Origin: Channallabes apus
Lineage: Eukaryota; Chordata; Actinopteri; Siluriformes; Clariidae
Direction of reading: 5' to 3'
Length of the DNA stretch: 64,000 bases
NCBI GenBank assembly: GCA_030522415.1
Contig: CM060114.1
Span: 28,090,804-28,154,803 of the forward strand
The notes under the pieces are model-generated. The model saw only the letters and a list, made by a program, of their open reading frames with translations. It searched no databases and was not told the origin of the DNA. Below are positions 1-64,000 of this stretch, piece by piece. The position numbers were made by a program, and so were the translations under genes. Each line of letters opens with the position of its first letter. The first letter of the stretch is position 1.

Positions 1-1710
1 TTTATCTATTCCCATGCAGATCACGGCATATCCTTAGACTACTACTCAATAGGGGTGCAACGATTAATCAACCGTATTGGCTACAATTGGTAATCAAATT
101 CGTCGACAACATATTTAACCATGGATTTGTTGATGACGTCATCGCGCATGATTCTCGCGCGAACTGGGAACGCTCCGACGTGTAGGCGTCAGGAGTGAAG
201 TGAGTAATAGCGCCATCGCAAACACCTTCACGAGCTGTTTGAATTAGCACCATGGATCTGTGAACAATCCTAAACTCGGGTTACTGTCTGTGTATGTTGG
301 CATACATCCCTACAGTATGTGGGTTTCTTCTCGGTTCTCGGGAGTATAGTGCACCCTATCTGGAAAAAGATTCCCAAATCACGCCCAGGGTTCCCTGGAT
401 AGCCACAGGATGAAACTGGAAATGAACGCCGGAACCGCTTGCAGTCTGCCTGTTTCTCAACCACTGGTGTTTTCAGTTCATGCACTGAAACCGTACCCTA
501 ATGATTTGTATTTGTCAAAGTCAATAGCTGGTACGAGCACACACATTTGTGTCACAGAAGTGAGTGAAGCCATGTACGAAATGCAGAACGGAAATGGAGT
601 AAAGTGCAGAGAGAGCTTTTGGGTTAGTGCAAGCCAGACATTAGCCAGGTATTCGGTCGTGGTCCGGGAATCAGCTCTCTTGCCAAGTCTGTGTAGACCT
701 CTGACGGAGAACTCGGTTAATGCAGGATGACTCCAACTGTTCGTCCTGCGTGCCAGCCCTAGATGAGCACTCGGCTATTTACACTTGGTGAGATCACCTT
801 CCAGCAATTGTAGCTTGGACTTGGCTCTAACGAAAGTCTTGGAGTTGTCTCCTTCTGGTCTGGTCTGGCTACGGGTGCTAAATCCAAGTGGAGTCATCAA
901 CAGGATTTACAATATAGACACTGAAATTGAGTTTTGAGGAAAATTCTTTGGTATCTATCCTCTTGCCGTCTTAACTTTGGGAAATTTTTTAAGCAGCGTA
1001 TGCTTACATGCCTAATCTGTATTCAAGCTAGATTAATGATATAAATAATTTTTATGCAACCATAGGTGTACCTTATATCGCTTACTCAAAGTGTGCCGCT
1101 ATTTGTACAGGACACGGATTAAAGCCTGTATTGATTAGTCAGTTCATAATGATATTTGATGATTGTTCCACATAAAAACCTCCATCTTTGATATAAACCT
1201 TTTATAAATTCTGCAGTGTTGCAGCGTACGCTTCAAATAAATGTGTACTATCCTGTCTCTGGGTAATGCACCTGCAGTGGCTGAGTCTGAGCCAATCCAT
1301 CTATCCGTGCCTCTTACTCAGCATGTTAATGCCCTTTCTCTGCACTCACTACTGCTACTGTAGAGCAGACGCAGCTGCCAAGTAATCCTGTATAAAGCCT
1401 GGTTATCTTTAACTCGGGATCCAGTGCTGTTTGGTGGCTGACGGTTGGTATAATAACCCCTTTCACAACTGGCGGCACGCGAGACTGAGATTCTCCTTCT
1501 TCGTTCTCGTTCCTAATTGTTGGTATCGCTTTGGCATCTCGTACTGTGCTTTAGGAGTGCTCATTGTAGCTGTCAGCCATGCTTTTGTGCCTCAGAACCA
1601 GGCTCATTTTTCTACAGCCCGAGTGGATGCGAAGATAAGAATGAAAATGCTGGAGTGATATGCTTTGAAATTTTTAAGTATATGTTAGAGACGGGAGGAA
1701 ATTGATTCAG
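1..1710. other. Upstream region without a recognisable gene
   Basis: No exon or known gene is supported here. Bases from about 53 resemble the terminus of a hAT-type element (GGGGTGCAACGATTAATC), but no partner end was found. The short open frames have no recognisable domain. TAC(A/T)GTA heptamers occur at 311 and 1356. Confidence 0.5.
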
Positions 1711-2430
1711 TTACGTACAGTGTAATGTTCATGTATCACCACACTTCCTCCAAAATTGCCTTTTTCAAATAAATTTTAAATCCACTATCATCCGGAGATC
1801 ACGAGTTCGATTCCCGGGTGATGCTGTAACCTCTCACAGCCGGAGGTCTAGAGAGAGCTGATTGGCCGAGCTCTTTCAGAGGGGAGGGATGAGAGGTACT
1901 TAGTGCTCACACATTAATCACGGCTCTACAGCCAATCAGGGGAGTCTGTGAGCTCACGCAAGCGGAAGGAGCGGATAGCGCTGTCCTCCGAGTGTGTTAC
2001 GCCGCCCCCAACGGTGCGCGAGAGAGCAGTCCGAAAAGATGCGGTCGGCTGGCGTCACGTGGTTCGGAGGAAACACGTGATAGTCTTTGGCCCCCCCGAC
2101 TGAGTGGTAGGAGTAGCCTTAATGTGGGAGCCCCCTAGTGACGGGGAGGAATTGGACACGGCTAAATTAGGGAGAAAATCTGGGAAATAAAAAATATAAT
2201 AATAATTTATATATGGTGGCAATATATTGCAGTTTCTCTATAATCCTATAGGTGGTGCACTTTAAATTATTTACACAGCACAGCATTCTGTGTGGTAGGA
2301 GTGAAATATGTGCTAAGTTTATTTAGAATTAAAAAATAGAATCATGATACTTATCGGATCGCAATGCAAATTAAATCGTTACCAAGGTACCGTGATATCA
2401 TATCGACTGATCCCTAGTAATTCCAATGCC
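1711..2430. repeat. Dispersed repeat, split by a SINE
   Basis: The segment before about 1790 and the segment after about 2205 match, in the same order, the two halves of a repeat at 11274-11600. Shared landmarks are a TTCATGT..CACCA..CTTC block on the left, and on the right a block around CTCTATAATCCT and an AATCATGATAC stretch. A SINE sits between the halves. The ATCGCAATGC..CGTGATATCATATCG wording near 2360-2405 is typical of fish hAT-like elements, which is an inference. Confidence 0.5.
1790..2205 (+). repeat. tRNA-derived SINE with long conserved body
   Basis: A B-box-like stretch (GAGTTCGATTCCCGGG, near 1804) is followed by a GC-rich, CpG-containing body of about 350 bases and an A-rich 3' end near 2190. 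This is the structure of a tRNA-derived SINE with a defective A-box side. It interrupts the dispersed repeat around it, so it is younger than that repeat. Confidence 0.65.
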
Positions 2431-2449
2431 TATACGAATTTCTGGCGCT

Positions 2450-2615
2450 GGAGGCTCAGTGTATTAAGGCTCTGAGTTACTGATTGGAAGGTCGGTGGTT
2501 CGAGCATCAACTGTGCACTGTTGGACCCGTATTTAAGGCCCTTAACTCTGTCTGCTCCAGCGGTGCTGTATAATGTCTGAACCCAGGGTACTAGCAAAGC
2601 AGGGATATGCAAAGA
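2450..2615 (+). repeat. tRNA-derived SINE fragment
   Basis: It has an A-box-like GGAGGCTCAGTG, a B-box-like GGTCGGTGGTTCGAGC and a pyrimidine-rich body with TAAGGCCCTTAAC. Related wording recurs at 6008-6150 and near 12680-12790. It is not a functional tRNA: the arms do not pair as a cloverleaf. Confidence 0.55.
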
Positions 2616-3014
2616 ATAAATACTGGTTCAAGACAGTAGGTTCATTCATGTTCCGATATATTTGCCAGTTGCAAAGCTTGCACCTTAACATTTTTTTTTA
2701 AGTTAAAGAATGGTTTCACTGCTCAGTTTGTCAGCTATGTTACTAACAGAACTTTGTCCCACGACTCAAAGATGTCATTTTATTCTGTGGCATACCTTTT
2801 GATCACAGTCGTGCTTGCGCTTCCCCCCCACTCCCCACTTTGCAGGATAAGTGTCCCAAAGAGCACTGGATATCTTCTTTTTATTTACAACAATTGGTTG
2901 CCTGAAGTAGAGAGTGAATGAATGAATGAATGATATTTTTGAAGAACATGTTTAAAATAAGAATATATATTTATCATCACCAGACATGGAATGTACAGTA
3001 AATTATAGAATAAG

Positions 3015-3165
3015 TAGAAATATAGCTGATGGGTTTCTCGCCTGGCATGCGGAAGGCCAGGGTTCAATTCTCAGCCAATACCCAAACCAGCACCAAGATG
3101 AAGTGTCGGTCCCAAGCCCAGATCAAATGGGAGGGTCTCGTTAGGAAGGGCATCTGGCATAAAAC
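3015..3165 (+). repeat. tRNA-Gly-like SINE, left part (split by a hAT element)
   Basis: The head resembles tRNA-Gly (TTCTCGCCTGGCATGCGGAAGG, with B box GGTTCAATTCTCAGCC near 3060). The body continues to CATAAAAC at 3158-3165 and resumes after the hAT element at 4006 with CTCGATATGAGCAGCCG and a CAA-rich tail to about 4045. Two further copies of the family lie at 5168-5290 and, inverted, at 6268-6405. Confidence 0.7.
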
Positions 3166-3997
3166 TAGGGCTGCACGATATTAGGAAAATATGCGATATT
3201 GTTGTTGACTGCGATAACGATATTTCTTGCGATATAACATTTCCCTAGAGAAATGCATTTTTTTATTATTATTGCCTATTTTTTAAATTACTTATTTATA
3301 CAGTATGTAATGATCATACTAAAATAAACAGGTAATAGATATTCGTCTGATGTAATTAAATCTAATTCAGGCTAAAAAGAAACGTCAAGGAAGTTGCAAA
3401 TATTTAGACTTCAAAACACTATGAATGACTTAAACCCCTCAGCAGATATTCTGACTCCTGGTTTGCTGTTACTTTTACTTTTTACTTTTACTATTACTTT
3501 TTATTTACATGTAACCATACAATCATCAATAGTGTCTTAAAACAAGAGCATCTTTTAAACTAAATATTCTCTTTGGCTTACTGTACCTGTTTTTTTTTTT
3601 TTTTAAATAAGAATAAATATTATTAAACAAAACTTAAATAAAAAATACTATTTGTCTCACACACACACACACACGCACGCACACGTGCACCGCGACCGGC
3701 ACTAGGACCCGGAAGTAATGCGGGCGCGAACCCGGAAGTATAAGAGGAGTAAACAAACCGCATAGAGCTTAGTCACTGAGTTCGCCATGTCGGTTCAGAT
3801 TGTTTACTTTCTAATTCGAGTGTGTGTCTGTAGGACGCGGGTTAAATTTGTGTTTTTCCCTTGCTCCCCTTCTGTGCGAGTCCTGTGACTAATTCGCGTG
3901 GTTATCCTGCCTACTCGCTTGCTTCCGCGTTTGGGTTTACCGTCTATAAAGGGCATATCGCGATAACGACATTTTTTCGATATATCGTGCAGCCCTA
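3166..3997. mobile_element. Non-autonomous hAT element with 8-bp target duplication
   Basis: The termini are inverted repeats (TAGGGCTGCACGATAT on the left, ATATCGTGCAGCCCTA on the right). Both ends abut the octamer CATAAAAC (3158-3165 and 3998-4005), the 8-bp target duplication typical of hAT elements. The 832-bp body has no transposase frame. It includes a CA repeat and a CpG-rich, GGAAGT-containing segment (about 3660-3740) unlike its AT-rich surroundings. It is inserted inside a tRNA-Gly SINE. Confidence 0.88.
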
Positions 3998-4045
3998 CAT
4001 AAAACCTCGATATGAGCAGCCGAAAGAGCAACAACAACAACATAC

Positions 4046-5167
4046 ACTCCAAAATAGATGCACGGGGGTCACAAGGATGTGACCGTTTTAGAGGCTGAGT
4101 GCAATTCTTTAGGGAAAAAACAAAGAACAAAAGCAGATCACACAAGTCTAAAATATTCTGGCACATCATCTCACATTCGGCGATGACTGAAAACGTTAGC
4201 TTGCTTTCAACTGTAAAAAAATTAAAGGAACCACATTTGAAGAAAGATGAAATGTATAATGTTTTCAGAACACTTCATTACTTTAAAGCAGCGGTGAATG
4301 TGATGTTCTGATTGGATATTTTCTGCTTCTTCTTGATGTGCTTGCATCGTGCCTGGCTTGTTCTATCATTAGTGTTATATGAATATGGACTTTTTATATG
4401 AGAAATCAATATACTTCCTAATAGAAAGGAATTGGACAGAGAGCACGATTGTAGCGCCCGTCCACACTGGTTATGCGTGACCACGAACACAAATCTATTT
4501 TCACTCGTCCACTCTCGCTTCCAGAGATGAGAGGCGGTGTTGGATATAGTACTGTAGGAGATGTACTTTATGTTTACACATTGGACTTGTGTGCAGAACA
4601 AGAAGGTTTTTTTTTTTCAGATTGTCGATTCATCCATTCATTCTGGATTACCACTAATGCATTATCTCATATAATCATATATCATTATCAGAGTCATAAA
4701 TGTTGAAATGATTATATATGATGATTGTATGATGTTCAGGTCCATTTTCTGGATATCTGGATATTATTACTATCGGTTTGTTCATCTGGATGGGAATCTT
4801 ATAACCTAGTGAACCACAGCTACATTTACAGTACAGGGATAATATTTTATTATTCATAACTTTTGGATGCTTATTTGATAAGATGTATGTTTAAATGCAC
4901 AAAGAATTTTATCAGAAGATATCTCTTTGAATGTTTGAAGCGATTACAAATTCAATTCATATCAAGATGTTATACATTTCTGTGACGTTGCTTTGTTATA
5001 CTAATTAAAGTGAATCAGACATTGTAACCAGCAGGTGATTACTAATTAAAGGTCACAGCAATGTCGTAAAGAGTTTGTCTACACATTAAATTTCCATTTA
5101 AACATATTTGGGGCATCTAAATTAGTACCAAGAAGAACTAGACATGGTTATTGGATATTGGACTCGG
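4046..5167. other. Intergenic stretch, nothing recognised
   Basis: AT-rich sequence with no supportable exon. A short imperfect palindromic stretch made of ATAATCATATAT-like words lies near 4665-4740. TAC(A/T)GTA heptamers occur at 4550 and 4827. Confidence 0.45.
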
Positions 5168-5290
5168 GACATCGGTGGCTCAATGGTAGCTTTCTTGCCT
5201 GCCATGCGGAAGGCACGGGGTTCAATTCCCAGCCAGTGCCCAAACCTCAGTCACTGGATCCAGTGCCCGTCCCTGAAAGACCAACAATTA
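5168..5290 (+). repeat. tRNA-Gly-like SINE
   Basis: This is the best preserved of the three tRNA-Gly-like heads: A box GGTGGCTCAATGGTAGC (5174-5190), anticodon-region TTGCCTGCCATGCGG, and B box GGTTCAATTCCCAGCC (5219-5234). The body is short. It serves as an intact comparison copy for the footprint in the inverted copy at 6380. Confidence 0.7.
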
Positions 5291-5329
5291 GTAATAGGAA
5301 GTTTGAATCATTTTAGTGACTCGGTTGTT

Positions 5330-5885
5330 TGAACCTTGTTCATCAAATTAAACAAATCTTTTTTTTTGTGAGTCATTTACTTAATTTTTGTTCTTTTGAA
5401 CAGAAATAAATTAAAATGTTTCATTTTCAATAAACGGACCCCCAACTAATTTTTGGCTCTAGTACTAAGGACATATTATGATAAACAGAATGAGCAGCTC
5501 ACCTCTCATATTTTCTGGTCCAAATCGTTCGTTCTTTTGTTCGTAACTCCCATAGACACTATGTAGTGCATTACACAGGAAACAGAATTGAGCGGTTCTT
5601 CTCATGAGTCTTCTAGGCCGAGTCGTTCATTCTTTTGAATCTATTGCACTGCATAGCGTCTATGGGAGTCACGTGACAAAAGAACAAACAATTCAGACTA
5701 GAAGACTGGATAGGTAACTACTCATTTCTGTTTCCTGTACATAACCTACAGAGGTTTTGCGTTGCTTTGCGTGCCCAGTAAAAAATTAACAAATCACTCT
5801 CTTAGACTCTACTCGTTCTTCTAAGTCATGTTAAAGACCCGTTCAAAAAGAATGAATCGTTCATGAACGACCCATCACTACCAAC
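5330..5885. repeat. Dispersed hAT-like repeat (GAATCGTTCATGAACGA family)
   Basis: It shares long blocks with 20990-21285: an AACAGAATGAGCAGCTCACCTC block, a TATGGGAGTCACGTGAC block, and the terminal AATGAATCGTTCATGAACGA followed by CCATCACTA. Assignment to hAT is by recall of similar fish repeats. No transposase is present. Confidence 0.5.
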
Positions 5886-6007
5886 AATGAACATGAAAGA
5901 ACTTGATGAAAGATCAACAATGTTATGGCTTCAAGGCTCAGGGGTTAGAGCTGGACTTTTGGTCTTGTAACCCAGGGGTCAAGAGCTAAAATTTAGCTGG
6001 GGCTTAC

Positions 6008-6150
6008 ATTGTTTGGGGCAGCGGTGGATCAAACAGTTAAGGCTGTGATTTTGTGATTGGAAGGTTGGGAGGCTTCCAGTATCCCATCACCGCCCCACCC
6101 GACCCCAGGAACCGCTAAGTTGTTCTGAGCCCTGTGCTCCCAGCTTGATT
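6008..6150 (+). repeat. SINE-like fragment
   Basis: The A-box-like GGGGCAGCGGTGGATCA and the block GTTAAGGCTGTGATTTTGTG match the arrangement at 2450-2615. The body is degraded. Confidence 0.4.
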
Positions 6151-6267
6151 ATGGAATGTTGTTTGTCTTTCGGCTCCTCCCGGCAAGGGGTCAAGAGAGC
6201 GGAATATCCAGTCATCACAACAACTTTGGCAAGACAACATTCATATTAGATCTGTTTTAGAATTATG

Positions 6268-6405
6268 CAACCCTCCCATTTTATCTGGTCTTGGGACTGG
6301 CACTGCGTCCAGTGGCTGGGTGGGTTTGGGAACTGGCGGGGAATCGAACCCGGGCCTTCTGCATGGCAGGTGAAACACCTACAGTACCACTGAGCCACCA
6401 GTGCC
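6268..6405 (-). repeat. tRNA-Gly-like SINE, inverted, with a footprint in its A box
   Basis: Read on the - strand, the A box, anticodon region and B box follow the pattern at 5168-5290. The A-box region holds five extra bases at a TA (6380-6386 reads TACAGTA) that the other copies lack. Confidence 0.7.
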
Positions 6406-7461
6406 CAGCTTGATTAAAATGGAACCAAATTATTCAAAGAGAATTATAATCAGTTACAATCTTTATTGTGATGCTTGTGAAATTCCGACTATACCGTATT
6501 ATAGATCTAACATGAATGTTGTCTTGCCAAAGTCTTGCCCATTTGCCCTAATCAGTAGAATGACACTAGATGGATGTGTATGAGAGTCAGACTAAGCAGA
6601 ATGCCTCGGTGTGATCAGCTATTACACGAACCAGCACCGCATCAATTAGCACCTTATCTCGTGTCATTCTGTAAAATCTTTATCTTGCACCTCCAGTTCC
6701 CCACAGCTCTTTCTTCAGTTCTTTCCTCTTATTCATGCTGCCATAACACTCAGTTCACGCCAGGCTTTATCCAGCAAGAACAGAGCCACTTCCCCTCTCT
6801 CTGCTCTGTACTGTAAAGCCTGGCTGAAAGCAGGAGCTCCAGAACCTCAGTGCCTCCACTGCTGCTCCGTATTCTGTCTAAAAGATGCAAATCTAATGAT
6901 CCATGCAGTATTTTTCTTTTTTTCATCCTAAATGACAGCTTATGCAACTGCTGTCTTTCCAGAAGTGTCTTTTATTTATTTAATTTTTTTAATGCAGATT
7001 CACATCTACAGTGTTAGGAGCTTTATATTTCGTCATATTTTTACTGTAATTCAGAGTCAGATTATGCATGAAAGTGGCCACGTGATATCACGTCAAATAT
7101 CACGTCAGATACTGTATGAATATCATCTGTATATCATCACGCTTCGATTAGTTCTTATGCATGAAAGATTATTATGCACAGTATTATTACAAGGCGTAAG
7201 AAAAGTCTCCAGCCAATCAGGGTGAAGTAAACAGGGTGAAGGAGTGTGACTGTCCATTTTAATGCCATATTACATCAGACATGGTTAACAGTGTGTGTTT
7301 GATGTTTCTCTGTGCTTTATGATATGATCATATGACAAACAAAAAATGTTCAGTACAAATAATTACATCCATCAACAGTCGCAATTTATGAGGGATGGGG
7401 TGGTTGTAACCAGATGCATAATCAAAAATCACACAAATATCATAATCATGATGATGCAGTA
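6406..7461. other. Intergenic stretch, nothing recognised
   Basis: No exon is supported. Short direct repeats of CACGTGATATCACGTCA type occur near 7080-7110. TAC(A/T)GTA heptamers occur at 6809, 7042 and 7110. Confidence 0.4.
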
Positions 7462-7672
7462 GGGGCGGCGCATTGGCAGATGGGTTAGCACTGTCGCCAT
7501 GCACTAATTGGCTAATTGGTGTTCCCAAAATTGCGTGTTGTGTGTGTGCCCTGCGTTGGATTGGCACCCCATCCAGGGTGTACCCCGCCTTGTGCCCTAA
7601 GTCTCCTGGAATAGGCTTCAAGCCCCCCTCGACCCTGTATACAGGATGAAGCAGTTTAGACGATGAGTGAGT
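7462..7672 (+). repeat. tRNA-derived SINE (GATTGGCACCC core family)
   Basis: A degenerate tRNA-like head (GGGGCGGCGCATTGGCAGAT, GGTTAGCACTGTCGCC) is joined to the core TGGATTGGCACCCCATCCAG, then TGCCCTAAGTCTCCTGGAATAGGCT and a GATGAGTGAGTGAG tail. This is the commonest SINE in the window. Other copies or parts are at 7866, 11100, 23990, 26290, 31880, 35285, 43660 and 45405. Confidence 0.7.
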
Positions 7673-7865
7673 GAGCTTTATCGGGTTTCTCTCTAATAAG
7701 CAAACCAGAGGTCATGGTGGCAACGAAAACGTCCCTAAGACAACATGAGGGAAAAAAATTGAGACGGCTCAAACGGGAACACATCAAACCAGGGAACCCG
7801 TCTCATTTGGGTGATAGGGGATAGCATGACCATAAACAAACCCCTTCTATAGCAGTCTGTTTGAT

Positions 7866-8052
7866 TAGGCTAACTGGCGTTTCCAAATGTGTGAATGAGT
7901 GTGGAACTGTGTGTATGTACAGTATGTATGTGTATCCCTGTGATGGATTGGCACCTCATTCCAGGGTGTATCTCACCTCGTGCCCTACTGTACGTCTTCT
8001 GGGATAGGCTCCAGGCCCCCCCATGATTCTGTATGCTAGATTAAGCGATGCA
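7866..8052 (+). repeat. SINE core-family copy with two footprints
   Basis: Its core matches the copy at 7462-7672. Two TAC(A/T)GTA heptamers interrupt it, at 7918-7924 inside a TATG run and at 7986-7992, where the sister copy reads CCCTAAG. Confidence 0.65.
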
Positions 8053-8210
8053 CCTGTAATAATGATGAAGTGCTTGACTTTCTTGTCCTGAGAAGGTCTT
8101 CAAAATAAGCCAGTTTCAGATGGGTTTTGTAAATACACTCGACACAATACTGTTCTTGCAGGAACTCCTCCAGAACAGCTGACCTTCATGTCTTAGAAGA
8201 ACAACTGACT

Positions 8211-8237
8211 GTTGTTGTTGTTGTTGTTGTTGTTGTT
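8211..8237. repeat. (TTG)n microsatellite
   Basis: Nine TTG/GTT units lie about 40 bp upstream of the inferred acceptor of the first synapsin coding exon. Confidence 0.9.
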
Positions 8238-8276
8238 AATTAATGATCTAATTCCATTTCCTATTTATTTTTACAC

Positions 8277-8312
8277 AGCCCACCCTGTCCTTTGCCGATC
8301 AACAGCACCGCC
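8277..8312 (+). other. syn3: Splice acceptor and short 5' UTR before the syn3 start codon
   Basis: A pyrimidine-rich run ends in TTTTTACACAG (AG at 8277-8278), a good acceptor 34 bases before the start codon. Mammalian SYN3 is known to have untranslated first exons, so an upstream non-coding exon is likely. I could not locate it or the promoter in bases 1-8276. Transcription starting directly here is the alternative. Confidence 0.5.
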
Positions 8313-8707
8313 ATGAACTACTTGCGCCGGCGTCTGTCCGACAGCAGCTTTGTAGCCAACTTGCCCAATGGCTACATGATGGACTTGCAGAGGCCGGCAG
8401 CCTCCAGCGGGTCCAGCAGCTCCACCAGCTCCCCGGCGTCCCCGGCTACGGAGCGGCGTCAGCCCCCACAGCCCCCGGCCACCGCCCCGGCCTCGTGTCC
8501 GCCGCCTCAACCCGCCTCCACGGGCACATTTCTCAGCTCTTTCTCCAGTGTGGTGAAGACGGCTCAGATCGCCAGCGCCGTACAGGCCAAAGCTGCCGCT
8601 CACGCAGACAGCAGCGCCGCAGCCGCCGCCGCAGCCGCGGCTCTGGCCAAATCTATCGTGCGCAAGCCTAAAGTGATGTTAGTCATCGATGATGTGCACA
8701 CAGATTG
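8313..8707 (+). CDS. syn3: Synapsin III, first coding exon (domains A and B, start of C)
   Basis: Encodes residues 1-131 plus two bases of codon 132 of a synapsin, the ATP-binding phosphoprotein that tethers synaptic vesicles to one another and to actin. ATG at 8313 is in strong context (ACCGCCATGA); a longer reading would need a TTG start. Domain A is plain: the N-terminal [10 protein letters not shown] holds Ser9 in the RRLS site used by PKA and CaM kinase I, followed by ANLPNGYM. Residues 29-114 are a Ser/Pro/Ala-rich domain B with a nine-alanine run (102-110). Domain C begins near [16 protein letters not shown]. The exon ends at a GTAAGA donor in phase 2. It is GC- and CpG-rich in an AT-rich setting. 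I call it syn3 rather than syn1 or syn2 because of exon 4 wording and the nested TIMP3. Confidence 0.93.
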
Positions 8708-9369
8708 GTAAGAGGCAGTTTCAATGCAGTTATAATATGAATCAAATTAAGATACATGATTTGCACTGAGTACACATAGTATCTCGGGGATAAGGATTAT
8801 TTTAGTGCACTGGGAAGAAGGAAAGGTAAAACAATGTACAGTATAGATGTTCAGACGTTATAAAAAAAAAATTATGTTAAGTATTAAAACAATGATGGCG
8901 TTAAAAAAAATTATAATAAATAATAATAATAATAATCTCTTTTATTTGGCATGTATATTGTGCTATAGGGAAACAACATTTCTCTATATGAATAAATAAA
9001 GCCGGCGACTGAATGCAACTTTATTCTCAAAGTAATTGTCAGGAAGAAAAGTTTTATTTTAGGCAGCCTCCTAACAGATCATTAGCCTCAGTAGATTTAC
9101 AACCCGCTGATAATGTTCTGCCTGCTAATGAGCCATGCTGTTTGCAGCAGTTTGGATTTATGCAGGGGTTTACTGTTTTTTTCTTCTTCCTCGATTAGCA
9201 TAAAAGCACAAAAATCACATGCTGCCGAAAGACAAATCTGACACTCACTTGTGCTCTATCACGTCCTAACTTTTTAATAATGACACTGCGGATGTGTTAC
9301 GTCAAAACACCATGAACAAAGGTTGGTTTATCTACACAGGGTATCCCAAATGTCTCCATTTATAGGGAG

Positions 9370-9371
<2 letters not shown>

Positions 9372-9419
<48 letters not shown>
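9372..9419. repeat. (TA)n microsatellite
   Basis: About 24 TA units, followed by degenerate AT-rich sequence up to the next array at 9549. Confidence 0.9.
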
Positions 9420-9422
<3 letters not shown>

Positions 9423-9539
9423 TATATATTGTTTAACGTTTTGTTTAACATTTTATTTAAAAAAACATTATTATAATATTATATAAAAATATATATATTA
9501 TATAGTGTATGTGTATAATATACAGTATAGATACAGTGT

Positions 9540-9540
<1 letters not shown>

Positions 9541-9612
<72 letters not shown>
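9541..9612. repeat. (CA)(TA)n microsatellite
   Basis: A short CA run becomes about 32 TA units and ends exactly at the left terminus of a Tc1-like element, whose target is TA. Confidence 0.9.
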
Positions 9613-9613
<1 letters not shown>

Positions 9614-10439
9614 TCAGCAAAAAAAGAAACGTCCTCTGACTTTCAACTGTTTTTACTTTCAGTAAACTTAATGTGTAAATATTTGTATGAACACTAAAAG
9701 AGTCAACACCATAAGACATAAAATAAAAATGTTTCACTATGTGTCCCTGAATGAAGGGAGGCTCAAAATCAATCAGTACCAGTCAGTATCTGTTGTGGCC
9801 ACCAGCTGCTTGAAGTACTGCAGTGCATCTCCTCCTCATGGACTGGACCAGATTTGTCAGTTCTTGCTGTGAGATGGAGGGATTGTGTGTTCCTGGTGTG
9901 ACTCGGGCAGTTGTTGTGGCCATCCTGTACCTGTCACGCAGGTGTGATATTCGGATGTACCCATCCTGTGCAGGTGTTGTTACACATGGTCTTCCACTGC
10001 GAGGATGATCAGCTGTCCTTCCTGTCTCCCTGTAGCGCTGTCTTAGGCGTCTCTCAGTGCAGACATGGCAATTTATTGCCCTATAGCCACATCAGCAGTC
10101 CTCATCCCTCCCTGCAGCATGCCTAATGCACGTTCACGCAGATGAGTAGCGACCCTGGGCATCTTTCTTTGGGTGTTTTTCACAGTCGGTAGACAAGTCT
10201 CTTTAGTGTCCTGCGTTTTTAGAACTGTGACCTTAAATGCCTACTTTCTGTAAGCTGTTAAGGTCTTAATGACCTTTCCACAGGTGCATGTTAATTAATT
10301 GATTATGGTTAATTGAACATGCATGGAAAACATTGTTTAAACCCTTTACAATGAAGATCTGTAAAGTTATTTGGATTTGTACAACATTATTGTTGAAATA
10401 CACAGTCCTGAAAAAGGCACGTTTCTTTTTTTTTGCTGA
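9613..10439 (-). mobile_element. Internally deleted Tc1-like element in a TA array
   Basis: The left terminus CTCAGCAAAAAAAGAAACG is mirrored by CGTTTCTTTTTTTTTGCTGA on the right, each next to TA. On the - strand, pieces of a Tc1 transposase can be read: an N-terminal helix-turn-helix part, and a C-terminal part with LTNLVQSMRRRCTAVLQAAG at about 9795-9860. The catalytic middle is missing. The element is non-autonomous at about 0.83 kb. Confidence 0.8.
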
Positions 10440-11099
10440 TATATAATTTTTTTATAAAATGTTAAACAAAAATGTACAATTGCCATTTTGTCGTCTCTCC
10501 CGCTCATGATAGACTTTTGTCAACGCATCTGCTATGATGCATGTAACAGCACTTTGAATGAGTTCCTTTAAAGGGCACCTATTATGCAGACATTTGAAAA
10601 ATGATTTTCAATCATTTTTAGATATTCAGATGGGTCATCAGTATGCATGGTCCATTTTGGTCTTTTAGATCCCCCAATGTGATCTCATATAAGAAGAGCC
10701 CCTCCCCCAGTTTGTTACTCATCTCAAATTCTAATTCAAATTTTATTTGTCACGGACACAACTATACACAGTATCATATGCAGTGAAAAGCTTATATGAC
10801 TTTTTGTGACCTTAAAAAAGATGAAATAGAATGAAAAGGTAAGCGGAGGCAGATTGCAATTATACAGTTACTATGAAATAGAATATAAAAGAAAAGTATA
10901 TAATATGTATAATATAAAAAGTATGAAATGTATAAAATAAAAAGGGCATTAGAGGGAAAGATACAGCCTGTATGTATAACAGCTGCAATATGAGTGAATC
11001 ATGGAGTGTGAAATAAGATGATGTGAGTCCATGTTTGCCCATGTTTAAATACTTTAGGCAGGGGCCTATTCAGCTTAACTACATTCACATTACCAGTCT
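10440..11099. other. Intron 1 stretch with repeat fragments
   Basis: Contains a short fragment starting AAAGGGCACCTATTATGCA (10571), wording common at the ends of fish DNA transposons. A LINE-tail-like block with ATTTTATTTGTCACGGACAC follows at about 10729-10800. No exon is seen. Confidence 0.4.
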
Positions 11100-11262
11100 C
11101 AAATCTGTGTGGTTGTGTGTGTGTACTGCAATGGATTGGCACCCCATGCAGTGTCTACACCGCCGCGTCCTCCAAATCCCCAAAAACCCCTGAGATAGTG
11201 AAGCGGCTCTGTGACCCTGTACAGGATAAGCGGTGTAGAGAATAAAGGCATGAGAGAGTTAG
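11100..11262 (+). repeat. SINE core-family fragment
   Basis: The 3' half only: GCAATGGATTGGCACCCCAT, then a diverged core and TGTACAGGATAAGCGG. The head is missing. Confidence 0.6.
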
Positions 11263-11273
11263 CATTTGAAGTG

Positions 11274-11600
11274 GTTACGTAGACTGTAGTGTTCATGTTT
11301 CACCATACTTCTTTCAAATTTTTTCATTTTTTTTTATCTGTTGGCATTTTAAATGGGAAATGTTGCAGTTCCTCTATGATCCTGCAGGTGGTGCTAAAAC
11401 CTATTTTACCTAATGCAGTAGGAGCAAATTACTGTATTTGCTAAGTTGGTGTAGAATTGTAATTAAAAAAAGAATCTGAAAAAAATATTTTGAATGGAAA
11501 TATTTATAAAATCATGATACATATTTGAATAAACAGTTGGATATCATAATACTTTAGTTTTTTTTTTTGCGATCCCTGGTGATTCCCATCCCCAAAGAAT
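11274..11600. repeat. Dispersed repeat, second copy
   Basis: An unsplit relative of the repeat at 1711-2430, with shared GTTCATGTTTCACCATACTTC and GTTCCTCTATGATCCTGCAG blocks. It shows the state without the SINE insertion. A third, inverted copy is at about 54800-55260. Confidence 0.5.
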
Positions 11601-12575
11601 CAATTCTTCCTTTCTATAGATTAAGATAACAGTAACATTTAGGGTGTATAGTATTGCTTCCTGTCTATTTTACCTGCTTTCTGTGTTTTGTTTATGATGT
11701 TTTAGTACGACTAGAAGTCTTTTCCTTCCTCAAATGAGATCCGCTTCAGAAACGAACCTCATAGGCGAACTAACATGGTCTTTCCTCCTCCGTCTGTCAG
11801 TAAGGCACTGAAATAAACACTTAACTGACTTGTTTCACTTCATAAATTTCTCTGAGCTGCTGTTCCATTAAACCTGTGTGCAATCCCACTGCTATATACG
11901 GAATAATCTATCTACGGGGTTGTTTTTCGAGTCACGGCTTTAAGCGATAATTTGCAGGAGTAAAGATTTCGATCTTCAAGCACCGTGGACCGTGCAACAA
12001 TAATGCTGAGGTAATTTTAAGCATGCGGTGGTGTATAGAGCAGTGCAAGTAACTGTGTGGTAGTAACAGCGTGACCGCAGCAGTAGCTGCAGTGAGTGTC
12101 TTTGACAGCAGGGTGGGGCAATAGTCCAACTAGACAAGGCTGGTATTGAAATAGAGCTAATCTAGAACTCTGCACCAGATGGAGCCAGATATACTGTAAA
12201 GATAAGGAGAAAATCAATCCTGTGAAAGCAATGAAGATTTATCTTTAGTAACATTGCAAAAGCCTCAAACAACACAAGTCCTCACACGGAAACTTATAAT
12301 GATGCATTTACAGTATAAGTATGAAGCCAAAAAGAATTTTACGGACACAAGCATTTCTGTGTCTTAAATACTGGATCAGTGCCCTATACCTGTCAGGTCT
12401 TTCAATTCTGGGTTTAACACTTTCTCAGCCTCAGCCACACCATTTGAGTTTCTTAACGATGCGAAGATGTGCATGCATTTTATTTTATTTTATTTTTATT
12501 ATTTTTAGTTCCCCTGACATAATCTAATTATCATGTTTGTGCAGACCAAGAATATCTATTTTATACAGTATACTG
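11601..12575. other. Intron 1 stretch, nothing recognised
   Basis: No exon or named repeat is supported. Heptamers occur at 12192 and 12309, and a tandem pair at 12564-12577 lies immediately before a Tc1 terminus. Confidence 0.4.
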
Positions 12576-13331
12576 TACACTGCCTGTCCATAAAAGTCAC
12601 TGTTTCAGAAAGGTCAAACTATTGGCCTGCATCTAGCGAGTAAATGAATAAGGAGATTTAAAAAATAGTTCATAGTAAGGCACTGGACCACGGTTCTAAA
12701 GGTCCCAGGTTCAAAACCCACATGAGCACCAATTTGTCCCATTTGGGCCCCGAGCAAGCCCCTTAACCCTCTTAACCCCTTAACTACAGTATTCAGTCGT
12801 ATAATGAGATGAAAATGTAAGTCACTCTAGATAATGGAGTTTGCCGAAAGCCATAATGTAAATGATGATTAGAACTAAAAATCACCTGTAATTGAGGATA
12901 ATCCTTCTGTTTGCTATAAATATTGAAGCTATGGAAAAGGGTCATGTGGTCTGTGGAGCCCAGATTGACCCTATTCTCCAGAGTGATGTGTGTTAGAGTA
13001 AGAAGGGAAGCACATGAAGCGATGCGCCCATCATGCATAGTGTCCACTGTACAAGCCTCTCGAGATAGTGTTATGATGTGTTACTTCAGTTGGTCAGGTT
13101 CAGACGTTATATGTACATTATTATGTACTGAATGACCAGGTTATCACATCTGTGGAGTTTTTCTTCTCTGATGGCACGGGGTATATTCCAGGGCTCAGAG
13201 TGTGAGAGTTGTTCTGGGAGCATGAGGAATCATTTTCACGCTTGAACTGGACCCCACATTGGGTACCAAAATCAAAGCAAAATTGGTCAAATGAAATCGT
13301 AGTGTGTGCCTATTATTTTGGCCAGGCCTGT
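12576..13331 (+). mobile_element. Tc1-like transposon relic with SINE insertion
   Basis: The left end ACACTGCCTGTCCATAAAAG pairs with the right end TTTTGGCCAGGCCTGTA near 13318-13333. Codons near 12923-13135 give a recognisable transposase block (VRVRREAHEAM, a degraded GCFSW region). The part near 12680-12790 looks like a SINE insertion. Frames are broken and most of the transposase is lost. Confidence 0.65.
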
Positions 13332-14089
13332 AGATGTAGAGCTGTTGCTGTACGTACTGTATTACCTTAAATCCATCATGACCCTGAACCCGGCTGAAAG
13401 AATGAATGAACACACAATGCCAATGCAAGTCCTTATTTGTCCACTGAGCTTCATATCTGATCTGTGAAAGACCACAAGTCACATGAAAATGAAAACATGT
13501 TTATATCACATTTTTTATTCAGAAAAACATGTTGGTATTCAGTTTCATGCCTAAAGCAGAAAGTGAGAATCGCCCATGATATTATAGAACGGACATGTGT
13601 CCCCGGGTGTCCTTGCTGCTAATGCTGTTGTGTGGCGCATGTCCTAATTGGTTAGCAAGCAATTTGAAATTGTCACAAAACAATCCCTTCATTTTGCTCT
13701 TTTGCTCAGGGGTACAGAACAGCTTTTCTGTTCATGCATCCAAAAAACACAAACTCTGCTCCAAGGCGACGTCAGCGGGACAATAGAGACTTCTGTACAC
13801 GTGTCTGTGGCATGCTCAGAGATACAAAGTCAGCAATGAGTGAATTTCTGACCTCAGCTCAGAGAGATTTAGCCACAGAGACCAATTTGACATTTTGATA
13901 ACAATGAGGCTCTTTATTTCAGTGTTACAAATAGCAAAACAGCATCTATTTATTGAAGATGACTCATGTGGATAAGGAACGTCTTGAGATGAACAAAATA
14001 TTGACCTGCAACGAACGAGTAAAAAACTTGAAGCTTGTAGTATCTGAAAAGTGTAACAGAAGCTAAACAATATTGTAGCAGGCTCTTTC
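13332..14089. other. Intron 1 stretch, nothing recognised
   Basis: No exon is supported. One heptamer lies at 13355. Short open frames here lack domains and match no splice pattern. Confidence 0.4.
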
Positions 14090-14135
14090 TTTAAGCAGTA
14101 GAATTAGTGTGATTAGTAGCGTATGTCTTGTGTTT

Positions 14136-15025
14136 TGGATAGCCAAAAGTATTTGGACACTTGACCGTTACATATGTGGTTCTTCCCCAAATTGTTGCTT
14201 CCAAGTTAGACGCACCCAATTGTATATGAGGTGGTATAAAAGTTTGAACGCGCCATCAGAGGGCAACACAAAGCTACACGTACAGTCACAGTGCCTTCAT
14301 AAGTCAGTGTGCCAAAAGACATCATACTGTGTATACAGTATCGGGAGCTGTGCAACTGGTGCAGTTCTGACCACGTGTTACCATGTCTGGCTATTTCATC
14401 ATAGACATCAAGTTAGTACAAAGAGCGAACGTGAAATTCTATGTGAAACTGGCCAAATCTGCCACAAAGACGTTTGACATGATTCCCCAAGTTAAATGCT
14501 GTAATGAGTCGTTTGAGGTGTTTTGAGTGGCAGTGCATGAACATCACTGGAAGACGACGAGAAATCATCAAGGCCTTTAATGAGCTCAACCCCCAGAACC
14601 ATTCAGCAACTTGTCTGAGAACCATCAACGCCATTGTCGATGTGTCATACGGAACAGTCCTGGCAAGACTGTTCACGTGTGATTTGAACATGTGCCGTGG
14701 TGCTGCCAAGGTCGTCTCCAGCCAAAACGACCGGATCTGTGACATGCGAAAAACTTCATGCTCCACGATGACAATGCATCCTGTCACTGAGCTCTCCTTA
14801 CACATGAGTTTCTCGCCGGAAACAACACTCCCACACCCATCCTACTCGAAAGATTTTGGTCCTGTGGACCCGAAGATGAAGATTCAGCCCAAAGGTTGCC
14901 GATTTGACACGGTTTAAAGGTGCGTTGACACACAGAAGGTGCATATTCCAGAAGTGTCAGGAACACTGGGAACGCTGCATTGCTGTGTAAAGTGACTATT
15001 TTAAAGGTCATAGATCTTGTAAACA
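14136..15025 (+). mobile_element. Mariner transposase relic behind a Tc1-like terminus
   Basis: Bases 14136-14165 resemble a Tc1-type end (AGCCAAAAGTATTTGGACAC). From about 14425 the + strand encodes mariner-family fragments: NVKFYVKLAK.A.KTFDMI, then at 14627-14720 a helix-turn-helix-like VDVSYGTV..LFTCDLNMCR, then TLPHPSYSKDF and GCRFDTV near 14830-14915. These match the order of mariner (SETMAR-like) transposases. The central catalytic region is deleted and frames shift. A Tc1 element begins three bases further on. Confidence 0.7.
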
Positions 15026-15160
15026 TACAGTGGTGTGAAAAACTATTTGCCCCCTTCCTGATTTCTTATTCTTTTGCATGTTTGTCACACTTAAATGTTT
15101 CTGCTCATTAAAAACCGTTAACTATTAGTCAAGGAAAACATAATTGAACACAAAATGCAG

Positions 15161-18100
15161 TTTTTAAATTCAATTCAATTCAATTCAGTTTTATTTGTAT
15201 AGCGCTTTTAACAATTGACATTGTCTCAAAACAGCTTTACACAATCAAAAGAATTATTTAAGTTTGTATGGAATGTGAATGTGTATGAATCAAAAATGTT
15301 CAGATAGTCCCTGGTGAGCAAGCCCGAGGGCGACAGTGGCAAGGAAAAACTCCCTGAGATGGTAATAGGAAGAAACCTTGAGAGGAACCAGACTCAACAG
15401 GGAACCCATCCTCATCTGGGTGAAACAGATAGCAGGAAATGATCTGCATTTATACAGTGTTAAGTGTTAGGTTCAGCTATAATAGTTGATGTTAATTGAT
15501 GTTAAAATGGAGTCCAGGAGTTATTGGAGACTCAGATAGACTTGTAGAAAGTTCCAGTCCTGAACTACCGAATTGTCAAGTCCTCAGAGAAACAGCTGCT
15601 AACACCAGTCGAGGCCAGAACCATCTTCTAAGTAGATAGAATCATCCCCAGACACCAGACGCATCCCAAAGAGACACACGGGGCATCCATGCGACGAGAC
15701 CTCCAACCAGAAACGGGGCACCAGGATGGGTCAGACAGGTCCGGAGGGCAGAGGGAGTCTGGATCACTGGCAGCTCAGGAATGACATGTGTAGCTCGACA
15801 GAGAGAGAGAGAGAAAGAGTGAAAGGGGGAGACAGGGGGGAGAGAGGAAAGAGAAAGAGGGGGAGAAAGAGAAGAAGAGGAGAGATTGCAATTAGGTATG
15901 GTCACAGTCACAATGTATAATGTGAATGTATATTTACTGTAGAGTGCAAGCAGGGACTCCGGCAGGACTAACTATGACAGCATAACTAAAAGGGAGAGCC
16001 AGAAGGAAACACAAACATGAGGGCTCCCTGAGATGTAAAGCAAACAATCACCTCACCGTCAACAAACCTGAGTGATCAAATGAGACTGAGGAAGACAGCA
16101 TCTAAACATACCAGTTCACCATAATACTCTACGTCCATGAGTCCCCCAGATCTGCTCCTTTACCTTATGGCAAATCTATTTATAAAAATGCTTGGCTAAA
16201 TAAATAGGTTTTGAGCCTAGACTTAAACACTGAGACTGTGTCTGAGTCCCGAACACTATTTGGAAGACTATTCCATAATTTTGAGCCTTTGTAAGAAAAA
16301 GCTCTGCCCCCAGCTGTAGTTTTCATAATACGCGGTACTGATAAGCAGCCTGCATCCTTTGACCGAAGTAGGCGTGGCGGATCGTAAGACACTAGCAGTT
16401 CGCTCAGATACTGCGGCGCGAGACCATTTAATGCTTTACAGTATATGTCAAGAGTAGTATTTAAAAATCAATGCGAAATTTCACAGGGAGCCAATGTAGT
16501 GAAGATAGGATAGGGGTGATGTGCTCATATCTTCTGGTTCTAGTGAGGACTCTCGCTGCTGCATTTTGGACTAGTTGAAGCTTGTTTATGCACCTAACAG
16601 AACAACCAGACAGTAAGGCATTACAATAGTCCAACCTAGAAGTGATAAAAGCATGACCTAGTTTTTCTGCATCGTTTAGCGACAATATATTTCTTATCTT
16701 GGCAATATTTCTGAGGTGAAAGAATGCTATCCTGGTGATATTATCTACATGAGCTTCAAATGAAAGGCTGGAATCTATAATCACGCCGAGGTCTTTTACT
16801 GTTGCACTTGATGGAACAGAAAGGCCATCTAAAGTTACGGTGTGATCTAAGATTTTACTTCTAGCTGTATGCGGTCCTATGACTAGAACTTCTGTCTTAT
16901 CTGGATTAAGCAGAAGGAAGTTAATTAGCATCCAATTTCTTATGTCCTGCACACATTGCTCAACTTTAGTAAGCTGGTTTTTCTCATCAGGTTTTGTTGA
17001 GACGTACAGTATAGCTGTGTGTCGTCAGCATAACAATGAAAACTAATACCATGCTTACGGATTATGTTGCCCAGAGGAAGCATGTAAAGGGAGAAAAGCA
17101 GTGGGCCTAAAACTGAACCCTGCAGAACGCCAAACTCCACTAGAGAACATGCAGAATAATCACCATTTAAGTCTACATACTGATAACGATCGGTCAAATA
17201 GGATCTGAGCCAGGAGAGGGCTGTACCCTTAATTCCTACTACATTTTCTAATCTGTGAAGAAGAATAGCATGATCAATGGTGTCAAAAGCTGCACTGAGG
17301 TCGAGTAATACAAGCATAGTTACCCTGATCAGAGGCCAACAGGAGGTCATTTACTACTTTAATGAGTGCTGTTTCTGTGCTGTGATGAGGCCTAAATCCT
17401 GACTGATACAGTTCATGTATGCCATTTCTATGTAGATATGAGCATAGCTGCTCCGCTACTATCTTTTCTAGAATCTTAGGCATAAAGGGGAGGTTTGATA
17501 TTGGCCTGTGATTGGACAGCTGACAGGGGTCGAGGTTAGGTTTCTTAATTATTGGTTTGATAACTGCTAATTTAAAAGATTTTGGAACATAACCAATGCT
17601 GAGTGAGAAATTAATTATTCTCAACAGCGGTTGTGTTATTACTGGTACTATCTGTTTAAGAAAATGTGTCGGTATAGGATCTAATATACAGGTTGATGAA
17701 TTTGCAGAAGAGATGAGTGAAATTAATTCATTCTCTTCAAGGGGAGTAAAGTATTCTAGGTTTGAATCTGACATGGCTAGGTTAACATCTGTATCAATTA
17801 CATTGTTCGGTTTTAAAGCCTCAATTTTATGCCTGATATTTACAATTTTATTATTAAAAAAGTTCATGAAGTTCTCACTATTGCATGATGTTGTTGTGGA
17901 GATATCTGTAGTGGTCTTATTTCTGGTTAATTTGGCTACGGTATTAAATAAAAATCTAGGATTATTTTTATTTTCTTCTATAAGAGTGGAGAGATACGTT
18001 GATCTAGCTACACTAAGAGCTTTACTATAGTTCAGGATGCTCTCTTTCCATGCTATTTGAAATACTAACAATTTAGTTTGACGCCATTTACGCTCTAATT

Positions 18101-18301
18101 TCCGAGCAGTCTGTTTTAAAGTGCGTGTGTGATCGTTATACCAGGGAGCGAGTTTCTTATCTCTAATAATTTTTCTTTTAGCTGGAGCTACATTATCTAA
18201 GGTACAACGAAATGTCGACTCTAAATATTCAGTCGCTTGATCGAGTTCTGTGGGGTCAGACGGTGACCTAATCGAAGTTGGTAAATGAAGGTTTACGTTA
18301 T
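15161..18301 (-). mobile_element. L2-like LINE, 5'-truncated, reverse transcriptase frames broken
   Basis: Read on the - strand, this is the reverse transcriptase half of an L2/CR1-type LINE. It has the [20 protein letters not shown] region (about 17560-17490), [14 protein letters not shown] (17310-17270), [19 protein letters not shown] and the catalytic YADD box (about 17025). A C-terminal SKLWNSLPNSVRDSD block follows near 16250. The endonuclease half is missing. The reading frame breaks near 17320 and again at 17005-17011, where a TACAGTA footprint coincides with the shift. The 3' end has the TATAGCGCTTTTAACAATTG block and a (TGAAT)n tail (15161-15187). Clade by recall of fish L2 sequences. 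Confidence 0.85.
15798..15887. repeat. GA-rich low-complexity tract
   Basis: A purine-rich GAGAGAAAGGGG-type tract in the 3' part of the L2 copy. The shorter L2 copy at 47516-48049 ends before this point. Confidence 0.8.
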
Positions 18302-18631
18302 TAAGGGAGAAAAAAAACTCCAAATCTACATGGCCCTGTGTGAAAAAGTGATTGCCCCCCTTGTTAAAAAATAACTTAACTGTGGTTTATCACATCTGAG
18401 TTCAATTTCTGTAGTCACCTCCAGGCCTGATTACTGCCACACCTGTTTCAATCAAGAAATCACTTAAATAGGAGCTACCTGACACAGAGAAGTAGACCAA
18501 AAGCACCTCAAAAGCTAGACATCATGCCAAGATCCAAAGAAATTCAGGAACAAATGAGAACAAAAGTAATTGAGATCTATCAGTCTGGTAAAGGTTATAA
18601 AGCCATTTCTAAAGCTTTGGGACTCCAGTGA

Positions 18632-19753
<1,122 letters not shown>

Positions 19754-20622
19754 TAGATGGAACCATGAATTCTACTGTCTACCAAAAAATGCTGAAGGAG
19801 AATGTCCGGCCATCTGTTCGTCAACTCAAGCTGAAGCGATCTTAAGTGCTGCAGCAGGACAATGACCCAAAACACACCAGCAAATCCACCTCTGAATGGC
19901 TGAAGAAAAACAAAATGAAGACTTTGGAGTGGCCTAGTCAAAGTCCTGACCTGAATCCTATTGAGATGTTGTGGCATGACCTTAAAAAGGCGGTTCATGC
20001 TAGAAAACCCTCAAATAAAGCTGAATTACAACAATTCTGCAAAGATGAGTGGGCCAAAATTCCTCCAGAGCGCTGTAAAAGACTCATTGCAAGTTATCGC
20101 AAACACTTGATTGCAGTTATTGCTGCTAAGGGTGGCCCAACCAGTTATTAGGTTCAGGGGGCAATTACTTTTTCACACAGGGCCATGTAGGTTTGGATTT
20201 TTTTTCTCCCTAAATAATAAAACCCCTCATTTAAAAACTGCATTTTGTGTTTACTTGTATTATCTTTGACTAATAGTTAAATGTGTTTGATGATCAGAAA
20301 CATTTTGTGTGACAAACGTGCAAAAGAATAAGAAATCAGGAGGGGGGCAAATAGTTTTTCACACCACTGTACATAAATAAAGTACTTTCTTGTAAACAGA
20401 GCTAATCTCGAAACTTTATGATATCCACCTCAAAGACTGTCTCTGTATGCTGTAGCATTACCTACACCATAGGTACTCAAATATAAATTTGAAAGGTCCA
20501 CTTACCAAATTTCTATTCAGTCCGAGGTCCGGAAAAATTACAGTCCAATTTCAAATAGAGAACTACAAAAAAAGTCAATACCCAAAAATGACTTGGTAGT
20601 CCTTTTAGTGTGAAAGGTGACA

Positions 20623-20955
20623 TTATCTTTGTGCCACCAGTTGTTTGAACTTGGGCATAAAAGGTGTGAGGATCAGGTGGAGGCACTGATGTAAATGTTC
20701 ATTGGTGAGGGAGCTGCGATATGGGTTTTTCACCATGCTCATAGCTGAAACGGCAGATTCATAGCAGTACGTTGAGGAAAACATTGTGAGAATTTGAAGG
20801 GATATTTTCTGCAGGACAGGAACACCTGCTGCAGTAACCATTTTTGTCCAGAAGGTGAGAAGGTGACCACTTTTGATTGCTAGATTAAGCACATTGGTTT
20901 TCTGCTTCCCACTGGGAGCGCAAATGTATATTTTTCTGTAATTCGCTGTTGTCAA
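20623..20955 (-). pseudogene. hAT-type transposase fragment (C-terminal dimerisation region)
   Basis: The - strand encodes a fragment with LQKISLQILTMFSSTYCYES, followed by AMSMVKNPYRSSLTNEHLHQCL and an LTPFMPKF end. This matches in order the C-terminal dimerisation region of hAT-derived proteins of the ZBED/GTF2IRD2-like type (family by recall). The stop is at the low-coordinate end and the rest of the protein is absent. Confidence 0.55.
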
Positions 20956-20989
20956 AATTAACTTATATCAATGGCCAACTTTGAGCAGG

Positions 20990-21285
20990 CCATTAGGATA
21001 TTAAGGGCATATTATAATAAACAGAATGAGTAGCTCACCTCTTATACTGTATCTTTTCCTATGGGAGTCACGTGACAAACTAACGAACAACTCGGAACTT
21101 AACTATTAGTTGAGAACCATTAAATACATAGCCTACGAAGGTTTTGCGATGATTTGTGCATGCGCGCACAGTAGAAAATGAACAAATCACTCTCGGAGAC
21201 GACTCGTTCTTCTGAGTCACATTAAAGATTCGTTCAAAAAGAATGAATCGTTCATGAACGAACCATCACTAGAAGACTCAAAGAT
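20990..21285. repeat. hAT-like dispersed repeat, second copy
   Basis: Matches 5460-5885 in order and orientation, ending in AATGAATCGTTCATGAACGA. It differs by a five-base footprint at 21045-21051, where the other copy reads TCATATTTTC. It may be part of the same element as the transposase fragment at 20623-20955. Confidence 0.5.
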
Positions 21286-22404
21286 ATATCGCGCGGAAAC
21301 ACAGTTGCGCACTTCGTTGAGAACTCATTTGGATTATGATTAAATTAGCATGTTTGTTTTGGTGTCGGTCCAAATTTAACCGTATTTGGGTCCGGATGCG
21401 GACCGGAGTCCGTTTATTGAGTACCCTGGACCTACACTGTGACCTTCACTGGAACTAAGACACAATATGTTCTTATACCTTATATAACATGATCATAATT
21501 AATCATAATTCAGAACAAGTGAAAATGAACAGGATAGAAAAAACATGTGAAGGAATTCATATTTTAACATGATCCGATGAGGCAGAGTGTAAGTGTTCCT
21601 GATTGCCTCAAAAGCAGATTATTACCGTCTCTCACCATCTATTCCTCTGTCTCTCTCGCTTTCTCTCTCTCTCTCTCTCTCTCTTCCTCTGTGAGCATTC
21701 CAGAAGAGAGGGCTCATGTAGCTTAGAGACCCAGACGGCCCCTGACGGACATGACCCCGTTCTCAGCTCCCGCTCTCTTTGTGGCCCACATTGATGCCAC
21801 ACACATCAGCTTTCACCAGAGCATCTCTGCCATTTCCCTCTCTCGTTCCTTCTATCAACCTGTCACTTTCTTTTAAACGTCTTAAATCTTGTTTTCTGTC
21901 TCAAAAGCACTTTCACATTTTCCTGCTAAGTATATTTGTCTGCTAATCAGCCCTGATGATTTCCTTATTGAGAGATCCATCACTCAGACAGTTCGATGCT
22001 AAATACCCAGGTGTGCTGGAGTTTGCTATTAGCAGATGGCAGATGTTTCTCAGAATGAACGTCTTTATAAACGCCACTTCAAATAAGCTGTACATGTTGC
22101 GTCTGTCTAATTGGTCAATTCATCCACGATTTCTTTAATCACTAGGAAAAGATAATCATACTGGTATCAGGTATCAGTCAGATCCTCAGTCAGATGTTCA
22201 TACAGTATGCTCTACTTGTACGTATAAAAACAATGTCTCAGTACTAGCCTGAAATATCAGACGATGCTACAGTATGATGATGCCATGTGACTGTCACACT
22301 AAGCAGAAGCCACAAAATGACAACAGTCTGGACACTTTTTTTAGGTTTGTGAGCATGGAGCACCGTCATTTATTAAGTATTTATAGTTTTTAAATACTAG
22401 CACT
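21286..22404. other. Intron 1 stretch with a (CT)n tract
   Basis: Contains a (TC)n run at about 21650-21685. No exon is supported. Bases 21690-22140 are free of recognised repeats and have mixed composition, so they are a place to look for conserved non-coding sequence. Heptamers occur at 22201 and 22268. Confidence 0.4.
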
Positions 22405-22855
22405 CTCTCTCACTCACATATTCACTCACTCACTCACTCTCACATGCACTAAATCACACTTATTCACTAACTTATTCACCCTCATTCACTCTCACTCACT
22501 CACTCACTCACTTATTCACCATCATTTACTCTCACTCACTCACTCACTCACTCACTCACTTGTTCTTCGTCCTTCACCTATTTATTCACACTTGCTTTCA
22601 CACACTTCCCCTCACTCATTCTCACTCTTTCACTCACTCTTTCTGTCACTGACTCACTCACTCACTTACTCATTCACCCTGATTTACTCTCACTCACTCA
22701 CTTGTTCTTTGTCCTTCACCTATTTATTCAGCCTCGCTCACTTTCTCTCACTTCCTCTCACTCATTCGCACTCACTCACTCTCTCATTCTCACTCACTCT
22801 CTCTCTTTCTTACACTGATACACTTTCACATTCACTCACTCACTCAGTCACTCTC
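22405..22855. repeat. (CTCA)n low-complexity domain
   Basis: About 450 bp of CACTCACTCACTC and variants (TCACT, CTTATTCAC), with two partly duplicated blocks that share TTGTTCTT(C/T)GTCCTTCACC (near 22560 and 22703). This shows the array grew by segmental duplication. Confidence 0.85.
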
Positions 22856-23674
22856 AGTGAGCCCTTTTTCTTGGTCAGGGTATCACTGGATGTGGAGGTT
22901 AACTCAGGAACCCTCTGTGCTGGAAGCTGGAAATCCATCTTGGATACAGCACCAGTACTTTGTACAGTAGAAAATATAAATAGAGCTAAATAATAAAAAT
23001 GTTTTGTAATTCCTCTGCTTGTTTAATAGTCTGGATATTTCTCATGTTGCGATCCGTACTGGTAAGACTCATATGTGTATTCCATACTGTACATTACTTT
23101 TTCATGTTTAGCTAATTTCTAGCCTGTTGCTGTAGTCTCATCTATTTTCTTCCACAAAGAATAGAGTAGGCACTGAGAACCGGTACAGTCAAATAAGTGA
23201 CTCCGCTATATTTATGACTTCTCTCGTATCATTGTAACATTTGGTTTTGAGCCCTAAAGCAGAAAATATTATATTCTTTTCCCCTCTCTACTGCAGATAT
23301 CAGCTTTAATCCAAACACATGACTCATTCCAGTGTAATGCAGCGATTTATCCGTTCTGGGCAGAGAAGCTCTAGAGGCTTCGCTTTGTTTCTTTTGAAGA
23401 CTTTTTTTTTCAATCTGTAGGTGTGAATGTAGGCGAGTATGGTAGGCTAGTCTTTTGTTATCATTGCACTAAATTGTTTATGGTTCAGTTAAGGTCTGAC
23501 CGAGTCCACAAGTCAAAAACCAGAAAGTTTTGCTACACAAAAAGCTTACAGTAGTTTGAATAAGACCGCTTGTTGAGAGCTAAGCTTTGGAGATGTCCTC
23601 CAGATGAAAGTTTAAATCAGTAATGAGGTGCTTATAGTTAAAGCAGGTGTTAACTCCAGCAGTTGTTCAGATTC
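22856..23674. other. Intron 1 stretch, nothing recognised
   Basis: No exon or repeat family recognised. Heptamers occur at 22963, 23085 and 23547. Confidence 0.4.
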
Positions 23675-23911
23675 AGCCGTGAAATCCAGTGTCCTGACCT
23701 CTGACCCAACTCAACACCTTAGGAATGAACTGGAACTGGAGCCTCTTTACCCAACATCAATGCTTGAATAATCACAAATGTCTTTTCAGAAGAGTGGAAG
23801 TTATTAAACAGATGTATGTATGTATGTATGTATAATATATGTTTAATTGTAAAGCAAAGACTAGAGCTCTTGTGAGTATGGTGTCCACATACTTTTGGCC
23901 ATATAGTGTAA
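23675..23911 (+). mobile_element. Tc1-like relic, 3' end
   Basis: A degraded C-terminal transposase region (AGAAGAGTGGAAGTTATTAAA) precedes a terminus GGTGTCCACATACTTTTGGC and CATATAGTGTA. This is the right end of a fish Tc1-type family whose left end resembles 14136-14165. A (TATG)n tract has expanded inside at 23815-23833. Confidence 0.55.
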
Positions 23912-23989
23912 GCGGCCACCGGCCATCCATCCAACTAGGAGCGTCAATAGTTCATATACCATAGAGACTATGAAGGCCAATGGTGACCC

Positions 23990-24250
23990 TTGTGTTTATC
24001 CCATTTTTAAAACCATGGTGGGACCTTCAGTCAACATACACACACTCATTCACACACTGCGGGCAATTTGGAAACGCCAATTAGCCTAATCTACATGTGT
24101 TTGGACTGTGGGAGGAAATTGGAGCATCTGGAGGAAATCCACCCAACATGGGGAGAACATGCAAACTCCATGCACACAGACCCCAAGGTCGAACCCGGAC
24201 CCTGGAGGTGTACTAGGTGGTGTCGACAGTGCTAACCAAAAGGCACCATA
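23990..24250 (-). repeat. SINE core-family copy, inverted
   Basis: Reads in reverse as the SINE head and middle: B-box side near 24190-24210, the TTTGCATGTTCTCCCC block and the AATTGGCGTTTCCAAATTGC block. The core 3' end is missing. Confidence 0.65.
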
Positions 24251-24728
24251 ATATAAGTGGCAGGGAAAGTTTTCTGAGTGAGGGTTGATTTCATACTTTG
24301 AGTCCCTTTACAGCTACAATGTGTATGTTTTAGCCATTCATGAGGTCAGACATGTTTCTAAATGACCTGCTTGGGAGTCGTAAAGGGGGAAAAAGTGGTT
24401 TGTTAAACCTCTGTAAATCCCACTATTTATAAAGGTGCACATGTTTAAGAGACAAATGTATTCAAATGAACAGAAGTATGTAAAAATACTGCTGAGAAAT
24501 AAAACATTGGTTATTTATTGATATGGTTTAGTTTCTGGTTTTACACCACAGTGGTTTATTGAGATACTTTCTGGTGAATTTGTCTGCAGAAGAAGAAATT
24601 AAACACTGTTCTTGCCTACAGCGAAAAGAGATCTGAGTAAATGTCTGATCGTGTAATTGAACATGTGATCATGGTAAAATATTAAAGCAGCTTCTGCTAA
24701 ACAATGGCTTCTCTTTTTCTCTCGCCAG
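24251..24728. other. 3' part of syn3 intron 1
   Basis: No repeat family recognised. The last bases before exon 2 form a normal acceptor (CTTCTCTTTTTCTCTCGCCAG). Confidence 0.5.
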
Positions 24729-24786
24729 GGCAAAGTATTTCAAAGGGAAGAAGCTGAACGGGGAACATGAGATTCGTGTGGAACAG
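24729..24786 (+). CDS. syn3: Synapsin III, coding exon 2
   Basis: A 58-bp exon that completes Trp132 and encodes AKYFKGKKLNGEHEIRVEQ, the start of synapsin domain C, the ATP-grasp-like core. The acceptor is CTCGCCAG|GG and the donor CAG|GTAGGT. The phase-2 entry and phase-0 exit match the flanking exons. The short length is usual for this exon in synapsins. It lies 16.0 kb from exon 1; that intron holds more than five kilobases of nested transposons. The residues are closer to SYN3 (SKYFHGKK.NGE.EIRVEQ) than to SYN2. Confidence 0.93.
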
Positions 24787-26289
24787 GTAGGTTTTTTTTT
24801 GTCACTTTTTTTTTTTTTTTTTTTAACACTAAATTAGTGATCCTTATAATAAGATCCTTGTGCTCTTTTTGTTTTTTACGATTCGGTGCTGCTGATCAGC
24901 CGACATCATTCATGGATGTAAAATATTTTTTCTCAAATAACAGTCTCATCAATGTTAAAGTCTTCCGTAAATGTTTTATTGGTTTCACGCCTTCATTCAC
25001 AAGTCTCAGTTTGACTTGAACACTCGTTGTCCTGTAAATAAGATCAAAAAGTAGCTTCCTGTATTCACTAGACTACCTGTATGTAGCCTGTCTGCATGCT
25101 TTTCTCTTACGTCTACACCAGCATTGCCAGTGCCCTCAGTATGCAGTCTAGACACTTGTTATTTAAGCAGAATGATAACATCTCACCGCTTTCGCAATCC
25201 ATCTGCAAGCCATTGGCAAGACACGGTTTGTCTTTAAAAACGGAGCTGCTGGGATTTTATGGGTGATCGAAGCTGGCAGGGGGAAGGAAAGGTTCAAAGG
25301 GTGCATGTTTGCTTTGTGGTCGTTGGTGCGGTCACATCTCTTTGGCAGTGGGGGGAACGGCGGGGTGAGGAGTGAACAAAACATGTTTGCAAACTGTTTC
25401 CCTCCAGTCACATTAGTAGAAGCTGAAGGGATGGAGATGGTCAGGTGATTGATTGATTTAAAGGTGCAAAAATCACTTCACTCCGCAAAAAAAAAAACCT
25501 GTGAGGGGAAAAAAAATTGCTGCTAGATTCTAGTTTTTGCTTCATTCCACAACTAAAAAGATTGATATAACAGTGTTAGTCTTTTACCCGGTCCAGCTTT
25601 CTCCCCTCCCCCACTCACTGTACACTCAACTGATAAAGTTGTAAAGCTTCATCCTTCATGCTGTCATGCTGTCCACACTATCACACACTATCACACACTA
25701 TCACACATATCACACACTATCACACATATCATCTTGTGACTTGCTAACTAGTGAAGCAGAATCTGAGAGTACAATAGTGTGCTGTCTTCATATCTGCCTT
25801 GCTTTATCACTAATATGACATTAAACATGGCTTCAAGCAGCTCATGCTAACAAGCGCTAACAGAAGCTAAATTGATTATCACTTTGCTGTAAATTTCCTT
25901 TCTTTTTTTTAAACACCACTGTAGCTTCAATAATAGAAGTAAAAGTGACAAAATATGACAGAAATGTTACAAAAATAAATTGTAAAAAAAAGAAAAGAAA
26001 ACCATACAATGGTTTATAATGAGTGGGTTTTTCTTTAAAGCTGATATGACAGTGGTCTGCTTTGAGCTCATTACTGACACCTAGAGGCTGTAGGGTAGCA
26101 CATACAGTACCTGGTTCTTTGGAGACACAGCTTCAGTGTAGTATTATTTTTACAGTACTGTTTATTATCTTTATATATAATGTGTCAACTTAACAGTTTT
26201 GTGCTACGCATACTCAGCTTAACGTTCATGTTCCTGATGGTTGCAAAGATGAAAAAACATGAAAGATGGGGAGAAAAAAAAAACATGAC
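24787..26289. other. 5' part of syn3 intron 2
   Basis: No exon is supported. A 12-base tandem repeat (TATCACACAC unit) lies at about 25677-25732. Bases 25200-25445 are repeat-free and of mixed composition, so this is a plausible place for conserved non-coding sequence. Heptamers occur at 26103 and 26151. Confidence 0.4.
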
Positions 26290-26660
26290 TTTTACTCACA
26301 CTCATCGTCTTGGAGCCTATCCCAGGAGACTTAGGGCATGAGGTACAGGGTGCTCACAGGGCACACACACACTCACATGCTTATTCACACACTGGGCAAT
26401 TTGGGAACGGCAGTTACTCTAATCTGCATTTGGACTAATCTACTTTGCACTGTGGCAGGAAACCAACCAAGCGCCGGTAAGAACTTGCAAACTCCACAGT
26501 GCTCACCACTCAGCCACCGTACCGACCATTCATTCATTCATTCATCTTCTATACCGCTTTATCCTGTATTAGGGTCGCGGGGACCTGGAGCCCATCCCCG
26601 GAGACTCTGGGCACAAGGCAGGGTACACCCTGGACAGCGTGCCAATCGATCCGTACTGAC
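26290..26660 (-). repeat. Two adjacent inverted SINE core-family copies
   Basis: A full-length inverted copy (about 26290-26523) has the tail CTCATCGTC, the core and a degraded head. It is followed directly by the 3' half of a second inverted copy (26525-26655) with its (ATTC)n tail. The second appears inserted at the head of the first. Confidence 0.65.
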
Positions 26661-28074
26661 CACATGATTTTTATCCCACCAAATTAATAAAATAACAAAA
26701 AAAATGACTGCAGCAGGAAGAAACCTTCATCTGAAGTCCATGATTCTTCCTTACGACTTAAGACTTTCCATTTCGAAAACTTTTGACACTTCTCATTCCT
26801 TGGCTGTTCACACAGTTCACTCCTTCACGCTCTCCCGCTGTGTTTGGCGCTCGGTGTAGTGATTGTCCGCCATTAATTTTTCCTTTTGTTCTATTTGCCA
26901 GTACTACACAACTCGCTAGTTGCATTAAAACACCAACGTTGTTTCAAATGCATTTTTAAACAGACTGCAGGGCTCACTGCGCTCTAGGTTCGTACTTTGA
27001 TGATGTAACTGAAGTATAGACTTGGACAAGGACCACAGAGCTTAGTGTAGTGTTTGGAATGGAGCAGAAAGCCAAAGCCAGTGAGTGCATGGTTCATCCA
27101 GGGATGCTTTTGCAAACGATCATATACAAGATGAGCTTGTGAGTCCATTTATCTATAAGCAGATTCATTAATGTGAGCCTCGATCACCTTGAGAAAGTTT
27201 TTTTGGCATTAGGTACTGTATAGTAGCTTATTTATATCAAATGCACTCATGCGAGCCAACTCACATCTGTAAATGAAGACAAATGCACGAGGAGGATGGT
27301 TCTGTTTATGTGTATGGTAGCCGTAAGCTTACTATACACTGCAACGATACACTCCTGCATGCTCTGTGCCATCATTTGGCTTCTAGCCGGATACATCAGG
27401 TTTCCTTATAGATCACACACACTCTTGTGCGTTTCTATGATGGCTTGGTGGATTAAATTATTGTTTGACAGGCTGAAGTGTTGTGTTGGCTTTTTAATTT
27501 CTATTATCAGCCAAATCATGGTATTGGTGCTAAAAAGTGTCTCACCTAGATGAAAAGTGGATTTTCAATAGGATCAAAAAACACCAATTTCATGCATTAT
27601 TATACAGGATCCGTAACTTTTTCGAATTCTTAATTGTTATTGAGATGAGATTGGCCAGTTTAGATTTTGCATGAAAAGACATAAACCTGAAAAAGTGTTT
27701 TATTCTAAAATGCAAAATTGTCAAGCTATTGCAACATGAATCTGACATGGTTACGGACACTACAGATTTTTTGCTTTTTAAGCCTTTACCAAAATCTGGA
27801 ATGCTTTAATTTATGCAGTAATTATATAAAGTACAGTACAGGTCATATGATTCTAGAAGCTTACACCAATTTTAATATCAATCCAAAACTGGTTTACGTA
27901 CATGTACAGCCATAAAGAGAAATGAAAGAGAAAAAAAACAAAAAAATTACAGTATGTAGAAGGGGAAAAGTCTTTTATTGCAAGATCTTGCAAAACCCTT
28001 GCAAAGTGATTCCTATACTTCTGGGTCTTTTAAACTGCAGTTAAAAAAAACATGATTTCTTTTTTTATGTTGCA
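26661..28074. other. syn3 intron 2 stretch, nothing recognised
   Basis: No exon supported. Heptamers occur at 27214, 27832 and 27948. Confidence 0.4.
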
Positions 28075-28275
28075 ATAAATTGAAGTCAGCTGACGACAAA
28101 TCAGTGGAGTTTTTCCCTCCCTGATGGAACAGGTACTGTATATATTACTCAAATTTTGGTGGAGTGTTTCTGGGAATATGAGGAATCCGTTTCACACAAG
28201 AACTCCACACCACACTGTGTGCTGTAATTAGAGCTAAATGTGATTCAATGAAATCTTATATTGTGCTAAACAGAG
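28075..28275 (+). mobile_element. Tc1-like relic, C-terminal part
   Basis: Matches 13145-13331 in order: GTGGAGTTTTT, TTCTGGGA.TATGAGGAATC, CACCACACTGTG. Both are the 3' part of one Tc1 family. This copy has a footprint at 28134-28140 that the other lacks. Confidence 0.55.
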
Positions 28276-28429
28276 CTATGATTTAAGTCAAGCCTTCATG
28301 CTGTATGATCCTAACTCATCATTTGTCAAACCAATTGTAGCACAGAAGGTGGATTTCTTACTTTCCCTTTAGACTTTAGACATGCTGACAGTTAAAAATT
28401 TTATTTTTTTATTCTAATTACTTTTCTAA

Positions 28430-29015
28430 TTTACTTGAGCACTTGTCTAGCAATGACTCTTCTCACGTTGAACCTGATGAACTCATTCATCTTGGCACAA
28501 AAGGTTTTTGAGATGATATCATCTTGGAACGATATCATGCTGGATCCGGCTGGGCATAGAGTCAAAAAGACGTCTGCAGTGCTCTGGTGTCGCTCGCTCA
28601 ATCCGTGCCTGCTTGATTGCTTCCTGAAGATCATGAACAGAAACATTTCTTGACTGCTACCGCCTCTTTCACCATAGTCCAGCTGGTTGCTATTGGTTGG
28701 CAAAAAGTATTAAGACATATGCATATGCCATGTTTTACAAGTGGTTTCTCTAATTAGTTCCTATCAACCTGGCTGAGGAGTGAAAGCTGTCTATGCGACA
28801 ATGTTATTTACCTTCTGAAGCTATAGCCTGGGTCATCTCCAGTCCTAAACCCAATAGCGACCAGTTGGATAATAGTGAAGACGTCAGAAGCAGTCAAGAA
28901 ACCCTTTTTCGGTAGAGTACATGATCCTCAGGAAGCAAATCAAGCAGGCATGGACTGAGCGGGCGACACCAGACGTCTTTTTGACTCTACACCCAGCCGG
29001 ATCCAGCAGGTTTTA
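28430..29015. mobile_element. Inverted pair of a transposase-derived segment
   Basis: Bases about 28545-28635 and the reverse complement of about 28920-29010 match closely, sharing TGGATCCGGCTGGG and AGTCAAAAAGACGTCTG. A spacer of about 280 bp lies between them. The coding sense of the arm resembles a transposase C-terminus (IKQAR.ERATPEHCRRLFDSM, with frameshifts). Family not identified. Confidence 0.5.
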
Positions 29016-30179
29016 AAAAATCAAGGACTTCATGCTAAATGTTGATCATTATAGAGCGATTCCAATATAATGCATACAATGACTAATGATCTTATTATCT
29101 TGATTGTTGTTATTTTAAACATTTGAGAATGTCATTAAAACATCAAATTTCACTTTTGGCCACCACTATAGTCCTCACCTGTAAAGAACCCTACTGTAGC
29201 AGCCCACCCACTATAAAAGCAAACCATGATAAAAAAAAAAAAAAAAAAAATTTCACTCTCTCTCTCTCTGAGTCTCTCCCTTGCCATTACCGTGTGGCTA
29301 CGTGCTTGCTTTTGTATTACCGCCGCTCTGTCCTGCTGCCTTATAAGGAGGCATCCAGCTGCTCGGAGAGTGCTTCATGCTCGAGACCACCCAGGGCACC
29401 AAGAGGGTTTTCTGTCTGTGAGATGGATTGGGATCAGATATTTTCTTTCTTTTGTTCTTTTTTTTTTTTTTTCTTGAAATGTCCAGTGATCTCCTATTAG
29501 ACCCACAATACATAACCTTGCACTTAATAAACAGTATAATGAATGAATGAACAACTTCACATGATTAAAGCTTATGATTTATCAGTAACGATTTCACTTT
29601 AGAGCTCCTGTACTAATGGATAAGACCTTTCTGGAATGTGTTCTGTATACTGTATATAAGCCACATTCTTTCACACAGGACAATCAGAACACGGTGCCTC
29701 CCAACCTAGTGCCTCCTTGGACACAAAGTTGGTTGAATTGTTTAGAACAAGGCCGTTTAATCATGACGTCGTTTATTCTGTATTGCTGATAACTTGGTGT
29801 CGCTTCATGTTTTGGTGGGCAGGGACCCCGCAGCGTGTACTTTGCCATCAAAGTCTCAAGTTGTCATTGCAATCCTGAAACCTTTTTTTTTTTTTTCTCT
29901 CGTCTTGAGTTCAGGTTGCCAATGGTTCCAGCCAAGCACAACACTCCAATCCAGTCTGGCATGTAGATGGCTCGGGACTGCATGCCTGGCTTGGCCTGTA
30001 TGATTGAACCAATCCCCATGTGTCTCTTTAGCACATTCTAACCTGACCTGAAGTGTTTTGTGTCCGTAATGCGATACTAGCTTCATGCCGTGTTTCCTCT
30101 GAATACCAAACATGGTAAACACAAAAGATCTACCTCTTTTGTTCAAGCCATTTCGCATAAATTGTACTTTGATTAAATA
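29016..30179. other. syn3 intron 2 stretch with homopolymer tracts
   Basis: Poly(A) at 29228-29250, a (TC)n tract just after it, poly(T) at 29457-29472 and 29881-29897. Bases 29330-29430 and 29780-30060 are non-repetitive in appearance but not identifiable as exons. Confidence 0.4.
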
Positions 30180-30710
30180 TGAGGGGCGTTCGAGTGAAAC
30201 CAGGACTTGTGATAGACTTTCTGATGAATGTAATTGACATCTATAGAAGACTAATACAGTGTTTAGACTAATATCTGCAGTAAAACATTTGAATTTTGAA
30301 CATCCGTGAATGACGATCCCAGCCGAGGTGGCTCACAGCCGACTGCAGTCGTTCCAGTGGACGTGCAGCACGTGGAACGCCCGATCCCTGAAAATCGACG
30401 GATAATTTGTGGCCAACTTGCACGAGAGACTCATCTGTCTGTGGAAACTGTACACATAATCATTCACGTGCGCCATTTACACATTACAGAAACTTGGCTG
30501 GTAACTTGAAGCAGGCAGTCCGATCATGGCTCCGGCATACTGAGAAAACTTTCCACTATGATGATATCCTAGTGTTAGTGAAACGCTGGGATAAGTGCAT
30601 TAGTGTAGCAGGGGATAATATAAAAACATAAGGGGAGTTTTTTACTCTCAGAACTGTGTTCTGTTATTTTGCGCAATCAGAAGTCCCGGTTTGACTTGAA
30701 CACCCCTGAA
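30180..30710 (+). mobile_element. Internally deleted mariner-like element
   Basis: Terminal inverted repeats of about 32 bp: GAGGGGCGTTCGAGTGAAAC on the left and GACTTGAACACCCCT on the right. Between them are two pieces of a mariner transposase: an N-terminal part near 30395-30470 (ENRRIICGQLARETHLSVET) and the extreme C-terminus near 30515-30600 (VRSWLRHTEKTFHYDD, then KRWDKCI). The catalytic middle is absent. A relative lies at 32747-34521. Confidence 0.78.
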
Positions 30711-31879
30711 TCTCTGAAACTTTCTCCTCCAAAGGGAAAAAGAGGCATGATAGAGAAAATAATCCAGTATAATTGACATTCACATTCACCGTCTCAGTGA
30801 TGTGGGATGCAGAAACGTCTTCACTCGGTGTAATCACATGACTGATTTGTCCCTGAACAGCCACATGAATCTATATTCTGGGTTCGAGACAATCAGACCG
30901 AGGGTCACTTTTTGATTCCGTGTGCTGTTGCAAAGAATGTCCTAGTATTCATCTTTAAGACAGCAAATAAGATGTGGATCGTTGAAGAAACCTATTATTG
31001 ATATACCGTGACTAACAAAAATATTCGACCTCACCCTGAAATTGATCATATTTGTCTGGATTTCAACATGCCATTCGTCTTATCAGCAAACTCACATTCT
31101 CATAAAAGTGAAATTAATCATTCTCCAGGACGTTTTTCAAAGAAAACTTTTAATATTACATGGGAACCTGCTTCAGTCTGCTGAGAGCTAAAGCTTCGAA
31201 GGAAAAACCTGGGCTCCAGGCACAATTCCAACGCCATGTAGGAGCGGTTAAAAACAAAAAATATGAATGATCTACAGTACCTCGGCCAAGTCAAACTCAG
31301 GTCTTTTAAGCTTCTTGTTTAAAAAATTGCAATCAGTATGCAACTAACCTGAAGAACCTTGAGGAAGTGTGCAGAGCTGGCAGGAACTGGGCTAGGAACG
31401 AGGTTAAAGCTGTTATTGCAGAAAGCTGATACATTTCCATGAATTAAAAAAAAGATCCTAACAATTTAAGAAACGTATGTCGTTTGTTGTTCTAATCGCT
31501 CAATCGAAACTGACTCGGGGTCACTTTACGGATCATCACCCTTCACGCTTTCCTCTCTTTGACGCCTTCTTGCAATTCTTCCATGGGTATGTTTGTATTG
31601 GCCTTGATTATGTACACGCTCTTTGATGTCCTCTTCTTCTCGTCTCACTGACTATGCCGAACATTAATGTTGTTTCCAGGGAATTAGCTTGCATGATGTG
31701 ACCAAAATACCAGCGCCTCAGCTTGTTGATTTTGCCTTCTAATGATATTTTACTGTAGGTTTGACTCATAATTGGTGACTGTTGATGTCCATGTTATGTG
31801 CAGCGTTCACCTCCAACATCCTAATTCAACAGTGTTGATTTTCCTTCTGTCTGCTTCCTTGAGTGTCAGCTTTCGTCGA
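30711..31879. other. syn3 intron 2 stretch, nothing recognised
   Basis: No exon supported. Parts near 31150-31420 have the look of an old degraded transposon but could not be assigned. Heptamers occur at 31273 and 31751. Confidence 0.35.
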
Positions 31880-32020
31880 ATAAGTCACCTTGCACCTACA
31901 GGGTCCGGGTTCGAGTCCCGCCTCCCTGTGCTTGGTGGGTTTCCTTAAGCTACTGAACTCTGGTATCTTCCCACAGTCCAAAGACATACAGATAAGACTA
32001 ATTGGTTAAATGTGTTTAAT
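31880..32020 (+). repeat. SINE core-family head fragment
   Basis: Contains ACCTTGCACCTACAGGGTCC, the B-box GGGTTCGAGTCCCGCC and the CCCACAGTCCAAAGACATAC block. The core is missing. Confidence 0.6.
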
Positions 32021-32746
32021 ATTGACTGCCCTAGTTTTATTCACTTGACACTCTAACAAGAAATGAAGCCAGATCCCTATAATAACTGTGTCCCTATTCG
32101 ATGTTTTATGGACCTGCTTGGCTCTACCTGATCCATACTTCCAACATGTTATGGATCATATTTCCATTACTAAAATGTGAATTGTTAGGGTCAACTTTAG
32201 CAATTATGGAATTTTCACCTAAAAAGATCTAGCTGATCTCATTCTTCCTCTTGAACAATGTAAGATGTCAATGGACGCATCTGTTAGACAGGTGTTTGAC
32301 CTTCTTAAGGTCTAGTTCTTCTCTATGCCAGTTGGCCGGAGCCCACTGAACCCTGGATTCATCCTGAGACGCTTGGCCAAAACCATGTGTTGCTCACAGA
32401 TACTGTACTGCGCAGCAGAAACATGCCGTATAAAGCTGTAAAATGGAATTTTATGGAACGTCTAAAATAGTTCCTGGCTGTTTTAAAAAACACAAACCCA
32501 ACTTGTCTACTGTTAATAAAAAGATATCCCTCGACTCTACGGACAGTATTCTCAAAGAATCGTAAATCTAAATTAGCTCCTAATTATAAATACCGTGTCC
32601 GGCCTACAAAATTATTGTCAGAACATCGTTTCCGATTGCTTCAGAGTAAAAACAAATTCTTATAAGCTGTTTGTTCACATTTATTTCTGTTCCGAAAGAC
32701 TTGTATTTCACCAGCATGTTACCTTTAGTCACTAGCTGGCACTTCC
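32021..32746. other. syn3 intron 2 stretch, nothing recognised
   Basis: No exon supported. A heptamer lies at 32401. Confidence 0.35.
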
Positions 32747-34521
32747 AGGTGCGTTCGAGTCAACCTGGGATTTGTAAAGAAATTTCTGGTGAATGACGGC
32801 TTAAAACTGATTGACATTAACTGTACAGAAGGCTTCAAGCATAGAGACTATTAGCTGCAGTAAAACATTTGAATGGCATTAATGTTTTAAAGAAGGCCGT
32901 ATGTTCGTAGGGTTGGGAGTGAGATCCTGCCCCAAGTGGAGGAGTTTAAGTATCTCGGGGTCTTGTTCACGAGTGAGGGTAAAATGGAACGGGAGATCGT
33001 CAGGTGGATCGGGGCAGCGTCTGCAGTGATGCGGGCTCTGTATCGGTCCGTCGTGGTGAAGAAGGAGCTGAGCCAAAAGGCAAAGCTCTCAATTTACCGG
33101 TCGATCTACGTTCCTACCCTCACCTATGGTCATGAGCTGTCAGTAGTGACCGAAAGAACAAGATCGCGAATACAAGCGGCCGAAATGAGTTTCCTCCGGC
33201 GGGTGTCTGGGCTCTCCCTTAGAGATAGGATGAGAAGCTCAGTCATCCGGGAGGGGCTCAGAATAGAGCCGCTGCTCCTCCGCATCGAGAGGAGCCAGAT
33301 GAGGTGGCTTGGGCATCTATTTAGGATCCCCCCTTGACGCCTCCCTTGTGAGGTGTTCCGGACACGCCCCACCGGAAAGAGACCCCGGGGAAGACCCAGG
33401 ACACGCTGGAGGGACTATGTCTCTCGGCTGGCCTGGGAACGCCTTGGGATCCCCCCGGAAGAGCTGGAAGAAGTAGCCAGGTTGAGGGAAGTCTGGGTGT
33501 CCCTGCTGAAGCTGCTGCCCCCGCAACCCGACCTCGGATAAGCGGAAGAAAATGGATGGATGGATGGACGTATGTTCGTGAATGATGATCTTGGCCGAGC
33601 TGGCTTCGAGCCAACTGCAGGTGTTTCCATGAACATTTAGAGAGTGGAACACCTGGTTTATTTAAAATTGATGGATAACTTGTCACCAATTTTCACAAGA
33701 GACGCATCAGTCTGTGAGAACTGTACAGTCCTGACTTCGCTCCATGCCATTTCCACATGTTTGGGCCATTAAAGGAGTTCCTGGGAGGCCAGTGTTTCAG
33801 ACGTGAAGCAGGGAGTCCGATCATGGCTCTGCTGTACTGAGGAAACTTTCTACCTTGATGGTATCCAAGCTATAGTGAAACACTGGGATAAGTGCATTAG
33901 TGTAGAGAAATACTGTACCACTGCATACAAATTTAATCTGTTCCAGAGGCGAGTTCTTAAGGTAAAACTTTGTATTGCGAAACACATTTTCCCTTAAGAA
34001 ATAATGTAAACGCAGATAATCTGTTCCATCCACCCAAAAATATTACCAATATTGCCAATTTTTTTGGTCAAACACTATAATCATATCTTTCCTTATAGAA
34101 AGAATCAAAACATTTGGACAATACATGAGAATGTAGTACAATATGAAATGAATTTTGAAAAGACATTAAACCTCACATAAACCTTAAATTATGATTCCTC
34201 TTAGCACCGACTGCCTGAAAGTGGCTCCTTTTCCTTCTTGCTACCGTGCTTGCGAACTTTATTAGGCGCCATGTTGATATGTTTTCACTAAACATTGCAC
34301 AAAATGCAAAAAAAAAAAAAAAAGTAAACACTTTGCTTGCCTTTCCACTGACGCAAACAGCTCACGGCTCGGTTTGTTCGCTCATATCCTGAAATGGTAT
34401 TGCGAAGGCAAATTTCTTGTAAAATTTTAGTTCTTAAGGTGAAAATGAAAAAACAATATATTCTCATAACTGTTCTCTTATTCTGCACAATCAAAAGTCT
34501 CAGTTTGACTTGAACACACCT
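32747..34521 (+). mobile_element. Deleted mariner-like element with two insertions
   Basis: Same family as 30180-30710: left end GGTGCGTTCGAGTCAACCTG, right end GACTTGAACACACCT. The N-terminal transposase relic is near 33575-33720 and the C-terminal one near 33805-33910. Between the first two parts sits an RTE fragment (32909-33568). After the C-terminus lies a further foreign segment (about 33925-34475) absent from the sister copy, with a poly(A) run at 34309-34323. Confidence 0.75.
32909..33568 (+). mobile_element. RTE-like LINE, 5'-truncated 3' fragment
   Basis: A 660-bp fragment encoding the C-terminal part of the reverse transcriptase protein (VEEFKYLGVLFTSEGKMERE, then LSIYRSIYVPTLTYGHEL, and RTRWRDYVSRLAWERLGIPP). 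It ends in an ATGGATGGATGG tail. It is bounded by an 11-bp target duplication CGTATGTTCGT (32898-32908 and 33569-33579). The frame shifts once near 33335. Family shared with 47266-51039. Confidence 0.9.
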
Positions 34522-34629
34522 CTTCTATACAATTTTTCAACAAATAAAAAAGTTTACTCCAGTAGTCTTATAATATAATAAAAATAATTTATGACAGTAT
34601 AATATCTGACTCATGAATTCAGCCTAATG

Positions 34630-34660
<31 letters not shown>

Positions 34661-35284
34661 TATTTCATTCACCAGCTATGAGTTATGAGTTGACCAAAAG
34701 GCATTAGGCAGTACATAATGAGATATTTCAGTGCCTTTTTTGATTCAGTGCCATGACCTGATTATTGTTTGTGACTGCCCTTGTGACTGCAGACCTTCAA
34801 ATCTGTCATGCAGGTTCAGAGTTCAGCCACTAGATGACATCAATACAGATAGCAGTTCTGGTTAAAGTGGAAGGAAAAACAGTGCAAGGGTATTGTCTAC
34901 ATGGATTCCTTCCTGTTTTTCTTTCCCAGTAGAGGAACGGATCCAAGAGAGGGCTGAATGTGTTTCCCTGACAGTAACTATGGCAGCCTGAATTCGGCCC
35001 TACGCCGTTTGCCCCATGCTGTTGCGCTGCTCATCCCTCGACCAAAAGGGCTAACTGATGTGACTTGCTCTGTACTGGTCAGCCAACACGGCTGACTGAT
35101 GGTTCCCTTTTTAGCATGCCAGGCGATCGCTACTGGTCTAGAGGCGCCATGATCTTGTGGTTTATTTATTTATTTTTTTCAAGAAGGGCCTGCTTTTGGG
35201 TTTAATATGTTTGCAAAAAAAAAAACATACACCTCCCTGAATGAATTTGTTTGAATGTGGGTGTTTCACCCATACATTATGCAT
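34522..35284. other. syn3 intron 2 stretch with (TC)n
   Basis: A (TC)n tract lies at 34630-34658. Bases 34740-35150 are of mixed composition with no recognised repeat and no supportable exon. Confidence 0.4.
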
Positions 35285-35512
35285 GTTTGTGAGATGTGCA
35301 CAGTAGAGATGGGACAACTACAGTATGTTGTTTTTCCTCTCCAGTTAGTCTAATCTGAATATCTTTGGTCTGTGGGAGGAAACCGAAGTACCCGGAGGAA
35401 ACCCACCAAGCACAGGGAGAACATGCAAACTCCATACAGTCCTGCGGTGGGAATCGAACCTGGAGGTGCAAGGCGGCGGTGCTAATCCATAAGCCACTGT
35501 GCCGCCAAAAGC
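35285..35512 (-). repeat. SINE core-family copy, inverted, head and middle
   Basis: On the - strand it begins GGCGGCACAGTGGCTTATGG, with B box GGTTCGATTCCC at about 35449-35460 and the TTTGCATGTTCTCCCTGTGC block. It is truncated before the core. A heptamer lies at 35319. Confidence 0.7.
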
Positions 35513-35930
35513 AACTTTATCATACTTTGAATTTGATCGGTAAAAGTACCCATAGCTTTTTACTTATTTAAATTACATCAGAGTCTAATTTAGTATATAG
35601 CTATGGATTAGCCATAAACTGTACATTTACAATACACAAGTTAGGAATTTATCTTAGGGTTTGGTCATGGTACTGTACATTCAACAAGGTTTACAGGAAT
35701 TGTTAAAAAATGTAATTTGTGCACGACTCATCATCAAGTAAGGTATTAAGTCACACAGGTTAGTTTTGAGCTTTGTCAATGAATTTTGGCAAAATACGAT
35801 TGATAGATACCGTATCTCCTTAATCCTGAACAGAATTGAGTATTTTTAAATCTTTAAACGTTTTTCAAAAACTGTTAAACATTGTTTTAGAGCACTTCGA
35901 TGATCACTATCCAGGCTTGTTAATGCATAA

Positions 35931-35964
<34 letters not shown>

Positions 35965-36869
35965 TATACATATCTCAGTAATTGCACATGATACAGTGAT
36001 AATGGTAGTAAAACAAAGCTTACTGAAATAGGAATCTGAAAATATGCATAACTCAAATCACCCAAAATGCAACTTAATACCTGATTTGATGTGAAATTAT
36101 AAATGATTACAGAAATAGCACTTCATGATTTTTGTTGCTTACTCATATAACCTTAGCAGCTTTGTCTTCATACTAGCAATAATTGGAATAATAACTTACA
36201 ATTCATCGACATCGACATTTACATTTACATTTGCTCAATGAAAAGTCTAAAATTCCCATTTTGGTTAAACCTTCATTCATTAATTCATTCATTCGTTCAT
36301 TTAGTGGATTTTATCAGTTTGTCTGTACTAATCAATATATACTCTACAGTTATATACAGATTGAGTAAAACTATTCACCAAATCTGTATCGTTAGTCATT
36401 TATCCTAGTCTTCTTTCTTGTATTCCGTCTTGACTGTGTACTGGGAGCATGTATTCCTCTATGTGTTATTCAATGCGTTTAATTAAGTCATTGGAGTTGC
36501 TTGGCTACAGCTTATTACAAGCCTTTTTCGAGGCTGAAAGGCAGTAAAGGAGACTAACTCAATTTGCTCTGCTTCCTCACAGTAAGACACTCTGCAGTGG
36601 ATTCTGGAAAGAGGGACGTTTGGGATTTTTTTTTCCCTCGTCTGATTTTGCATCTTGTAAAATTGGACATAAAGATGTTTCTGCCCTACAGTATATGAAG
36701 CACAATTTATATATGTACTGTACACAGTACAATGCAAAACTCATGTCCTAATATTGTGCTTCCAAAGAGCCAGACTTGCTTGTGTTTTTGGATATAGTCT
36801 TCCCAATGCACTGCCAATGCAATCAAAGCATACCTTGATAAAAAAAAAAAAGATGGAACCCTATCAGTC
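35513..36869. other. syn3 intron 2 stretch, AT-rich
   Basis: A poly(A) run continuing into (TA)n lies at 35929-35967. No exon supported. Heptamers occur at 35671, 36687 and 36716. Confidence 0.4.
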
Positions 36870-37040
36870 ATGGATTGACCTTCCCAAAGCCCAGATCTCA
36901 GCATAATGGGATCAGTGTGGGATCATCTTGAGAGAGTACAAACCAAAAAGCTGCCAGCGTCCAAGAAGAGCTTTGAAATGTCCTTCAAGAGCCTGGAGAA
37001 CTTTTCCTGAAGACTTATCGAAGAGAGCTCAGTCTGTGAT
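36870..37040 (+). mobile_element. Tc1-like relic, C-terminal part
   Basis: Encodes a degraded transposase end: WIDLPKAQISA followed by GSVWDHLERVQTKK, the position of the final DDE acidic residue region. No termini found. Confidence 0.45.
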
Positions 37041-37206
37041 GTAGTACTGACTTTAAAGCTCATTAGAGTTATACAAACTCTCCCTTTGTTTATACAGTAT
37101 GTACTGTATTCATGTGTACACTGTATTTGAACATGTTGTGATAAATTACTGTACAGTACTGTATAAAGAAATGAGGAATGAATCACGTATTTGATAAAGC
37201 ACCGTT

Positions 37207-37682
37207 AGTGCTGAAAATCGATTAAACATTTTAATCTAGTTAATCAGTCATAGTCTGTGATTAATCATGATTATTAAATTTTTTTTTATTTTTTTTACAA
37301 TACTCAGATTTACTTGTACTTTAAACATGCAATGTTGGAATAAATACATGCATGATGTACTGGTTAGATAAAACAGATTATGCAGTTGGGGGCCGGCACT
37401 GCATGCAGTTGCTGAGTAGTATGGGGTGTGTCAAACCCACCGACAATGGGGCTCAAACCCATATCCTCTTTGTAGAAGCTGTTTATAATGAAAGTTGCCT
37501 TTTAGCACAGCTGGTGATGTTTCCTCAGTCATCATATAATCTGCGCTATACGTGTCATTATCTCACACAGGTGGGTAACTTCGCTGTAATTATGGGCAGC
37601 CATTAGGGTCAAACTGAATCATAAGATTAATTTGCGTAAAAAAAAAATAGTAGTTAAAATTGTGTTAATATTGACAGCCCAT
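37207..37682. repeat. Possible hAT-type MITE
   Basis: The left side (TAGTGCTGAAAATCGATTAA) and the right side (GTTAATATTGACAGCCCAT) resemble the imperfect inverted ends of fish hAT MITEs, with GATTAATC wording inside. No target duplication could be confirmed. Confidence 0.35.
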
Positions 37683-37707
37683 ACAGAGTATAGACGTATA
37701 ACGTATA

Positions 37708-38218
37708 AATATTTAAATACTAAATTTATTGAGACATCATGAGATTAATACAAGTTATCTTTGGCCTCTACAGTTACAAGAGATCCTCAAAGTGGTGGCC
37801 ATTAGCTTCCAGAAATGTATGAGTATGGTGAAAAGCAGCTTGTAACCTTGGTGAAAGTGTCCATTGAGAGTGCCGCACATGCATTTTGAATTTCTTTTCT
37901 AATGGCCAGCAGTGAAGTGGTTTTATACGACATCCTTTAGGGTCCCCCCAAGATAAACGTCTGCAGGTGTTAAATCAGGAGAACGTGTGGGGAACTCAAC
38001 TGCACCTCTTCATTCTAGTCAGGTTTCAAGAAATTGAAAATGCATGTGCAGCAATCTCGATGGACACTTTGACCAAGGTTACCCAAGCAGCTGTTCGCCG
38101 TACTAATAAAGGTCTGGAAGCTATTGGCGACCACTTTGAGCACCTCTTGTAATTGTAAAGGCCTAAGGAAACTTATATTAATCTCATGATGTCTCAATAA
38201 ATTTAGTATTTAAATATT
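37708..38218 (+). mobile_element. Tc1/mariner-superfamily element with near-perfect long terminal repeats
   Basis: A 511-bp element whose ends are inverted repeats matching over about 44 bases (AATATTTAAATACTAAATTT inward), with weaker matching to about 60. TA lies at both ends (37706-37707 and 38219-38220). On the + strand near 38040-38150, the end of a transposase-like frame reads VTQAAVRRTNKGLEAIGDHF followed by EHLL and stop, as in the C-termini of IS630/mariner-type transposases. The rest of the gene is deleted. Confidence 0.78.
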
Positions 38219-38296
38219 TATGTAGGTTTTTCTGTTCCTGAAGTGTGTATACATTTTTGGAGGACTCATACAGTATACAGTAGGATACAAAAGTGG

Positions 38297-38860
38297 CTAC
38301 AATGGACACATACCTGTAAGCATGAGAACTAGACCATGGAGCAATGAAAAAGGTTGTCTGGTCTGGTGAATCCTGTTTCCTTTAAAATCTTGTAGATGAC
38401 TGGTTGTGGAGGTGGTGTAGTGTTTTAAACAATGTTCTTCTGGGAAGCCTTGAGTCCTGATCTTTATATGGGTGTTACTTTGATATGTACCTCTTTCAGC
38501 AGGTTTATGCACCTTACTGTACCACAATGCAAAGAATGGTTTGAGGAACGTAATTCTGAGTTTAAGGTGTTGATTTGCGTCCAAGTTCTCCAGATCTAAG
38601 TCTGAATTCTCTAAGATCTAAGAGCTCTAAGATCTAAGTCAAATTCTCCAGATCTAAGAGCATCTGTGGGACGTGTTGGACAAACCAGTCCAACCCACGG
38701 AAGTCATGCTACTGAAGGCTTGGTGCCAGATACTGTACCACAGCACACATTCAGATTTCTAGTGTAGGCCATGCCTTTATGGTTCAGGGATGTTTTGGTG
38801 GCAAAAGGGGACCTACTCAATATTATATGGCCTGTTCATAATGTTATAGCATGTTATTAT
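38297..38860 (+). mobile_element. Tc1-like relic with transposase remains
   Basis: The order of motifs matches a fish Tc1 family: GTCTGGTGAATCCTGTTTCC (first catalytic region), CAAAGAATGGTTTGAGGAAC, ATCTGTGGGACGTGTTGGAC (third catalytic region), GGTGGCAAAAGGGGACCTAC, then TTCATAATGTTAT at the right end. A local duplication of CTCCAGATCTAAG words lies at 38585-38660. It has two footprint heptamers (38515, 38731). Confidence 0.65.
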
Positions 38861-38957
38861 TGGGCAGAGTACATTTTAAAGTGTAATCACCACCAACATT
38901 TGACGTGTATCAAATCAATCGTTGACTAAAACCAATTTTCCATTCTTTCATTTGCAG

Positions 38958-39049
38958 GCTGAATTTTCAGAGATCAACGTGGCATCCACCGTCAGCACTG
39001 GCTGTGTGGTCGATATGCAGGTTACACGAGGTGGCACCAAAGTTGTCAG
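38958..39049 (+). CDS. syn3: Synapsin III, coding exon 3
   Basis: A 92-bp exon, entering in phase 0 after TTTGCAG and leaving in phase 2 at AG|GTAAGA. It encodes AEFSEINVASTVSTGCVVDM and QVTRGGTKVVR, continuing domain C. Mammalian SYN3 reads AEFSELNLAAYVTGGCMVDM, so the glycine-cysteine-valine pattern supports SYN3 over SYN1 and SYN2. The exon is free of repeats and of footprint heptamers. A Tc1 relic ends about 100 bp upstream and a foldback MITE begins about 135 bp downstream. Confidence 0.93.
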
Positions 39050-39184
39050 GTAAGAACTCGGTTTGAGCCATGCCAGCATCCGGAGGTTCGTTCAATTAGC
39101 TGTTGTCCTCACGCTATGGAGCAGCCATTACGGCATCAAGATGCAATTTGTTTTTTGGAGTTTAACTCATATTTGTTCAACCTA

Positions 39185-39486
39185 CAGTGCCTTGCAAAAG
39201 TATTCATACCGCTTGAACTTTTCCATATTTTGACAAGTTAGAACCACAAACGTGTGAATGTATTTTATTGGGATTTCATGTGATAGACCAACACAATGTG
39301 GCACGTAATTGCGAAGTGGAAGCAAAAATATAAAAATATATTTTGTTACAAATAAAAAACTAAAAAGTGTGACGTGCTTTATCTTGGTCTATCACATAAA
39401 ATCCCCATAAAATACATTTGTTTGTGGTTGTAACATGATAAAATGTGGAAAAGTTCAATGAGTATGAATACTTTTGCAAGGCACTG
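39185..39486. mobile_element. Foldback Tc1-type MITE
   Basis: Begins CAGTGCCTTGCAAAAGTATT after TA and ends AATACTTTTGCAAGGCACTG before TA. The two halves are inverted over more than 100 bases (for example TGTGATAGACCAA against TTGGTCTATCACA), so nearly the whole 302-bp element folds into a hairpin. No coding sequence. Its CAGT terminus is the kind that would leave TACAGTA or TACTGTA on excision. Confidence 0.9.
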
Positions 39487-40244
39487 TAATAACCCAATCT
39501 GGTGCATATTATGAAGGGCCAGTAGTCTTTCACTGCATGTTCTACACATACTGTACCATGCCTGATTGCTCATCTTTTTGGCAGATATATTTATAATGAG
39601 TGGTGAGATAGAAAATGCCAAATGATAAGTATTTACAGTAAATGACTGCATCAGATCAAAGTGGCATTTTAATTAAAACTTATATTATAATATCTTAAAA
39701 GATCAGTCTTTTTAAATCAGCATGTAAATGTGAATTTACTGACAGTAACATTACATTAACTGACACCCCTTGGAAGCCCTGTCCCTCATATATGATATAT
39801 AATATATAATATCACATTGATTCAACGTCCTTGATCTTTCTTACAGTAAATTGTGAATGGTTTGTGTTTATTAATGAGTAAACTCTATCAATATGCTATT
39901 AACATCAGTTTTCCAAAAAAAAAAGAAAGTATGGCTTATGGAGAAATCATTTGTTTTATCATATGTCATGATTCATCTTTCTGGCAGATGCTGTGACCAT
40001 AGTCACTAAAAGCAGAACAACATTCTCTGATACACAAAGGAAGTGTTACTGTAGGTAGTAAAATAATAGAGATTTTACATGCATAAATCACAGTGTCAGG
40101 AACCAGAGATGGATGCAGCTGCAGGAAGTGCTTTTATTAAATAGACGATAGACATACTGATTTATATGTGAGACAGTGGCAAAGTCCAAAACTGGCAAAA
40201 GGTCAAAGCTGTTCTGTTTTACTGCAGTGAAATGTTTTTAACTT
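39487..40244. other. syn3 intron 3 stretch, nothing recognised
   Basis: AT-rich intron. Heptamers occur at 39549, 39634 and 40047. Confidence 0.4.
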
Positions 40245-41135
40245 AGCTTTAGCAATAAGCTAACTAGCTGACAATAGCGAGTAGCTTTAGCAATAAGCTA
40301 ACCAGCTGACAATAGCAAGTAGCTTTAGCAGCAAGATCACCAGCAGACAATAGCGAGTAGCTTTAGCAATAAGCTAACCAGCTGACAATAGCGAGTAGCT
40401 TTAGCAGCAATCTAATCAGCAGACAATAGCGAGTAGCTTTAGCAATAAGCTAACCAGCAGACAATAGTGAGTAGCTTTAGCAGCAAGATCACCAGCAGAC
40501 AATAGCGAGTAGCTTTAGCAATAAGCTAACCAGCTGACAATAGCGAGTAGCTTTAGCAGCAATCTAATCAGCAGACAATAGCGAGTAGCTTTAGCAATAA
40601 GCTAACCAGCTGACAATAGCGAGTAGCTTTAGCAGCAAGCTAACGAGCAGATAATAGCAAGTACTTTAATCAGCAAGCTAACCAGCATATAATAGCAAGT
40701 ACTTTTAGCAGCAAGCTAACCAGCAGACATTTAGCAACAAGTTATCCAGGAGACAACAAAGAGTAAATTTAGCAGCAAGCTAACCAGCAAACAATTGCAA
40801 GTAGCTTTAGCAACAAGCTAATCAACCAACCAGCAGACAAAAGCAAGTACTTTTAGCAGAAAGCTAACCAGCAGACAATAGCGAGTAGCTTTAGCAGCAA
40901 CCTAACCAGAAGACAATAGCAAGTAATTTTAACAGCAAGCTAACCAGCAAGCAATCTATTCAGCGGACAATAGCAAGTAGTTTTAGCACCAGCTAACCAG
41001 CGGGCAATAGCGAGTAGCTTTAGCAACAAGCTAACCAACAGACAATAGCGAGTAGCTTTATCAGCAAGCTAACCAGCGGACAATAGCAAGTAGCTTTAGC
41101 ACCAGTTAACCAGCGGGCAATAGCGAGTAGTGTTA
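40245..41135. repeat. 38-bp satellite array with higher-order structure
   Basis: About 23 tandem units of 38 bp with consensus start AGCTTTAGCA, a variable middle, and end GACAATAGCGAGT. The first ten units are regular: unit types differ in the middle (AATAAGCTAACC, GCAAGATCACC, GCAATCTAATC) and run A, A, B, A, C, A, B, A, C, A. This gives a four-unit, 152-bp higher-order repeat. Units after about 40625 are more diverged, with small deletions. No coding frame. Confidence 0.93.
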
Positions 41136-41741
41136 GTTTAGATTACTGTAGATTCAATTCAATTTATATATCATACAAATAGTTTGTGTAATGTACAAAG
41201 CGAATGAAACGCACACTAGCCTGTTTACGTGATAACTCTGATCTTAATGATTTGCTTTTCAAACCAACTGTAAGTAAGATCAATGTTATAGATTTACACT
41301 GATCTGAAACCAGTACTGTTAAACTCATTTAAAAGTTGATATAGGGAACTTTACAGTGTTCTGGTACAATCAGATCATTTGGATTTATACAAAAAAAAAT
41401 TGTTTCCTCACACATTTTGTACTCATTTCCCTAATTATAATTTTTTTATTCTGTAAAGCTGCTTTGCAACAATGACCATTGTTAAAAGCGCTAAACGAGT
41501 TGGAATTGGATGATAAAGTGGTGTTTTTTTTTGTGGGTAGGGGAGAAATTTGAAATAATGTGTAACTTCATCACGAATGTAGTATTAGTGCTAAGATGGT
41601 CTCCTGAGTATTGCAACAGGCAACAGGAAAAGTCTGCTAGCTCAGTTGCAATGCTAGTAAAACATAAAGTATAAAATTCTTTGCCGTGTTTAATGACAAA
41701 AGTTAGAATTCTGGTTTCTCACTCTTAAATAGCTAAACAGA

Positions 41742-41772
<31 letters not shown>

Positions 41773-43659
41773 TAACAAAATATAAAAACCGACACATACT
41801 GTAGCAGATTGACCCTATGGGTTTTTATTATTATTCTATTTTACATTAATATCATTAGATTACATTTTTAATTTGTAAGATCAAGAGTAAAATATTATCA
41901 AAAGCATCAGTTTTCCATCTCTTTAGTGTTATTCTGTTCTACTTAACAATTTTGGTTAGTTGTAGGAGTTGAATGAGTTTTGTTTACCAGGTTAAAGCTG
42001 GAAACCAAAGCCTGCTATGGATGAAAAGGAGAATGAAATAAGATCATATTGAGTCTTTGGCATGCCTTCAGCTCTGTTTTCCACACCAGTCAGTCAGCTC
42101 ATAGCTCAGCTTTCAGGCTCATGTGCCAGTGTCCTGGGAATGCCGCAGCTAAACCACTCAGTTAACCCTGTTTTATATAGCACATTTCAGCCCTCTGTAT
42201 TTTCAGCGCTTACTGAATCAACCGTAACCAAGTCCCAGCCTCTGGCGATGTTTTTATCATTACAGCATTTAGACATAATCAGCTCGAGTGAAAGGGAAGC
42301 TTGGCTGAGTGCATCCTCTTTCTAGTCCTGCCTTGTGACAATTTTAAAGACAGTAAATCTTTGCATAATGAGAAACACAGAGCATCACCTGCTAGCACCT
42401 AACGTGACTGTGGATGCCACTGAGTTTTAGATTTGGCGAAGAGTCTTTATTGTTTACACTAAAAGCTAAGTGAGTATTGCTTTGAGGTTTGGGTTGGATC
42501 TGAATGGCTTGACATTTAACATTTAAATTCTAGTTTTGCATGGCAGCAGCCCCTGTGTTTATCCACTCCATACATGGTGATTACAGAACCAGAAGTCTTT
42601 ATTTTTGACACGTTTGTTTTGTAAAGGTTCTTTTGCACCACATAATGATTTATTACATTGTAAACCCTTATTTTGTAAATTATTTTGCTGGAGGGAATTA
42701 GACCGTATTACTTTTCTAAGGAATCAGATTGTTGGTTTTCTCAAAATTCCATTCTGATTCAGGAGTAGGCAGCAATTTTTCATGCACCCACAATAACCTT
42801 ACCGTGTATCAAAATGTTCAGCCTGGTCTCCCCAGCACCTCAGAGCAAAGTCAACTTCAGAACATAATGCACCATTTTCACAACATGATTGAAATTTAAA
42901 ATAAGACACATCATGTCAAATATCTAAAAATCTCTACTACTTTGGAAAAAAATCACACTGTTCAAAGGTGAATAACTCCTTCTAAACCCCTTCCACATCT
43001 CGCTCCAAATTCTCTCCATTTAAAATAATTGGGATTCTAGAGTGGGGATACAGTGAAGCAGCGAAAAATTACCTCTGCTCCATTTCTCACAGAATCTCGA
43101 TTAAGTTCACGCTGACAAACCATAGATCAAACCCGGTCCTTCAAAGAAAAAAACGGAGAGGACTGTACAAACTCTTTGGGAGTTATGTGGATTTGTTTTG
43201 GACTTCTCAGTGGCTACTAAACCACTTTGGAAAAATCCACATCCTTTGGCCATCCTGACCGAAATATACACAAGACTTGACAACCTGTAAAATTAAAGCC
43301 TCCTCTCTGGAAGCATCAAAAAACGAATGTACCAGGGCTAACAGTTCCCAAGATTTCTGGCTAAGAACAAACTAATTTTCCAATCAAAGGCAATAGAGGA
43401 GATCAGATTACATTTTTAGCATGTGAGTCAGCAACGCAGCAAGAGCCGTTGATAAGCAACCAGGTCAAACTGGTAAATGGTAGTGTTTTGCCCAGGAAAA
43501 ACCATGCATCTATGTGCCCCACGTCACGGTTTCACCAGGACCTGACTCTAGTTATCATATTACAGTCCTCAGCTGGAACTTTAACTTGATTAGTAAGGGC
43601 GTTGATTTAAATCTTAGGATAAGATTTAAATAATAGGAATAAAAAGTTTGGTGAAGTTG
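41136..43659. other. syn3 intron 3 stretch with an L2 tail
   Basis: Bases about 41430-41515 match the L2 3' tail in + orientation (TGTAAAGCTGCTTTGCAAC, then TTGTTAAAAGCGCTA). A (TC)n tract lies at 41741-41767. The rest, including 42000-42450, 42530-42800 and 43000-43600, shows no recognised repeat or exon. Heptamers occur at 41144 and 41797. Confidence 0.45.
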
Positions 43660-43790
43660 GTGACTCACTCTTGCCTTGCACCTCCAGGGTCCGGGTTTTA
43701 TTCAATCCCTGGTTTCTTGGTGGGTTTCCTCCCACAGTCCAAAGTACTGTTTCCAAATTGCCCTTAGTGTGTGTATGTGTGTGTATGTGT

Positions 43791-43845
<55 letters not shown>

Positions 43846-43978
43846 CCCTGCGATGGATTGGCACCTTGTCCAGGGTGTACCCCACCTTGTGCCCCAAGTT
43901 TTTTGTGATAGGCTCCAGGCCAACTGTGAACCTGTATACAGGATAAAGGGGTATAGGCGATGAGTGAGTGAGTGAGAC
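43660..43978 (+). repeat. SINE core-family copy with an expanded (GT)n
   Basis: Head with CCTTGCACCTCCAGGGTCC, middle CTCCCACAGTCCAAAG, core GATGGATTGGCACCTTGTCC and a GATGAGTGAGTGAG tail. The natural TGTGTG stretch between middle and core has grown into a (TG)n/(TATG) array at 43769-43842. Confidence 0.75.
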
Positions 43979-45191
43979 TTTAATGTACAGTATAGACAAG
44001 GCAAAGGGTTTCAAAGACATTTTAAAAACCCATGTCTTAAATACAGAATTTTTGTAAGTTAAGCCGAATCCCAACTTCATACTAACTAAATAGAGCAGGA
44101 AAAATGCTTGCTGCATACTTTTTATTTTAAAGTAATTCAACCAGAGAGACTTTTTTATTTTTACTGTTTTTTATCAATATAATTATCTCCAAGCTAATTG
44201 AATTCACTCAAGGATGTATAATTGTCCTGCCAGCATTTTATGACCCCATATTCATAACACATACATACACACATAGCCCGCTGCCAGAATATCCTGGAAT
44301 GTCGGTGGTTTGCATTTGATTTCTTCTCCACGTGCAGCTTATTTTTTTCATTTTCTGCCACATGTGTCAAGGGTTTAGGTAAAAATAGCTGCATTGTACA
44401 GTAAGTCTGGCACTGAAAACTGTATGAAGAATTTAAAGAGACAATGTAACACTGTTTCAGTACAGAGGTCTCCAGATGTGTAGGTGTACATGTGGGCATG
44501 TTTTTATTTCTTGGTGAGTTTTGCCCTTGAGAGGACATTTGGCTGGTTCCCATGAGAAAACCTGCATTGTAAAGACAATGGCTTTTATTTTAGTAACTGA
44601 CGTTAAGGTTAGAGTTAGATTTAGATGAGTAGATTAGTGTAACATAGCATTAATGAGCTGCTTTAACAGCTCTGTCAATGGAAACTCACAATAGGGATGG
44701 TAAGGCAGGCAAATATGTGTGTGTTGTACAGTGAGTGTGTGTGCGTTGGGGATAATGTAGATCCTGGCAATTTACACTCGGTAATAAAGCTCTGCATACC
44801 TTTGGGATTCTTTCACCCGGTTGGTGAGCTGGATATGTAGCACTGAGTTCATCCCTACTGAAGCCTTCCCAAAATAGGCTGTGTGTTTACCACTGGCTCT
44901 GGCCATTACAACATCAAACTCGCACACGTTCCCCCCTCCCCCCCTTTATTTTCCCCGTAACTTTATTTTTACTCCACGGTTTTAGATAATCTATTTTTCT
45001 GCCAGCTTTGTGGATCGAGTACAAATTTCTGTTGAATGCCAGTAGATCATAATACAGAAACAGTGATGCTTTAGAATAAAGATTTTATGCATAAAGGTGT
45101 TTAAATATTAAGGAAACAAAGGCTTTTCGATAAGCAGTTTTCTTCTAGGAGGTGGTTTCTACTTCAGTTAGGTGACCATATTGTTTGGTTA
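43979..45191. other. syn3 intron 3 stretch, nothing recognised
   Basis: No exon supported. A C-rich run lies at 44933-44945. Heptamers occur at 43985 and 44397. Confidence 0.4.
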
Positions 45192-45970
45192 TACACTGCT
45201 TGGTCAAAAAATAAAAAGCCACCATTTCAGAAGAAGGTAAATTATGCATCAAGCACCTGCATCAAGCAAAGAAAGCAACTAAGGAGATTTCTGAAATTAC
45301 TGGAACTGTCCAACGCATTATTAAAATAGTGCTGAACTGTCAAATTTGTTAAAGAAATGTGGTTGGAAAAAACTAACAAACATGATTTTAGATCACATAA
45401 ATGCTTGGTATGGATTGGCACGCTGTCCAGGTTGTACCTTGCCTTGTGCCCAGAGTCTCCTGGGATAGGCTCCAGGTCCCCGCGACCCTAATACAGGATA
45501 AAGCGGTATAGAAGATGAATGAATGAATGATGTTGCTGATGAATGAACGCTTGGTGATGTTGCATTATAAAAAATGGACAATAGAAATCACAGCAATAAT
45601 GCACAGGATTGGGACTTAACAAGCTGTGTGTCCATAAGAAAACAACTTAGTTAGTTAGTGAGACTAATCAGACACATGGCTTCAGTTTGCTAGGAAGCAT
45701 AAAGATTGGACTTTGGAGCAATGGAAAAAGGTCATGAGGTCTGATGAATACAGGTTGCCTCTATTCCAGAGCGATATGCGTGTCAGGGTAAGAAGGGAAG
45801 TGCATGAAGCAATGCAGCGATCATGCATCAAACATCTCCTCCACAAAGTGGACCAGAACCAGCAGATGACATGGCACCCCAAATCATTACTGAATGTGGA
45901 ACCTTCACAATGGACTTAAAGCCCATTGGATTCAGTGCCTCTTCACGTTGATTGACCAAAAATAAATAAA
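45192..45970 (+). mobile_element. Tc1-like relic with SINE insertion
   Basis: The left end ACACTGCTTGGTCAAAAAAT is followed by N-terminal transposase remains (ATTACTGGAACTGTCCAACG). The part near 45700-45830 encodes WKKVMRSDEYRLPLFQSDMR and VRVRREVHEAM, the first catalytic region of the same family as 12923-13060. A SINE 3' half (about 45405-45535, tail GAATGAATGAATG) interrupts it. Confidence 0.65.
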
Positions 45971-46029
45971 TAAAATTACTTTAATCTGAAAAGAGCACTT
46001 TAGACCACTGAGCAATAGTAATTAAGAAA

Positions 46030-46330
46030 ATATTTGCATTATTTGCATAATCTGTGCATGGTGGCTCTTGATGCACTGACTCCAGCCTCATTCCACTCCT
46101 TGTGAAGGTTTAACAGTTTATCAGCTCGGATTTGCTTGACAGTCTTGTAAACTCTACACTCCTCCCTGTCACTTGGGTACCTTTTCCTACCACACTTTTC
46201 CTTGCAGTCAACTTTCCATGAATGTTCTCTGATACAGCACTCTGTGAACAGCCAGCCCTTGTAAGCCCCAGTAATAATCTTCTGTAACTTGCACGCCTTA
46301 TGGCGCTCCTTATTTTACTTATATTTCTGA
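46030..46330 (-). repeat. Degraded transposon-derived repeat
   Basis: Contains TGGTGGCTCTTGATGCACTG and CAGCACTCTGTGAACAGCCA, phrases I recall from a transposase-derived fish repeat read in reverse. Family assignment is uncertain. Confidence 0.35.
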
Positions 46331-46855
46331 GTAAAAGTCTTGGGCACAGACACAAATATGGCATAAGTTGCTTTTGAAAAGATTTCTGCATAAAAGAAAC
46401 TTCTATAAAGAGCAATAAAGTGTAATAAAATAGTCAATATTTGGAGTGAACACTCATTGCTTAAAATCAGGAGCTTTAGACACAGATTTGTGCAGTTTTA
46501 TAAGAAAATAGCTGTTAGGTTTTACTGAGCTTGCTGGAGAATGAGTTCTTCTGGTAACTTTGTCACACTCGCTCCTTTATATTTTTATGCAAATCCCAGG
46601 AGCGTACATTAGGTTTTTGGTTTCCATCTGAAAACTGGTCTGTCTTGTACTATATATTTTTTCTTTACAGCCATACATATATTTTCCTGTGATGTTATTT
46701 ATTTATTAATTTTTAAGTTTTTTATGGAAATACGGAATGATTTTGTACATGCTGTAATTATGGAGACATCATAAACCTATATAACAAAATTGGTACAGCA
46801 TATACAGTATTGAGATACAACACATTGATTGGTGGCTTCTATAGACTTTTCATGT
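46331..46855. repeat. Tc1-type MITE, degraded copy
   Basis: Shares ordered blocks with 60511-61015: AAAGTCTT, CATTGCTTAAAA, GCAGTTTTATAAG, GTTCTTCTGGTAACTTTGTC and TTTCTTTACAG. The ends are poorly preserved here. A heptamer lies at 46803. Confidence 0.5.
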
Positions 46856-46879
46856 TTTTGAGTCAAGACTGTTGGGTAG

Positions 46880-47265
46880 AACAAAAAGCACCAGTGGGTT
46901 TTATGCATGCAATAATAATAATAGTACTTACAGTAAGGTAAGAGCCTTACGTTCTGCAAACCAAAACCTGCTAGTGGTCCCTCGGTCAAGATACAAACAA
47001 TGGGGTGATCGCTCCTTTGCAGTCGCTGGTCCTAAACTCTGGAACACCATTCCACCATGGTTACGCAAAACTTTAAAGCACAACTAAAGACCCCACTTAT
47101 TTAGAATGGCTTTTAATATTTTATAATTTTATGCTTTTTATAATTTTATCATTTTGTTTTATTTATTTTTATTTATTTTTATTATTATTATTATTGTTAT
47201 CATTATTACTGTTACTATAATTTCCATTTATAATGTTCATTGATTTATTTATAACTATATGTTTC
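46880..47265 (+). mobile_element. Older LINE, left part (3' end of coding region)
   Basis: Encodes a LINE C-terminus (VPRSRYKQWGDRSFAVAGPK, then LWNTIPPWLR), followed by an ATT-rich 3' UTR. It is interrupted at 47265 by the RTE element and resumes at 51040 with the 3' tail. One heptamer (46929) lies within it. Confidence 0.65.
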
Positions 47266-50200
47266 ATCCATCCATCCATCCATTTTCTTCCGCTTATCCG
47301 AGATCGGGTCGCGGGGGCAGCAGCTTCAGCAGGGATGCCCAGACTTCCCTCTCCCTGGCCACTTCTTCCAGCTCTTCCGGGGGGATCCCAAGGCGTTCCC
47401 AGGCCAGCCGAGAGACATAGTCCCTCCAGCGTGTCCTGGGTCTTCCCCGGGGTCTCTTTCCGGTGGGGCGTGTCCAGAACACCTCACAAGGGAGGCGTCC
47501 AGGGGGCATCCTAAATATTCAATTCAATTCAATTCAGTTTTATTTGTATAGCGCTTTTAACAATTGACATTGTCTCAAAACAGCTTTACACAATCAAAAT
47601 AATTATTTAAGTTTGTATGGAATGTGAATGTGTATGAATCAAAATGTTCAGATATTCCCTGGTGAGCAAGCCCGAGGGCGACAGTGGCAAGGAAAAACTC
47701 CCTGAGACGGTAATAGGAAGAAACCTTGAGAGGAACCAGACTCGACAGGGAACCCATCCTCATCTGGGTGAAACAGATAGCAGGAAATGATCTGCATTTA
47801 TACAGTGTTAAGTGTTAGGTTCAGCTATAATAGTTGATGTTAATTGATGTTATAATACTTGATGTAAAAGTCCAGTAGTTATTCGAGACTCAGATAGACT
47901 TGTAGAAAGTTCCAGTCCTGAACTATCGAATTGTCAAGTCCTCAGAGAAACAGCTGACCACACCAGTCGAGGCCAGAACCATCTTCTAAGTATAGAGAAT
48001 CATCCCCAGACACCAGACGCATCCTAAAGAGACACACGGGGCATCCATGATAGATTCCCAAGCCACTTCATCTGGCTCCTCTCGATGCGGAGGAGCAGCG
48101 GCTCTACTCTGAGCCCCTCCCGGATGACTGAGCTTCTCACCCTATCTCTAAGGGAGAGCCCAGACACCCTGCGGAGGAAACTAATTTTGGCCGCTTGTAT
48201 TCGCGATCTTGTTCTTTCGGTCACTACCCACAGCTCATGACCATAGGTGAGGGTAGGAACGTAGATCGACCGGTAAATTGAGAGCTTTGCCTTTTGGCTC
48301 GGCTCCTTCTTCACCACGACGGACCGATACAGAGCCCGCATCACTGCAGATGCTGCCCCGTCGATCTCCCGTTCCATTTTACCCTCACTCGTGAACAAGA
48401 CCCCAAAATACTTAAACTCCTCCACTTGGGGCAGGATCTCACTCCCAACCCTGAGAGGGCACTCCACCCTTTTCTGGCTGAGGACCATGGCCTCAGATTT
48501 GGAAGTGCTGATTCTCATTCCAGCCGCTTCACACTCGGCTGCGAACCGATCCAGTGAGAGCTGTAGGTCGCAGGATGATGAGGCCAACAGAACAACGTCA
48601 TCTGCAAAAAGCAGTGACCCAATCCTGAGCCCACCAAACTGTACCCCCTCAACACCCTGGCTGTGCCTAGAAATCCTGTCCATAAAAATTATGAACAGGA
48701 TCGGTGACAAAGGGCAGCCCTGTCAGAGTCCTACTCTCACCGGAAACAGGTCCGACTTACTACCGGCAATGCGGACCAAGCTCCGACACCGGTTGTACAG
48801 GGACCGGACAGCCCTTAACAGGGAATCCTATATCCCATACTCCCGGAGTACCCCCCCACAGGACTCCCCGAGGGACACGGTCGAATGCCTTCTCCAAGTC
48901 CACAAAGCACATGTAGACTGGTTGGGCAAACTCCCATGCCCCCTCCAGGACCCTGCTAAGGGTGTAGAGCTGGTTCACTGTTCCGCGACCTGGATGAAAA
49001 CCACACTGCTCCTCCTGAATCCGAGGTTCGACTAACCGACGGACCCTCTTTTCCAGGACCCCTGAATAGACTTTCCCGGGGAGGCTGAGGAGTGTGATCC
49101 CTCTGTAGTTGGAACACACTCTCCGGTCCCCCTTCTTGAAGAGGGGGACCACCACCCCAGTTTGCCAGTCCAGAGGCACTGTCCCTGATGTCCATGCAAT
49201 GTTGCAGAGACGTGTCATCCATGACAGCCCTACAACATCCAGAGCCTTGAGGAACTCCTGGCAGAACTCTGGGCGGCCCCGCCACCACGGAGCTTTTTGA
49301 TCACCTCGGCAACCTCGGCCCCAGAGATGGAAGAGTCCACCTCTATGTCTCCAGACTCTGCTTCCTCATCGGAAGGCATGTTGGTGGAATTAAGGAGGTC
49401 TTCGAAGTACTCCCCCCACCGACCTACAACGTCCCGAGTCGAGGTCAGCAGCGCACCATCCCCACTATACACTGTGTTGACCGTGCACTGCTTTCCCCTC
49501 CTGAGACGCCAGATGGTGGACCAGAATCTCTTCGAAGCCGTCTGGAAGTCATTCTCCATGGCCTCCCTAAACTCCTCCCACGCCCGGGTTTTTGCCTCAG
49601 CAACCACCGAAGCCGCATTCCGCTTGGCCTGTCGGAGTGCCGGAGTGCCACCAGCCAAAAAGGCCCGGTAAGACTCCTTCTTCAGGTTCTTCAGCTTGAT
49701 GGCATCCCGGCCACAGCTCCGGTCGGCCGCCTCGACATTGGAGGCGCGGAACATAGTCCATTCGGACTCAATGTCCCCCACCTCCCCCAGGACGTGGTTG
49801 AAGCTTTGCCGGAGGTGGGAGTTGAAGCTCGTCCTGACAGGGGACTCTGCCAGACGTTCCCAGCAGACCCTCACAATACGTTTGGGTCTACCAGGCCTGA
49901 CCGGCATCCTACCCCGCCAACGAAGCCAACTCACCACCAGGTGGTGATCAGTTGACAGCTCCGCCCCTCTCTTCACCCGAGTGTCCAAGACATGTAGCCG
50001 CAAGTCCGACGACAGGACCACAAAGTCAATCATCGAACTGCGGCCTGCAGTGTTCTGGTGCCAGGTGCACATATGGACACCCTTATGCCTGAACATGGTG
50101 TTCGTTATGGACAATCCGTGACGAGCACAGAAGTCCAATAGCAAAACACCACTCTGGTTCAGATCGGGGGGCCCGTTCATCCCAATCACGCCCTTCCAGG

Positions 50201-51039
50201 TCTCACCGTCATTGCCCACGTGAGCATTGAAGTCCCTCAACCGAACGATGGAGTCCCCAGGAGGGACGTTCTCGAGCGCCCCCTCCAAAGACCCCAAAAA
50301 GGGCGGGTACTCCAAACTGCTGTTCGGCACATAAGCGCAAACAAAAGTAAGGATCCGTCCCCCCACCCGAAGGCGGAGGGAGGCCACCCTCTCGTCCACT
50401 GCAGTGAACCCCAATGTACAGGCCCCGAGCCGGGGGGCAATAAGTATGCCCACACCTGCTCGTCGCCTCTCACCGGTGGCAACTTCAGAGTAGAAGAGAG
50501 TCCAGCCCCTCTCAAGGAGACTGGTTCCAGAGTCCAAGCTGTGCATCAAGGTGAGTCCAACTATATCTAGCCCGAACTTCTCAACCTCAAGCACTAGCTC
50601 AGGCTCCTTCCCCGCCAGAGAGGTGACATTCCACGTCCCTAGAGCCAGCTTCTGCAGCCGAGGATCAGACCGCCAAGGCCCCTGTCTTCGGCCACCGCCC
50701 AGCTCACACGGCACCCGACCTCTTTGGCCCCTCCTACAGGTGGTGAGCCCATGGGAAGGGGGACCCACGTTGCCTCTTCGGGCTGTGCCCGGCCGGGCCC
50801 CATGGGTGCAGGCCCGACCACCAGGCGCTCGCCATCTGGCCCCACCTCCAAAAACGTTTTCCAATGGTTTTATTCATCATAAGAGGTCTTCTGAACCACT
50901 CTTTGTCTGTTCCCTCACCTAGGACCAGATTGCCATGGGTGACCCTGCCGGGGGCATGAAGCCCCCGACAACATAGCTCCCAGGATCATTGGGACACGCA
51001 AACCCCTCCACCACGATAAGGTGGTGATTCAAGGAGGGG
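47266..51039 (-). mobile_element. Near full-length RTE-like LINE
   Basis: Oriented on the - strand: 5' end near 51039, (ATGG)n 3' tail at 47266-47282. It is flanked by a 12-bp target duplication ACTATATGTTTC (47254-47265 and 51040-51051). The 5' frame (to about 49230) has a LINE endonuclease: LGTWNVTSL, a GDFN site changed to [15 protein letters not shown] and STDHH. The reverse transcriptase follows in broken frames: PLFKKGDRRVCSNYRGITLL, FVDLEKAFDRVPR, then LLFADDVVLL with an intact FADD catalytic box (about 48600). The C-terminal RTRWRDYVSRLAWERLG block sits near 47420. Without the L2 insert (47516-48049) it is about 3.24 kb. It sits antisense in syn3 intron 3. Confidence 0.92.
47516..48049 (-). 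mobile_element. L2 LINE 3' fragment inserted in the RTE element
   Basis: Matches 15161-15692 almost base for base, beginning with the (ATTCA)n tail and TATAGCGCTTTTAACAATTG and ending at GGGGCATCCATG. The RTE sequence breaks at CATCCTAAATA and resumes at ATAGATTCCC, so at most a three-base duplication (ATA) flanks it. This is a typical 5'-truncated L2 copy. Confidence 0.9.
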
Positions 51040-51160
51040 ACTATATGTTTCTTTGTTCCTAAATTTTTATTGATATTTTATTGTCATTTTTAGTGCTGTG
51101 AAGCACTTTGGTTCAACTTTGGTTGCTGTAAAGTGCTATATAAATAAATGTTGATTGATA
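51040..51160 (+). mobile_element. Older LINE, right part (3' tail)
   Basis: Resumes after the RTE element with the target duplication, then a T-rich 3' UTR and the tail block GTGCTGTGAAGCACTTTGG and TGCTATATAAATAAATGTTG. It ends about 33 bp before syn3 exon 4. Confidence 0.75.
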
Positions 51161-51193
51161 CAGTAATGACAAAGTGTGTGTATATTTTTCCAG

Positions 51194-51350
51194 GTCCTTC
51201 AAGCCCGATTTCATCCTAATTCGCCAGCATGCCTACAGCATGACCCCAGGAGAAGACTTCCGAAGCCTTGTGATTGGTCTGCAGTACGGCAGTGTGGCAA
51301 GCATCAACTCCCTGCACTCCATCTACAACTTCTGTAGCAAACCCTGGGTT
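51194..51350 (+). CDS. syn3: Synapsin III, coding exon 4
   Basis: A 157-bp exon completing Arg182 and encoding [20 protein letters not shown], then [20 protein letters not shown] and [12 protein letters not shown]. This is part of the domain C dimer and nucleotide-binding core. The acceptor is TTTTTCCAG|G and the donor GTT|GTAAGT, in phase 2 and out phase 0. The stretch [10 protein letters not shown] and NFCSKPWV match SYN3; SYN2 reads RHLIIGMQYA and NFCDKPWV there. Its upstream intron boundary is unusual: the 3' tail of a LINE and a TACAGTA footprint (51159-51165) lie within 35 bases of the acceptor. Confidence 0.94.
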
Positions 51351-51945
51351 GTAAGTGACTCTTCATCAAATAGTACAATGCACAATTCACTGTATCAACG
51401 AGCTGAAAAAGCAGATATTTAAAAAAATTATATTTACATAGACCCCAAAATTCTAATAATAATGAGAAAAATAATCGCTGAATTGGCATAAAAATGTCTC
51501 ATGTGAATACCTAAGTCGCATAAGTCTGATCTGATCTGCATGATCTGTTCCACAAGTAAATATTAGCCATGTAAACACGTGATCTGTTTCTCTCTTCTTG
51601 GAATGAATATATTCTTTCTGCACGTTTCTCCTACATGAGTACTGTATATCTAACCAATCATACAGTAGATGAGAATCGATTCTTGTAACTAATCATCATG
51701 TGGGGTTTATCAGAAAAAAATGGTAAGCCTATTCACAGAGTTGGAAAGCAAAACAACTTCTACCTCCTCTTCTTATCTTATTTTCCAGCAGTGGGAAAAC
51801 GTTATATTCTGATTAAATGCTTTGTCCTTGTAAACACACTTCTTATCAAATCACAGCATCCATGTGAAATCGTTCCATGTGAGTTGGAATCCCTGTTCAG
51901 TTGGATCAAAGTAATATTGTTCATGTAAATCCACCTACCGATATA
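51351..51945. other. 5' part of syn3 intron 4
   Basis: No repeat family recognised. Heptamers occur at 51640 and 51661. Confidence 0.45.
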
Positions 51946-53145
51946 CAGTGTTGTGAAAAACTATTTGCCCCAGTTCTCTCACTTAAATGATTCAGGTCAC
52001 CAACTAATTTTAATATTACACAAAGATAACCAGAGTAAATACAAAATGCAGGTTTTAAATGATTATTCTATTTATAAAGGGAAAAAAGCTGTCCAAACCT
52101 GCCTGGCCCTGTGTGAAAAAGTAATTGCTGCTAAACCTAATCACTGGTTGTGCCACCCTTGGCGACAACAACTGCAATCAAGCATTTACGATAACTGGCA
52201 GTGAGTCTTTCACATCGCTGTGGAGGAATTTTGGCCCGCTCTTCTATGCGGAATTGTTTTAATTCAGCCACGCTGAAGGGTTTTCGAGCGTGAACGACCT
52301 GTTTTTGTTTTGTTTTTTGTTTTGTTCTTTCGAGCCATTCAGACGTGGACTTGCTCGCTCATTTTAGATAATTGTCCTACTGCTTAACCAAAGTGCGCTT
52401 GAGCTTGAAGTGATAAACTGATGGCCGGACATGATCCTTCAGGATTTTCTGGTCGAGCGCAGACTTCATGGTTCCATCAGTTATAGCAAGGAGTCCAGGT
52501 TCTGAAGCTGTAAACCCCCAGACCATCACACTACCACCACGTTTACTATTGGTACGATGTTCTTTTTATGAAAAGCTGTGATAGGTTTACTCCAGATCTA
52601 ACAGGACGCACCCCAACTTTTGTCACATCAGTCCACAGAGTATTTACCCAAAAGTCTTGGTGATAATGAAGATATTTTTTAGCAAATGTGAGACGAGGCT
52701 TTGTGTTCTTTTTGGTCAGCAGTGGCTTTCTCCTTGGGACTCTATCATGGATGCCATTTTTGCCCCAGTCTCTTTCTTATGGTTGAATCAAGAGCACTTA
52801 TCATAACTGAGACCTTACTTACCATAAGTGAGGTCTGCAGTACTTTAGATGTTTTTCTGGGTTCTTTTATGAGCTCCTGGATGAGTTGTCATTGTGCTAT
52901 GGGGTCATTTTGGTAGACCGACCATTCCTGGGAAGGTTCACCATTGTTCCAAGTATTCTCCATTTGTGGTTCGCTGTAGTCCTAAAGCCTTATAAATGGC
53001 TTTGTAACCCTTTTCAGACTAATGCATGCCAATTACTTTGTTTCTCATTACTTTTTCACATAGCAGGTTTAGGCAGCTTTTTTCCCTTAATAAATGAAAT
53101 CATCATTCAAAAACTGCAGTTTTAAAATTTACTCTGGGTAAACAG
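51946..53145 (-). mobile_element. Tc1-like relic, inverted
   Basis: The left terminus CAGTGTTGTGAAAAACTATT and the inner motif CTGTGTGAAAAAGTAATTGC (about 52110) match the IR/DR motifs of the Tc1 at 15028-20369. On the - strand, transposase remains run from the C-terminus (near 52130-52290) to the middle (near 52440-52600, with GGTAGTGTGATGGTCTGGGG) and further 5' parts near 52640-52900. Frames are broken and the N-terminal half is scrambled. Confidence 0.75.
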
Positions 53146-53375
53146 TGAGTAGCTAAAGAGATTGATCTCTGCTGTTGATCTGTTTTGATCAGTTGACTTG
53201 TTAATCACTAGTAGTGGTGATTATATAGATGCTAAAAACCCCATCTCAGACGCTTGTACTTCTGGTAGTTTTATTGATCTGAACAGGGAACTCTGAATCT
53301 TTCCCTGCATAAATCTTTCAAACAATTTTTCAAACTGTTTTGGTGATTTATTATAATTTTTTTTTGTGTTTGCAG

Positions 53376-53465
53376 TTTGCTCATATGATCAAACTCTACC
53401 ATGACTTGGGTCCAGAGAAATTCCCTCTGAACGAGCAAACGTTCTTCCCGAACCACACTCAGATG
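53376..53465 (+). CDS. syn3: Synapsin III, coding exon 5
   Basis: A 90-bp exon in phase 0 at both ends (TTTGCAG|TTT and ATG|GTGAGT), encoding FAHMIKLYHDLGPEKFPLNE and QTFFPNHTQM of domain C. Mammalian SYN3 reads FSQLIKIFHSLGPEKFPLVE here, and the GPEKFPL and QTFFPNH motifs are typical. Joined exons 1 to 5 give 264 codons without a stop. The remaining exons are beyond 64000, on the far side of TIMP3, as in the human SYN3 locus, where TIMP3 sits in the following intron. Confidence 0.94.
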
Positions 53466-53689
53466 GTGAGTCTCTCCTTCATTTTAACAAGCTTCCCAGA
53501 CCACTTATTGTGTATCGATTCATTATTAAGCATCGATTCATACGCAAGTAAGATACAAAAACAAACTTGACTTGTTTATTTCGACGTTGAATCTGATATA
53601 ATATACATACACTCTGCCACAATGTAGGCAGGCATTCATCTTTATTTAAAGTATAAACATACATTTAGTTAAATAGGACATGTTCACAA

Positions 53690-56633
53690 ATGCAATTTTT
53701 ATTAAATCTTTATTATAAAAATATAAAAAGAGAAATTAAAAATCATAACATTTTCTGTAAGCTTCTACAAGAAAGACATTTCCCCTTACAAATCAGTGTA
53801 CACACAAACACATATGCAAACACACACACTGGAACACACACACTGTACATTTAAAAAAAAAAAAAAAAATCTATTAATTAAATTCAAGACATGATTGACT
53901 GCAAGGTGTGTAAAAAGACGGTATTTTACACGAGCGTAAAGTGGGGGAGACTAAGACGCCTCAGGCTTTTTTCAACACGGTTAATATTTGGAATAAACAC
54001 GGTGGATTTTATCTCATAAGCCTGTCTGCGAACAATACAAGGAGTTAAAAATAATCTTGAAAAACATTTATCTGTTTCGGTTTGCTTGAGGATAGAGGTT
54101 ATAATTCTGTACTGTACATTTCATGTGAACTTATCTACCAAAGAGATCTTAGTCTCATACAGAGGAATGAACTGAAGATACTGTCGAGAGTGAATACTAT
54201 AAAATGGAGAAAAAAACAAAAGCTTAACAACACAAATCAGATTTTTTTCAAATAGATCAATATCTTTACAGAAATATTGAATCCATAATTAATACCAAAA
54301 TTAAAACCTCTGTTTGTGTGCTGTATGTTAGTACCAGCCAGCTCATTCTCCAGGACAGAAGTACCATCACAAGTAACACTATTAATAACATCACCATCAT
54401 TGTACTGTTGTACATATAGGACTTTTTTCTTTTCTTTTTTTTTGTCTTTAGTCTTTTTTAAAACTAACTCCTGGCGCAGGCTTGACTTTTGGTTCTGGGA
54501 TGTCCACTGGATTTTGTAGCCTTTTCTTGTCGCACACTATGGGGTAAGTTTCTCAGTCCAGATTACGTTCGGTCATGAATACAAATCAGCGCAGGCAGAG
54601 AGCTGAATTTGTGTGGACCATTCTGTGTAGATAACATTAAACTGAAACGCTAATGGTTGGAAATATACTCCCTGTATAGTGAGCGTATTTTGTCCAAATA
54701 CCTGCCTATATACTACACGTGTTACTGGAGAATTCCAGTAGGGGGCACACCGGATAGTTCAATAAGATACAGTAGGTATCTGATTAAACACTCGAGTAGG
54801 GTTAGGGTTTTGACATGCATATTTAATCCCTGTGCATTCGGGATAAAAATCAGCACGGATCGCCTGATACGATATTATCACGATACCTCGGTGCAGATAC
54901 GATTTGTATTGCGTTTCTGTAATTATCACGATTTTATAAATATCTTAATTCAACGTTAGATTTTGGTACAATTTTAAACAACTTTCGAAAATAATTTGCC
55001 TGTATGACACATGATGCTGTCCATGTGTGAATAGTTTAGAGAACACCCCCTGTAGGATTTTAGAGGAACTGCAAAGTTTTGCTACCTTAAATGCAAAAAT
55101 ATTTAAATTTCAATATTAAAAATAGATTTTGAATTTAGTCTGACGATAAATGAATCGCCACATTAAAGAACTGCGATATGTAACTGAAACGATTTCCCCC
55201 CCATTTTCTACTTGGCACTTTGCTCTGTGCTACTGTTTTAATGAATATTCCATCTAGCCGGGATGTTGTGTTAATTTCTGAGGAAGTGCACACACGATTG
55301 CAGGATGCGCGAGGCAGTCGTCATGTGCATACGTACGCGTAGTTGAAAGCAAGTACATTTCCACCCTAACTTGTTAAATGTAACATGGATTTAATTCAAC
55401 ATTCACAATCAACAACAACAGAGGTTTTAGTCAGGTCATCATTTCTTAGCTTATACCATGAAGAGCGAGTAACAAATAAAAAAATAACTAAAAGCTCTGT
55501 TCAAGAAAAACAAAACAACTGTTCCCCACAAAAGTGTTCTATGCGCTTTCTTTCTTTTTTTTTTTCTTGTTGATTTGAAAAAATATACATTATTACTCTG
55601 TTATTAATTATGACTATTCGAACGAACGGGAAAAAAATACTTTGAATGCAGAAGATTATATTAGGAGAGTTGTACAACTACAGCATGAAGCAGGAGGCAG
55701 GCAAAAAGGACCACTTACAGTATAAATAAGATATTATACAGCATACATGGTGGATCTATACAGTTATTCATATTCGTTCTAAATAATAAAAAAAAATAAC
55801 ACTTCTGAATGAGGACCGGTATTGCTTTTATAAATTATTGGATCAGAATCATGTATTGAACAGTAAGCATGATATACTGTACAGTATTATCATGTAGGTG
55901 TACGGTCTCTACACCCGCTGTGTTAAGTGATGCTGTGTTTGTCACCCAACCCTTTTCACAGTAACACTTATTGCTTTAGATCGGCGTGAAGGAAGTGTCC
56001 AAATGTTTCGATCGATTATACAAAGGCAGCAGCTAAGAAAGCGCGTTAAGTGCACTCTCGAAGGAAACTAAAGGGGGGAGGCAAGAAATACTCAAGGAAT
56101 TAAATCACAATTAATTGAACTGTTTTAATCTGAATATTGAAAGTGTCATGGTCTAGGAAGGCAATATGGAGTTATACATACCTGTAGCAATGAATACAAA
56201 GAGTCCATCATCATGCCAGTACACAAATACATACTGATATGATTTATAGGACATTTCTCTCTGTCAGACTTTTGGCTGTAATTATGTCCCAAATTGTAAT
56301 GACTATTAGGATTGTTTTTACCCTGATTTATTTCTTGTCTCTTCCCCCTTTGACGCGTCCTTTGAGATCTTTAACTGCTCGGTGTGCGTCTCCGTGGACG
56401 ACTGGGCCACAGCGTCAAATATGCAACTAGTATGAATTCAAACACAGGTACGGTTCACCTCTAAAGTGCTACCACAGGCAATGAAATTGTCATTCAGCAC
56501 GATCTGAATTATTTCCGTATCCCTGGAAACAAGGAAGGAAAACATTTTTTGGGGGACAAAAAAAAAAAACAACAATGATTGCTTTGATGGTTATTGGGGG
56601 GAGAAAAAGGATTTTTTTTAAAAAAACAGTATT
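53690..56633 (-). other. timp3: Possible timp3 3' UTR
   Basis: Mammalian TIMP3 has a very long 3' UTR. On the - strand, the strongest candidate ends are the AATAAA signals at 53709-53714 and 53698-53703, which would give a UTR of about 2.9 kb ending about 230 bp from syn3 exon 5. A repeat copy at about 54800-55260 lies inside, and other AATAAA words occur nearer the stop, so the true UTR may be shorter. Transcript data would decide. Heptamers occur at 54110, 54768, 55716, 55875 and 55880. Confidence 0.35.
54800..55260 (-). repeat. Dispersed hAT-like repeat, third copy
   Basis: Contains GATACGATATTATCACGATA wording and, inverted, the block GTAGGATTTTAGAGGAACTG that corresponds to CAGTTCCTCTATGATCCTGC in the copy at 11274-11600. 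The ends are not defined. Confidence 0.4.
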
Positions 56634-56831
56634 TTAGGGATCTGTGGTGTTCATGTTGGTTTTGTCACGAGATGTCATGCCTCGGTACCAGCTGCAGTAG
56701 CCCTCTTTCTGCTGGATGCAGGCGTAGTGCCGTGACTGGTAGCCCGGATAGCCGAAGTGCGACAACATGTCCGTCCACAGGCACTCGTGCTTCGAGGTCA
56801 CGAAGCAGGGCAAGTAGTGGCAGGGCTTAAT
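56634..56831 (-). CDS. timp3: TIMP3, last coding exon
   Basis: A 198-bp coding part, phase 0 at entry (acceptor TATCTCCAG|ATT), ending at TAA (56634-56636). It encodes [40 protein letters not shown] and [12 protein letters not shown], then a short tail NMNTTDP. This is most of the C-terminal TIMP domain, with its cysteines in the family spacing. TIMP3 inhibits matrix metalloproteinases and ADAM/ADAMTS proteases and stays bound to extracellular matrix. The N-T-T sequon near the C-terminus sits where human TIMP3 has its N-glycosylation site (NATDP). In people, Sorsby fundus dystrophy variants cluster in this exon. No inactivating change is seen. Confidence 0.95.
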
Positions 56832-57780
56832 CTGGAGATAAAACAGAGGAGTTTAAACTTAGATCAGATGTGGGAAAAGAAATGTGACTGAGTAAACAGA
56901 CAAACTAGAAATAAAGTCTATCACTTATACTGTATACAAGTCATGAAGTCCTTGATGGATGGGGGAGGCACAAAACTCAGCTGACATCGTATCGTTATGG
57001 ATATTCGCATTGGTGGATTTTGTCAGTATGATCTGGCAACCCTGTCTTGATTGAGCATGAATACAATTAAAATCTGAGGTTTAAATGCATGGCGGACTAA
57101 TGTGCGGCCATCGGTATGACAGGCCAAGGATCAACACCCATACTGACATGTTTACCACAAGCCTCTGTGTGTGTGTGTGTGTGTGTGTGTGTTACACTGT
57201 TTCTTTAGCATCGTTATGAGTCTATGGTCCTCAAATCACAACAGACTTAATAGTTTATATCTAGTTTATAAAGGTAATTAATTCCTATTGTTTAGTTAAA
57301 TTGGTGTTCCAGGGAGATTCAGTACCATGAACGATGATCAAAGTGCAATTCGTCACTAGCCTAAAAGTCTTTGTATAGACTCTGATTTGAAACAGAGCAG
57401 TGAGATGTTTCAGTAACTTCTAACTACGTACGAACAGGGATAGGAATTAGTAATTATGGTGCGGTTTAGTGCTTTTTCGCATCCTTTTATAACGGCATTC
57501 GTTTGGACATGCTACGACTCTTTAGCGCCCGAAACGTCATTAAACTCCTTGTTTATTTCTAACACTTTCTTTAGCTGGTATGGGCACTATTGGTGTAAAA
57601 CCACTAATTAAATCAAATGGCTTAATTGTTTTTGCAGGCTCTCTCTCTTTTTTGCAGGCCACTGGGTGGGTACAGAGAATTAAGCTCTGCGGTGTACACT
57701 GTAATTTACTTGACTGAAGATTTTTCTTGTTATCTAAAAGAAAATAGCTAAAATGTCTGCGTTAATCCGCGTCCACTCAC
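56832..57780. other. timp3: timp3 intron 4
   Basis: A 949-bp intron (donor GTGAGT at 57780, acceptor CTCCAG at 56832 on the - strand). It contains a (GT)n tract at 57168-57191 and no recognised transposon. One heptamer lies at 56928. Confidence 0.85.
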
Positions 57781-57902
57781 CCTGCAGTTGCATCCCAGCT
57801 GGTAGCGATGGTTCATTCCTTTTTTCTGAGCGAGGGACAGGCGTTCCCACCTCTCGTTGAAGTTGCAGAGCCCCGTGTAAACCTTTCCGTCGTACACGCG
57901 AC
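57781..57902 (-). CDS. timp3: TIMP3, coding exon 4
   Basis: A 122-bp exon encoding the end of the N-terminal inhibitory domain and the start of the C-terminal domain: [20 protein letters not shown], then [20 protein letters not shown]. It enters after one base of a glycine codon (acceptor CATCCTAG|GT) and leaves in phase 0 at AGG|GTGAGT. The RVYDGK.YTGLCNF and LGCNC motifs are TIMP3-typical. The exon length agrees with the conserved TIMP gene structure. Confidence 0.95.
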
Positions 57903-59036
57903 CTAGGATGGAGAAAGAAATTCGAACGATTATTATATGACATTTCGTGCATTCTTTCACTGTGTTATTTGCTTAGTTCAGATCCATGGCGCAGTAATGT
58001 TGCACTGAGTGAACTGCCTTCCTCTGCAGTATTTCATGATTCTCGAAAGGTCCTTTAACAGTTATTTTTAGCTTTGCGCTGTTTGTGGCTTATCGCCTAT
58101 GACAGGATCCCGAACTCTGCAACAGGTGCAGTGACCGAGCTCTGCAGCACGGCAGCGGACTAAAACCGTGACCGCGCACCCGTCCCCTCGAGGTAGCTTA
58201 TCCTTACAGCCAGATTATTTTAGACGCAGGTCTGGAACGAGATCTTATCTCGAGTGGAGCGTGCAGCGACAAAGCTCGTCATGTGGAAAGCACATGATCG
58301 GAGGAACACGTTCATGCTGGCTGAGTTAAAAAAGCACATAAACAGAACTCACAACAAACTCCTGGGAAACTCCGACTCGGTTATGGATGTAAACAACATA
58401 AATGGTGGTGGTGTTGTTGTTGTGTGTGTAAAAGGGAGCTAGAGAGAGGTGAACTGTGTATCTGTACGTGATGGGTGTGTGATTCTTTCCAGCCAATCAG
58501 CAACAATGAAAACCTTATGTGTTTAGCTTTTCCTTATGCAAGACGTTCTCGTGTGCCTCGCCACCGAATGTACATTGGATGAAATTCCGCCGGTGTTTGT
58601 TTTCTGCAAGCGAAGCGTGGCTTGTTTGCGAAGCTTGAAAAAGATGCGGTCATGCTCTGCTTATAACGTTAAAATAAGTCCAATCTGCCCCTCCTGTCAA
58701 CTTCCTGCCAATTGTTAAATGCGTGCGGAGAACTTTTTTACTCTTTTTTTTTTTTTTTTTTTTTTTATTCCAGTGAAATGGCAAACCGTTCTCTTCTCTG
58801 GGGAACGTCAAGGGAGGGAAATTTCGCCTTGCGGTCATGTGTGTAATAGAGGACTTTTGTTGTGTGTCGTTGGTTTAGAGGGATGGTGCTTTAAAGGCAA
58901 ACAAAAGGCTGCCATGAGTAACCTGTTTTGCATATACACTTGAGCATGCAAAAAACAACGAATCACAGATGGAACGCTCTGCTTTACATGCGTCAAAGGT
59001 TTAACGGTTCTACAGTACAGTATGTCTGAAACTTAC
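57903..59036. other. timp3: timp3 intron 3
   Basis: An 1134-bp intron (donor GTAAGT at 59036). A poly(T) run lies at 58745-58766. The part 58080-58330 is comparatively GC-rich and repeat-free. Two overlapping heptamers lie at 59011-59022, only about 15 bases inside the donor of exon 3. Confidence 0.8.
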
Positions 59037-59148
59037 CTGTGATCAAGTACTGGTACTTGTTAATGTCAAACTTGACTCCGCACAGACTCTCTGAAGCGTC
59101 CGTGTAAACGTGCTGGACGTGCTGAATTTTGTTGAATCCTTTGTACAT
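59037..59148 (-). CDS. timp3: TIMP3, coding exon 3
   Basis: A 112-bp exon encoding [20 protein letters not shown], then [18 protein letters not shown] with the last glycine split. It is part of the N-terminal netrin-like domain that binds the protease active site. The acceptor is CTCTTCCAG|ATG and the donor ACAG|GTAAGT. SLCG and the KYQYL block are conserved across TIMPs. The internal ATG at the exon start is not an initiator: the exon continues the frame from exon 2. Confidence 0.95.
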
Positions 59149-59716
59149 CTGGAAGAGCCAAAAGACGACATGGAACAATGTTTTAGTTGCAGAAACAACC
59201 GGTGCTTTGGCTAGAGGATCATGAAGTCATCCAGATGCATGCATTTCAGTAAGGTATAAAAATGCTGCTGGATAATTACATGTACTTATACCGTAATTAC
59301 TGAAATAATACTCTGCAGTCATTTATAATGTGCGTATGATGTTAGTATGCAGAGACTGCAGGTCGTAACGGCGTCAGTCTCAGATACACATTTTTCCCCA
59401 TTTACTTCATTCAGGTCAAGTCTCCAGACAAGGCAGTGGTTTGTACAGAGTTCTGTTGTGTGAATGTAATTTATTTGTCCACAAGGCAACAGGAAATCCC
59501 TGTTTAAACTCACCATTCTCAGAAAAACAAGGACAAACTGAGAGCAGGGACAACAAAAGTCCAAAAAACCTCTCTAACCCCACCCCACCCCACCTCAGGA
59601 CTTTATGAGAAAGACATTATGAGAGACATTTGTTCAGTAAGGCATCTTATTTTGGGACGAGTCACCCATTTGTGAGACAGATGGACATAAAAAAGACAGG
59701 AAAGTTGAAAAACGTG

Positions 59717-59732
59717 TGTGTATTTGTGTGTG

Positions 59733-59791
<59 letters not shown>
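59717..59791. repeat. (TG)n(TA)n microsatellite
   Basis: A TG run (with one TT variant) passes into about 18 TA units within timp3 intron 2. Confidence 0.9.
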
Positions 59792-59795
<4 letters not shown>

Positions 59796-60510
59796 TTTTT
59801 TAATGTAAAGAAACTTTTTTTTTCTTCAGTGATTTTAGACAATTGAACAAAAGCGTGTTCTCTTTTTGTTTGAATTTTTAAAAAAAATCTGCATTTGCAG
59901 TAACGGCGTCATTTCATCCATGTTAAGGCTAATTACAAACATGTTAATACTGTACAATCACAGCCTTAAGAAATTATTCCTCTTTATAAGGAACGTACTC
60001 AAGTTTCAGTATTTAGTTACTGGTCAGTGATTTTTAGTTAGCGCTTGTTAGCAAGAGCGCAGTAGCTAGCACAGATGTTAATCTGAAACTTTATAGGTAA
60101 ACTTATTGAGAAGTATTACACCGATACAAATTCTGTAACACCACTTGAAACATGTAAAAATCCTTGGAAACAAAGACAAAAAGACGAGAAACTAATCTTT
60201 AAACCTGATGTGAAACAGCTAACTCGCTATTTAGCTAATTTAGCGATCTAATGCTGAGGTATTTACTCAGCAGCTAGCTAAAGTTAAAAGAAAATGAACA
60301 CTAATGTTAATAAATGTTATAGGTAGTAATTGTTGCATTTTCTAGGTTCCTACAATGTATATTAATTAAAAAATATATAAAAATCGATGGTTGATAAGTG
60401 TGGCTGAATAAACATACACATCACCACAGAGAAGTTTGAGCCTGACTGTGTGAACATGGGGTTATTTGTAAGTTTACCATTACATTACCTCAGCAATATA
60501 ACCGCTGTAT

Positions 60511-61015
60511 ACAGTACTTCGCTAAAGTCTTACACACATGCAAAGAAATACATAAAGAAAAACATTTCAACCCAAAAGTAACTTCTGTAAAGCGCACTAA
60601 ATAATAACAACGTAAGCACTTGACCATACTGGGTGTGACAACCCATTGCTTAAAAATAAATACTAGCATCACAGACAGATTCATGCAGTTTTCTAAGTAA
60701 ATAAGATGGTAGGTTTTAATGAGCCACATATGAGAATATGCCACAGTTCTTCTAGTAACTTTGTCACACTTGCTTCTTTTTATTTTTAAGCAAAAGCCTT
60801 CATTATGTGGCCTCCCCCCCCCCATCCATCTTAAAACCGGTCTGTTATGCAATATGTTGCTTTCTTTACAGGCAGGCACATTTATTCCCTGTAACTTTAT
60901 TTGGTTGTTTGTTTTGAAATTAGGTCCAGAAATGTAAAATCCTCAATAATGCAGACGTGATAAACAAAAGTTCTACTGAAAATAGGGTGCCTAAGACGTT
61001 TATTGCACAATACTT
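60511..61015. mobile_element. Tc1-type MITE in timp3 intron 2
   Basis: The left end (CAGTACTTCGCTAAAGTCTT) and right end (GTGCCTAAGACGTTTATTGC followed by ACAATACTTTA) form an imperfect inverted repeat. The body shares blocks with 46331-46855. The family end CAGTACTGTGCAAAAGTCTT is intact in the copy at 63043. Confidence 0.6.
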
Positions 61016-61079
61016 TATATAGTATACTGTACTACTTTCACTACAGATACTCAACTACCAATGTGTTTAATAAACTTGC

Positions 61080-61162
61080 CTTCATCTGCTTGACTGTGTA
61101 GCGCATGGTGCCAAATGGGCCATCTTTCAGCAACTTCTTCCCCACCACTTTGGCTCGGATCA
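61080..61162 (-). CDS. timp3: TIMP3, coding exon 2 (with GC splice donor)
   Basis: An 83-bp exon starting in phase 1 (acceptor TTTTGCAG|TG). It encodes the rest of a split valine, then [20 protein letters not shown] and YTVKQMK. This is the first part of the inhibitory domain after the Cys-rich N-terminus. The donor is AAG|GCAAGT, a GC donor with otherwise perfect consensus. Using the nearby GT would add four bases and break the frame, so the GC site is required by the KQMK-MYKGF junction. Exons 2 to 5 give 170 whole residues, which with about 17 from exon 1 makes the usual 188-residue mature TIMP3. Exon 1 was not found up to 64000; TIMP3 intron 1 is very long in mammals. Confidence 0.94.
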
Positions 61163-63040
61163 CTGCAAAACAGAATGGTATAAGCACATGTCCTGGTTAT
61201 TCTCCTGCACATGTCCTGAGTCACAAACACAGAAAGCAGCAGCTATTCATCACCGAACATCAGTTTAAAGGTCCTGTATGTTATTGTTTCTGTAACGAGT
61301 TAGCACAGGTCTCAGAGCGCCCAAAACACATGTGTTTGTTAAGATGCCAGGTACGATACTCTCAAATAATGCTTTTTTTTAAACTACAGTACCTTGTTTC
61401 ACTTGTCAGATGAATAAGCTGTTAGTGAAGAGCTGCAGAGCTGAGCAAAAAGTAGGAGGAGGGGTTCCCTCTTATGAGGTCATATTGGGGAGAAATCTAA
61501 TTGGCTTGTTTAATCTCTGACCAATACAAAAAAAATGGAAAAAGACATTATTGTTCACCAGTTATTGTATTCTAAAATAACTGGTGAATTTTGCATCATA
61601 CAGTAGGTGTCCTTTAAGGTCTACTTATTCTCTTCCAACTTCCATAGCTTCATGAAAGACAAACACTTAGTAGTCATGACATGAGCCCACATATGTCTTT
61701 GCTCATTCAGCATTCAGTATGTAATTTTTTTTTAATATAACCCTAAATGTTCTCTATGGGACACCGTACAGGTGTGAAGGCAAATTTTTAAATGCACAGG
61801 TCAAATTGTACTTAAAGCCTTACATGACAAAATAATGACCTCCACCAGAGTTATATTGGGAAATATTGAAATAACTGTACTAATGGGTTGATGATAAGAG
61901 TGCTGTATGAGATTAATGATTAATAGATCTTGTGCACCATGCATAAAGCAAACATCTACCAGTGCATTGTGTTTCATAAGGTATTATACGGATAATACTG
62001 TACGTCTTAAGTGATGTACACTCCAGGTAAACGATGCATATGGGACATATCGAGTAGGTGTCTCTCTCAGACAGAACTGCCTCCTTAGAGAGCTAAGAAT
62101 GAGGGCATGTCAATGCTCCGCCATCTTCCTCCTTAATCCTGGCCCGTGTGAAAGGATTAAACAATCCGGTCTAGCCCTCTCAACAGCCTCAAATCTTTAC
62201 AGTGATCTGTTTTTTTTTATATCTTTTTTTTTGGTCTATGGTCCCATATAAACAACAGGGAAATAAGGAGCATAGACAAAACATCTGGCTCGGTTTACGT
62301 CTCTCCTGACACCGTCCGTACAGGAGGCGGCTAACGAGATGGCTCATTTGCGGCAATGAATAGGCTTTTCCTTTAGAGTCTAAATCTGTTTGTCTCGGAG
62401 GACTGTCGGCTCTTAGACACCAGGCAGTGTGTGAAGTTCACCTGCTCCTCTCAACCAGACAGGGAGGAAGAGAGGAGGGAGGAGGTGACAGAGAAAGCTT
62501 GCAGAGACGGGGATGTTTGTTATCTTTACTTCCCCGTAGGAATTTCCTTCCCACATTTCCTTCAGGCTCGCATTCCACAGGCTAATCCAAAAAAAGAAAG
62601 CCGTCTGACTCCTCCTGCTCAGCAGGGACAGAAGGTTCGAGCATCTTCTCCGGCATCACTGCCTCGATAACCTCATCAAAACCAGTTAAAGCCGAATCAT
62701 TGGCAGCGCTGATACTGGTTTGGCCTTCTATTGGCTTATAAAAGTATGGAGATATTTTATCGGACATGCAACAACATTTTAAATCTTATCACAACTTTCT
62801 AATTTACATTTTGCACCTGACAGCCTTCAAGTGATCTCTGTTCATTTGCAAAAATAATGGTTCCTGAGATTTGTAATGGTTTTATTGTATTGTCCTTTAA
62901 CAAAAACAAAACAAAGACTGTTTAGAAGGCCATGTGTGTAAAACAGCAGACGTCCTCATTAGATAAGAGACACCTCATGTCTCAAGATTTTTTTTCCAAC
63001 CTATATACAGTACTGAACAATATGTATGCAAACACACTAA
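61163..63040. other. timp3: Part of timp3 intron 1
   Basis: No exon found; in particular nothing matches the Cys-X-Cys N-terminus of mature TIMP3. Bases 62080-62420 and 62430-62700 are repeat-free, of balanced composition, and contain a CCATATAA serum-response-like word (62244-62251). They are candidates for regulatory sequence. Heptamers occur at 61385, 61599, 61996 and 63006. Confidence 0.5.
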
Positions 63041-63042
63041 TA

Positions 63043-63497
63043 CAGTACTGTGCAAAAGTCTTGAGCCACCCGTCAGATTAAATGATGTGGATTATATTAA
63101 AGGGAAAAAAACTGTTTTACTGCTACAATCTGCCAAGTGCCCAAAAATACAATTTTAAAATTGCTCATTTACGTAACAGCCTCAGCAGCAACCTCATTTC
63201 CCCTCTCGTCCACTCGGCATTCAGCATCACTACTATACTAATCAACTGTCATCACCTGCACCTGTTTTTTGCATCATGCATCTGCATCATGCTTTTTTAT
63301 GCTTGAATGATTCATAGGTCACTGCGCGGCTTAACAAACGAAAAACCTTCCTCTGAAACAGGGACTGGACTGGAAATGTGAGACTGGAGAACTGTTCCTC
63401 AAGAGTACATTAAAAAATACAAGACAGTCTGACTGTTTGGAAGCATAATTATGTGAAAAAAATTAAGCATGACTCAATCCTTTTTTGCACAGTACTG
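63043..63497. mobile_element. Tc1-type MITE with intact ends
   Basis: Begins CAGTACTGTGCAAAAGTCTT after TA (63041-63042) and ends TTTTTTGCACAGTACTG before TA (63498-63499). 455 bp, no transposase. Because the tip is the palindrome CAGTACTG, the heptamers at 63041 and 63493 are element termini, not footprints. Confidence 0.85.
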
Positions 63498-63499
63498 TA

Positions 63500-64000
63500 G
63501 TTAAAATACACATATATAAATACAGTATAGATTAGGTCTGTATATGCAGTTTTGCATGTACAAAGTGGCAACACATTCCATGTATCATTCAACAAATTCC
63601 TAATGTGGACTGTGAATAAGACATGGAGGACTGCTTACCCCCAGTTACAGCCTCGCTGTTAATCATTTACTTAAATGAAAAAGAATTTTAAAAGATCCAA
63701 AGAGGACATGGAGGCAAAATATGTAAATGTGCCACCTTTAACGTTTCAGGTTAAATGATGTACCTTTGACCTTTTCCCTTGTATTCCCAGAAGGCTGTGG
63801 GTTTCCTAACCTTTGAACATTCCACTCTTCACTTTGGCTTTGACCCAAACCTGCATGTTTGTCCTTGCCAGACACGCTCCGTATTTGGTACAGTCCGGTT
63901 TGAACCACATGACTGCACACAAAGCGCCTCTCTCCGGCACCTTGGCTGGGATCCTTAAACATGAATTAAATCTCAAAGTGTGGGGCAAAACACTAATCTG
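63500..64000. other. timp3 intron 1, right edge, with an unexplained segment
   Basis: Bases 63780-63965 are less AT-rich than their surroundings and open in more than one frame on the - strand, including a cysteine- and lysine-containing frame (LCAVMWFKPDCTKYGACLAR). I recognise no protein family and no convincing exon. A footprint heptamer lies at 63521. Confidence 0.3.

Follow-up and report, generated by a model that had tools for sequence, protein, structure and literature searches.

Most TACWGTA heptamers in the genome of the catfish Channallabes apus are very probably excision footprints of CAG-tipped Tc1-type transposons. We read them so because of their excess, their specificity for a CAG/CTG core, the nearly 1:1 ratio of the two orientations, repeat copies that differ by 5 bases at TA, the target signature in the flanks, and the CAG tips of elements resident in the same DNA. 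TACWGTA stands for TACAGTA and TACTGTA, which are reverse complements of each other and were pooled. The window is the whole stretch analysed, 64,000 nt of the forward strand (GCA_030522415.1, CM060114.1, 28,090,804-28,154,803). A 200-kb sample of the same genome was added for comparison, giving a set of 264 kb, and words were counted genome-wide over 1.165 Gb.

Excess of the heptamer

An earlier note on this DNA had interpreted about 86 such heptamers, an 8-fold excess, as Tc1 excision footprints, and this interpretation gains support from the controls, the copy comparison and the target preference. The exact count in the window is 88 (48 TACAGTA and 40 TACTGTA). In 100 dinucleotide shuffles the mean was 8.87 (sd 2.66, maximum 17), so the excess is real and about 10-fold on this scale; a Markov model of order 1 expects 9.0. 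Chance alone should account for about 9-10 of the 88. Among the 32 TA-NNN-TA classes in the window, CAG/CTG alone lies far above the order-1 expectation, the other 31 cores reaching at most 3.4-fold, and it is the top class in the 200-kb sample as well. The heptamer ranks first among the words of the sample only when tandem arrays are masked; in unmasked sequence satellite words rank above it. Two other TA-flanked scars were sought in the window. TACATA, the worm-type excision scar, showed no excess (44 vs. 46.7 expected), and TACAGCTGTA was absent (0 vs. 0.1 expected).

The earlier note had suggested permuted heptamers and genome-wide palindromic words as controls. In the window TAGACTA occurs three times and TAGTCTA once. 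Genome-wide there are 979,603 TACWGTA sites, which is 3.8-, 11.8- and 4.3-fold more than the palindromic controls of equal composition, namely the reversed word ATGWCAT (260,532), TAGWCTA (82,780) and ATCWGAT (226,651). The density is 0.84 per kb in the genome and 1.375 per kb in the window, which is about 1.6 times richer. PMC4378557 gives "over 300,000" TAC(A/T)GTA sites for the mouse genome, or about 0.11 per kb. This published figure may point to a lack of excess in genomes without Tc1.

The earlier note had rightly set aside three of the window heptamers (60510, 63041 and 63493) as ends of elements, the first of them judged by eye. The other 85 within positions 1..64000 are the proposed footprints, with the roughly 9-10 chance occurrences among them. 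The middle base is A or T about equally often: CAG and CTG stand at 46:39 in these 85 sites (p = 0.52) and at 68:77 in the 200-kb sample.

Empty sites and target signature

Repeat copies within one genome were compared in place of orthologues from related species. After 11 heptamer hits that matched a loose tip pattern were left out of the 264-kb set, a spanning repeat copy within that set existed for 24 of the 220 heptamers tested. The 5-base-shorter form fitted the copies at 15 of these 24 sites and nine were filled, compared with 221 control sites, of which 24 were empty and 190 filled, the other 7 being undecided (15/24 vs. 24/214 decided, p = 6e-8). Of the 15 empty sites, 11 have plain TA in the best copy. 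Most testable sites therefore show a 5-base gap at TA and not the ordinary substitution that the earlier note had named as a refutation. In the window alone the test gave 5/5 heptamers vs. 6/36 controls (p = 6e-4); at a loose threshold significance was lost (7/13 vs. 18/52, p = 0.22). A scan for indels between repeat copies found 12 five-base insertions, six of which change TA to TACWGTA, three of these six lying in the L015 tandem array. Against the footprint reading, and lowering confidence in it slightly, indel sizes showed no five-base peak: there were 14 events of 4 bases, 12 of 5 bases and 10 of 6 bases.

Several sites of the test deserve separate mention. Three of the 15 empty sites belong to the single L015 array. 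The site at 7918 sits in a GT run, and the alignment at 28134 needs extra gaps. Best copies read other than TA at 7986, at 12785 and at two sites of L022. At the nine filled sites most copies carry the heptamer, and four of them are one repeat (15935 and its counterparts in L010, L020 and L023); all three copies seen at 15935 carry it.

Two TACAGTA footprints lie on the plus strand of one non-LTR retrotransposon, whose closely similar genome copies were compared. At 17005..17011, nine of the 39 other scored copies listed are exactly 5 bases shorter and 29 are of equal length, and three equal-length copies read letter by letter all carry the heptamer. The listed identity of the shorter copies is 96%, the gap being counted. 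At 16437..16443, 19 of the 39 other scored copies listed are exactly 5 bases shorter. A copy in L023 that lacks the 17005 heptamer has an open frame of 1,022 codons through that site, whereas the window copy has two overlapping frames there, which suggests that plain TA came first. Two further footprints lie in dispersed repeats. TACAGTA at 6380..6386 (plus strand) is in a repeat that looks tRNA-SINE-like by eye, and the copy at 5174-5246 reads TA. TACTGTA at 7986..7992 (minus strand) has a copy at 7541-7652 with TA and others with CA, AG or GA, all of which fit the 5-base-shorter form better. Plain TA in related copies, as the earlier note described it, is therefore found at 6380, 16437 and 17005 and in one copy of 7986, and not in the other copies of 7986 or in those seen at 15935.

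When the heptamers are spliced back to TA, the surrounding bases fit AYR-TA-YRT, near the ATATATAT preference of Tc1-like elements. According to PMC7913693, ATATATAT is the target of ZB, and those of SB and Bari are similar. Under the published ATATATAT model the window scars score above other TAs (p = 1.3e-5). The AYR-TA-YRT pattern was derived from the window (p = 4.5e-11 there) and gave p = 2e-10 in the independent 200-kb sample. The former targets thus show the palindromic AT preference of Tc1 and SB over three bases on each side, with C as well as T favoured at the first position. Farther out, the window scars deviate at flank positions 8 and 10 too, a feature foreign to the target model.

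Resident elements, mechanism and alternatives

Elements of the source type are present in the same genome, where CAG tips flanked by TA occur together with remnants of Tc1 transposase, and all the CAG-ended elements named in the earlier note were located. A Tc1 element at 15026..20371 has TA-flanked CAG tips, TACAGTGGTGTG..., at 15026 and 20371 and a transposase remnant at 18632-19192 (PF01498), and it is broken by retrotransposon sequence at about 15850-18386. A short non-autonomous Tc1-type element with CAG tips occupies 39183..39488 (TACAGTGCCTTG... at both ends). A decayed Tc1 copy on the minus strand (51944..52970) retains TA and the CAG tip at 51944-51948, with TACAGTGTTGTG... at 51944, and a minus-strand transposase remnant at 52437-52968. 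The short element TACAGTACTGTGCAAAAG... at 63041..63499 has both ends, TACAGTACTGTG... at 63041 and 63499, and by eye the plus-strand end of a Tc1-type element at 60510..60540 is like it. Viral contigs searched with two Tc1 tip sequences gave 0 hits with each.

The scar core is the terminal trinucleotide CAG of these elements with TA on both sides. By analogy with Sleeping Beauty, from which we infer the cutting and repair chemistry, a Tc1-type element would enter at TA and double it. On leaving, the transposase would cut three bases inside either end, so that a 3-base tip overhang remains on each flank. The two overhangs would pair at C and G with an A:A mismatch in the middle. End joining would settle the mismatch as A or T, and the former TA would become TA-CAG-TA or TA-CTG-TA, with a net gain of 5 bases. 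Such events probably took place in the germline, and drift may have fixed the scars while most insertions disappeared.

The excess might instead count repeats, if the heptamer belonged to one or more families and was copied along with them. Inherited copies do exist: the heptamer at 15935 recurs in L010, L020 and L023, three lie inside the L015 array, and 30 of the 40 retrotransposon copies listed (self included) match the length of the query with the 17005 heptamer. We nevertheless consider this improbable as the general explanation. The 35-base flanks of all 88 window heptamers, read by eye, have no sequence in common, spanning copies were as scarce as stated above (genome-wide copies were sought at two sites), and the excess stays outside tandem arrays (138 observed vs. 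30.3 expected in the masked 200-kb sample). Some scars have been multiplied within repeats, so that a heptamer count is not simply a count of excisions. The earlier note took every remaining site as the mark of a former insertion, which is too strong, given the chance occurrences and the copying of some scars by retrotransposons or tandem arrays.

It is very unlikely that TACWGTA is a functional motif under selection, such as a microRNA-101/144 or protein-binding site. TACTGTA matches miR-101 and miR-144 as a 7mer-A1 site, but the two orientations are about equal in number, the flanks carry the signal of transposon targets, and retrotransposon copies with and without the heptamer coexist. The sites sit in introns and repeats, and none of the nine coding matches found contains one, in keeping with the earlier remark that synapsin and TIMP3 coding exons are free of them (the synapsin exons were recovered in part). 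We give no more credence to surviving tips of decayed Tc1 elements such as CAGTACTG. The three element ends in the window are of this kind, and 11 hits in 264 kb match a loose tip pattern, but by eye the remaining flanks run into no tip sequence, and a one-sided tip would not give a 5-base difference between closely similar copies. A compositional or mutational bias without any insertion is just as implausible. ACTGTA and ACAGTA are high as well, since the heptamer itself is high, and one-mismatch neighbours number 262 vs. 211 and 194 simulated (1.2- to 1.35-fold), a modest excess of the size to be expected from eroded scars and Tc1 tips. An order-2 Markov model expects only 12.1 heptamers against the 88 observed, and reversed and permuted words are much rarer genome-wide. 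The neighbour words imply a rough mean decay of 0.09-0.11 per site; because Tc1 tips inflate some of them, this estimate was not used for dating.

Relation to known systems and possible meaning

The chemistry of the excision scar is already known: the literature gives TAC(A/T)GTA as the canonical SB footprint and describes the 3-nt overhangs. Like the sites described here, Sleeping Beauty footprints show both forms of the heptamer, a TA target, a 3-base core and a ATATATAT-like target. The published ones were recovered after transposition had been engineered in cells and tumours, whereas those in C. apus are natural, inherited and number several hundred thousand or more in one genome. Zebrafish ZB and other fish Tc1 elements share the target preference and leave footprints of 0-3 bp, and those footprints were read from donor plasmids (PMC7913693). 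Past excisions were likewise deduced from genome sequence in rice (O. sativa vs. O. glaberrima), where 94 putative excisions are reported by orthology, only 8 of them perfect and the others with deletions or filler (PMC4423477). In C. apus the scar is fixed, one genome is enough to count it, and it is far more numerous. Among the papers listed in searches of open-access full text, passages of PMC4378557, PMC3432063, PMC7913693, PMC7827188, PMC4423477, PMC2198921 and PMC4683633 included, there was no report of the scar as a genome-scale record.

Quite possibly, if a little short of probably, the footprints form a near-neutral, countable tally of Tc1 departures in the germline, about half a million of them or more. 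They would stand to recognisable CAG-tipped elements at about 15:1 in the window, a ratio that varies with the number of eroded elements missed, and would be new TA targets, spread by retrotransposons, with miR-101/144 seed matches on the transcribed strand. Were insertions and scars retained equally, a copy would have stayed at the donor site in only about 6 percent of jumps. Transposon histories usually rest on retained copies, a set that selection and deletion have filtered. A fixed, nearly neutral 5-base scar would log the jumps that left, and the genome would keep a record of departures besides that of the copies that stayed. A single genome suffices for counting such scars, their decay allows dating, and population data can be examined for them as a class of 5-base indels. 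They would measure directly how many excisions occurred for each copy retained and how targets were chosen in the germline, and would show the transposon-made share of the small-indel spectrum in such genomes.

Some heptamers overlap at a TA. Three at 37147..37163 (CTG, CAG, CTG) are chained through shared TAs, which we read as footprint inside footprint, and pairs with one TA in common occur at 55875..55886 and, on the plus strand, at 59011..59022. The window has four TA-sharing pairs vs. 1.5-1.8 simulated (P 0.05-0.13), which is not significant alone. Close spacing is also commoner than under random insertion into TAs, with 13 pairs less than 15 bp apart vs. 4.3, an observation against the footprint reading.

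Excess of TACWGTA heptamers in the window and the genome

An exact count of TACWGTA (TACAGTA or TACTGTA, which are reverse complements) found 88 heptamers in the window, 48 and 40 respectively. The earlier note had read about 86 by eye and taken them as a fossil record of Tc1-type transposon excision. One hundred dinucleotide shuffles of the window gave 8.9 heptamers on average and never more than 17. Among the 32 TA-NNN-TA classes of the window, the CAG/CTG class had 88 sites vs. 9.0 expected at order 1; the runner-up by ratio was TAA/TTA (38 vs. 11.2 at order 1, a ratio of 3.4), and the AAA/TTT core class had 43 vs. 18.6 (order 1). After simple repeats were set aside, the heptamer was the top-ranked 7-mer of the window. 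The heptamers at 60510, 63041 and 63493 are element ends and not scars (the proposed excision remnants), as suspected from the sequence, and their removal leaves 85. The absence of heptamers from synapsin and TIMP3 coding exons also held in the nine coding matches found in the window. Reading by eye, we saw no common sequence in the 35-base flanks of the window heptamers. No heptamers occur at 40130-41122, where a 38-base unit is tandemly repeated between two of the synapsin coding matches.

Genome-wide counts against control words, the check proposed with the original claim, bore out the excess. The 1.165-Gb assembly, in which the window is C11:28,090,804-28,154,803, contains 979,603 TACWGTA vs. 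260,532 of the reversed word, 82,780 TAGWCTA and 226,651 ATCWGAT; the mononucleotide expectation is about 219,000 at 41% GC. The genome excess is therefore roughly 0.72-0.90 million sites, element ends and copied scars counted in. The window, with 1.375 heptamers per kb vs. 0.84 per kb for the genome, is above average. The density in mouse is about 0.11 per kb, from the published count and the mouse genome size. That count is given as "over 300,000" such sites (PMC4378557).

We also took a sample of 20 stretches of 10 kb outside the window, at the same fixed coordinate on contigs 1-20. Unmasked, it had 145 heptamers vs. 36 expected (order 1), and satellite words ranked above the heptamer. ACACTAC-type words, possibly satellite, lead the unmasked sample, and 88 percent of one 10-kb stretch (L024) is tandem repeat. 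Without tandem arrays, 138 heptamers remained in 180 kb vs. 30.3 expected (order 2), and the heptamer was the most over-represented non-simple 7-mer (z 19.6; next 9.9). Counted over non-tandem DNA, individual stretches had between 0.20 and 1.81 heptamers per kb.

Five-base insertions at TA in repeat copies

The proposed event, TA becoming TA-CAG-TA or TA-CTG-TA, was supported by repeat copies. We spliced 220 heptamers (11 fitting a loose tip pattern were removed) and 1,277 control TANNNTA sites to TA, and compared this empty form and the filled form with all repeat copies in the 264 kb of window and sample. Spanning copies existed for 24 heptamers, of which 15 fitted the empty form better and 9 the filled form, vs. 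24 empty, 190 filled and 7 undecided among 221 controls (P = 5.7e-8, the sites not all being independent: three of the 15 empty sites are one tandem array and four of the 9 filled are one repeat). For 11 of the 15 empty-fitting heptamers, the best copy had plain TA. In the window only, the empty form fitted 5/5 heptamers vs. 6/36 controls; at a loose threshold these were 7/13 vs. 18/52 (P = 0.22). A motif-blind scan of indels between repeat copies yielded 12 insertions of five bases. Six were TA to TACWGTA, with three of these from one tandem array, and indel sizes showed no peak at five bases. In the masked sample (L005-L024), TAGCCTA came second in enrichment among the TANNNTA classes (27 vs. 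9.2). The filled form was better at 18 of its 19 sites with decided copies in window and sample, thus its enrichment is probably repeat-borne.

The clearest insertion cases are 16437 and 17005, both in a non-LTR retrotransposon. Among the best 40 of 149 candidate copies for 16437 (self included), the length difference to the query was 0 in 15 and exactly -5 in 19 (34/40 together); among the best 40 of 586 for 17005 (self included) it was 0 in 30 and exactly -5 in 9 (39/40). In seven copies picked by length, the sample copy L023 and the window copy, the aligned letters read ...GACGTATAGC... vs. ...GACGTACAGTATAGC..., the surrounding sequence being otherwise closely similar. The L023 copy, without the heptamer, has an open frame of 1,022 codons spanning the site, and the window copy has two overlapping frames where L023 stays open. 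This points to plain TA as the ancestral state. Around the 17005 scar, the bases that vary to its left and right form two combinations in L023, the window and seven copies elsewhere in the genome (L025-L031), each with and without the scar. Such a pattern suggests that one TA acquired the scar on two occasions, or that sequence was exchanged between retrotransposon copies.

Target-site flanks, resident elements and footprint formation

Once the five bases are taken out, the TA is flanked on either side by three bases unlike those at ordinary TAs in window and sample, and positions 4-6 are alike; in the window, positions 8 and 10 show a weak deviation. Isolated window scars (n = 72) scored 2.53 out of 6 under the published ATATATAT model vs. 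1.98 for other TAs (P = 1.3e-5). An AYR-TA-YRT pattern derived from the window itself gave P = 4.5e-11 on those same data; applied to the independent sample (131 isolated sites), it gave P = 2e-10. No such signature was found at other TANNNTA sites. The zebrafish transposon ZB prefers ATATATAT, called very similar to the preferences of Sleeping Beauty (SB) and Bari (PMC7913693). In our judgement the YRT flank would reflect the same preference; its first position here favours both C and T.

The nick made by SB transposase falls three bases into the element and leaves 3-nt 3' overhangs, and end joining gives footprints identical to the overhangs (PMC7827188), typically TAC(A/T)GTA (PMC3432063, PMC4378557). 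Two CAG overhangs would clash solely at the middle A:A, which would yield the two forms at about 1:1. The CAG:CTG orientation was 46:39 in window scars and 68:77 in the sample.

The resident CAG-ended elements of the earlier note (15028, 39185, 51946 and 63043) were located at 15026-20371 (5.3 kb, Tc1-type), 39183-39488, 51944 onward and 63041-63499, with a further element end at 60510; Tc1 transposase remnants are present too. The terminal repeats of 15026-20371 are alike at 24/25 compared bases. This element is interrupted by the non-LTR retrotransposon, whose frames are on the minus strand and which bears heptamers at 15935, 16437 and 17005.

Copied, clustered and re-used scars

The proposal that each remaining site marks a former insertion goes too far: host repeats multiplied some scars, so independent excisions are fewer than heptamers. 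With about 76 excess heptamers and 5 recognisable CAG-tipped elements, the window has a scar-to-element ratio of 15:1 at most, since the element count misses eroded copies. Across the window plus all stretches but L015 and L024 (18 of the 20), 13 heptamer pairs lay less than 15 bp apart vs. 4.3 for random TAs, and pairs with a 7-base spacer numbered 3,554 genome-wide vs. about 820 if independent. This short-range clustering could come from hot targets, from local repeats or from a scar's own TA being used again, any one of which would suffice. In a bream experiment, by our reading, 1 of 13 tabulated new Tc1-type insertions was at the TA of a TACAGTA (PMC4683633), which would show the possibility of re-use and nothing more.

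No report of genome-wide fossil footprints of this kind was found in the titles and abstracts of an open-access full-text search, subscription journals and preprints being outside its scope. TACTGTA matches the seeds of miR-101 and miR-144 as a 7mer-A1 site, and scars on transcribed strands, in 3' UTRs, could create candidate microRNA sites.
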